A DNA stretch of 64,000 nt from Bolinopsis microptera. Its lineage: Eukaryota > Ctenophora > Tentaculata > Lobata > Bolinopsidae. The position numbers and the translations under genes were made by a program. The notes below the pieces were generated by a model that did not search any database, was not told where the DNA came from, and was given only the letters and a program-made list of their open reading frames with translations. The stretch's first letter is position 1; each line of letters starts with the position of its first letter. This document shows, one piece after another, positions 1-64,000 of this stretch. The stretch covers positions 17,290,945 through 17,354,944 of the forward strand of contig NC_087079.1 of assembly GCF_026151205.1 (NCBI RefSeq), in the 5' to 3' direction.

Positions 1-17
1 TAGCTAATTAATTGCAG

Positions 18-122
18 CACGAGGTGAACAAGTGTAGAGATGATCTGGGTGAAGAACGTGTCCTCCACGAGTCTCCCACACTTGAAGAAATTGAAGGTGG
101 AGAGGACAACTCTCCTTCCAGG
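18..122 (+). CDS. HUWE1: HUWE1 exon 1 of window
   Basis: Acceptor ttgcag at 12-17 and donor gttagg at 123; 35 codons, phase 0 to 0. The start [16 protein letters not shown] resembles the segment of human HUWE1 before the DUF913 core. The rest is acidic and variable. Earlier exons lie outside the window. Confidence 0.8.
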
Positions 123-3100
123 GTTAGGGGCTATAGTTTATACAACTTTACATATAATAGCTAAAGTTGGTTTCAGCTTTTATTAGGTTATGATGGACAC
201 ATGTTTTGACACATAACGATTCTTAACCTCCCAAAAGTATGGAATAACTTGTATCATCATGTTTTTAATATCTTCTTTGCAGGACATACTGTCAGTTTTT
301 CAATGAAATAAAATCTTCATTTCCCCTCCAGGATGGTGAATCCAGTTCAGACCCTGTTTCTCTTGACGTTATAGAAGTGGCCATGACAGCGGAACCTGCC
401 GTGCCTGCTCAAGACGTTGATATGACGGACAGTGAACGAGCCTCTTCTTCTAAAAGTGGCAAGGGTGAGTAATGAAGAGGACTTCTTAGTTTGTCCTAAC
501 TTGAGATCAACTTCAATATGTTTTTTCCTTGCTTTAAATGAACTTGTTATTTAACTATTCAATATGTGAACTTTGCATAATATGTATCGAATGGCAGGTT
601 TTAATGATTCTGTAACCTCTGTAATTTATTAGCTGTAACGTTATAATATGCTCCCTAGTATTAACTATTACAAAACCTTCAGGTGCTGCTAAGTCATGCA
701 GATCTATGTGTATTCCTCAGCGAGCAGCCCTACTTAAGAGCGTCCTCAACTTCCTCAAAAAATCCATCCCCGACCCCCTTTTCTCAGACTACATTAGAAA
801 CGGTTAGTTTTTACTTAGTAGTGCCCGTAGTGGCCGTTCTTTCTTAATCACGATTCATTTATTTAACTGAAATTTGGAAATTTAACAATAGTAAGTTTGT
901 ATTATAAGTTGCTGAGCTGTATTTTAAATTTAACAATCGTAAGATTGTATTATAAGTTGCTGAGCTGTATTTTCAGTGATGGATGGCTCCTTACCGAGCT
1001 CTCTAAAGCACATCATCAGTAAGGCTGAGTACTACGGACCCTCTCTTTTCCTTTTAGGTCAGTTTTACTTCATTTCTCGTAATTTCTCTAAGTATTATTC
1101 ATTTATACTTTATTCAGGTTTTTTTGTTACTCGTATGCTGCTTTCCAAAGAACCGGTAGAAATTTCCTGTTATGCGAAATATATTAAATAAATCAAGCCT
1201 TGATCTTGTCAGTTTTTTTATGTCAAACAGGTTCTTTTTTATTTTGTTTAAGCTGTGAAAAGATATTAACTATTGAATTAACATTTGGTTCTTGTTGCTA
1301 TAGCTACGGAGGTAGTAACACTTTACGTGTTCCACGAACCTTCCCTCCTGTCAAGTTTACAAGACAGGAAATTAACTGACGTTATACTTGAAGCTCTTGT
1401 TGTCAAAGAGGTGGGTTTTCTTTACTTTTCCCAGCTTTTAGCTCCGGATTAACAAAACCCAAAAGTTGGCCCGATTTATTTTATAGGCAGATTTTACCGT
1501 CAATTTTTTCCGCCGTTCTTGCCCTATTTTGAAGCAATTATCAAAACAATGATAAAGTGAGCTGAACAAGCAAAATACCGAACTTGAAGAGTGTCAGTAA
1601 AATAAATGTCCCCTTTCTTGCAGGTACCCCCAACTAGAGAAGTGATAGCTTCCTTACCCAACATCCTCAGTGCACTGTGCCTCAACCAGCGAGGTCTGGA
1701 GGCCTTTATTCAGTGCAAACCTTTCGACAGGCTGTTCCACGTCCTGCTGTCTCCGCAATACCTTCCCGCTATGAGACGCCGGAGCAGTGATAGCTTAGGT
1801 AAGTTCCACGTCCTGCTGTCTCCACAATACCTTCCCGCTATGAGACGCCGGAGCAGTGATAGCTTAGGTAAGTTCCACGTCCTGCTGTCTCCACAATACC
1901 TTCCCGCTATGAGACGCCGGAGCAGTGATAGCTTAGGTAAGTTCCACGTCCTGCTGTCTCCACAATACCTTCCCGCTATGAGACGCCGGAGCAGTGATAG
2001 CTTAGGTAAGTTCCACGTCCTGCTGTCTCCACAATACCTTCCCGCTATGAGACGCCGGAGCAGTGATAGCTTAGGTAAGTTCCACGTCCTGCTGTCTCCG
2101 CAATACCTTCCCGCTATGAGACGCCGGAGCAGTGATAGCTTAGGTAAGTTCCACGTCCTGCTGTCTCCGCAATACCTTCCCGCTATGAGACGCCGGAGCA
2201 GTGATAGCTTAGGTAAGTTCCACGTCCTGCTGTCTCCGCAATACCTTCCCGCTATGAGACGCCGGAGCAGTGATAGCTTAGGTAAGTTCCACGTCCTGCT
2301 GTCTCCGCAATACCTTCCCGCTATGAGACGCCGGAGCAGTGATAGCTTAGGTAAGTTCCACGTCCTGCTGTCTCCGCAATACCTTCCCGCTATGAGACGC
2401 CGGAGCAGTGATAGCTTAGGTAAGTTCCACGTCCTGCTGTCTCCGCAATACCTTCCCGCTATGAGACGCCGGAGCAGTGATAGCTTAGGTAAGTTCCACG
2501 TCCTGCTGTCTCCACAATACCTTCCCGCTATGAGACGCCGGAGCAGTGATAGCTTAGGTAAGTTCCACGTCCTGCTGTCTCCGCAATACCTTCCCGCTAT
2601 GAGACGCCGGAGCAGTGATAGCTTAGGTAAGTTCCACGTCCTGCTGTCTCCACAATACCTTCCCGCTATGAGACGCCGGAGCAGTGATAGCTTAGGTAAG
2701 TTCCACGTCCTGCTGTCTCCACAATACTTCCCGCTATGAGACGCCGGAGCAGTGATAGCTTAGGTAAGTTCCACGTCCTGCTGTCTCCACAATACCTTCC
2801 CGCTATGAGACGCCGGAGCAGTGATAGCTTAGGTAAGTTCCACGTCCTGCTGTCTCCGCAATACCTTCCCGCTATGAGACGCCGGAGCAGTGATAGCTTA
2901 GGTAAGTTCCACGTCCTGCTGTCTCCACAATACCTTCCCGCTATGAGACGCCGGAGCAGTGATAGCTTAGGTAAGTTCCACGTCCTGCTGTCTCCACAAT
3001 ACCTTCCCGCTATGAGACGCCGGAGCAGTGATAGCTTAGGTAAGTTCCACGTCCTGCTGTCTCCACAATACCTTCCCGCTATGAGACGCCGGAGCAGTGA

Positions 3101-6100
3101 TAGCTTAGGTAAGTTCCACGTCCTGCTGTCTCCGCAATACCTTCCCGCTATGAGACGCCGGAGCAGTGATAGCTTAGGTAAGTTACTATACTATATTCCA
3201 CGTCCTGCTGTCTCCGCAATACCTTCCCGCTATGAGACGCCGGAGCAGTGATAGCTTAGGTAAGATACTTTACTATATTCCACGTCCTGCTGTCTCCGCA
3301 ATACCTTCCCGCTATGAGACGCCGGAGCAGTGATAGCTTAGGTAAGATACTATACTATATTCCACGTCCTGCTGTCTCCGCAATACCTTCCCGCTATGAG
3401 ACGCCGGAGCAGTGATAGCTTAGGTAAGTTCCACGTCCTGCTGTCTCCACAATACCTTCCCGCTATGAGACGCCGGAGCAGTGATAGCTTAGGTAAGATA
3501 CTTTACTATATTCCACGTTCTGCTGTCTCCGCAATACCTTCCCGCTATGAGACGCCGGAGCAGTGATAGCTTAGGTAAGATACTTTACTATATTCCACGT
3601 CCTGCTGTCTCCGCAATACCTTCCCGCTATGAGACGCCGGAGCAGTGATAGCTTAGGTAAGTTCCACGTCCTGCTGTCTCCACAATACCTTCCCGCTATG
3701 AGACGCCGGAGCAGTGATAGCTTAGGTAAGTTCCACGTCCTGCTGTCTCCACAATACCTTCCCGCTATGAGACGCCGGAGCAGTGATAGCTTAGGTAAGT
3801 TCCACGTCCTGCTGTCTCCGCAATACCTTCCCGCTATGAGACGCCGGAGCAGTGATAGCTTAGGTAAGTTCCACGTCCTGCTGTCTCCACAATACCTTCC
3901 CGCTATGAGACGCCGGAGCAGTGATAGCTTAGGTAAGTTCCACGTCCTGCTGTCTCCGCAATACCTTCCCGCTATGAGACGCCGGAGCAGTGATAGCTTA
4001 GGTAAGTTCCACGTCCTGCTGTCTCCGCAATACCTTCCCGCTATGAGACGCCGGAGCAGTGATAGCTTAGGTAAGTTCCACGTCCTGCTGTCTCCGCAAT
4101 ACCTTCCCGCTATGAGACGCCGGAGCAGTGATAGCTTAGGTAAGTTCCACGTCCTGCTGTCTCCACAATACCTTCCCGCTATGAGACGCCGGAGCAGTGA
4201 TAGCTTAGGTAAGTTCCACGTCCTGCTGTCTCCACAATACTTTCCCGCTATGAGACGCCGGAGCAGTGATAGCTTAGGTAAGTTCCACGTCCTGCTGTCT
4301 CCACAATACCTTCCCGCTATGAGACGCCGGAGCAGTGATAGCTTAGGTAAGTTCCACGTCCTGCTGTCTCCGCAATACCTTCCCGCTATGAGACGCCGGA
4401 GCAGTGATAGCTTAGGTAAGTTCCACGTCCTGCTGTCTCCACAATACCTTCCCGCTATGAGACGCCGGAGCAGTGATAGCTTAGGTAAGTTCCACGTCCT
4501 GCTGTCTCCGCAATACCTTCCCGCTATGAGACGCCGGAGCAGTGATAGCTTAGGTAAGTTCCACGTCCTGCTGTCTCCGCAATACCTTCCCGCTATGAGA
4601 CGCCGGAGCAGTGATAGCTTAGGTAAGTTCCACGTCCTGCTGTCTCCGCAATACCTTCCCGCTATGAGACGCCGGAGCAGTGATAGCTTAGGTAAGTTCC
4701 ACGTCCTGCTGTCTCCGCAATACCTTCCCGCTATGAGACGCCGGAGCAGTGATAGCTTAGGTAAGTACCACGTCCTGCTGTCTCCACAATACCTTCCCGC
4801 TATGAGACGCCGGAGCAGTGATAGCTTAGGTAAGTTCCACGTCCTGCTGTCTCCGCAATACCTTCCCGCTATGAGACGCCGGAGCAGTGATAGCTTAGGT
4901 AAGTTCCACGTCCTGCTGTCTCCGCAATACCTTCCCGCTATGAGACGCCGGAGCAGTGATAGCTTAGGTAAGTTCCACGTCCTGCTGTCTCCACAATACC
5001 TTCCCGCTATGAGACGCCGGAGCAGTGATAGCTTAGGTAAGTTCCACGTCCTGCTGTCTCCGCAATACCTTCCCGCTATGAGACGCCGGAGCAGTGATAG
5101 CTTAGGTAAGTTCCACGTCCTGCTGTCTCCACAATACCTTCCCGCTATGAGACGCCGGAGCAGTGATAGCTTAGGTAAGTTCCACGTCCTGCTGTCTCCA
5201 CAATACCTTCCCGCTATGAGACGCCGGAGCAGTGATAGCTTAGGTAAGTTCCACGTCCTTCTGTCTCCACAATACCTTCGCGCTATGAGACGCCGGAGCA
5301 GTGATAGCTTAGGTTAGATACTTCTTATTCCTTATTTCCTGTCACATGGTCCAGACATTTTGCGCTCATTGAGCATTGTGCATTTTTTGGTGTAATAGTG
5401 GGGGGGGGGCAGGGACAAAAGGATTTCGCGATCATTTTGGTCAAAAATCGCGGTACCGCGAAATTTAACAGGCTATACATTAAACTATACATAAAATTTG
5501 TCACGGAGAATGGGAAATTTCGCGATTTCGTACATGCCGCGAAATCCTTTTGTCTCTGGGGGGGGGGGGGGGGGGGGGGCAATAGTCCATTTGGAACTCC
5601 ATTTTTCTTATCATTTATTAAAAAGACTAAAGTTTCGACCTCTGGTTTTTTTAAAACACTTTTCAGGAGACACGGCTACGAACCTAGGAACAGCTATGGA
5701 TGAGTTGATGAGGCATCAACCTACACTGAGACACGATGCAATGACTGCAATCATCAAGGTAACATACTCCCTGGAACAATATTATTGAACCATTATCAAA
5801 CCTTATTGAAATAAACTGTCTTTGGGCACTTTCAGAATAATCAGCAGTTGACAATGATCTCACTGAGTAAGATCAGTGCTACTAAACAGAACGTTATCCC
5901 CCCCCCCCCTACTAAACAGTATTAGAAGTATCGGTGGATATAATGCAGATATAGGGTATCCTCAGAAGTATCAGAAGTATATAGGTGTACTTATGCTAAA
6001 GCCTTTATTCATTAATTAGAATAAATAATATAAGTCAGGAGGTACTTACTGAGTAATGTCATGCTCATTGCTCAGGGGGGGGGGGGGGGGGGGTAGTTGC

Positions 6101-9100
6101 TCAGTAAGTCATGCGCGTCTAGACGGTATTTTCTGTAGGTAACGAGTTTAGAAATAAATTCTCCACAAACCAAGAAGTGCCCAACTTCTTTAAAATATTT
6201 AAAGACTATATTAACATAATATAATGTGTTTTAAAAGGACGTATTTATGTTTTTGACACATGGCAGCGTTAAGGGGACATACACCAAAACCATTTTTGCC
6301 GAGATTCGGGATTTGACTTCATATTATGAAAGTATAGATAAAAATAATAAGGTTTGATGCATTGAACATTTTTTTTGAGATTACGCACTTTCGAAAAAAA
6401 TGTATTTTCTTTTTGGAAAGTTTTGGAAATTTTGAGAAGTCTGTCACTGTAATACCGATATTTCAGTCATTTTAAACATGTTTTGACTGATTTTTTGACT
6501 GAACATTATTGAAAATACGTACAAGAAGCCCTCCAAAGGATTTTATAATTGAAAAATAGATGACGAAGTTACAGACCAAACAAGGTCGAGAGAAGCAAAA
6601 TTGAAATTTTTGCCTACTATCAGAGTTGTATATTTTACCAATCACCCAGGTCATAAGATATCGCTTCAAAAATTCGATAAGACGAATCTTTTAGTACCAA
6701 ATAGATAATTTTAGAAGCAAAATTGTTTTAAATAATTTTCTAGCTCGAACACAAGGGTCCCCCCTTGTATAAATTTTGTACAAATTGTACACATTTTTTT
6801 ACAAATTTAGTGTCTTTAAGTATTATAAATTTGGTACTTATCAAGCTGATTCGTCTTACCAAGCTGATTACGATTCTGTAAAAATCATTTCAAAAAAATG
6901 AGTTATAAGCATTTTAAGCCTTAAATCTGCCATTTCTGACCCTTTTTTACGATGAATTTTACTAAGTCCTTTGAGGCCAGATTTCATACCTTAAAATTCA
7001 AAATTGAGAGAAATCCTGTTCTAAAAAGTTGGATATGATCATCAGCTACACTCACAAGAATTTGTGAAGCGATATCTTATGACCTGGATCATTTATTGTT
7101 TAATTATAAAATCCTTTGGAGGGCTTCTTGTACCGATTGTAAATAATGTTCATTGAAAACATCAGCCAAAAAACATTTAAAATGACTGAAATATCGGTAT
7201 GTATGTTATTACAGTGACAGACTTCTCAAAATTTCCAAAACTGAACCAACTTAACTTCTAGCAATACCTATATAATATATATATCTTAAAGTTAAGTACC
7301 TGTAACTCCTAACACTGAATCTCTGCAGCTGCTAAAGGAGGTGTGTATCATGGGGGAAGATGAGAATGTGATCGTGCAGAACATGTCCCTTTCTGGTGAA
7401 CTTGCAGACAGGTACTGTGATGTACAATGTACTTTAATGTACTATGCACTGTGATGTACAATGTACTTTAATGTACTATACACTGTGATGTACAATGTAC
7501 TTTAATGTACTATGTACTATGTTGTACTGTGATGTACTTTATGAAAGTTAAAAACGATCTGTTAATGCGAAGTTGAACTAAACAAGAAATTACTTACTTA
7601 TTGAGCACTGAATTGGTGACAATTTCTTTGCTCAACTGAACGGTAGGTATTCTGTACTATATTCCGTAGTATACTACAACTGTACCATATAACCAGTGTG
7701 TATTGTTGCAGGGGTGATGAGAAGGGAGACGGGTCTGATGAGGATGATGAGGTAGTGATGAGGCGGGCTAAAGTATCAGCTGAGAACTCCCCTGCTGAAC
7801 CCCTAGCTCTCACAGGAACCAGGTTTACAAGTTTTACAGATTTTAAATGAACCGGGAAAAGCGGTTTGGATTATTGTTTAGCTCTCACATTATGACGAGG
7901 TGGCGTGCCAGTGTTTTGACGTCATGTCACGTGTTATGACGTCACTTCACGTGTTATGACGTCACTTCACGTGTTATGACGTCACTTCACGTGTTATGAC
8001 GTCACTTCACGTGTTATGAAGTCACTTCACGTGTTATGACGTCACTTCACGTGTTATGACGTCACTTCACGTGTTATGACGTCACTTCACGTGTTATGAC
8101 GTCACTTCACGTGTTATGACGTCACTTCACGTGTTATGACGCCATGTCACGTGTTATGACGTCATTTCACGTGTTATGACGTCACTTCACGTGTTATGAC
8201 GTCATTTCACGTGTTATGACGTCGTTTCACGTGTTATGACGTCACTTCACGTGTTATGACGTCACTTCACGTGTTATGACGTAACTTCACGTGTTATGAC
8301 GTCACTTCACGTGTTATGACGTAACTTCACGTGTTATGACGTCATGTCTCGTGTAATGACACCATGTCACGTGTTATGACGTCATTTCACGTGTTATGAC
8401 GTCATTTCACGTGTTATGACGTCATGTCACGTTTTATGACGTCATTTCACGTGTTATGACGTCACTTCACGTGTATCTAACCCCCAGTAGCAGCAGTACG
8501 AGCCCCACTAAACAGAGTCTCCCCCTGATGGAGTACGTGTACAATGTAGTCAGGTTTATTGACGCTATTCTCAGTAACAACGCTACTGACGATCACTGCA
8601 AGGAGTTTGTTAAACAAGGTCAGTTCCATAAGGAGTACTTAATAAAATTACATCTAAAGTCTTGTATTGGAGTTGGGGGGGGGGGGGGGGGGGGTTACAA
8701 CTTTGAAGTGACTCAGTACCTATTACATTTCATCGAGAATTGATTAAGATTAAGCAGTGTTACTGATTAGTCTTTTACTCTTTTTATTCTTCTTGGCACG
8801 AATTAAATGAGATCGGCGAGATTTCGTTTTCTGGCAACTGCATCATTTCGCCAAAATGTGAAATTAATGACATAAATACAACCCAGCATAATTGCGTGAA
8901 CAAGCTAATCTTATATAAAATACAAGTAGCTATTGAGGTTTATTTCAGGTGGGTTGGAACCGCTGATAAAGATTCCTTCGCTGCCCAACATTGCCATTCA
9001 GTTCGCTTCATCTCGAGCCTGCATGGATGTAGCCATTACTCTTAAAGACATATTGGCAAGTTTAATTTTGTAATAATTTTCATTAACCAATCAGTATTCA

Positions 9101-12100
9101 GTTTTAGTTATATTAACGTTTTAGTAATATTAATGTGAAAATATTTAACATATTTACCCTGGCAGACGTTATCTCAAGACGGGACAGTGATAGTTCAGTG
9201 CTTCAACCAGATAGATCAGCTGATAAAACAACTGGAGCCAATGTACAATCCTACTTCAGAGTCTTATCTTGTCAACGAACTTTCCAGGTATGTTCAATAT
9301 ATAACTACTATACTACTAGATACTACTACTATAACTCCTACTATACTACTATTACTACTACTATAACTCAATATAACTACTATACTACTAGATACTACTA
9401 CTATAACTCAATATAACTACTATACTACTAGATACTACTACTATAACTCAATATAACTACTATACTACTAGATACTACTACTATAACTCAATATAACTAC
9501 TATACTACTAGATACTACTACTATAACTCAATATAACTACTATACTACTAGATACTACTACTATAACTCAATACAACTACTATACTACTAGATACTACTA
9601 CTATAACTCAATATAACTACTGAATACGCAGTTGTTATTGTAAGGGAAGGCATTTCACGTTCTTCATTCAGTTGTAACGGAGGGGGGAGGGGGGGGGGGG
9701 GGGCAATTGTAACATTCAGCTCCAAAAAATATTGTCAAAAGAATTGCAAATATGCGAAATATTATGTACTACTATATACGCCCTTTCAAAGTTTTAATGA
9801 ACAATTTGATTGGTACCCATTTTACAATGGTGGTGGACTGAAATGTTTTCCAGAAAGTATTACTGTGTTACTGGCACATCACACGTTGACGACCAACAAA
9901 ACTTTTACCTCAAAACGAAATATAATGACTATCTTCGAGCTATTTAGGTTTTACAATGCCAAGCACCACCGCGGAATTTCAGTTCCATTTACCTCATGAA
10001 ATACATAACTGTGCGCATTCTTTTAGACCCTGTCTTAAAGTCTCATTGTTGTAAATTTATGTAAAGAGATAATATATTTATTTAAATTTTCCAATAGTGT
10101 TATTATGTTTGTACATGCTTGTATATTTCTTAACTAATTTAATTAAAGACTTTAGGGCCTCCGGGTACTGGGTAGTGAAAGGAAAAGTCTTAAAAAAGAA
10201 AAACAGTCGTTATTGCGGCTATTCGAAAATTAAGACTTTTCAATTAATAGTCGAATAGTACATCTATCATTAAATCAATAAATAAGTTACCTAATTAATC
10301 AATAACTTTCCCTCAGGTCCGCTACTCCGACTCAGCCTTACAACTCTGCTAAAAGTACGCCCCTCCTCCACACAATCACCGCCCTGGAGAGCTACACCAC
10401 CTTGCTTATCAGCCTCTGTAAAGTCGGCCAGGTAGGTAACAGTAGGTAACACTACACCACCTTGCTTATCAGCCTCTGTAAAGTCGGCCAGGTAGGTAAC
10501 AGTAGGTAACACTACACACGGGTAGGTAACAGTAGGTAACACTACACACGGGTAGGTAACAGTAGGTAACACTACACACGGGTAGGTAACAGTAGGTAAC
10601 ACTACACCACCTTGCTTATCAGCCTCTGTAAAGTCGGCCAGGTAGGTAACAGTAGGTAACACTACACCACCTTGCTTATCAGCCTCTGTAAAGTCGGCCA
10701 GGTAGGTAACAGTAGGTAACACTACACCACCTTGCTTATCAGCCTCTGTAAAGTCGGCCAGGTAGGTAACAGTAGGTAACACTACACCACCTTGCTTATC
10801 AGCCTCTGTAAAGTCGGCCAGGTAGGTAACAGTAGGTAACACTACACCACCTTGCTTATCAGCCTCTGTAAAGTCGGCCAGGTAGGTAACAGTAGGTAAC
10901 ACTACACCACCTTGCTTATCAGCCTCTGTAAAGTCGGCCAGGTAGGTAACAGTAGGTAACACTACACCACCTTGCTTATCAGCCTCTGTAAAGTCGGCCA
11001 GGTAGGTAACAGTAGGTAACACTACACCACCTTGTTTATCAGCCTCTGTAAAGTCGGCCAGGTAGGTAACAGTAGGTAACACTACACCACCTTGCTTATC
11101 AGCCTCTGTAAAGTCGGGCCAGGTAGGTAACAGTAGGTAACACTACACCACCTTGCTTATCAGCCTCTGTCGGCCAGGTAGGTAACAGTAGGTAACACTA
11201 CACACGGGTAGGTAACAGTAGGTAACACTACACCACCTTGCTTATCAGCCTCTGTAAAGTCGGCCAGGTAGGTAACAGTAGGTAACACTACACCACCTTG
11301 CTTATCAGCCTCTGTAAAGTCGGCCAGATAGGTAACAGTAGGTAACACTACACCACCTTGCTTATCAGCCTCTGTAAAGTCGGCCAGGTAGGTAACAGTA
11401 GGTAACACTACACCACCTTGCTTATCAGCCTCTGTAAAGTCGGCCAGGTAGGTAACAGTAGGTAACACTACACCACCTTGCTTATCAGCCTCTGTAAAGT
11501 CGGCCAGGTAGGTAACAGTAGGTAACACTACACCACCTTGCTTATCAGCCTCTGTAAAGTCGGCCAGGTAGGTAACAGTAGGTAACACTACACCACCTTG
11601 CTTATCAGCCTCTGTAAAGTCGGCCAGGTAGGTAACAGTAGGTAACACTACACCACCTTGCTTATCAGCCTCTGTAAAGTCGGCCAGGTAGGTAACAGTA
11701 GGTAACACTACACCACCTTGCTTATCAGCCTCTGTAAAGTCGGCCAGGTAGGTAACAGTAGGTAACACTACACCACCTTGCTTATCAGCCTCTGTAAAGT
11801 CGGCCAGGTAGGTAACAGTAGGTAACACTACACCACCTTGCTTATCAGCCTCTGTAAAGTCGGCCAGGTAGGTAACAGTAGGTAACACTACACCACCTTG
11901 CTTATCAGCCTCTGTAAAGTCGGCCAGGTAGGTAACAGTAGGTAACACTACACCACCTTGCTTATCAGCCTCTGTAAAGTCGGCCAGGTAGGTAACAGTA
12001 GGTAACACTACACCACCTTGCTTATCAGCCTCTGTAAAGTCGGCCAGGTAGGTAACAGTAGGTAACACTACACCACCTTGCTTATCAGCCTCTGTAAAGT

Positions 12101-15100
12101 CGGCCAGGTAGGTAACAGTAGGTAACACTACACCACCTTGCTTATCAGCCTCTGTAAAGTCAGCCAGGTAGGTAACAGTAGGTAACACTACACCACCTTG
12201 CTTATCAGCCTCTGTAAAGTCGGCCAGGTAGGTAACAGTAGGTAACACTACACCACCTTGCTTATCAGCCTCTGTAAAGTCGGCCAGGTAGGTAACAGTA
12301 GGTAACACTACACCACCTTGCTTATCAGCCTCTGTAAAGTCGGCCAGGTAGGTAACAGTAGGTAACACTACACCACCTTGCTTATCAGCCTCTGTAAAGT
12401 CGGCCAGGTAGGTAACAGTAGGTAACACTACACCACCCTGCTTATCAGCCTCTGTAAAGTCGGCCAGGTAGGTAACAGTAGGTAACACTACACCACCTTG
12501 CTTATCAGCCTCTGTAAAGTCGGCCAGGTAGGTAACAGTAGGTAACACTACACCACCTTGCTTATCAGCCTCTGTAAAGTCGGCCAGGTAGGTAACAGTA
12601 GGTAACACTACACCACCTTGCTTATCAGCCTCTGTAAAGTCGGGCCAGGTAGGTAACAGTAGGTAACACTACACCACCTTGCTTATCAGCCTCTGTCGGC
12701 CAGGTAGGTAACAGTAGGTAACACTACACCACCTTGCTTATCAGCCTCTGTAAAGTCGGCCAGGTAGGTAACAGTAGGTAACACTACACACGGGTAGGTA
12801 ACAGTAGGTAACACTACACCACCTTGCTTATCAGCCTCTGTAAAGTCGGCCAGATAGGTAACAGTAGGTAACACTACACCACCTTGCTTATCAGCCTCTG
12901 TAAAGTCGGCCAGGTAGGTAACAGTAGGTAACACTACACCACCTTGCTTATCAGCCTCTGTAAAGTCGGCCAGGTAGGTAACAGTAGGTAACACTACACC
13001 ACCTTGCTTATCAGCCTCTGTAAAGTCGGCCAGGTAGGTAACAGTAGGTAACACTACACCACCTTGCTTATCAGCCTCTGTAAAGTCGGCCAGGTAGGTA
13101 ACAGTAGGTAACACTACACCACCTTGCTTATCAGCCTCTGTAAAGTCGGGCCAGGTAGGTAACAGTAGGTAACACTACACCACCTTGCTTATCAGCCTCT
13201 GTCGGCCAGGTAGGTAACAGTAGGTAACACTACACCACCTTGCTTATCAGCCTCTGTAAAGTCGGCCAGGTAGGTAACAGTAGGTAACACTACACACGGG
13301 TAGGTAACAGTAGGTAACACTACACCACCTTGCTTATCAGCCTCTGTAAAGTCGGCCAGATAGGTAACAGTAGGTAACACTACACCACCTTGCTTATCAG
13401 CCTCTGTAAAGTCGGCCAGGTAGGTAACAGTAGGTAACACTACACCACCTTGCTTATCAGCCTCTGTAAAGTCGGCCAGGTAGGTAACAGTAGGTAACAC
13501 TACACCACCTTGCTTATCAGCCTCTGTAAAGTCGGGCCAGGTAGGTAACAGTAGGTAACACTACACCACCTTGCTTATCAGCCTCTGTCGGCCAGGTAGG
13601 TAACAGTAGGTAACACTACACCACCTTGCTTATCAGCCTCTGTAAAGTCGGCCAGGTAGGTAACAGTAGGTAACACTACACCACCTTGCTTATCAGCCTC
13701 TGTAAAGTCGGCCAGGTAGGTAACAGTAGGTAACACTACACCACCTTGCTTATCAGCCTCTGTAAAGTCGGCCAGGTAGGTAACAGTAGGTAACACTACA
13801 CCACCTTGCTTATCAGCCTCTGTAAAGTCGGCCAGGTAGGTAACAGTAGGTAACACTACACCACCTTGCTTATCAGCCTCTGTAAAGTCGGCCAGGTAGG
13901 TAACAGTAGGTAACACTACACCACCTTGCTTATCAGCCTCTGTAAAGTCGGGCCAGGTAGGTAACAGTAGGTAACACTACACCACCTTGCTTATCAGCCT
14001 CTGTCGGCCAGGTAGGTAACAGTAGGTAACACTACACACGGGTAGGTAACAGTAGGTAACACTACACACGGGTAGGTAACAGTAGGTAACACTACACCAC
14101 CTTGCTTATCAGCCTCTGTAAAGTCGGCCAGATAGGTAACAGTAGGTAACACTACACCACCTTGCTTATCAGCCTCTGTAAAGTCGGCCAGGTAGGTAAC
14201 AGTAGGTAACACTACACCACCCTGCTTATCAGCCTCTGTAAAGTCGGCCAGGTAGGTAACAGTAGGTAACACTACACCACCTTGCTTATCAGCCTCTGTA
14301 AAGTCGGCCAGGTAGGTAACAGTAGGTAACACTACACCACCTTGCTTATCAGCCTCTGTAAAGTCGGCCAGGTAGGTAACAGTAGGTAACACTACACCAC
14401 CTTGCTTATCAGCCTCTGTAAAGTCGGCCAGGTAGGTAACAGTAGGTAACACTACACCACCTTGCTTATCAGCCTCTGTAAAGTCGGCCAGGTAGGTAAC
14501 AGTAGGTAACACTACACCACCTTGCTTATCAGCCTCTGTAAAGTCGGCCAGGTAGGTAACAGTAGGTAACACTACACCACCTTGCTTATCAGCCTCTGTA
14601 AAGTCGGCCAGGTAGGTAACAGTAGGTAACACTACACCACCTTGCTTATCAGCCTCTGTAAAGTCGGCCAGGTAGGTAACAGTAGGTAACACTACACCAC
14701 CTTGCTTATCAGCCTCTGTAAAGTCGGCCAGGTAGGTAACAGTAGGTAACACTACACCACCTTGCTTATCAGCCTCTGTAAAGTCGGCCAGGTAGGTAAC
14801 AGTAGGTAACACTACACCACCTTGCTTATCAGCCTCTGTAAAGTCGGCCAGGTAGGTAACAGTAGGTAACACTACACCACCTTGCTTATCAGCCTCTGTA
14901 AAGTCGGCCAGGTAGGTAACAGTAGGTAACACTACACCACCTTGCTTATCAGCCTCTGTAAAGTCGGGCCAGGTAGGTAACAGTAGGTAACACTACACCA
15001 CCTTGCTTATCAGCCTCTGTAAAGTCGGCCAGGTAGGTAACAGTAGGTAACACTACACCACCTTGCTTATCAGCCTCTGTAAAGTCGGCCAGGTAGGTAA

Positions 15101-18100
15101 CAGTAGGTAACACTACACCACCTTGCTTATCAGCCTCTGTAAAGTCGGCCAGGTAGGTAACAGTAGGTAACACTACACCACCTTGCTTATCAGCCTCTGT
15201 AAAGTCGGCCAGATAGGTAACAGTAGGTAACACTACACCACCTTGCTTATCAGCCTCTGTAAAGTCGGCCAGGTAGGTAACAGTAGGTAACACTACATGA
15301 CACCACCTTGCTTATCAGCCTCTGTCGGCCAGGTAGGTAACAGTAGGTAACACTACACACGGGGGCCAGGTAGGTGACAGTAGGTAACACTACACAAGGG
15401 GGCCAGGTAGGTAACAGTAGGTAACACTACACACGGGGGCCAGGTAGGTGACAGTAGGTAACACTACACACGGGGGCCAGGTAGGTAACAGTAGGTAACA
15501 CTACACACGGGGGCCAGGTAGGTGACAGTAGGTAACACTACACAGTAGGTAACACTACACACGGGGGGTAGTGTCTGATCGTGTCGCTTATTCTGTGTGG
15601 AATAAGCTGGCTGCCTGGCTGTCAGCTTCTATTTGTGTAATCATACTGATCTTGCAGTAGGACAGTTTTTAAAACATGAAAAATAAAATTATGTGGGGCA
15701 GTTTGTAAAACCTCACCTCAGCGCAATTTCCAGGTCGACATGAGGACAGTTTGTATCGCAAAGTGGGGCAGCGACCAAGGACTAGCTATTATAAACAAGT
15801 TGTCCCACTTATACTCGGCTATAGTGTGGGAGAATGACCTTCTGGGTCTGCTGAGTCCTCCTTATAATCACACCCAGGGCAGGGGTGATTTGGAGAAACT
15901 TATTGAGGTTATCGGGCCAAATCCTGTTATTAGTAAGTCAGCTTTCCCCACTTCTCAACAGATTGTTTATTGCTTTTAGGTTTTTGTTACCGAATCACGA
16001 CATGACATTTTAAAGTTTGGATTTTATCAGCGTTGATTCTGTTAAATAGTTAAAAGTTACCATGTGCATTGTGCAGTTATACACACTTCCCCAGAACTGA
16101 AGGGGAAAGAACGGAAGGACAAGTCTCCGCCTCATATTCGACTGATAAAACCGCTGTGGCAATCAGTAGACAGGTTGAGAAAGCACCTGGCTGCCTTTCT
16201 AACTGTCCTGTGTAAACTGAGTTGTGGCCACACTCGTGTTAGACGGTAAGTTACTACTCGTGTTAGACGGTAAGTTACTACTATATATACTATACTACTA
16301 GATACTACTACTCGTGTTAGACGGTACGTTACTACTATATATATATACTAGATACTACTACTCGTGTTAGACGGTAAGTTTAAACTACTATAACTCAATA
16401 TAACTACTATACTACTAGATACTACTACTCGTGTTAGACGGTAAGTTTAAACTACTATAACTCAATATAACTACTATACTACTAGATACTACTACTCGTG
16501 TTAGACGGTAAGTTTAAACAGTTAACTATATATGTATACTACTAGATACTACTACTCGTGTTAGACGGTACGTTACTACTATATATAACTCAATATAACT
16601 ACTATACTACTAGATACTACTACTCGTGTTAGACGGTAAGTTTAAACTGTTAACGGTCCTCCTAAAGTCCTATTTATTGAGACCCCTTAAGGGGGCATAC
16701 ACCAAATCTGTCCAGACCAAATGACCTCATAGGCAGTTCAGTGACCTTCTAGCGCACCGTTTCCACACCAAAAAAAATTATTTTGAGAATACCTATTTTT
16801 GTAATCGAGCATTTCCTGGTTAGAGTGGAATTTTCGGAAAAACACAATATGTTTGGTGGAGAGGCTATAAGTTAATCATTTCTTGCGGTATCGGGTTGAA
16901 ATTTTGCTCGCTGTTTATTCAAATCTATTTCAAGGTGTGTGTAAAATCTTGATATCGTATCTAAAAAGGCTGGTGTGCTATAAATTTTTAAAGTTTAAAA
17001 AAGTCAAAAAGCTGAAATTGTCCTTTTTTAACCAAAAAGTCAGTCAGGGAAGATCGGATTCATTTGATGCTGGACATAAAATTGTTCTCTGAATTCTGGC
17101 GCAGTTTTTGATGCCCTCAAAAATGGTTTTACTCATTTATCTTCAGATCTATTGGACTTCAAAGCCAAACAACAAATTTACCTAGGCACATTTTTCGTTT
17201 TTCATATTTACTGATTTTTCTAAAATTTTGATGGGATTGTGCTAGTGACTTTTTGAAGGGCGCAAAATAACCGCAACTAGCACATTTATATATGAGTTAT
17301 GAACAACAAAACGCCCTAAAATGCTTCCCTTTGAAGTTATGGGAGAAAATGTGATTTTTTGGCTTTGCATCTATAAAAAATCACATTTTAACCTGACATG
17401 TTTTCTTGGGTAAATTTCTATTGATCCCGTAATGACACAATATAACATTTACAGTAATGTTGAAAGTATTAAAACATTAACTGACACTAACCCGCCCTAC
17501 CCTTCAGTACGATGGGTAACAAGCCCGTACCCAGCACTCATCAGTGTGATATAGCTAAACACATTATCAAGTTCGTAGTGAACGGGTTGACGTGGAGACC
17601 TCCCAACATCCCCAACATCCACCCAAGAGTTAGCCTCATGGCCATGATCGATCATATTGGTAAGTGTACCGTTACTAGTCAGTAGGGGAAAATGGGCGAT
17701 TAGGTTTGGCCTCTATACGGCCACTATACGGCCTCTATACGGCCTCTATACGGCCTCTATACGACCTTTATACGGCCTTTATACGGCCTTTATACGGCCA
17801 CTATACGGCCACAATACGGCCATTATACGGCCTTTATACGGCCACTATACGGCAACTAGCCGGTTAGTGACCACAAAGTGGCTACTAACCGGCTACTAGG
17901 CGGTCACTAGCCGGCTATTAGCTGAGCTCTAAATCAGACCTACTTTCTCGAGGTTCCAAACCGGCTACTAGACGGCACTTGAAAAGTGGTCACTAACCGG
18001 CTACTAACCGGCTACTAACCGGCCACTAGCCGGTCACTAGCCGGCTACTAACCGGCACTTAGCTACGTTATAAAGAAGACCCGATTATTCGAGGTTAAGT

Positions 18101-21100
18101 GCGGGTTAGTAGCCGGCTAGTGGCCGGTTTCATGTAAAATATCTTTTAAGTGGCCGTATAAAGGCCGTATAGTGGCCGTATAGAGGCCGTATAGTGGCCG
18201 TATAAAGGCCGTATAGTGGCCATATAAAGGCCGTGTAGGGGCCTTATAGAGGCCGTATAGAGGCCGTATAGAGGCCAAACCTAATCGCCCATTTTTTCCC
18301 GTCAGTACCTACTGTTACTAGTCTGTAGCTACCGTTACTAGTCTGTAGCTGTTCGTACAGGACAGAGTTTATGATTTAATTAATAACGCAAAAAGTTAAT
18401 AGATGTGATTTACATCACATTTTACTGTAATGACCAATACTAAAAGGCAATTGTCCACCTGATCTGACTGCCCATGGTTTGCAGGTCTAGCAGGACAGAT
18501 TCTGTACAGTGAGTCCCAGCAGCCCTACCACCTGATGTTACTGGAGTTTGACAGAGCCCAGGGTCTCCAGGCTCTGGTGGGCACTTACGAGTGGTCTGCT
18601 AGCATACCTAAACAAGGTTAGTAGACAGGATACTTGCAGTCTGCAGTCTGGGGTTACCTTATCGGACCTTATTTGGACGGGCATTACTTGAACGCTGGAG
18701 GCCCTAGCGTTCATCTTAATGTCCGTTCAAATAAAGTCCGTTCAATTAATGTCCGTCCAAGTTAAAGTCCGTTGAAGTTTTTTCAAAACTTTTTCCATTT
18801 CGAACTTTTTGTCCAGAATATGACAATTTTGAGAACTTCATTGTGCCGTAAGTTAACGACGGAAAGGTTCTCATTGGTCTGCCGGAGGCACAGAAAACTG
18901 TACTAGTATATGATGTTTTCAAGGGTCACTTGGCGGAAAAAAGTCAACGAAATTATGGCACTCAACAACATAGTTCATGAACTAGTCCCCGCCAACATGA
19001 CAAACTTGTTCCAGCCTCTAGATATTACGGTAAATCGTGTTGCCAAGGACATTGTCCGACGTTGTTATAGCTCATATTACTCAGGGGCGGTAATGAAACA
19101 GTGCTAGGAAAGCTCCACGTGATGTTAAGGTTAACCTTAAGTTGTCTAAGATAAAACCACTTCACGCCGAATGGCTTGTAAAAGTTAACACTGAAATGCA
19201 GGACCGGGGTAGTTTGATAAAAAACGGTTTCCATAAAGCTAGAAATCACTGATGCTTTAATGCATGGACTATTTCATGCACGAAAACCCATTTGATGAAG
19301 ATGATATGTGATATTAAAAACTGATCATGTACACATATTTTAATATTTTTACTGCTTAATGACTGCTTTTCTTACTTACTGTATAAAAAATGGATTTAAA
19401 AATTATTTGCTAAAATTAAAAATACATCAAAAAAATTGAAAAAAATTCGGATTTTTGATGGTTTTGAATGCCTTCGAGCGTTCATATTAATGTCCGTTCA
19501 TAATTATGTCCGTTCATGTAATGTCCGTCCAAATAAGGTCCGATAAGGTATGTTGTTTACTAATGTATCTCTACTATATAATTCAGAGAATTCGCTGTGT
19601 AGTTTGTACACTGTACGACCGCCCACGTGCAAATTAGGTAAAAAGCAAAAGGTTGCAAAGTAACCATGGTAACGAGGGTTGTTACACGCACGTGCACGTG
19701 CAAAGATTGTTAAAACGGAATTTTTATCGGTTTTGTTGATATTACGTTGTGTTTAGTATAGTGCGAGCAACATTTTAATCGGCTGTATCTTCGATTGTGT
19801 AGGATATTTTTTAACGCGATTTAAACTTACAAACAAAAAATACAATTAGCTTCCTCCCTGTGACCACGGGCTTTCTAATATATATAAAATACTACACTAG
19901 TTTAACCCGTGCCTTCGGCCGGGATTTCAATATCGCAGTTGAATTGCAAAAGCATGAACTTGCCCAGTCGAAACCGGCCGCATTATAGTCAATTTAATTC
20001 TGAACGCCCAACACTTATCTAATAGTAATACTTAATACTTAAATAGGCAATCTTGCGACTTCTGCAGTGGCTCTACAGCCAAATTACCTAATTATATACC
20101 AGAGCTGTAATTAGGGGGGCTGTAAATGGAGAGAGATAGTGCACGAGAGAGAGAGAGAGTGTGAGAAAAAGTGAGACACTTTAGTATCACATTTGGGGAA
20201 CAAAACCATCAATTAAACCACTTACCGCCGGCCGATTTAGAAAAGCTTTGCTTTAAATCGGCTTCGTCAGAGTTTTGTCTAAACTAAACCGAGAAACCCA
20301 GTCCCATAACTCTTACCGTTTTCTTGATTAAACTGTTCGGAAATCACCCACAGACAGACACACAAACACACACACACACACACATTTTGGGATTATTAGT
20401 ATAGATGCGTTGTTATGTAACTATGGTTACTACTAAAGTTACTATGGTTACTGTAGTTTCAATATTAGTCCCTATACTCGGATACTCTAATAGTAACTTT
20501 ATAGTTACTATGGTTACTATTAGTATTATGTCACCTATATTTATAATAACATCTCCCAGATAACAAGGACCTAGTGCCTGGATCGGGAGAGTTCATGGTG
20601 GCGTGGCTGACCCTGATAAAGAAGCTGATAGACGTGAAGCAGGTGATTGAGTCCTCCCACTCTCTGCCTTCTCAGACAGTGCCTCCCTCCAATCAGTACA
20701 AACAGTTCGAGTTCGAACCTGTACACTTCCTGGCTAAATCTCACAAGGTAGGAACTGAGTTACTATACTAGTAACCATAGTAACTAGTAACTATAGTAAT
20801 TATATTAGTAACCATAGTAACTAGTAACTATATTAATAACCTGTACACTTCCTGGCTAAATCTCACAAGGTAGGGACTAGGAACTAAGTTACTATATTAG
20901 TAACCATAGTAACTAGTAACTATAGTAATTATATTAGTAACCATAGTAACTAGTAACTATATTAATAACCTGTACACTTCCTGGCTTAATCTTACTAAGT
21001 ACGGAATTGCATTGGCTGATTAATAATGACAGGCAAGAAAATAAAGATATAATAATTTAAAACCATTATCATAGCAACTACATATGTCCTCTATATAATG

Positions 21101-24100
21101 CAATATTTCTTCAGTCGATTGTAAGAAAACTATTCATCATTATTGACTTTATCTTCAGTTCGCATTTGAAGTGATAAGTCAGCTATGGGACGAACTATAC
21201 GCTTACTCAGGGATGAAAACTCTTAAGAATGAGATTGGGCCCATTACTGAGCACGTGATTGTCATCCTAAAACACCTTCTGAAGGGTACGTTGGAATTGT
21301 AATGGACTTTTTATTGGGTTGTTAGCCGGAATTCAGTTTTTCAGAATTAGTTAGTTTTAAATGATCACCTTGAGTTGTAACAAACAGTTCATTAATACTC
21401 CTTTGTGCAGGAGATTTGCAAGACAAGATACAAAAACTAGATAAGAAGAACGAAGACGGGACCTCTAGTAAGAGCATTAACGAATCTTCCGTCCAGCCAA
21501 GCGAGCATCTAGTTCAACAGGTATATATTATATGACGTATATATATTATATATAGGTAACATATACTATACTATAACAGGTAGTTTAAAAGATGAGGGGA
21601 GCTTAGAATTTACTTCCAAAGATTCGCGTTTAAGTCCTTCAAAAGTGGGGGGGGGGGGCAACCATATTAAAGTATATTAAAGTATATCCCCGGGTCAAAA
21701 TCGGAAAAAATCCTACATTTTAATATACTTTAATATACATACAATTAGAAGATTTATATTCTTCGTTAAGATTTACATGATGAACTATATTTTTCACTCA
21801 GATTCGCAAGATAAGCCTGTTTTAGGACTAGTACATGAATTTCCATCCAGATTGGTCAAAAATTGGCTGAGCTATGAGCTTTAAAAAATATGCCCATATT
21901 TGGGCATACGCTTTTGCCCAAATTCGCTTTTGCCCAAATTCGATAAAATTTCAATATTTTTTAATGAGACTAACTCTATGTGAAAGATATAACTCAGTGT
22001 TTGTTGAATATAGTGGATACTAAGTAAAAAGACCTCCATGAACAAAATTGGGAAAATTGCACATAATATCTCGGTTCGGAATACTAGCCAAAATGACTTC
22101 ATTAAAATTGAAATAACTCCATCAGTTTTCAATATTTTTTCAAGAACTTTTTGGAATCGATTAAGAATTGCATTTCAAGCTTATTTTGGGCGACAATTTT
22201 TGATGTAGGCCTCCAAGGAGATAGGGATATATTAAAGTATATTGTAGGTATATTAAAGTATATCCCCGGGTCAAAATCGGGAAAAATCCTACATTTTAAT
22301 ATACTAATATGGTTGGCCCCCCCCCCCCCCCCCCCCCAAAGTGTGTAGAATCAAAAAATACACCGGACTTCCGTTCTTTATTTAATTTGAAATTAAATAA
22401 AATGTAATATTTTGCCACTAATGTAATATTTTGCCACTAATTAAATGGGTTAGAGCAGGGTTAAAAGTCAAACTTTCTCCTCAGTTGATGGATATGGGAT
22501 TCGCTCGACAGCACGCGGTTGAAGCCCTGATACACTCTAACAACAACATGACAGCTGCTACTGAGTATGTGCTGACACGACCCTCCCTCTCTATACCAAT
22601 GGTAAGTCAGCATCTACTGAGTACATTGAGGGTTTCCAATTGTCCGAGGTTTCATCCAGCTCTTAAGGGTCTCTTTTGTTCCGACTATTTAGTTATGATA
22701 TTGAATTTAAGTCGGGGTTATACTCGCTCTCTCTTTTGTTCCGACTATTTAGTTATGATATTGAATTTAAGTCGGGGTTATACTCGCTATCTCGTCTACA
22801 AACAGATCCCAGTGAAGACTGAAGGGGAGTCTCATTCTTATACCGTGGTTTCTAGATCCTTGTCTTCGGTAAAGTTAGCTGATCCTCCTTAGTTATTGCT
22901 TAAAACAAGGTCAACAGACTGCTTTATTGACCCTGTTTTCTCTTTGAAGTCCCTCTTTACGAAATCCCTGAACCCTTTTATCCTCAAATAGTAAATAAGT
23001 GGATTGACCACACTGTTACCTGCAGTTAAGACGGTCGCAAATACTACCCACATATACTGTCTCTCAAAGTCCGCACTGAAGAATCTGAAGTGAGATTGTC
23101 CCAAATCTGGTGATGTTGTTCCCTCTTAGCTGGATTGACCATCTTGCAAAGTAAATGTAGTACATCAGGGTTGGCACGTTGCAAAGTAAATGTAGTACAT
23201 CAGGGTTGGCACGTTGCAAAGTAAATGTAGTACATCAGGGTTGGCACGTTGCAAAGTAAATGTAGTACATCAGGGTTGGCACGTTGCAAAGTAAATGTAG
23301 TACATCAGGGTTGGCACGTTGCAAAGTAAATGTAGTACATCAGGGTTGGCACGTTGCAAAGTAAATGTAGTACATCAGGGTTGGCACGTTGCAAAGTAAA
23401 TGTAGTACATCAGGGTTGGCACGTTGCAAAGTAAATGTAGTACATCAGGGTTGGCACGTTGCAAAGTAAATGTAGTACATCAGGGTTGGCACGTTGCAAA
23501 GTAAATGTAGTACATCAGGGTTGGCACGTTGCAAAGTAAATGTAGTACATCAGGGTTGGCACGTTGCAAAGTAAATGTAGTACATCAGGGTTGGCACGTT
23601 GCAAAGTAAATGTAGTACATCAGGGTTGGCACGTTGCAAAGTAAATGTAGTACATCAGGGTTGGCACGTTGCAAAGTAAATGTAGTACATCAGGGTTGGC
23701 ACGTTGCAAAGTAAATGTAGTACATCAGGGTTGGCACGTTGCAAAGTAAATGTAGTACATCAGGGTTGGCACGTTGCAAAGTAAATGTAGTACATCAGGG
23801 TTGGCACGTTGAATACAATGTAGATCAATGTGATAAGGATTAAGGATGACCGTTTGGCATGCTCCTCGCTGCTTGGAAACCCTTATTCTCCTTCTTTTCT
23901 CCCTGTGAACCTTGCAGCTCTTAACACTACCGCCCAACTCCACTCTGACATATAATATTCCTCCAGAAATTAGAAATACAACTGACTGCTGTTATCTTTG
24001 AAATCAGGGCCAGTTCTTGAGATATCTTTTCTTCCCCAGTATTTAACTCTCACAATCCCACAGCCAGACAGTGATTTGTCGGAGGAGGAGGCGATGATGC

Positions 24101-27100
24101 AAGCTATCGCGATGTCTCTAGCAGTAGAGGAAGAAGGAGCTCACCCTGCTGAGGAGAAGGAGCCAGAGGAGCCCCAGCCAGAGATAGAGTATGTTACGGA
24201 AGATAAACTGTGGAGTCTCTACGATAAAATACTCGGTCAGTAATACGTCCCTGTTTACGTTATGATAGTTGATCAGGGCGGTACCGGCAGTTCTAATGAC
24301 CATTTACAAAATTATAACAATAAATAACACTTCAACCACATGTATTGCCGTGTTCAGTTAAAATAATTTATGGGTATACTTTCGGTATATAGTACTATTA
24401 TAGTAACCACATTAGTTTGGCAGACCTCTTTTAATGGCTACTATGATTCCTATTTTGTGAGACGTATGCATTCAGGCGGGGATTTCTGGTTGGGTATGCT
24501 CAAACTGGGCCATAAGAGCCAGACTTACTATACCTTATAGGACCTTATTTGAACATACATTAATTGAACGCTGCACTGGAGGTCCTAGTGTTCATCTTAA
24601 TGTCCGTTCAAATAAAGTCCGTCCGTTTAAGGTCCGTCCAAGTTAAAGTCCGTTGAATTTTTTTCCAAAATTATTCCACTGCACACTCATATTCTTAGTA
24701 TTATGGCATGATCACTTGATCTGCGGCTTCCTCGTTCACTTCTTCGGAGTTACTAAATTTACACTGAAATGCAAGACCGGGGTGGTCTAACAAAAAAAGG
24801 GTTTTTAAAAAGCGGGTATTACTGATGCTTTAAGCATGAATTATTATCAAATGACAATTAATAACAATCATTTGGAGATTTATATCAAAAGTGGTGACCC
24901 CACTAATTTCAGCTGGATGTATCAAGTTGTTGGAGGATGTGCCCTCTGCAGTGTTTAAGATTGGAGACCTGTTAGCGGTTATTATGGACCGTAAAGGAGA
25001 CATGTCTAGAGCAGATACCATTTCTAGGATACTCCCCCTGGTTTGTTCCTCTTAATTTTCCTTATTGTTACTTTAAATTCAAGTTACTTATATTATTGGG
25101 TATTTGATTAACTCCCCCCCCTGGTTAACTTCAATACGTGCCACAGCCCACAGGTGGTGGAAGGGGTGAAACATTTGATTAACTTCCCCCCCCCCCCCCC
25201 CCGGTAAACTTCAATACGTGCCACAGGTGGTGGAAGGGGTGAAGCCCCCCCCCCCCCCCCCCCGGTTAACTTCAATACGTGGCACAGGTGGTGGAAGGGG
25301 TAAAGCTTCCCCCCCCCCCGGTTAACTTCAATACGTGGCACAGGTGGTGGAAGGGGTGAAGCCCCCCCCCCCCCCCCCCCCCCCCGGTTAACTTCAATAC
25401 GTGGCACAGGTGGTGGAAGGGGTGAAGCACCCCCCCCCCCCCCGGTTAACTTCAATACGTGGCACAGGTGGTGGAAGGGGTAAAGCTCCCCCCCCCCCCG
25501 GTTAACTTCAATACGTGCCACAGGTGGTGGAAGGGGTGAAGCACGTGATAGAATGTTTGAGTGAGTCCAACTACTCCGCACAGATCAACAACAAGAGGAT
25601 AGCCGTGTTGGGGGCATACCTTCACTGTCTACTACTCATCAGCGAGGTAAGTAGCCCACTTTATTGTAACAGTTAAATTACTATGGTAGCGCTTTAGTTA
25701 CACTGTAGTTACAATAGCAATGCTATAGTAACGCTTCGGTTACTTCATACGATAGTTACGCTATCGTAACTTATAACTATAGTAACACTTCAGTAACCAT
25801 AATAACCATTGCACACTCTATACAGGACTTGATGTTCTCATGCGGAGAGCTGTTCAGTGAGACGAAGCTCTTTAACGACCACCTTGTAACACTGCTCCGA
25901 CTCTACGCTAACCACCTCGTTAAGGTTAATAGCCTCATTATCTAATTAACATAAATTACATTTATTGTTTTATTGGAAGTAGTAGGGGTAGAAATATGCC
26001 TTCTTTCTCAATCATATTCTTCCGAATCAAATAATACGTTATATCATTTTGGTACCATATGTAACCTGAAGTCACAGTGTTTACACCAGTAACTAACTGT
26101 GTCACAGTGTTTACACCAGTAACTAACTGTGTTATCCTCAGGAAGGAAGTACGGATAGTAAACCTCCTGGATGGCTAACTCCACTCATCTTACTGTTTGA
26201 CGTCCACGAGAAGATGGCTACCATGGTTAAACGCAGGAGCAATCTTCCTAAGGTACTGTCTATCTGGGTTATCTCAAGCTGCAGGACTCAGTGTTACTTG
26301 ACAGTGTTTAACGGCACCTTTATATGGGGTGTCATCCTTCAAGCTGCAGGAGTCACTGTTACTTGTTTAACGGCACCTTTGCATGGGGTGTCATCCTTCA
26401 AGGGTTCCGTTGGGTCCCTGTCAAGATACCAGTTTAGCTTAGCAACACAGTTTAGCTTAGCAACACAGTTTAGCTTAGCAACACACCGTCATTAGCTTAG
26501 CAACACACCGTCATTAGCTTAGCAACACACCGTCATTAGCTTAGCAACACACCGTCATTAGCTTAGCAACACACCGTCATTCGGTCATCATTATCAGCTG
26601 GAATGAACCCCCCCTAGGTTGAGCACGTTAACATGAATTATTACAGTTGGTGATAACCTGAACCCCCCCTAGGTTGAGCACTCACCCAACATGAATTATT
26701 AGTAGTTGGTGATAACCTGAACCCCCCCTAGGTTGAGCACGTTAACATGAATTATTAGTAGTTGGTGATAACCTGAACCCCTCCTAGGTTGAGCACGTGT
26801 TTATTAGTAGTTGGTGATAACCTGAACCCCCCCCCTAGGTTGAGCACGTGTTTATTAGTAGTTGGTGATAACCTGAACCCCCCCTAGGTTGAGCACGTCT
26901 GGCAGTACTACGAAGAGAGACACAACAGGTGGGTAAACTACCACACGTCCAGTAATGCTACTATTGAGAAGGCTTACCTAGCGGGCGAGCAGGAGGTGTG
27001 CTTCAACAGTGGGAGAAGACATTACATGGTCCTCTTTAACATCATGACACAGGTTAGTAATTAGCAATAATTAGCTGTAATTAACTGTTATTAGGGGTAA

Positions 27101-30100
27101 TTAGCTGTAATTTACTGTTATTAGGGGTAATTAGCTGTAATTAGGGCTTAAATCATTATTTCGGTACCAACTACAAAAAAACCTTCTAAGAAATTCGTAA
27201 ACCATGGGATCAGAGTGCCACAATTGATGAATATAGTGTCGGTACTGTTAATATAGTGTCGGTACTGTTAATATAGTGTCGGTACTGTTAATATAGTGTC
27301 GGTACTGTTAATATAGTGTCGGTACTGTTAATATAGTGTCGGTACTGTTAATATAGTGTCGGTACTGTTAATATAGTGTCGGTACTGTTAATATAGTGTC
27401 GGTACTGTTAATATAGTGTCGGTACTGTTAATATAGTGTCGGTACTGTTAATATAGTGTCGGTACTGTTACTATAGTGTCGGTACTGTTAATATAGTGTC
27501 GGTACTGTTAATATAGTGTCGGTACTGTTAATATAGTGTCGGTACTGTTAATATAGTGTCGGTACTGTTAATATAGTGTCGGTACTGTTAATATAGTGTC
27601 GGTACTGTTAATATAGTGTCGGTACTGTTAATATAGTGTCGGTACTGTTAATATAGTGTCGGTACTGTTGATATAGTGTCGGTACTGTTAATATAGTGTC
27701 GGTACTGTTAATATAGTGTCGGTACTGTTAATATAGTGTCGGTACTGTTAATATAGTGTCGGTACTGTTAATATAGTGTCGGTACTGTTAATATAGTGTC
27801 GGTACTGTTAATATAGTGTCGGTACTGTTAATATAGTGTCGGTACTGTTAATATAGTGTCGGTACTGTTAATATAGTGTCGGTACTGTTAATATAGTGTC
27901 GGTACTGTTAATATAGTGTCGGTACTGTTAATATAATGTCGGTACTGTTAATATAATGTCGGTACTGTTAATATAGTGTCGGTACTGTTAATATAGTGTC
28001 GGTACTGTTAATATAGTGTCGGTACTGTTAATATAGTGTCGGTACTGTTAATATAGTGTCGGTACTGTTAATATAGTGTCGGTACTGTTAATATAGTGTC
28101 GGTACTGTTAATATAGTGTCGGTACTGTTAATATAGTGTCGGTACTGTTAATATAGTGTCGGTACTGTTAATATAGTGTCGGTACTGTTAATATAGTGTC
28201 GGTACTGTTACTATAGTGTCGGTACTGTTAATATAGTGTCGGTACTTTTAATATAGTGTCGGTACTGTTAATATAGTGTCGGTACTGTTAATATAGTGTC
28301 GGTACTTTTAATATAGTGTCGGTACTGTTACTATAGTGTCGGTACTGTTACTATAGTGTCGGTACTGTTAATATAGTGTCGGTACTGTTAATATAGTGTC
28401 GGTACTGTTAATATAGTGTCGGTACTGTTAATATAGTGTCGGTACTGTTAATATAGTGTCGGTACTGTTAATATAGTGTCGGTACTGTTAATATAGTGTC
28501 GGTACTGTTAATATAGTGTCGGTACTGTTAATATAGTGTCGGTACTGTTACTATAGTGTCGGTACTGTTAATATAGTGTCGGTACTGTTAATATAGTGTC
28601 GGTACTGTTAATATAGTGTCGGTACTGTTAATATAGTGTCGGTACTGTTAATATAGTGTCGGTACTGTTACTATAGTGTCGGTACTGTTAATCTCACTCT
28701 TACCCAGATAAACGAAGAGAACGGAGCTCCAAGACCCGTGATGAGAATTCCTAAACCTGGTCTCCTACCATCTCCCTCTGAGCCTTCAACCTCAGGTGAC
28801 TGGTGAATTGAGAATACACTTCGCTTTCACTCCATCTTTCTCTTTCACTGTTTTTTTTTTCGCCGGGATTTCGCCTTCACTTTAAATTTGCAGTCTGAAA
28901 AAAATGTGAATTTACCAAACTATCATTTCAGTTGGTTTCAGTAGATATCGTAATCAATAAATTTATTCCAATCAGTTAAAATGTGGTTTAAGTTCTGCAA
29001 ATGCAACTGTTAATTCACATCATGACAATTGTACAGGTGATTATTCCCATTAACAATAACACTGCAGGTGCAACAGAGCCCATTAACAATAACACTGCAG
29101 GTGCAACAGAGCCCATTAACAATAACACTGCAGGTGCAACAGAGCCCATTAACAATAACACTGCAGGTGCAACAGAGCCCATTAACAATAACACTGCAGG
29201 TGCAACAGAGCCCATTAACAATAACACTGCAGGTGCAACAGAGCCCATTAACAATAACACTGCAGGTGCAACAGAGCCCATTAACAATAACACTGCAGGT
29301 GCAACAGAGCCCATTAACAATAACACTGCAGGTGCAACAGAGCCCATTAACAATAACACTGCAGGTGCAACAGAGCCCATTAACAATAACACTGCAGGTG
29401 CAACAGAGCCCATTAACAATAACACTGCAGGTGCAACAGAGCCCATTAACAATAACACTGCAGGTGCAACAGAGCCCATTAACAATAACACTGCAGGTGC
29501 AACAGAGCCCATTAACAATAACACTGCAGGTGCAACAGAGCCCATTAACAATAACACTGCAGGTGCAACAGAGCCCATTAACAATAACACTGCAGGTGCA
29601 ACAGAGCCCATTAACAATAACACTGCAGGTGCAACAGAGCCCATTAACAATAACACTGCAGGTGCAACAGAGCCCATTAACAATAACACTGCAGGTGCAA
29701 CAGAGCCCATTAACAATAACACTGCAGGTGCAACAGAGCCCATTAACAATAACACTGCAGGTGCAACAGAGCCCATTAACAATAACACTGCAGGTGCAAC
29801 AGAGCCCATTAACAATAACACTGCAGGTGCAACAGAGCCCATTAACAATAACACTGCAGGTGCAACAGAGCCCATTAACAATAACACTGCAGGTGCAACA
29901 GAGCCCATTAACAATAACACTGCAGGTGCAACAGAGCCCATTAACAATAACACTGCAGGTGCAACAGAGCCCATTAACAATAACACTGCAGGTGCAACAG
30001 AGCCCCCACCAGTAGCAGGTGAACAGACCAGCCCGCACAAGGACAATAAGATAACAGGGTCTGAGTCAGGTAAAGACAAGTCCCTCACTGCTTCCAAGAA

Positions 30101-33100
30101 AGATGATCTGATGGAGACTGAGGAGATGGCGGCTGTAGAGCACTTTGATGAAGTACAGATATCTGATATCGTCGTGTTAGTTTCTTTCTTCTCAGCCGTT
30201 CATTTAACAGTTTATTTAGTTAATGTTGTGAAGAAATAGTTTGATTTTTAAATTATTAACGTTTCTATGGTCGGCTGACAATTATTTGTTGCAATCAGTT
30301 CTAAACTCTCAAATCAGAAACAATAGTTTAATAAGTTAACGATCTCATTGTCCAGATTGTGCACTAAGATCCTAGGACACATTCAAGGTGCTGATGCTGT
30401 ACAAGCACTGATGAGACTGCTGCTGAGATTCACCAGGAACCACAGACAAGCGCAACTATTTGCGGAGAATAACGGTCTTCATCACGTCATGCAGCTCAAA
30501 GAAGTGGGTTTCACTAGAAATATCTCTTGTGCAGTTGTTAACGATAAACTGAGTGGTGTTTTACAATGTGGGGTTTAAAAGGAGCCTGGGGAAAGTGGAC
30601 ACATGCCCCCCCCCCCCCCCCCCCCCCCCCGGCCCCCCGGACACATGTTATACACCTAAATTAGAATATCATGTTTCCACGTTGTTCGCCCTTTGTTTTA
30701 AAATGAGCTTTGTATTTCAGGGTTCATCCTTCACTGGCTTCTCATCCCTGTCAACACTGATATTCCGTCATCTACTGGAGGACGAACGAACGCTCAAGTA
30801 ATATGAATATGATATGAAATTATAATTGATAAATATGATAATTTATGAATTTGACCCATATATTAGGATTACACAGGATTACATAGGATTAAAATTAATT
30901 TAGAGGTCCACTATCGTGAACCGTCATAATTGTTTACAGAATTGGTAAATAAATTATTAAAAACATTCTCAGCTTTGTTTGAAATCAGGGCCAGGATTAG
31001 TATTAAACCTTAATTATGAATAATTCGCGAGGTTCTCACCAAATTGATAGTAAAATTGTTTAAGTTTCGTGCATTTGAATTACGTTGACGCATATCTTCG
31101 GTGAATCTATTTCGCTCTTCGGAGCAGCGAAGGAAATAAGTGCACACACAATTGACAGTATAGAAACGCCTTTCTTGAAATTGAATATACTGTGGGGTGT
31201 TTGGTTGAATATTGAGTTATGATAATGATTAATCATCATGAATATAAATTATTGATAACAATTTTCTCAGTTTTCTGACTTCTGGTAAGAATTATCATGA
31301 CAATAAACTAAATGACTCTATTTCAACAGATGCACAGTGGAGAACACGGTGCTGGGTTACCTAGCGGGAACCGTGACTGATGAGAGTAATGAGACTAGGA
31401 CCAGCGGCAACATCAAGGTTAGGAAGTTTATCATTTCTCTTTCTCCTTTTCCTTACATCTTTACATGTTTCTTTCTTTCTCGTCCTCTTAACTTTTTATC
31501 TAAACTTTCACTTTCTGCAGGAGATACACAACATGTTGCAACGACTAGCCCCCGTTGCGTCTCGAGCAGAGCGGATATTCTCCGAAACGTGCCAAACTTT
31601 CCTTAGGTTTACAGTCCCTCCTAACCTAAAGGAGTCCATCAAAACAATCGCGGATGTGAACGACTTATCATCTATACTGAAGGTACAACTATTGTCCTTG
31701 TTATGAGTGAATGTGGCGTTATTTCAGAGGAACCTCGCGTTGTCGTTATATAACGTGCTGTGTGAACACCTTATATAACGTGCTGTGTGAATACCTTTCA
31801 CACGATTTAAAGATTTTACCTAAACTTAAGAGCGTTTCTTTATTTAAAGGAACAAGGTATGTGTGTAGTCAGTGTAGCTCACGTTGCAATTATCGAGCTC
31901 TCTTATCTTTTGTAACTTAGCGATAAGTTCAGTTTGCTGCTACCGTGTAGTTAGCCTCTGCGTGTGTACTTGTACATTATTATACAAGTACACCATGGAG
32001 GATGATCTGAATTTGACCCGATCTCTGAAGAAAATCAAGGATTTCAATTATCAAGAAAAGGAGGATGTAGAGGGCTGTGTTGATAGATGGTTCACTACGA
32101 TGGCAAAAGAACTGAAAATAGACGACGTCGTCATTCGTGGAGATATGGACAAAGAAATATTAATGGCTCCGTCTTTTTATAAAAGGTATATGGCAGACCT
32201 CGTACGGCGGCAGAGTAAGCAGATGAGCACTATGATGGAAATCATTGAGTGCCTCAAGACAGAAGCGCTAGCAGACAAGGAAAAGTTGATCAGGCTGCAG
32301 GACCAGCTGCTGGTGCAGAAGGACGAACAAATACAGTTGTTTAACAGAGACAGTACAAACAACGGTGGAGTCAGCGATTAAGAGCTACAGTGCAGCTGTA
32401 CAAAAGGACAGCACAAGTGGTACAATCTGCAATAGTAAAATTCTGAAGAATGTGAATTGTGATGAAGAGTGTGGCTGCAGAGGAGGACAGTAGCAAGAAT
32501 CTGATAGTGTTTAAGCTGAAAAAAGAGGATGAAAAACAGCTTCCAGCTCTGGTAACCGCAGTATTGGAGGAGATCGGGGAGAAACCTCATTTCGAAGCGA
32601 AAAGAGTCGGCTGGAAGAGGCCTGGTACGGCTATCCGACCAGTCAAGATCACCGTCCCAAGCTCAACAGCAGTTCATCAGATTCTGATGAAAACAGGGAG
32701 ACTGAGACTGGCTGAGATACACAAAGATGTATGGATTTGTCCTGATATATCCAGTGAAGAGCGTGCAGCAAGGAAGAACCTGGTAACTGATCTGAAGAAA
32801 AAGAGGGCTGAACAGACTCATCTTGACTGATCAGTATATAATGTAGGAGTATCTTAAGAGTTTTTCGGACGTTATCTGTATTTGAGAGACAATTATATTA
32901 TATATAATAATATAATTGTCTCTCAAATACAGATAACATATATATACATACATTATTATTTGATTGTTTCACACTTTTCACATTTCATCATTTTATTACT
33001 AGGTGGAGGTGATGTTATTGAGACTTTGGGCGGCCAAAAAACTCCTCTTCTGAAAGTTGTCCTCTGTACTTGTTTCACTGACCCACGCTTTTTAGCATTT

Positions 33101-35753
33101 ATACATTTCGGCCCATTTTATATGTTTGTTTGATTTGCTATACATTTGTATACTTGCTATTTTGTAAAAGTTTCAAATCAAATCAAATCATAAATATGGG
33201 TAAAAGAATATATTATATTATATTATATACTATATATATATATTCGATTCATAATCTGTGTCTATCACCCCAGGAACCATACACGATCAAAGCGAGCAGT
33301 GAGAAACCAGAGGAATACTCCACCGTGTCTCCTCTAGCTGCCATGGCAATAGCATCTCTCCTGGGACGACTAACTGTGCTCTTCCACACCAGCGAGGAGA
33401 ACCTTCCTAAACTACCTGACAGGACCGATACTGCTGAGTTAAAGGTAAAGTAGTATAATATATACTATAGGTCTAGGTAGTAAGATGTGCTAGTGGTATA
33501 ATGTTGCGGAGCTCATGCAAAATGTTATTTTATTTATGCATATTTATGCATATTTGGGGTATAACTATGGGTACATTGTTTTATTTTGTTTCGATATGTT
33601 TTTACTCGACTGGTTTAATCAGCTATTTCGTGTTTTATAGCTTCTAAATATACGTCATTTTGCTACCCGGCGACAACCGAATGATAGTTATTTCTTGCAT
33701 TGCTAAGCTTTAAATATAATCTCACTGTTGATGTCTTGTGACTATATTGTGTCTCATTATATGATCCACTTGTGATGTATGTATATCTCCCCCCCCCCCC
33801 CTATGTATATCTACCCCCCCCCCTATGTATATCTACCCCCCCCCCTCCCCTATGTATATCTACCCCCCCCTCCCCTATGTATATCTACCCCCCCCCCTAT
33901 CGAGCACAGATTAATAATATACTCTCCCTCGTGCAATACTAATTATTTTTCTCTATACAACAGTACAACTCAATGTGTTTTAAAATACATATAAAATGAA
34001 CTGTATTATTTATCGCCTAATCCCCAGGTTTCGTCTCAAGAGTTGCTGTCTCTAGAGGAACCCTCTCCTTTCTCGGACCCTGTCAGGGCCCCCAAGAAGC
34101 GCAGGAAAACTGGTTTGTGCATCTTACTATATATAAAGCGAGACGATATATATTTATCCGTGCCATTTTACTGACACCACGGCATCAATTTTAACGCAAA
34201 TGTCCGCAAAAACCGTAAAAGATATACAACTGAAACTTTTTTGACTGGGTCAAATGCCCCCAAGTGGTGTCAAAAACGCGAATTAAATAGGTAATAATTA
34301 TTTTAGTCTCTTTGAGTCTTGATACCATTTTAGGGTTATACGGGTTCCTGCTAGTCATTTTAATTGATTTGACATCTGAACCACAAGCTTAATCACACTG
34401 TATTATTGTGTTGTCATCTTGTTTAATAAGTCTACTTTCCCCAGGGCACTCTGAACAGAAAGAGAAGGCGAAATTACCTGGAACAAAGAAGTTCCTTGTA
34501 ACCCAGTCCTCCATTCTGAAGATGTTGTCGGAGGCTGTTAAGAGTTACTCGGGAGTTGCCGAGTTCATTATCGACCAGACAGTTCTTAACAAGGAGGGCG
34601 AGGTACATTTCTTTGCTTTTTCTTTGCTTTTTCTTTGCTTTTTCTTTGCTTTTTCTTTGCTTTTTCTTTGCTTTTTCTTTGCTTTTCTTTGCTTTTTCTT
34701 TGCTTTTTCTTTGCTTTTCTTTGCTTTTTCTTTGCTTTTTCCTTGCTTTTTCTTTGCTTTTTCTTTGCTTTTTCTTTGCTTTTTCTTTGCTTTTTCATTT
34801 TTCTCCTTTCATTATGTCTACAGTAATATTATACCCATAATATAAATATTTTTGAGAAAATCTGAGAACTTACTTATGAATTTATGTACGTTACATGTTT
34901 AAATGTAAAGGTTTCAGGGTAACAGTTAGTTCTGTAATCTAAAGACAAAGTCTTTATATAAGCCCTTTGAAGTCAGGGTAACACCCCTTACCTTCAGAGT
35001 ACGTATGCTCTAACGTTTATAATGGATAACCTGCTGGCTGCACCTGGCAAGGACGCCCCTCCTGGGCGGGAGGACACGCACGAGCACGCCAAGATGATCC
35101 TGTCCACTGTGGCAGCAAGTAACTCTAGTGATCCAGCTAAAGAGAAACTAGTAGACCAAATCAGACTGTCATTCATTAGCTCGCTCAGTGAGTCACTCAT
35201 TTTCCCTTTATTATTTAATAGATTTTAAATTCATTTTAATACTTTCAACACTACCATATCGGGGGGGGGATCATAAGGTCAGAATCGTACGTGACGTTGG
35301 GGGTGGGTCATATTTTCTTCCAAAACGCAGTTAGTACTTTTGTACTAAGTGGTGGGTCTGCTGCTCATTTCCCAGAAAAACAGTTAGTACATGGTACTAA
35401 AGGGGGTGTCCAACCCCAAAAAACCCATTTTACCTCAAATTTCAATTTTGGGAATGGGTTTTGAGGTTTTTTTGGGTTTTTTAAAATTTTGTTGTAACTT
35501 TTTATCTAATTCGACTACATTGAAAACAAAACCCCTACTAAATAGTGGGTATAATTTGCCCATTTCCCAATGTTTAATGAGCTGTTTAAAGCAATTTATG
35601 GGTGGGTATCTTATTTTATATACCAAGACACAGTTAGTACCGTGATTTCTCAACAATTAGTACCGCAAAAGCCGGCAAAAGGGGTGGGTGTCTTAATTAT
35701 TATCCGAAAAAACAGTTAGTACCGCGAAGTCACGTACGGCACTTGGTACCTGA

Positions 35754-35793
<40 letters not shown>

Positions 35794-38700
35794 CGACTAT
35801 ATAACAAATAATTTGAGGCTCTAATGATGTAGTTTTACGAAGATTTTAAGCCATACGTTTACGTTGTGTGTTTCCCTTCGTGTCCAAAAGCATTATGTGA
35901 AAACATTATCTTTTTAAAACTTGGTCCAGATTTAAACCCTACTTACATCACAGATACGTTGGAGTCACCCGCTAAACACGCTAAAGTGCAAGCAATAGCC
36001 TCTCTGATGAGCATAATCCTGGACCCCAGAGGACCTTACAATCTCCCTGTGATGGTAGACTCGTTCAACCTGAACAGCAGCATTAGTTCCCAGTCTCCTC
36101 CTTACATCTCTAAACTTCTTATCGCTAAAGGTCATTCATACTTTCATAGTCGACATATCTGAACGTGTAAAGGATCATTTGTAAGGAAGATGGTTTGCTT
36201 TTCCCACACCCCCATTGACAATTCTGCAGTTTTATTTTACCATATATCTTTAACAGGTCTGGTGAGCGACCTAGCCCAAGTTCCTCACAAGTTAGACCTC
36301 TCCTCGCCTCACATGGCGCTCACTATTAACATGTGCCTAAAACCTCTCGAGGTTCTTACTCGACTCATCTACTCGGTGAGTTAGCTTACTATTAACATGT
36401 GCCTAAAACCTCTCGAGGTTCTTACTCGACTAATCTATTCGGTGAGTTAGCTTACTATTAACATGTGCCTAAAACCTCTCGAGGTTCTAACTAGACTAAT
36501 CTATTCAGTGAGTTAGCTTACTATTAACATGTGCCTTAAACCTCTCGAGGTTCTTACTCGACTCATCTACTCGGTGAGTTAGCTTACTATTAACATGTGC
36601 CTTAAACCTCTCGAGGTTCTTACTCGACTAATCTATTCGGTGAGTTAGCTTACTATTAACATGTGCCTAAAACCTCTCGAGGTTCTTACTCGACTCATCT
36701 ACTCGGTGAGTTAGCTCACTATTAACATGTGCCTAAAACCTCTCGAGGTTCTTACTCGACTCATCTATTCGGTGAGTTAGCTTACTATTAACATGTGCCT
36801 AAAACCTCTCGAGGTTCTAACTAGACTAATCTATTCGGTGAGTTAGCTTACTATTAACATGTGCCTAAAACCTCTCGAGGTTCTTACTCGACTCATCTAT
36901 TCGGTGAGTTAGCTTACTATTAACATGTGCCTAAAACCTCTCGAGGTTCTAACTAGACTAATCTATTCGGTGAGTTAGCTTACTATTAACATGTGCCTAA
37001 AACCTCTCGAGGTTCTTACTCGACTTATCTATTCGGTGAGTTAGCTTACTATTAACATGTGCCTAAAACCTCTCGAGGTTCTTACTCGACTCATCTATTC
37101 GGTGAGTTAGCTTACTATTAACATGTGCCTAAAACCTCTCGAGGTTCTAACTAGACTAATCTATTCGGTGAGTTAGCTTACTATTAACATGTGCCTAAAA
37201 CCTCTCGAGGTTCTAACTAGACTAATCTATTCGGTGAGTTAGCTTACTATTAACATGTGCCTAAAACCTCTCGAGGTTCTAACTAGACTAATCTATTCGG
37301 TGAGTTAGCTTACTATTAACATGTGCCTAAAACCTCTCGAGGTTCTTACTCGACTCATCTATTCGGTGAGTTAGCTTACTATTAACATGTGCCTAAAACC
37401 TCTCGAGGTTCTTACTCGACTCATCTATTCGGTGAGTTAGCTTACTATTAACATGTGCCTAAAACCTCTCGAGGTTCTAACTAGACTAATCTACTCGGTG
37501 AGTTAGCTTACTATTAACATGTGCCTAAAACCTCTCGAGGTTCTTACTCGACTAATCTATTCGGTGAGTTAGCTTACTATTAACATGTGCCTAAAACCTC
37601 TCGAGGTTCTTACTCGACTCATCTATTCGGTGAGTTAGCTTACTATTAACATGTGCCTAAAACCTCTCGAGGTTCTTACTCGACTAATCTATTCGGTGAG
37701 TTAGCTTACTATTAACATGTGCCTAAAACCTCTCGAGGTTCTTACTCGACTCATCTACTCGGTGAGTTAGCTTACTATTAACATGTGCTTAAAACCTCTC
37801 GAGGTTCTTACTCGACTAATCTATTCGGTGAGTTAGCTTACTATTAACATGTGCCTAAAACCTCTCGAGGTTCTTACTCGACTCATCTATTCGGTGAGTT
37901 AGCTTACTATTAACATGTGCTTAAAACCTCTCGAGGTTCTTACTCGACTTATCTATTCGGTGAGTTAGCTTACTATTAACATGTGCTTAAAACCTCTCGA
38001 GGTTCTTACTCGACTAATCTACTCGGTGAGTTAGCTTACTATTAACATGTGCTTAAAACCTCTCGAGGTTCTTACTCGACTAATCTATTCGGTGAGTTAG
38101 CTTACTATTAACATGTGCCTAAAACCTCTCGAGGTTCTAAATAGACTAATCTATTCGGTGAGTTAGCTTACTATTAACATGTGCCTAAAACCTCTCGAGG
38201 TTCTTACTAGACTCATCTACTCGGTGAGTTAGCTTACTATTAACATGTGCCTAAAACCTCTCGAGGTTCTTACTCGACTCATCTATTCGGTGAGTTAGCT
38301 TACTATTAACATGTGCCTAAAACCTCTCGAGGTTCTTACTCGACTCATCTACTCGGTGAGTTAGCTTACTATTAACATGTGCCTAAAACCTCTCGAGGTT
38401 CTTACTCGACTAATCTATTCGGTGAGTTAGCTCACTATTAACATGTGCCTAAAACCTCTCGAGGTTCTTACTCGACTAATCTATTCGGTGAGTTAGCTTA
38501 CTATTAACATGTGCCTAAAACCTCTCGAGGTTCTTACTCGACTCATCTACTCGGTGAGTTAGCTTACTATTAACATGTGCCTAAAACCTCTCGAGGTTCT
38601 TACTCGACTCATCTACTCGGTGAGTTAGCTTACTATTAACATGTGCCTAAAACCTCTCGAGGTTCTTACTCGACTCATCTATTCGGTGAGTTAGCATACT

Positions 38701-41700
38701 ATTAACATGTGCCTAAAACCTCTCGAGGTTCTTACTCGACTCATCTACTCGGTGAGTTAGCTTACTATTAACATGTGCCTAAAACCTCTCGAGGTTCTTA
38801 CTCGACTAATCTATTCGGTGAGTTAGCTTACTATTAACATGTGCCTAAAACCTCTCGAGGTTCTTACTCGACTAATCTATTCGGTGAGTTAGCTTACTAT
38901 TAACATGTGCCTAAAACCTCTCGAGGTGCTTACTCGACTCATCTATTCGGTGAGTTAGCTTACTATTAACATGTGCCTAAATCTTCTCGAGGTGCTTACT
39001 CGACTCATCTATTCGGTGAGTTAGCTTACTATTAACATGTGCCTAAAACCTCTCGAGGTGCTTACTCGACTCATCTATTCGGTGAGTTAGCTCACTATTA
39101 ACATGTGCCTAAAACCTCTCGAGGTTCTTACTCGACTAATCTATTCGGTGAGTTAGCTTACTATTAACATGTGCCTAAAACCTCTCGAGGTTCTTACTCG
39201 ACTCATCTACTCGGTGAGTTAGCTTACTATTAACATGTGCCTAAAACCTCTCGAGGTTCTTACTCGACTCATCTACTCGGTGAGTTAGCTTACTATTAAC
39301 ATGTGCCTAAAACCTCTCGAGGTTCTTACTCGACTCATCTATTCGGTGAGTTAGCATACTATTAACATGTGCCTAAAACCTCTCGAGGTTCTTACTCGAC
39401 TCATCTACTCGGTGAGTTAGCTTACTATTAACATGTGCCTAAAACCTCTCGAGGTTCTTACTCGACTAATCTATTCGGTGAGTTAGCTTACTATTAACAT
39501 GTGCCTAAAACCTCTCGAGGTTCTTACTCGACTAATCTATTCGGTGAGTTAGCTTACTATTAACATGTGCCTAAAACCTCTCGAGGTGCTTACTCGACTC
39601 ATCTATTCGGTGAGTTAGCTTACTATTAACATGTGCCTAAATCTTCTCGAGGTGCTTACTCGACTCATCTATTCGGTGAGTTAGCTTACTATTAACATGT
39701 GCCTAAAACCTCTCGAGGTGCTTACTCGACTCATCTATTCGGTGAGTTAGCTTACTATTAACATGTGCCTAAAACCTCTCGAGGTTCTTACTCGACTAAT
39801 CTACTCGGTGAGTTAGCTTACTATTAACATGTGCCTAAAACCTCTCGAGGTTCTTACTCGACTAATCTATTCGGTGAGTTAGCTTACTATTAACATGTGC
39901 CTAAAACCTCTCGAGGTTCTTACTCGACTAATCTATTCGGTGAGTTAGCTTACTATTAACATGTGCCTAAAACCTCTCGAGGTGAGTTAGCTTGGAATAA
40001 AGAGTGCAATTACCTAACAAATACAAACAACCTAATAAACAAATACAGAAAGTGTGACTTTTTTGAGAAATGATACAACATATTATGAAGGAGGAGTTGC
40101 TAAAAACTCTTCATCACATTGTGTTAATATGTGTCGAATTTATGCGGTACACCATGTATACTTATATTTAAGTTATGAAAATTCGACATGATGTATGATT
40201 AACTGGGCGGTAACCTTACATAGGTGTATGTTTGTATTTGTATTGTACACTATTCTAATATTCTATATATTCATTAATCATTGATAGATTCAGTAACTTT
40301 TTAAAGGGTATTTTGTATATATATATACAAAATACCCTTTAAAAAGTTACTGAATCTATCAATGATTAATGAAGGTTGATGATAATTGATGTCTCTTTTT
40401 AGGCGGTGTTGGCGGAATCTTCTCAAACTACTGATAAATCAGAGGATCCGGATAAGCAGGATAGGGACCGAACCAGAGGTTAGGATACTTGCTTTACAAC
40501 ACAATTAAAACTAACTTAGCTAACTTAAAAACAACAAGCATGAATTACGCCAATATCAGGGGGCACTTAAAATGGGTATATCATATTATTAGAAGGTGGT
40601 GTATAGGGAGGGGGGGTTATTAAGGTAACTTATTGTTAACAAGTGATCCGTTGGTTTATAAGTTAGCTTATTCTAACTGTACGTTGACTTATGTCACGTT
40701 GTTATACCTATTGTAACTGTAAGTTAACGTTGTTATACCTATTGTAACTGTAAGTTAACGTTGTTATACCTATTCTAAGTGTAAGTTAACGTTGTTATAC
40801 CTATTCTAACTGTAAGTTAACGTTGTTATACCTATTCTAACTGTAAGTTAACGTTGTTATACCTATTCTAACTGTAAGTTAACGTTGTTATACCTATTGT
40901 AACTGTAAGTTAACGTTGTTATACCTATTGTAACTGTAAGTTAACGTTGTTATACCTATTGTAACTGTAAGTTAACGTTGTTATACCTATTCTAACTGTA
41001 AGTTAACGTTGTTATACCTATTGTAACTGTAAGTTAACGTTGTTATACCTATTTTAACTGCAAGTTAACGTTGTTATACCTATTGTAACTGTAAGTTAAC
41101 GTTGTTATACCTATTGAAACTGTAAGTTAACGTTGTTATACCTATTGAAACTGTAAGTTAACGTTGTTATACCTATTCTAACTGTAAGTTAACGTTGTTA
41201 TACCTATTCTAACTGTAAGTTAACGTTGTTATACCTATTCTAACTGCAAGTTAACGTTGTTATACCTATTGTAACTGTAAGTTAACGTTGTTATACCTAT
41301 TGAAACTGTAAGTTAACGTTGTTATACCTATTGAAACTGTAAGTTAACGTTGTTATACCTATTCTAAGTGTAAGTTAACCAGTGACACATGATTACAGGT
41401 GAGGTAGAGGAGACGCTAGGAGACCTTATTCTGAACAATGTAGTAGATCAGCTACTAGACGGCACTTTACCAGCTTCCTCCGCAAACATCTTAGGCAGCT
41501 CGTCTCAGGAGGACATGGACACTATCTCTAGACCCATCCCTATCTCAAATGAAGGTGAGCTAATGGACGTCATCTCTAGACCCATCCCTATCTCAAATGA
41601 AGGTGAGCTAATGGACGTCATCTCTAGACCCATCCCTATCTCAAATGAAGGTGAGCTAATGGACGTCATCTCTAGACCCATCCCTATCTCAAATGAAGGT

Positions 41701-44700
41701 GAGCTAATGGACGTCATCTCTAGACCCATCCCTATCTCAAATGAAGGTGAGCTAATGAGATTTGTGAAGGTTTCTCCACCAACTCCGGCTAGTATACAAT
41801 AATAAAATGTTCAGTTAATTAAATTATACACTAATTTTCTTATTCTGTAACCACGTAACACACTGTAATCTCAGGAGCTAGCTGGTCAGGACGACCAGAC
41901 CGGCTAGTTGGGGACGAGGATGAGGACGAGGAGGAGAGACGAGAAGCGGCGGAGGAACCTGCTGTTAGAAGCAGTCCTAATCACGCTTCTAGCTCCTTTA
42001 TTCAGGCTCTTCAGGGACTTGGGGAACCTTTCACTAATCAACAGGTTCAGATTCGGGGAATCAAATCACTAATTCCGTGTTTTGTGAGGTTTTATGACTA
42101 TGCTAGTAGCAACTTATGACTACGTCGCAGCTGTTTCAGGCAGCCGCGACCTTATTTGTGATTTTACTTGTAGACTGGAATATTGAGAATTATAAACTTC
42201 TGAATTACAACTCAGGGTTACTCTGGCGACGGGGATGAGGACGAAGGTGACAGTTTCAGTGATGAAGAGGACGGGGATGACGATGACGATGATGGTGATG
42301 ATGATGATGATGACGATGATGATGACGAAGAAGAAGATCGTCTGGGTAACAATCCAGAGGATGAAGATGATCACGGTGTCGATGGTAAGATGTCCACATA
42401 GTCAGTTGTTGCTTGTTGAATCTTAAATTGTAAGCATTCTTCTCAGAGATAGTGGCTATCATGAGGAGATGGCACTTATTAGGTTGCAGTCAGGTTTCTA
42501 CTAGTAATATTATATTGAAATATGCTCCCTCAGACACGGTTGATGAAGCGGATGCTAACATGGTAGACGAGGACGAGGGTAGTGATATGGAGGTGGACGA
42601 TGATGACGACGAGGACGATGTGGATATGGAACTGGACGACACTTCTAACCTCGTCTTCGATACCACTCGTGCTGACAACTTCAACCTTGACTTCCTGGTA
42701 AGATACCACTCGTGCTGACAACTTCAACCTTGACTTCCTGGTAAGATACCACTCGTGCTGACAACTTCAACCTTGACTTCCTGGTAAGATATCACTCGTG
42801 CTGACAACTTCAACCTTGACTTCCTGGTAAGATACCACTCGTGCTGACAACTTCAACCTTGACTTCCTGGTAAGATACCACTCGTGCTGACAACTTCAAC
42901 CTTGACTTCCTGGTAAGATACCACTCGTGCTGACAACTTCAACCTTGACTTCCTGGTAAGATATCACTCGTGCTGACAACTTCAACCTTGACTTCCTGGT
43001 AAGATACCACTCGTGCTGACAACTTCAACCTTGACTTCCTGGTAAGATAACACTCGTGCTGACAACTTCAACCTTGACTTCCTGGTAAGATACCACTCGT
43101 GCTGACAACTTCAACCTTGACTTCCTGGTAAGATACCACTCGTGCTGACAACTTCAACCTTGACTTCCTGGTAAGATACCACTCGTGCTGACAACTTCAA
43201 CCTTGACTTCCTGGTAAGATACCACTCGTGCTGACAACTTCAACCTTGACTTCCTGGTAAGATACCACTCGTGCTGACAACTTCAACCTTGACTTCCTGG
43301 TAAGATACCACTCGTGCTGACAACTTCAACCTTGACTTCCTGGTAAGATACCACTCGTGCTGACAACTTCAACCTTGACTTCCTGGTAAGATACCACTCG
43401 TGCTGATAACTTCAACCTTGACTTCCTGGTAAGATACCACTCGTGCTGACAACTTCAAGCTTGACTTCCTGGTAAGATACCACTCGTGCTGACAGCTTCA
43501 ACCTTGACTTCCTGGTAAGACACCACTCGTGCTGACAACTTCAACCTTGACTTCCTGGTATGCACTGCAACTCCGGACTCCGGGCCGAATCCGGTATTTG
43601 TTCCTTACATGGAAAAACTTGTGGAATTAATTGACTTCACCATATAGATTTTTTTTGAGAAGATGATGGCCAATCTCCATGCTTGGAATTAATCACAACG
43701 TTTTTAGTTTTGAGTCTTATAGAAATCTTCTTCGTTCTTCACAAAAGATGCACCAATATTTCTAGTAATTCACATTTCACAACACTGCTATCCACTCCAG
43801 AATGACGAAGAAGAGCAGTTTGTAGCAGTGATGAACACTTCCCGTTTGAACAGCGCCAGAACACACTTTAGATGGTCCAACCACAGTCCCCTTGCCAGAG
43901 GTAACCCGTTAACATTATTATGGTCCAACCACAGTCCCCTTGCCAGAGGTAACCCGTTAACATTATTATGGTCCAACCACAGTCCCCTTGCCAGAGGTAA
44001 CCCGTTAACATTATTATGGTCCAACCACAGTCCCCTTGCCAGAGGTAACCCGTTAACATTATTATGGTCCAACCACAGTCCCCTTGCCAGAGGTAACCCG
44101 TTAAAATTATTATGGTCCAACCACAGTCCCCTTGCCAGAGGTAACCCGTTAACATTATTATGGTCCAACCACAGTCCCCTTGCCAGAGGTAACCCGTTAA
44201 AATTATTATGGTCCAACCACAGTCCCCTTGCCAGAGGTAACCCGTTAACATTATTATGGTCCAACCACAGTCCCCTTGCCAGAGGTAACCCGTTAACATT
44301 ATTATGGCCCCAATAATAAACGTTCATTCGTTTGTGATGATGTATTTTTTAAGTATGTAGATTGTAAATGATAAAGCTACTGCACATAACTCTGTTAGTG
44401 CGCTTCTCTACCAGCCCCCTGGCTACTGTTCTCTAGTTAGAGTCTAAGTAGAACTACCCCCGAAAATAACCCTTCCTCGGCAGCTAGAGCCCGAGCTAAC
44501 GGCTCCACCAGCTCAGGACTCCCTACTATATATATATAATAACCCTTCCTCTGCAGCTAGAGCCCGAGCTAACGGCTCCACCAGCTCAGGACTCCCCACT
44601 TCTCATCCCCTGTTAATGAGGAACAGTGACATCAGCTCCACTACCGACACCACCACCACTGCTGCTGCTGGTTTGTAGTCTTTTGTACAAATCAGAATAG

Positions 44701-47700
44701 CATAGAATCTTATAAGCTACAGGATTCAAGTGATAATTTTTAAGTATTTAAGCATTTAAATGTCAAGAGTCTATTTCACTTAACATCATTATATTATAAC
44801 TATTAAGCTAGTAGTCAATAACTCAGTGTCTCAACCTAGGGACGAGCGGGACCGTTACCTCGACAGCTAGAATACCGAGACTCTTGGACTCTGACACGGG
44901 GGCACCGTTCCTCCACCGTCTCCTCAATTCAGGAGCAGATGCTGTGCTCCTGGGCTCCTCAAGGAGCAGGAACAGCAGGAACAGCAGGGTGCACGTGTTC
45001 GATCAGGTCACTAGAGACGAGATCCTCAACTCCGACCTCAATGACTTCAACCCTGTCGGGGGAAATTGTGAGTTTGTAAAATTGTAGGTCTATGTAATTT
45101 ATCCATGATTTGAACCTTATAATATCTTTTTAACAATGAACAGACTTCTTAGTGGTTGATAGGACGTTTGGACTGGAGAATTCAGTACTGAGTGTGTATC
45201 GTCTTATTTTCCATCTCGTCTTAGTTTTCTCTTCCCATTTAGCAGAGACGGTGTTGACATTACCCAGTGCACTCTCTCGATGGAGAGAAGAAGCTCAGGT
45301 CCTGGACGGATCATCTCTCCAAGATCTGGTTCAGTTGGTCAAGCCTCCCGTCATATCTACTCTCCAGAGGTACATTTCTTATTATTTTTCACCCCCTTCC
45401 GTCACATCTCTCCCCACACCACATTCTTGTTAGTTGCCCCTAACAATTATAAAACCTCAAATTCTACAGGCACATGGATGCTGAGGTTTCGGTGATCAAG
45501 GAGGCTCGTCTGAAGGAACTGAATGAGGAGCTTGCTAAGGAGGCGGTGGCGGCTAAGAAAAGGGAGGAAGAAGCAGAGAGGACTGCTAAGGAAGCCAAGG
45601 AAAAGGTTCCTTTTAAACGAATATTAAGTTTTAAATTTCTTTGCACGAGTTAACTGTTAAGTGAGGTGACTTTCCAAGACTTTTCATGAAACGATCGCTT
45701 ACTTTTTAAACCTCAAGTCGCCAAAATTTAGTGGACCGACTGAAGTTTGTGTTTGGATTTAACTTCTCATGATTCCATTTCCAGGTGACAGCAGGAGAGG
45801 AAGAAGCAGGAGAAGAAGACTCAACCACACCCTCCGAAACATCTCCTTCAGACGACCTCGGTCCGCTCCTCTCATCTTCTCTCAACATGGCCAGCAACAC
45901 CGGTAGTGAGGCTAGGTAAGTTTTACATGTTCTCTTCTGTCTACTGAATATTATCGCTCAATTTGGTCTTTTCCTTTTCCTTTGATTACTAATTGTTCCA
46001 TGTCAACATTTAACAAGCTATGATATGCAATAGTATTCTAAGGGTACGGTAATCGTGTTAAAAATGTTATCATATTCATACTAATGTATGTTTAATCCTG
46101 TTTACTAATGTATTTGTTTCTAGTAGCGGAGGGGACGATGTGACTCCAGGGAACGAGCCCTCTACACGTGCTATGACCACCTCCAGTCTGAACCCAGCTC
46201 CTGGCGAGGGGTCTGCAAACCAGCAGCAAGTTCAGGTAACAATACAAGAGTCCTTTAACAAGAGTTCAGTGTCTGAGTATGTGCACAGTGTCTGAGTATG
46301 TGCACCATGTGGCGCGAGTAGACGTGCATACCGGCTAGAAAGTTGAAAATTGAAAAAGAAGAATGGATATATTACACTATTACACTGTTTTTATTTTTAT
46401 ATTAAATAATAAACAATAATTTAATTTTATAATTATGATAATAATAACCGACTGCCAAGGTACCTAGGCAGTCGAGACCTCTTATTGAGACCCGATATAA
46501 TAATAATTGTAATTTAATACGACTTTCTGCAATTTAGTATCATAACCTTATTTGAACCAGGACCCAGACGACACTATGCCAGACATGTTCCCAGAGGACA
46601 GCGACAGTTCCCTAACCTCCGTCGGGTCTTCTGTAGGCTGGACTCCTCCTCAGAGCACCACAGGTTAGTAGCGGGGCTGCAGGTTAGTAGTTGAAAACTT
46701 AGTTTCCGCCTTTTTACAACCCAAACACGCTACGTGCATGTGCGACGAGCTTAAAGTTAATATCTTATTTTGTGACCAGGTCCAGAGCAAGGCAGCACAG
46801 CTCCAGACCGACCCTCTCCCAGCTACTCGCCCATGTCGGAGACTAACCCACTTGTGCCCACTGCCGGCCTCTCAAACACTGCTGACACCATGTCAGCTAG
46901 TGATGACGTCATGAGCACTGGTGATGTGACGTCATCATCCAGCGTGGTCACTACTTCTGCAGGTACGGGTTTATTAAGCACTTTTCAGATTATTCAGTAT
47001 ACTTAGTCATTATAATAATGTTTGGGCGGGGTTTCCAACCTCCTTTGCTAGTTTTTAATCTATAGCCCTATAGCGCGGATTACTTACTCAAACTGCAACT
47101 CAAACTATCAGTTGTACAGTTGTCCCGAGTAAAGGTGACTTGGTTATAACTTTATTCGAAAGTATTTAAACTTTAAAACTTTAAACTGTTTTGGTTTCAT
47201 GGCTGTCCATATCTGGTTGTATAATGTATTATGTATTATAGTAGTAGTGGGGGGGGGGACATGTCACCCCCCACTACTACTATACATAATACATTATACA
47301 TTATACAGTAGTAATACACTAAGTAGTAAAAACAGTAGTATAATGCCATTAAAAGAGCTTGTCTCGACACCCACACATTTATGATAAATAGCATTTGCAT
47401 TTGATTGGTCTAAATATCGTGAGTTTTATGTTTCGTTTAAAGGTTTAAGAGGTATAACCGTGTGACTACTGGGTACCTGCTATATGATATATAACTTTCC
47501 TGCATTAGATTTTATCTAATTGATAAAGGATAGTGAAATGTCGGTAATGGAAGCAGGCATATAAAGTGAAATAGTGAAATTAAGTGAAATATAAGGTACC
47601 TTCAAGAGATTATGAAACAATATTAGAAAGACCACAAAACAAGGTCGTGCAATAAAATTACGCAAAAGTGCTGATCTTTGCATTTGACAGACAATAATTT

Positions 47701-50700
47701 CGGCAAGGAGCAATATTTTTCCATGGGACCAAAAGCATCTGATAGATATCACTCCCCTCTATCAGAAACAACTATTAAGTCAATTTCGAGAGAATTTTGA
47801 TGAAGACCCCCCTGCCCTCTTAATAGATACTTCTTAAAGGTTTCTAGTTAAGATGTGAGGTGATGCCATTCTGATGCTGATAACTGCAACACCCTCAGTA
47901 ACCCCAGTAACACCCTCAGTAACCCCAGTAACACCCTCAGTAACCCCAGTAACACCCTCAGTAACCACAGTAACACCCTCAGTAACCACAGTAACACCCT
48001 CAGTAACCACAGTGTCCTCGGCAATAACGGAGGTGACCTCTTTAGCCAGTGAGGTAGCAGCCAGCATCAGTGCTCTACGTGGTACTGTTCCTGCTCCTGA
48101 ACCAACGAACGAGACCTCTGCTCAAACTGACACTACCCCTGTCAACGCTATCTATATTGATGGTTAGTTTACTCGGGGGGAGGGCAAGTTTGAGATTTTG
48201 TCTACATCTTCAATGAGATAACTGCCGGGAAATTATTAATTAATTAATTAACTTGAGAATTAATTAAGTTTAACTTGGGAACCTCTGCACGATAGAGTAC
48301 AGCAAGGCCGACCAAGACAAAGCTGCTTGTCTATGTTGCTGAAGGAAGTTGAGACAAACTCTAAAGAGGAACTGCGAACCCTGATGCGGGACAGGGATAT
48401 ATGGAGGGGGTTATCTGGCGTAGATATGACTAAGTTCCGACATAGTAGTAGTGAGATACTGTATTGCAGAATTTTTCTAGTCCTCAAGTCTCTAAATATC
48501 TCCATCTGTCAGGAATTCCAGTACCAGAGGGAATAGACCCCTCCTTCCTGGAGGCTCTGCCCGATAGTATCAGGATGGAAGTGCTACTGGAGCAGAGTGC
48601 TGCACTGGAGCGACAACGCCGCGTAGCTGCTCAGCAGCGTGCAACCACGACGGAACCTCAGCAATCAGGGACTGGTGAGCTAGAGTTAACATGTTGTTGA
48701 AACTTTAGCTCTGACCTTTTAGAAGGACGTGCACTAATTATTGTATTTCAAACTCCAATGTAGATTATAGATCCAATTATGACTATTCAGAGAGGCTAGG
48801 TTCCACTATATTCATTATTTTAACTAGCAGGAACCCGTATAACACTAAAATGGTGTCAAGACTCAAGAGACTAAACTAATTATTACCTATTTAATTCGCG
48901 TTTTTGACCGTCGTCTTGGGGGTCCGAATTTTGGGCTCTAAAACTCCAATTCCTTGGCCAATTTTTATTTGTTCATACTGATTTGGAGGCCATTAAAGCA
49001 TTTGACCCAGTCAAAATTGATGACGTGATGTCAGTAAAATGGTACGGATCCATCCATATATATCGTCTCGCTTTACACATAGTAAGATTTATATTATAGT
49101 AAGATTGTTTGTTAATAATGATTGTATTACCTAGTGGAACGAACAGACTCGGCGTACAACCCGAGTGATGTACTCATGTCACTCCCCTCCTCATTGAGAA
49201 GAAGTGTTCTGGCTGACATGGAGGAGAGTCAACTCAACTCCCTGAGCGAGGTAATGTAGTGTAGTGTAGTGTAGTGTAGTGTAGTGAAGTGTAGTGTAGT
49301 GAAGTGTAGTGTAGTGTAGTGTAGTGTAGTGAAGTGTAGTGTAGTGTAGTGTAGTGTAGTGTAGTGAAGTGTAGTGTAGTGAAGTGAAGTGTAGTGTAGT
49401 GTAGTGAAGTGTAGTGTAGTGTAGTGTAGTGAAGTGTAGTGTAATGTAGTGTAGTGTTGTGTAGTTTAGTGTAGTGTAGTGTAATGTAGTGTAGTGTAGT
49501 GCAGTACAGTGAGGTGTAGTGTAGTGTAGTGTAGTGCAGTGCAGTGTAGTGTAGTGTAGTGTAGTGTAATGTAGTGTAGTGTAGTGTAGTGTAATGTAGT
49601 GTAGTGTAGTGTAGTGTAGGGTAGTGTAGTGTAGTGTAGTGTAGTGTAGTGTAGTGTAGTGTAATTTAGTGTAGTGTAGTGTAGTGTAGTGTAGTGTAGT
49701 GTAGTGAAGTGTAATGTGGTGTAGTGTAGTGAAGTGTAATGTGGTGTAGTGTAGTGTAGTGTAGTGTAGTGTAGTGTAGTGTAGTGTAGTGTAGTGTAAT
49801 GTAGTGTAGTGTAGTGTAGTGTAGTGTAATTTAGTGTAGTGTAGTGTAGTGTAGTGTAGTGTAGTGTAGTGTAGTGTAGTGAAGTGTAATGTGGTGTAGT
49901 GTAGTGTAGTGAAGTGTAATGTGGTGTAGTGTAGTGTAGTGTAGTGTAGTGTAGTGTAGTGTAGTGTAGTGTAATTTAGTGTAGTGTAGTGTAGTGTAGT
50001 GTAGTGTAATGTAGTGTAATGTAGTGTAGTGAAGTGTGGTGTAATGTAGTGTAGTGTAGTGTAGTGTAGTGTAGTGTAGTGTAGTGTAATTTAGTGTAGT
50101 GTAGTGTAGTGTAGTGTAGTGTAGTGTAGTGTAGTGAAGTGTAATGTGGTGTAGTGTAGTGTAGTGTAGTGTAGTGTAGTGTAGTGTAGTGTAATTTAGT
50201 GTAGTGTAGTGTAGTGTAGTGTAGTGTAGTGAAGTGTAATGTGGTGTAGTGTAGTGTAGTAAAGTGTAATGTGGTGTAGTGTAGTGTAGTGTAGTGTAGT
50301 GTAGTGAAGTGTAGTGAAGTGTAGTGTAGTGTAGTGTAGTGTAGTGTAGTGTAATGTAATGTAGTGTAATGTAGTGTAGTGAAGTGTGGTGTAATGTAGT
50401 GTAGTGTAGTGTAGTGTAGTGTAGTGTAGTGTAGTGTAATGTAGTGTGGTGTAATGTAGTGTAGGGTAGTGTAATGTAGTGTAGTGTAGTGTAGTGTAGT
50501 GTAATTTAGTGTAGTGTAGTGTAGTGTAGTGTAGTGAAGTGTAATGTGGTGTAGTGTAGTGTAGTGTAGTGTAGTGTAGTGTAGTGTAATTTAGTGTAGT
50601 GTAGTGTAGTGTAGTGTAGTGAAGTGTAGTGTAGTGTAGTGTAGTGTAGTGTAGTGTAGTGTAGTGTTCTGGCTGACATGGAGGAGAGTCAACTCAACTC

Positions 50701-53700
50701 CTTGAGCGAGGTTATGTTCCCCCCCCCCCCCCCCCCCCCCCCTAATGTTTCTATTTAAATGCACATCAATATTATTAATAATAAATATCAAATCAAATAT
50801 TGTTTGCACCTAGAAAAAAAAGCTATTATTGGAGTTAAGAAAACATCAACGAATTGCAGAACTATCTGTCTCGTATATTTATGTTTTAGTATGAAAGCCC
50901 TCTTACTTGTGTGTCGCATCTTTAGTGTTTAGATTAAACTGTAATTACTGAACCTTTCGCTCCCAGGACTTAGTACAAGATTACGAGAGGATCAGATCGG
51001 AGCAAAGAGCTCGAACAGTCTACACGACCATTCCCTCCAGGTACTCCTCATTTAGTGTGAGAGGTCCCTACCATTTCATCATGTAGTCTTGTAGTCACGA
51101 CTTTCCCATTCTCAACCTTTTCATACATGATATTATTTGTTCTATTCGCACAATTCTGATGAACATAACATTTCCCCCCTTTTTATTTTAACGAATCTAA
51201 TCCGAAAACCACAAGTGGATTTTGTCTGATTTTGTTAATCTTGCCCTTTGACTAAGATTTTTTTCTGCCATGTCCCATATGACTTGTTTCCTCTACCCCA
51301 CCCCTTTTGTGTTCGACTTTTCCCTCTACTTCTCTTTCAATAGCTCGTCAAACCCCGCCAGTCGCTTTCGGTTTTAAAATCTACATCTCTAATTTTGGTA
51401 GCATCTATCGTTATTTCACACCATTAGATTTATTATTGATCTCATAATTGATCTCATAATTGATCTCATAATTGATCAAGTTTACTGGTTCCTCACGTCA
51501 TGCTCTCTTTTTGCTCACATAACGTTCTCTTTTTGTTCACATAACGTTCTCTTTTTGCTCACATAATGTTCTCTTTTTGCTCACATAATGTTCTCTTTTT
51601 GCTCACATAACGTTCTCCTTTTGCTCACATAACGTTCTCTTTTTGCTCACATAACGTTCCCTTTTTGCTCACACCACGTTCCCAATTTTATTTATTCGCA
51701 TCACGATCCTTATTCGCTCAAATCACGTTCTCTATTTAATCTTATCACGCTCTCTTTTCGTTCACATCAGCGTTTGCTTGCTCTGCTACCTGTGGGGAGG
51801 AAATATAACCGGCTCTTAAAATTTCCGTTAAGAAAGAGCAACAACATACTAGTCTTCCCTCAAATTGTGTATCTTTCTCAATGTCCGCCTAATTAACTAA
51901 GCACGTTCAGACCACGTTGCCATCGTAACCGTGCACGTGCATGGTGGTGGCGCACGTGCACGTGCAAGGATTGCGCTGGCAATACATCAGTTTTCTCCCC
52001 ACAGTGCCGGAGGAACAAGTAGGGCTGGTGGGTCTGCCAGATCACTCCTCTCCCGTCTTAATAACCTTGTAAACTTCAGGTAACCCCCAGTAACGCTTTA
52101 TACTTGTCTTCCACCTCGAAATGTTCTCCTGTCATTTGATCAGTGGATGGCCATTCTTAGAAAGTATTCCAAGAAGATGAAAATTACAAGAATTAATTAG
52201 CACTGTTGCTCGGAGGATTATTGAGGAGATAAAGTAGTAGTGGAGATCAAATGAAAGGCGAACATTTCCACAAAAAAACCTGTCCATGCTGTTAAATCAT
52301 GTTTTTGTCTCGTTATTATAGCTCATGTTAATGTAGTCTTCAGTAGATCAGTCCTAAACTGTTCTATGTTTTCATTCAATGTCCTGTAGTATTATGTTAG
52401 TATGCATATTCAGCTCTAAATGGCTAAATAAAGGAAACCCACCCCTCCCCACCCCACAAACTCCCAAAAGTAGCCCTGAAATGTTACTGCGTAGTTACAG
52501 GACGCTAAACATAGGCGGAGAAGGCCGGAGTGGGACGAGCAATCGAGCCTCTATTGGTCCTATCTTCGCTTCAACTATCCCTCCCTTCCCTCCCGTCAGT
52601 GGACTGTCCACCACCGGCAACACTTACAAACACGAGGTACGTATTTCATAAACACTTACAAACACGAGGTATGTATTTCATAAACACTTATAAACACGAG
52701 GTACGTATTTCATAAACACTTACAAACACGAGGTACGTATTTCATAAACACTTATAAACACTTACAAACACGAGGTATGTATTTCATAAATACTTATAAA
52801 CACGAGGTACGTATTTTATAAACACTTACAAACACGAGGTATGTATTTTATAAACACTTACAAACACGAGGTATGTATTTTATAAACACTTACAAACACG
52901 AGGTATGTATTTCATAAACACTTATAAACACGAGGTACGTATTTTATAAACACTTATAAACACGAGGTATGTATTTCATAAACACTTATAAACACGAGGT
53001 ATGTATTTCATAAACACTTATAAACACGAGGTACGTATTTCATAAACACTTACAAACACAAGGTACGTATTTCATAAACACTTACAAACACGATGTAAGT
53101 TCTTGATTTCAATCTTCAAAAAACTAACAAATTGTGTCACGTTATAATGATATCACCCTCTCCCAGATAAAACGAAGTGCGCAGTTGCAAGAAGAGGTGA
53201 GGAAGGTGATAAAGAAGAAGCCTATAGAGCACGAGGCTATCACCTGCCTACTCGTCCTCCTCTTTATCGATGATTCGCTCAGGTATCATTGTCAGGGGGA
53301 GCTTAACCGCATTTAACACGAGAAGCAGCAGTAGTAAAATGCGGCTGGAGTCACTTCAGACTCTTCTCTTATATCCATGCTATTTTGTGATAATAATTAA
53401 TACCCGTGCCAATAAAATGACAACTTGTTCACCTACCCTTGAACTCATTATCCTCCTTCTCCCCGGTTCTAAATTTGTTTCCTCCTCTCCTAGGTTACAA
53501 ACGTCTCGATTACACCGAGTTTTAAGGAACCTGTGTTGTAACACTGCTTCCAGAACCTGGGTCCTCATATCCCTTATATCCATCATACAGAAATGCAGCG
53601 CTGCTAAGAAGGTTCGACCTCTAATTAATTAATTTAATTCCTTGTGTAATCTTATCTTTACCTTGTCAAGCTAATTCCTTGTGTAATCTTATCTTTACCA

Positions 53701-54595: not shown

Positions 54596-57500
54596 GTGGG
54601 AATTTATAACTTTTTAAACAGAAATAATACTGACAAATTAACATTTTTAACAAAGGCAAAAATGTTTATAACTTTGAGTTATGAAAACATTGGATGGTAA
54701 TTGTTTTAATGCACTTATTAACTCTCTGACTAGAGAATTGTTTTTGATGCCCTAAAGGGTTTCTGATTAGTCTTTAAAACAGCACAATATTATATTTATC
54801 TTTTTTTCTGTTCAATAACGGCTTATAAAATAAGTACATTTATTTCACATTTATAAAGCTGACTCGTGGTTTCCACGAGATAGAGTGTAACGTTGCAGTT
54901 ATACTACCGAGTTGCTTATTATTTATTGTGTTTATTATAAATTACACAATAACTCTCACTACTCCGAAGTGTGCAAATGTAACTGACGAATCTTTTTATT
55001 AAATTTCAAATTGTAAGTATTGTGTGTAACTATTGATAGCGGCATCTTCACTCTTCAGCAACATTAAATTTACAATTCTAAGCAAAATTTTCATGTGGGT
55101 TATTTATCATAATCCTGATATAGAATATTATATACTCATACATATTCAAACAAAGGATAAAGCCGTTGAATTAAATAACAAAATAAAATTTAAGATTGAA
55201 TATCTTAATCTTATTAAATCTTGGTCAAAACAGAATTTATCAATAAATTAACGTTTTTCCTTGACATTCTCCACCCTTGGTACTGCTAGAAAACCAATCG
55301 GTTTTAATTATAATTCTATTGTTTTCGTTCTACATTATTTAATTAACTGCAGAACTCTCAAATCCCTGTTTAAAGTCCCTTCTACTAATGAACAGACGAA
55401 CTTATTTGTGTAGTATTATAGTACATTGCAATGGTTACAGTACACTACTATGTAGAATATGTACTGAAGGGGTATCTTAAGAAGTTCTATTAGCAGGGCC
55501 CCTCCTCATTTAGCCCTCAATCAAGTTTTCTATCATTCGGCTCAGTCGAGACACAGATGTGTAATTTCGCATAGATCCAACGGATCCTTAACTACCCTCT
55601 ACTCCATAGACTAGGTGACACTTGAAACGTTCTATTGTCTAGTTTTTCTCATCGATTTGTTTGTTATTTCTCGATTCTTGAGACAATTGTAGTAGTTGTA
55701 CAGCAATCGCTCATTCTGTTACAGTACGTCATTGTCTACTTTACTGCTCTGAATTAAATTCTTTGAATAGTGTATTGTTTGTGCCCGCCAGATTTCAAAA
55801 AGGTCCTCTTGAAATTCTAGGAAGGGTACAAGCAGTTTCAAAAGATTGTCGTTTTTTGAACTGCGATTGAAAATCGCGTCTGCAATAGAATTACCCATAT
55901 TATGCGCTGACTTTTAAGGATCCATATCTTTGGCCAGGATCAATAATTTTTATGAGACTGAAAGCTTCTGGTAGAGCTCACATACATAAAATCAATCTTC
56001 AATTATCAAGACCGCACCCTAATCTGCATTACACAGCATTAATAGTGAGAACTGCCGATATCAATACTATTATCTAAATAAATGAAAACAGTCCAAATAG
56101 TGTCTCTAAATGCATCATCCATTCTCATTTGGCTGTTTTGATTGTCTTATTGTTGATCTCGTGATGGTTCTTATGATTACTCCTCATTCCTTTAACGGGT
56201 TGACCTCCTTCACCCCCCCCCCCCCCCCCCACAACCGTCCAACCGGGCATGTCCTGTAAAACAGTAGAATTAACACAGAATTAACACTGATCCAGTTAGA
56301 GCACTATCTAACTGCCGTTACTTGGACTGGCCTAGTGCTGTTACTCAGTTAGCTCTGGTTTATAATTTACATGTAGACAGTCTTGTTACTACAGAGTTGC
56401 ACTATTAATATGGTGGTGTTTGCTATAATGTTTCACTTAATAAGACGATCATGAGTCATGACGGGAGTTCCTGATGCGTTATATTTGCACTGTGCGTTAT
56501 ATTTGCACTGTGAGTCATGACGGGAGTTCCTGATGCGTTATATTTGCACTATATTTGCGTTATATTTGCACTGTGAGTCATGACGGGAGTTCCTGATGCG
56601 TTATATTTGCACTATATTTGCGTTATATTTGCACTGTGAGTCATGACGGGAGTTCCTGATGCGTTATATTTGCACTGTGAAGCTAAACATATATTTCTCG
56701 TTAAAATTATACCTATTCTTATTACCCTGCACAACTTTTATTTCGTACTTTACTTTACCCTTCAAATCTAAAATCTGATAATTCACTTTCCTCTAAACTT
56801 CTGGCCTGATTCAGTTTTTTATAGTTTTATAGCGGTTAAGGTTTGTCACTGTACGTTATTATAGCTTTATAGGGGGGGAGGCTGTGCAAGGTGGACGAAT
56901 AGTTGTGCAATATCAGAATTGTGATCTAGATACTAAAACCGCATTAAAGGTGGAGAGCTCACTTAATTTTGCTAAGGTATCACAAATCTCAACATTGCGT
57001 CAACTCACATCTAATCCTTGTTCGCTCTGTAATATTATTACTAATATTACCAATAGTAATGTCAAGTAAAACAGGTAACTAGTGATGTGAGGATGTTATA
57101 TATTAAACTAGTCATACGTCATCATGTGAGTAAGTAAGTAGTTAAAAGTTGTCATCCTCTTCTCTCCAGGTTGAGATTTTAATCTCTCTCTTGATTTGAA
57201 TCCAAGGCCTGGGCCGTGAGAGAATCAACAGGAGTGTGTTTGTCGTGCAACCAGTGGTAGTACTAGCGATAACTTTTTTTCTTTGACTTTTAAAGATAAC
57301 GTGCGGAATTTTCTCCAAATTTATAGTTTGAATAGTAGAAAACGTGGAATGTAGTACATTAGTACCTGAATGCTATTATTTAAGTTTAGAGTGTTAACAA
57401 CCAGTAAGGATTTGTCTGACTTGTTGAATATTATAATATGTACCCCGCAAAGCATAATAGTACATACACGCTTGAAGGCAAATTGTCTAAACCTTACGTC

Positions 57501-58896
57501 AAGCAGTTAAACCCTCAATTGTATGTTGTATTTACAGGGGGTGCCACGTCCGTCTATCTGTCCGCTTGTCTCATAGAATCCAAAAAGGACTGGACAGGAC
57601 AGGACAGGGCATAGGTCCAAAAGTGGACAAAAAATTTGTTAAAGTTTGCTAATGAGGCAGGGTGGTACTTTTTAAAAAAGTCACATTTTATGTGGTTCAC
57701 CCTATAGATCCTGTTAAAGGTATTTTGAAGTACGAAGTGAGATGTCAAGCAATGTTGTACTACTAAGTCAAAATCTTTTCACTTTTTTTTTTCTGGAAAC
57801 TACTTATGTTCACGATTCATGCTACCCTGATCATTATTAGCCGAAAATATTTTTATGATTTTCGGAGTCCGGACCTACCCTTTGGTATACGATTTTGGAC
57901 TCGAAGGTTCCCTCTTGTAATGCGATCCCGGGAGGCAGGCCTCCCTTTTGCAGTGCGAGCTCGGAAGCGGGAGCCCTGCCTTCAGAGGTGAGTGGTACGT
58001 ATCAAGAATGACTTGGACCAAAAATTTTCTAAGCCAAATCTTTTCAAAGTTTTTCTGGAAACGAATTTTGTTCATGTTTCATGCTGTCATGATCATTATG
58101 AGCTGAAAATATTGTGTCCAAATCTTGTGCGAAAAATCCTTATAATGTTTGTCCGTTAATGTCCGCCAATGTTCGTCAATGTCCGCTGATGTCCCAAAAA
58201 CACGTCCGTTTGTCTCATAGAATCCAAAAAGGACAGGACATAGGCGGAAAATATTTACAGTGGTATTTTCTTCGAAGATTTTCCGCTCCAGTGTATTTTC
58301 TTTAAGAGGTCTCCTATCAGACGTAGCCCATAGACAAGTCTGTCTGTTTGTTTGTTTGTGCCTAACAACTTGAAAGCCACTGACCATTAAATATTACAGT
58401 TTTTCAGTCAATATAACGCATGCTACTAGTGATCTGGTGATAGCTGACTGATTATTGGTACTGATTGTTAACAACTGAGAATGATAGCAGTCAGCTGTAA
58501 ATATCAAGTTACATATTCTAATGTGTCCCAAGCCTCGCCGACTTTCTTCTGTGCCGGTATCATGTCCCTGGCCCTATAATAATCCTTTTACTACACCTCG
58601 CATTTATTGATTACTATCTCCCAGCATTCGTCACTTTAAGGAACGTTACCTGCCATTGTTATTGATGAGGACCCGGTGCCAAGCGAGCAAGTAGTCACAT
58701 ACTCCGCCGCTTAAAGTTCTAGTTTTGTTTTGGTTGAACACGCTGACCGATAGATGGCTCAGTGCACGTGCGACCTGTAGCTGTGCACGTGCAACCATCT
58801 AACCTCGTTATCGGAACTCCCGGAACTTGTTAAAGACAGGACCTAAAAATACCTCATAATAATAACAATGTTAAGTATTAACTCTACATTTCAGGT
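54596..58896 (+). other. 4.3-kb stretch without a recognised gene
   Basis: AT-rich. Contains a poly-C run at 56213-56230, an array of gagtcatgacgggagttcct units at 56449-56690, and two partial direct repeats (tctcatagaatccaaaaagg at 57570 and 58213; ttctggaaac...gatcattat at ~57790 and ~58055). After a good acceptor (ctccag at 57163-57168) only nine codons are open before TGA. I find no HUWE1-like peptide. Confidence 0.6.
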
Positions 58897-59850
58897 ATGA
58901 TTATAACAGATATCTTATCCCATACCTGGTGCCACCTATCCTTCCTCCTCGGTCTGCTCGGCAACAGCTACGTGGTATACTCCACTGTGTGTCACAGAGC
59001 CATTAAACTGGACAAACTCTCCATCTGTATAATCCAGATGTTAGCGGTATCGGACCTCACCAACACTGTGCTCGTGTTAGTCCCTGTTATCATATCTCTC
59101 TACGCGCGCAGCACCTGGATACTGGGCCACACTTTCTGTGAGCTCTCCTTTGTTTATAAGTATCTGGGATATATTGCTAATGTGATTCTTATTAATGCTC
59201 TGGCCTTTAACAAGATGATGAGATGTTTGTTCCCATTGAGGAACATGAATTGTTCCAGAACTCAGAGATGGTCAGTTGCCATGATAACCGTCGTCGGCAC
59301 CTTGATGACCCCCATTTATCATTCATACAAGACAAGCTTAAAAGACCTGTTCTCTGTTCAGTTTTCAAGGTCCCAGTGCATGTGTTGGATGGTGCAGATA
59401 GCAGAACCCCCTGGATGGCACTATATCCTAGATTACGGCTTCTCGGGCCTGCTCAACGCACTGCCATGTCTCACCCTCATAGGGATAAACACATTCCTCG
59501 TCTCATACGCTGTTAAGAAGTCCACCCGGCCAGTCAACAAGATGAACATAGTGATAGTTGTGCTGATCACCGCTTCATTCCTGGTGTCCAGCCTCCCTTA
59601 CTTTATCTACTACATGGCGTCTGGTGACGTGTGGCAGGATGATGACGTCATTCTGAGATTCGTTACTTTTATCATGTTCACCATGTTCTGGTCCAACCCT
59701 GTCATCTACCTGGCTACCAACAAGTACTTCCGCAAGTTCACTGTCGGGTCGGTGAGGAGAGATGCGAGGACTTCTATTGGTCAGAACATGAGCTTTAGGA
59801 ATTCTACGAGGAGAGACCCTCGTGCTTCTATTGGTCGTACTGAGCTTTAG
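58897..59850 (+). CDS. Rhodopsin-like (class A) G protein-coupled receptor, single exon
   Basis: 317 residues with seven hydrophobic segments: TM1 12-32 (LLGNSYVVYS with the conserved GN), TM2 41-69 (LAVSDL), TM3 81-108 preceded by Cys81, TM4 126-144, TM5 178-205 (Pro190), TM6 216-240 (SSLP in place of CWxP) and TM7 252-274 (NPVIY). The usual DRY at the end of TM3 is NKM (105-107), so the key arginine is missing. Cys161/163 in loop 2 could pair with Cys81. The basic tail carries SIGQNMSFRNSTRRDPRA, derived from a 54-bp tandem repeat. The chosen ATG follows an in-frame TAA by 15 bases; ttcag precedes it, so a short 5' exon with an N-terminal leader is possible. Ligand unknown. Confidence 0.9.
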   Translation: MIITDILSHTWCHLSFLLGLLGNSYVVYSTVCHRAIKLDKLSICIIQMLAVSDLTNTVLVLVPVIISLYARSTWILGHTFCELSFVYKYLGYIANVILINALAFNKMMRCLFPLRNMNCSRTQRWSVAMITVVGTLMTPIYHSYKTSLKDLFSVQFSRSQCMCWMVQIAEPPGWHYILDYGFSGLLNALPCLTLIGINTFLVSYAVKKSTRPVNKMNIVIVVLITASFLVSSLPYFIYYMASGDVWQDDDVILRFVTFIMFTMFWSNPVIYLATNKYFRKFTVGSVRRDARTSIGQNMSFRNSTRRDPRASIGRTEL

Positions 59851-59955
59851 GAATTCTACGAGGAGAGACCCTCGTGCTTCTATTGGTCAGAACATGAGCT
59901 TTAGGAATTCTACGAGGAGAGACCCTCGTGCTCCGTTGACTTTTCAGAATTCCAC
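59765..59955 (+). repeat. 54-bp repeat over the GPCR C-terminus and stop codon (about 3 copies)
   Basis: Unit cttctattggtcagaacatg, agctttaggaattctacgag, gagaccctcgtg. The second copy has a small internal deletion that brings TAG into frame and ends the protein as GRTEL; the third copy lies after the stop. Confidence 0.88.
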
Positions 59956-60050
59956 AGCATTTTAGTTATCAAGAGTCCAGTGTAGACAGCCTGTTTTCCA
60001 ACTTTTCCGCTTTAAATATATCACATATTTCTATTTTATTTAAAATTATT

Positions 60051-60141
60051 GGCAATTTGGTAATCTAGCTAAGCACACCTTGGAGCCCCAGGTGTGGCCC
60101 AACTGTGGCCCAACTGTACCTAGCTAGATTACCAAATTGCC
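60051..60141. repeat. Perfect 21-base inverted repeat 200 bases after the GPCR stop
   Basis: ggcaatttggtaatctagct(a) at 60051-60071 is the exact complement of 60121-60141; the loop contains caccttgg...ccaggtg, a second nested stem. Possibly a 3' UTR structure or a tiny foldback element. Confidence 0.85.
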
Positions 60142-60194
60142 AAATGATTACCTGTGAAGATTGACAATCCAGTCTACCAATGATATTTCCTGTC

Positions 60195-60780
60195 CAAACT
60201 CAACTCCAATTTAACACGCATAGAACGGTAACAATAAGCATGAACGGTGAAACACCATGACTGGTAACAATCAGTATGAATACTATGGTGTGCTCTGTGA
60301 CTGGTAACAATCAGTAGAATAACTATGGTGTCTTCTGTGTCTGGTAACAATTCAGTAAGAATACTATGGTGTGCTCTGTGACTGGTAACAATCAGTATGA
60401 ATACTATGGTGTGCTCTGTGACTGGTAACAATCAGTATGAATACTATGGTGTGCTCTGTGACTTGTAACAATCAGTATGAATACTATGGTGTGCTCTGTG
60501 ACTGGTAACAATCAGTATGAATACTATGGTGTGCTCTGTGACTGGTAACAATCAGTTGAATACTATGTGTCTCTGTGACGGTAACAATCAAGTAGAAAAT
60601 ACTATGGTGTGCTCTGTACAGTAACAATCAGTATGAATACTATGGTGTGCTCTGTGACTGGTAACAATCAGTATGAATACTATGGTGTGCTCTGTGACTG
60701 GTAACAATCAGTATGAATACTATGGTGTGCTCTGTGAACTGGTAACAATCAGTATGAATACTATGGTGTGCTCTGTGACC
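60195..60780 (+). repeat. 38-bp array downstream of the GPCR (about 15 copies)
   Basis: Unit ctggtaacaatcagtatgaa, tactatggtgtgctctgtga. Copies near 60340 and 60545-60630 have many single-base indels, unlike the neighbouring copies. Confidence 0.93.
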
Positions 60781-61153
60781 CCTGTTAGTAGGTGTTCCGC
60801 TCTGTCAAATTAACAGCCATTCTTCTGTTCTGTGTCTTATGAGAGTATAGTCGGTTTTACCATTCATCACTTTGTAGAGATAAACTATTTATTTTTCTGT
60901 TACCATCTTAATGTAGGTAATGAGAATTAGTCTTGCTGTTTATTGTATTTAATAGTTTTACTTTTTGTGTAGAAAAACAAAGAACAATTATATCTTATAC
61001 TTCATCAATTAATTATTAATTCGATTCATGATAAAAATACGATGGGTCGCACATAAAAAATAATAAATTAATAGATAATGGGTAAGTGGCTCTAAAATGT
61101 TAATTTAAAAGGGTTGATTCAATCACTGATGATGTTTCATTAGAAATTTCCTG

Positions 61154-61755
61154 TTAATTTTTGTATTCTCGTATGCTCAGTGCTGAAAAAAGTAGAAAGC
61201 AGCTAAAAATAAATGTCCACAGAACTGCCTGGTGTGGAGATAAAAAGCCCGGCAAGGAAGCCCCTAAGATAGACCCCACAAACCCTACTCCAAGTATTAT
61301 AGCGGAAGCAACTGCCCACTCTTATCACCAAAATGGTTAAAATTCAACACTTCCATTATCATGCATTCAAGTCTGGTCATGGACATAACAATGTTAGCTA
61401 CCCCCATAGTAATCAGGACAGCTATATACGAACTATCTATCATGAGAGTCCCATAGCAAGTGATCAGGATGACAGCAAGGAAAGACTGTATCACCCAGAA
61501 CCTAAACCTGTTGGAGACCCACAGCCCCAACAGTCGTCCCACCAGAATACATCCCCCAGTTATCAGGGCTATCACCAAAAACTCGTCTCCCTGCACTGAG
61601 CTCTCACACTTCTCACTCCTCTCCTTCTCATTGTTCTTTCTGAGAAGGGCGGGCAGGAGGAGGATACACCCGAACCCTTGTAGCAAGTTCAGGAAGTTCA
61701 TCACACTCGCCTTGAAGAGCCGCATCTTGAAGTTAGGAGCTGTCTCCCCACTTGT
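61154..61755 (-). CDS. MFS transporter last exon (TM7-TM12)
   Basis: Acceptor aaattag on the minus strand. Opens TSGETAPNFKMRLFKASVMN in phase 0 after exon B. The frame is open to about 61300, where HFGDKSG must shift by one or two bases to reach EWAVASAIILGVGFVGSILG and the terminal TAA. Confidence 0.75.
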
Positions 61756-63122
61756 CTAATTTCAATCCACTGCTCATCATCGCTTCACCACAGGTTGGAG
61801 AGGTTTGTAACTTGGTCCAGTCTCGTCCTTCAAGCAGCAGTGCAGCAGGATAATAGGAGGTAGGAAGATGGGTAGGGAAGTAAAAAGGATGAACACCCTC
61901 CATCCAACAGTACCGAGCAGAAAATATCCCAGCAGGGCCACCCAGCCACTCCCCGCAGCGAAGAAGAGGCTGTCAATGAAGACAGCAGTGCAGTAGACAT
62001 GGTGACTGGACACGTTCTCCGCTACAAACACGCTGGAGGTGGAGATGTTGAGGCCCACACAGAAGCCAACACTTAGACGGGATGCCAAGATGAAGTAGTA
62101 GTTCTCAGGTACTATAGAGCAGAACAAGTTCGCTATTATTGAGATATATAGCGAGAATATGAGGACTGTCTACGTCCACATCTGAGGAAGAAGTTAGCGT
62201 TAGTATTCTTATTGAACAACCCTCCTTCACTACAATATTGAATTATCGTTAGTACTCTAATTGAAACAACCTCCTTCCACTTACAATATTGGAAGTTGTC
62301 GTGAATATTAGTACTTCTAATTGGAACAACCCTCCATCACTACAATAATTGAAGTTGGTCGGGAAATATTAGTATTCTAATTGGAACAACCCTCCTTCGC
62401 TTACAATATTGAAGTTGTCGTGAATATTAGTACTCTAATTGGAACAACCCTCCTTCACTTACAATATTGAAGTTGTCGTGAATATTAGTACTCTAATTGG
62501 AACAACCCTCCTTCACTTACAATATTGAAGTTGTCGTGAATGTTTATAAATACTTTTCCCTCTATCCTCCCTTAGTACCGACTACGATACCCAACTATTC
62601 ACATAAATACAATATCTTACTATATAAAGCGAGACGATATATATATGTATGGATATATGTGTTTGTCCGTACCATTTTACTGACACCGCGACATCAACTT
62701 TAACGCTGCTTTCCACAAAAACCGTAAAAGATATACAACTGCTTTAATGGCTTTAATGGCCTCCAAATCAGCATGAAAAAATAAAAAGTTGGCCAAGAAA
62801 TAGGAGTTTTAGAGTCCAAAATTTGGACCCCCAAGTGGTGTCAAAAACGCGAATTAAATAGGTAATAATTATTTAAGTCTTGAGTCTTGACACCATTTTA
62901 GGGTTATACGGGTTCCTGCTAGTCAGTACAACGTTCAAAGTAACTAGGAACTTTTAAACGAGCCCCATATTTACAACTATATGTAACATTACTTTTTGTT
63001 GTTGGACCTGACCTGTTAGAGATAGGAGCAGTAACGACAGTGGATACAGTCAGGGCGATATAGAACGCTATCCCCAGCCATCCCTCCTGGGCCTTAGTGG
63101 CCCCCATCTCGCAAGATATTAT
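61154..63122 (-). CDS. MFS transporter of the SVOP / SLC22 type, partial, with two apparent frameshifts
   Basis: Three exons read right to left: 63122-63013, 62181-61789 and 61755-61154. Exon A encodes EMGATKAQEGWLGIAFYIAL and TAPISNRSG/C. Exon B completes SNRCGRR, the MFS signature after TM3, then FILASRLSVGFCVGLNISTS (the TM4 R-x3-G motif) and WRVFILFTSLPIF. Exon C has MRLFKASVMNFLNLLQGFGC (TM7) through IAVLITMGVANIVMSM. After a shift of frame near 61300 it continues VASAIILGVGFVGSILGASL and LWTFIFSCFLLFSAL to TAA at 61154. The first shift lies near 62170. Members move organic ions across membranes; the substrate is not deducible. The 5' exons lie to the right of the window. Pseudogene or uncorrected indels are both possible. 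Confidence 0.75.
61789..62181 (-). CDS. MFS transporter middle exon (TM3 end to TM6)
   Basis: Acceptor cctcag at 62182-62187 (minus). CGRR is read in one frame; one base later VLIFSLYISIIANLFCSIVP continues to DETGPSYKPLQPV and the donor gtgaag. The single-base conflict between CGRR and VLIF is at about 62170. Confidence 0.72.
62190..62540 (-). repeat. ~58-bp array in the MFS intron (6 copies)
   Basis: Unit ttcacttacaatattgaagt, tgtcgtgaatattagtactc, taattggaacaaccctcc. Left copies carry several one-base indels at short homopolymers; right copies are clean. Confidence 0.9.
62615..62922 (+). mobile_element. Short non-autonomous Helitron, copy 3
   Basis: Starts TCTTACTATATAAAGCGAGA and ends GGGTTCCTGCTAG, with A before and T after. 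The longest copy, 308 bp; it contains ~75 bases absent from copy 1 but shared in part with copy 2. Confidence 0.8.
63013..63122 (-). CDS. MFS transporter exon before the SNRxGRR motif; acceptor side amplified
   Basis: IISCEMGATKAQEGWLGIAF and TVSTVVTAPISNR; donor gtcagg; phase 0 to 2. Its acceptor cctcag and first ~30 bases are repeated to the right. Confidence 0.75.
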
Positions 63123-63650
63123 CTGAGGGGAGGGAATTAGTGGCCCCCAACTCGCAAGATATTATCTGAGGGGAGGGAATTAGTGGCCCCCATCTCGCAA
63201 GATATTATCTGAGGGGAGGGAATTAGTGGCCCCCATCTCGCAAGATATTATCTGAGGGGAGGGAATTAGTGGCCCCCATCTCGCAAGATATTATCTGAGG
63301 GGAGGGAATTAGTGGCCCCCATCTCGCAAGATATTATCTGAGGGGAGGGAATTAGTGGCCCCCATCTCGCAAGATATTATCTGAGGGGAGGGAATTAGTG
63401 GCCCCCATCTCGCAAGATATTATCTGAGGGGAGGGAATTATTGGCCCCCATCTCGCAAGATATTATCTGAGGGGAGGGAATTAGTGGCCCCCATCTCGCA
63501 AGATATTATCTGAGGGGAGGGAATTAGTGGCCCCCATCTCGCAAGATATTATCTGAGGGGAGGGAATTAGTGGCCCCCATCTCGCAAGATATTATCTGAG
63601 GGGAGGGAATTAGTGGCCCCCATCTCGCAAGATATTATTTGAGGGAGGGA
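63080..63650 (-). repeat. 43-bp array of the MFS exon acceptor (13 copies)
   Basis: On the minus strand the unit is aattccctcccctcag, ataatatcttgcgagatggg, ggccact: a pyrimidine tract, AG and exon start. The rightmost copy has lost the AG (ttatttgag). Confidence 0.93.
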
Positions 63651-63783
63651 ATGATAAGAAACATATTTCAATCTGCATACTGGTTATGGTTAATGAATAA
63701 TGGTATCTCAATTTATGTCATATTTATGTAGATCGTGAATTTGTTAGACGATTGAAGAGGTAAACTACTACACCCCCCCCCCC

Positions 63784-64000
63784 CCCCCCTACACCCCCAC
63801 TACATTATAACTACCTGAGTAACTATTCCTGGAAGGTATATCTCGATACACCCCCACTACATTATAACTACCTGAGTAACTATTCCTGGAAGGTATATCT
63901 CGATACACCCCCACTATATTATAACTACCTGAGTAACTATTCCTGGAAGGTATATCTCGATACACCCCCACTACATTATAACTACCTGAGTAACTATTCC
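63784..64000 (-). repeat. 57-bp array at the window edge
   Basis: Four copies (the last cut by the window) of a unit whose minus strand reads gatataccttccaggaatag, ttactcag, gtagttataatgtag. It is open on the minus strand (YRDIPSRNSYSG) and contains cag|gtagtt, so it may be another exon-end array of the MFS gene. Confidence 0.75.

What the first reader, a model, noticed from the sequence alone, without database searches (positions are those of the whole stretch)
1735..54452. Tandem arrays repeatedly capture splice junctions of one gene
In this HUWE1 gene, the repeat units of at least 15 arrays contain an exon-intron border. Exon end plus donor: exons 6, 13, 15, 18, 39, 41, 44, 45, 57, 60. Acceptor plus exon start: exons 24, 27, 29, 46, 55, 63. 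Units differ in sequence and length (21-69 bp and more), so they arose independently. Chance placement of minisatellites in long introns would not so often begin inside an exon. Many units contain AG|GT at the border, so a tandem copy automatically supplies both a 3' and a 5' splice site. This fits the proposed intron-gain-by-tandem-duplication mechanism (established idea) and could make expansion nearly neutral, because the extra copies can be spliced out.
Basis: partly seen in the sequence, partly recalled or inferred. Interest (0 to 1): 0.92.

Follow-up and report, generated by a model that had tools for sequence, protein, structure and literature searches.

The report
Repeat arrays straddling HUWE1 splice junctions
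In the HUWE1 gene of what is likely a comb jelly, 14 different short DNA segments that sit across a predicted exon-intron border are repeated head-to-tail up to 86 times, and the extra copies are predicted to be cut out with the intron; this extends to a likely second animal phylum a kind of repeat reported from lancelets, and a neighbouring, likely transporter, gene appears to show one such array expanded in one assembled copy and single in the other, likely two alleles.

Summary
I modelled 60 exons (window 683-54595) that join into 2699 codons without a stop when one copy per array is kept. Fourteen tandem arrays contain a splice junction (9 donors, 5 acceptors; one, 29046-30005, may instead be coding), with 311 of 317 splice-site copies intact. 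A fifteenth donor is duplicated around a GTAGT array. In ten of the 14, reading one extra copy brings a stop. Of arrays of at least 200 bp, 13 of 18 span a junction against 5.4 expected within the same introns (P 1e-4, threshold chosen afterwards); over all 48 arrays the excess is weak (14 against 9.2, P 0.045). A hold-out of 109 introns elsewhere did not repeat it (0 of 7 large, 1 of 48 small arrays). A second gene at the locus appears to show it, and two assembled copies of that stretch, probably alleles, differ in unit number: 21 against 1, 80 against 1, 13 against 10. Intron gain is not supported: existing introns are lengthened. Closest known kind: amphioxus 'mirage' minisatellites.

The parts
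1624..1798 (+).
   Evidence: 71-80% identical to the 120 listed of 608 homologues; Pfam DUF913
1734..5314 (+). donor-spanning array, 69-bp unit (65 exonic + 4 intronic), about 52 copies
10392..15561 (+). donor-spanning array of exon 10317-10431, 60-bp unit (40 exonic + 20 intronic), about 86 copies
16232..16654 (+). donor-spanning array of exon 16077-16245, unit about 67 bp (14 exonic)
20716..20992 (+). donor-spanning duplication of exon 20560-20747, 129-bp unit (32 exonic), 2.1 copies
25186..25542 (+). acceptor-spanning array of exon 25524-25646, unit about 57 bp (19 exonic), 6 copies
26604..26898 (+). acceptor-spanning array of the WWE exon 26888-27052, unit about 56 bp (11 exonic)
29046..30005 (+). 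33-bp x 29 array: acceptor-spanning for exon 29992-30175, or an in-frame coding repeat (inconclusive)
36318..39983 (+). donor-spanning array of exon 36257-36375, 66-bp unit (58 exonic + 8 intronic), about 55 copies
41524..41757 (+). donor-spanning array of exon 41399-41554, 48-bp unit (31 exonic), 5 copies; weaker exon evidence
42659..43560 (+). donor-spanning array of exon 42534-42697, 43-bp unit (39 exonic + 4 intronic), 21 copies; weaker exon evidence
43872..44307 (+). donor-spanning array of exon 43801-43900, 48-bp unit (29 exonic), 9 copies; weaker exon evidence
44465..44600 (+). acceptor-spanning duplication of exon 44557-44670, 73-bp unit, 1.9 copies; the first copy runs into a stop
52619..53097 (+). 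donor-spanning array of exon 52414-52636, 32-bp unit (18 exonic), 15 copies; weaker exon evidence
53778..54451 (+). acceptor-spanning array of exon 54443-54595, 28-bp unit (9 exonic), 24 copies
49203..50717 (+). exon end plus donor (49203-49257) and its duplicate (50663-50717; 53 of 55 identical) on both sides of the GTAGT array 49251-50667
47888..48013 (+). 21-bp x 6 array abutting the acceptor of exon 48013-48162 (one exonic base)
63094..63652 (-). array in the likely transporter gene on the minus strand whose unit holds an inferred acceptor and exon start; 43-bp x 13 here, 10 in the other assembled copy
   Evidence: exon assigned by eye from frame and splice signal
63790..64000 (-). part (in the window) of the 57-bp array 63790-65023; the unit repeats the inferred end of the transporter's first exon plus its donor, but about 0.5 kb of other sequence parts the array from that exon; about 21 copies here, 1 in the other assembled copy
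62200..62541 (-). 58-bp x 5 array about 18 nt from an inferred acceptor of the transporter gene (not spanning)

Best explanation
In this HUWE1 gene, 14 DNA segments of different sequence that each straddle a predicted exon-intron junction are repeated head-to-tail in 2 to 86 copies, and the extra copies are likely removed as part of the intron because the spliceosome would use the junction copy next to the exon body. Steps: (1) shown: one end of each array lies inside a modelled exon, the unit carries the donor or the acceptor, and one copy per array gives a 2699-codon open frame; (2) shown next to HUWE1, where two assembled copies of one stretch differ: the same sequence occurs once in one and 21 or 80 times in the other, or 10 against 13; that the two are alleles, and the exon structure of the transporter gene there, are inferred; (3) inferred: a tandem duplication across a junction expands quickly by slippage or unequal exchange; (4) inferred: exon definition picks the outermost copy (first donor, last acceptor), so the protein is unchanged and the result is intron lengthening, not a new intron; (5) inferred and weakest: at this locus the larger arrays grow preferentially from exon borders. 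It works like the 'mirage' minisatellites of amphioxus.
For: Gene model: spliced alignment to a profile of 16 HUWE1 homologues (16 of the 120 listed) and an open frame of 2699 codons over 60 exons, with 178 and 212 stops in the other frames. Anatomy: 14 arrays, 311 of 317 copies keep GT or AG. Against inclusion of copies: in 10 of 14 arrays one extra copy read gives a stop (only one extra copy was tried). Different units. Used copy differs from the array consensus by 0-2 nt in the 7 of 14 arrays tested. Enrichment among large arrays: 13 of 18 against 5.4 expected; spanning or within 20 nt of a junction, 17 of 18 against 8.5. Positions within 12 nt of a junction recur within 6 kb in 10% (52 of 504 exonic, 47 of 483 intronic) against 3.7% (133 of 3579) more than 150 nt into introns and 0.4% (3 of 759) 51-150 nt into exons. 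Neighbouring gene: 43-bp array 13 against 10, 57-bp array 21 against 1, 45-bp coding array 80 (TRF) against a single copy seen in the printed sequence. Prior RNA evidence in amphioxus that mirages do not disturb splicing (PMC3087553, passages; PMC3902484, passage).
Against: No RNA was available. Four of 14 arrays (exons 1624-1798, 41399-41554, 43801-43900, 29992-30175) stay open if an extra copy is read, so inclusion cannot be excluded there. The junction preference did not replicate outside this locus: 0 of 7 large and 1 of 48 small arrays in 109 introns. Over all arrays the same-intron excess is only P 0.045, and P 0.3 without the five weaker exons. The 20 kb upstream of the window also hold much array DNA (7.2 kb in large arrays), yet neither of the two large arrays in mapped introns there spans a junction. 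The window was picked because it looked extreme. The two assembled copies could be a true tandem duplication rather than alleles.
Confidence: 0.74

Rival explanations
1. No junction preference: the locus is simply very rich in expanding minisatellites, introns are short, and wholly exonic duplications are purged, so many arrays overlap junctions by chance; the window was noticed because it is extreme.
For: All-array same-intron null 14 against 9.2, P 0.045; small arrays show no excess (1 of 30 against 3.8); hold-out 0 of 7 and 1 of 48; large-array DNA is 21.2 kb in the gene part of the window (about 54 kb) and 7.2 kb in the 20 kb before it, but 1.7 kb in 65 kb of myosin stretches and 0-4.2 kb per 10-kb HECT stretch.
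Against: Large arrays 13 of 18 against 5.4, P 1e-4, and 17 of 18 spanning or within 20 nt against 8.5, P 4e-6; tests weighted by copy number or length, without a threshold, P 0.002-0.005 for spanning; introns with a spanning array 14 of 60 in the window against 1 of 109 in the hold-out.
Confidence: 0.3
2. Variable protein repeats: in arrays whose unit is a multiple of three and open, AG|GT in each copy acts as a dual-specific splice site and variable numbers of units enter the mRNA, as in polyubiquitin.
For: Four arrays stay open when a unit is added; the coding-weighted aligner threads the 69-bp array as exons; the 45-bp array near the transporter's start codon lies in an open frame of 1210 codons; of four HUWE1 relatives checked for the motif of exon 1624-1798, two carry it twice; dual-specific sites are enriched in human tandem-repeat genes (PMC10809524, passages).
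Against: In 10 of 14 arrays one extra copy gives a stop; AG|GT is not enriched; stops or frame breaks also occur inside the 69-bp array, whose open frames end after 377, 183 and 580 codons.
Confidence: 0.12
3. Intron gain by tandem duplication of an AGGT-bearing exon segment (Rogers model): the introns themselves were born from these duplications.
For: AG|GT at 9 of 14 array junctions; the model is documented in potato and fission yeast (PMC4974935, PMC3629103, passages).
Against: Arrays do not reach the next exon; donor and acceptor contexts of the same intron are not alike; the units contain intron sequence beside exon sequence.
Confidence: 0.04
4. Assembly artefact: long-read consensus errors inflated the arrays.
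For: No reads were available; the assembly carries an adjoining second copy of the 3' part after a 100-N run.
Against: Copies carry scattered and shared variants in six of the seven arrays examined (the 33-bp array has none); the two assembled copies match on both sides of the differing arrays.
Confidence: 0.04

Closest known systems
'Mirage' minisatellites of amphioxus (Adh3, globins, troponin C, PGBD5)
   Same: Tandem repeats across an exon-intron boundary, donor or acceptor side, units of tens of bp, many copies with AG/GT signals, copy number differing between haplotypes (PMC3087553, PMC3902484: passages read)
   Different: Likely another phylum; 14 in one gene; up to 86 copies against 3 and 6 in the two haplotypes of the globin case; no RNA evidence here
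[quoted passage not shown] ATP2A1; potato RdRp)
   Same: A duplication that carries splice signals; in potato it also crosses an intron-exon boundary (PMC4974935, passages)
   Different: There a new intron arises between copies; here an existing intron gets longer
Dual-specific splice sites in repeat genes (polyubiquitin, VCX3A)
   Same: AGGT inside a tandem unit gives each copy a potential 5' and 3' site (PMC10809524, passages)
   Different: There the intron is a whole number of units inside coding repeats; here the arrays end inside the intron
Human internal tandem repeats at exon-intron boundaries
   Same: Minisatellites at borders alter introns; about 30-bp units (PMC2812944, passages)
   Different: Recent paralogues in segmental duplications, about 4 copies; here one gene with long arrays

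Membership tests
mirage minisatellites | tandem repeat whose unit spans an exon-intron boundary | tested here: met
   14 HUWE1 arrays, one of them inconclusive; junctions are modelled, not seen in RNA
mirage minisatellites | both 5' and 3' boundaries affected | tested here: met
   9 donors, 5 acceptors
mirage minisatellites | unit length 10-160 bp | tested here: met
   28-129 bp
mirage minisatellites | copy number differs between haplotypes | tested here: inconclusive
   Two assembled copies of the neighbouring stretch differ, taken as alleles by inference; a protein search found no second copy of the four HUWE1 segments tried
mirage minisatellites | regular mRNA splicing undisturbed | not testable with these tools
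   no transcripts of this species were held
intron gain by tandem duplication (Rogers) | new intron lies between two copies, so donor and acceptor contexts of one intron are alike | tested here: not met
   4.49 against 4.42, P 0.23; none of 60 introns beyond the 99.9th percentile of mismatched pairs
intron gain by tandem duplication (Rogers) | AGGT in the duplicated segment | tested here: inconclusive
   9 of 14 against 43 of 106 other junctions, P 0.15
intron gain by tandem duplication (Rogers) | intron absent from relatives | not testable with these tools
   no genomic HUWE1 of other animals was held
[quoted passage not shown]
   arrays hold one junction each and end within the intron, away from the next exon

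The most novel reading that the evidence does not exclude
At one hot locus of a chromosome (about 75 kb, HUWE1 and the transporter gene that appears to be nested in it), tandem expansion preferentially seizes splice junctions: an exon edge that is single-copy in one allele becomes an array of tens of copies in another, and splicing from the outermost copy hides the expansion from the protein, so that intron length evolves by bursts of junction arrays.
Probability: 0.35. Interest if true: 0.75.

Novelty: new member of a known kind. Interest (0 to 1): 0.56.

Why it matters
The kind is known from lancelets; here it recurs in what is likely a comb jelly, far from chordates, at unusual density: 14 junction arrays with about 311 splice-site copies in one conserved gene. 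It poses a sharp test of splice-site choice, since up to 79 donors of nearly the same sequence could compete and, in 10 of 14 arrays, taking even one extra copy would break the frame. The neighbouring stretch gives a likely before/after pair (1 against about 21 copies of an inferred exon edge with its donor), which would make the cost of junction-array growth and its role in intron lengthening directly measurable.

Tried and rejected
Intron gain: rejected. AG|GT enrichment: not significant. Selection on spare splice sites: mismatch rates in the splice core against the rest of the unit are mixed over the 7 arrays tested (core lower for exons 5, 38, 43 of my numbering; about equal for 12, 28, 58; higher for 61), so no consistent constraint. 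Units of a multiple of three: 8 of 14 spanning against 9 of 34 intronic arrays, not tested further. HUWE1 paralogue as an internal control: the chromosome-4 HECT genes are 39% identical to HUWE1 in the HECT part and look like an ankyrin-HECT gene by eye, so not usable. Second copy of the HUWE1 body: none found for four segments (260 aa). Kinesin pair with different intron length: an insertion of about 0.9 kb with inverted ends, seen by eye, not an array; a 2-kb piece of another such intron held only short repeats. Rows left out of counts: TRF arrays of period under 10 (4 of 54) and two wholly exonic arrays in the intron tests; in the hold-out, HECT and myosin exons scoring 25 or less, introns over 12 kb, and the weak downstream HUWE1 'exons' 79-80; loci L001-L008 were not in the hold-out. 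The hold-out's one small spanning array lies at a low-scoring first exon. In the hold-out, arrays spanning or within 20 nt of a junction were 1 of 7 large (2.0 expected) and 12 of 48 small (8.5 expected). The transporter gene is not part of the 109 hold-out introns. Arrays in the large HUWE1 intron after 54595 that holds other genes (56452, 60258, 65738 and others) are in no enrichment test.
Full report
What the sequence is. The plus strand of the window carries an animal HUWE1 gene. A 60-residue stretch of one exon (1624-1798) found 608 homologues, of which the best 120 are listed; they are 71-80% identical over 92-100% of the stretch, and those with a specific name are mostly HUWE1 of animals. 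Sixty of them (683-54595) join into 2699 codons with no stop, while the other two frames give 178 and 212. Single exons match Pfam UBA, WWE and DUF913.

Organism. The model is 33-52% identical, over 17-78% of its length, to the 120 proteins listed of 805 found. A one-exon receptor gene at 58894-59847 is 94% identical to an unnamed protein, and the only hit of 58 that bears an organism's name is Mnemiopsis leidyi, 56%, a ctenophore. I therefore take the organism to be a ctenophore, an inference. Nested intronic genes are common in a ctenophore, Hormiphora, where TRF% of the genome repeats (PMC8527503, passages), so repeats and nested genes are not strange for such an animal.

The arrays. TRF lists 117 rows, which I merged by hand to 54 arrays in the modelled gene, 50 of period 10 or more. 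Fourteen of the 50 hold a splice junction with at least 4 exonic and 2 intronic bases: donors of nine exons, acceptors of five (coordinates in 'parts'). Units are 28-129 bp, copies 2 to 86; 311 of 317 copies keep the GT or AG. Donor units carry 4-97 intronic bases, acceptor units 19-45 (P 0.23 for the difference). Where only four intronic bases are in the unit (1734-5314 and 42659-43560), the following bases of the donor are supplied by the start of the next copy. The acceptor duplication at 44465-44600 must be spliced at its second copy, since the first runs into a stop. In 10 of 14 arrays one extra unit brings a stop; four stay open (more than one extra unit was not tried). The array 29046-30005 may be coding; it is counted among the 14 but marked. 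The exon end 49203-49257 recurs at 50663-50717 (53 of 55) on the far side of a pentamer array.

Is it more than chance? Arrays were collapsed to one unit and units placed at random. Uniform placement: 5.4 expected, 14 observed, 0 of 2000 simulations. Without wholly exonic placements: 6.6, P 0.003. Within the array's own intron: 9.2, P 0.045. The excess sits in the large arrays: of 18 arrays of at least 200 bp, 13 span (5.4 expected, P 1e-4) and 17 span or come within 20 nt of a junction (8.5, P 4e-6); of 30 smaller ones, 1 spans (3.8 expected). A sweep of thresholds, and tests weighted by length or copies, agree. Taking the five arrays with weaker exon evidence out of numerator and denominator leaves 8 of 13 large (3.6 expected, P 0.007) but 9 of 43 in all (7.4, P 0.3). 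Restricted to arrays within 50, 100 or 150 nt of a junction, P is 0.17, 0.053 and 0.026. Spanning arrays have more copies (median 12 against 3.2, P 0.008) and longer units (56.5 against 21.5 bp) than intronic ones. Position by position, repetition within 6 kb peaks at the junction, about 10%, against 3.7% more than 150 nt into introns and 0.4% 51-150 nt into exons.

Hold-out. I mapped 109 introns in HUWE1 outside the window, in 14 HECT-gene stretches and in six myosin genes. Seven large arrays lie in them and none spans a junction (1.3 expected); of 48 small ones, one does (3.5 expected), at a doubtful exon. The window's rate is thus not the genome's: 14 of 60 introns against 1 of 109. Large arrays are also denser here: 21.2 kb in the gene part of the window and 7.2 kb in the 20 kb before it, against 1.7 kb in the 65 kb of myosin stretches and 0-4.2 kb per 10-kb HECT stretch. 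The two large arrays in mapped introns upstream of the window do not span. The finding is a property of this locus, and the window was chosen by a reader because it was striking.

Second gene and two assembled copies. On the minus strand, at about 61.2-69.4 kb in window coordinates, lies a likely transporter gene (one exon, 61780-62169, passes the Pfam Sugar_tr cut-off and falls below that of MFS_1; the other exons I assigned by eye from frames and splice signals). It appears to lie inside a HUWE1 intron, since HUWE1 exons resume at 71331. Its second exon appears to begin in the array 63094-63652 (43-bp units, acceptor included). After a 100-N run at 88276-88375 the assembly repeats this 3' region, at 97.0% identity in the longest block (3460 columns), probably the other haplotype left in place. 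There the 43-bp array has 10 copies, not 13. The 57-bp array 63790-65023, whose unit is the inferred end of exon 1 plus its donor, has one copy there, not 21; in the expanded copy the exon end is followed by an interrupted second unit and about 0.5 kb of other sequence before the array. A 45-bp coding unit near the start codon, 80 copies by TRF at 65738-69338 in an open frame of 1210 codons, is single there, as the printed sequence shows (my unit counter gave 79 and 0, since the unit it used was cut at another phase). Flanks match on both sides. Reading the first donor unit through gives a stop. So a second gene appears to repeat the pattern and shows the unexpanded state, with the caution that allelism and exon structure are inferred.

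How it works. Most likely a tandem duplication that happens to include a junction survives because the copy next to the exon body is used and the rest leaves with the intron; slippage or unequal exchange then expands it. Shown: anatomy, open frame, a stop in 10 of 14 if one more copy is read, and the 1-against-many pairs in the neighbouring stretch. Inferred: splice choice, neutrality, mutational route, and any preference for exon borders.

What is known. Tandem repeats across exon-intron boundaries were named 'mirages' in amphioxus Adh3 (Canestro 2002, not held; known to me here only through citations) and described in globins with both boundary types, units of 10-160 bp, haplotype differences and undisturbed splicing (PMC3087553, passages), and in PGBD5 and troponin C (PMC3902484, passage). 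Human internal repeats at borders (PMC2812944, passages), potato and fission-yeast intron gain (PMC4974935, PMC3629103, passages) and dual-specific sites in polyubiquitin (PMC10809524, passages) are neighbours in mechanism. The amphioxus huntingtin paper notes tandem repeats but no mirages in the passages shown (PMC2206037). My searches for ctenophore introns with tandem repeats or minisatellites (listings of 15, 0 and 10 papers) showed no title or abstract start on junction arrays there; these searches cover open-licence papers only. I file the finding as a new member of the mirage kind, of unusual density.

Noticed in passing
58894-59847: One-exon class A receptor gene (Pfam 7tm_1), 94% identical to an unnamed protein; its 3' end carries a 54-bp x 3 repeat (59771-59932) and its C-terminus differs from that relative.
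   Followed up: partly
L011:1738-5338 (window coordinates 65738-69338): 45-bp x 80 array, open in frame near the start codon of the minus-strand transporter gene; the other assembled copy (L013, around 5276-5320) has one unit.
   Followed up: partly
L013:4276-4375 and beyond: 100-N run after which the 3' part of HUWE1 and the transporter gene recur at about 97% identity: probably an unpurged second haplotype, or a tandem duplication.
   Followed up: partly
L001 and L002 (chromosome C4): Two copies, 28 kb apart, of a gene that looks like ankyrin-HECT, 99.9% identical in protein; possibly the same kind of assembly duplication.
   Followed up: no
31989-32830: Open frames inside a HUWE1 intron, without Pfam match for the two pieces scanned, that look like a retroelement's first protein (my impression only).
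   Followed up: no
49251-50667: GTAGT pentamer array of about 283 units that begins exactly at the first intron base.
   Followed up: partly
L036 against L037: Two near-identical kinesin-gene copies differ by an insertion of about 0.9 kb with inverted ends in one intron.
   Followed up: partly
proteins P0001 and P0002: HUWE1 gene models of Acipenser and Lutzomyia carry the motif of exon 1624-1798 twice, 85 and 152 residues apart; model error or duplication.
   Followed up: no
L009, window coordinates -13034 to -11554: 37-bp x 39 array upstream of the first HUWE1 exon found, whose unit contains CCCAG|GTTAGT, donor-like.
   Followed up: no
8949-9055: This HUWE1 exon appears to end in a GC donor (TTG|GCAAGT), the only non-GT donor in the curated model.
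   Followed up: no
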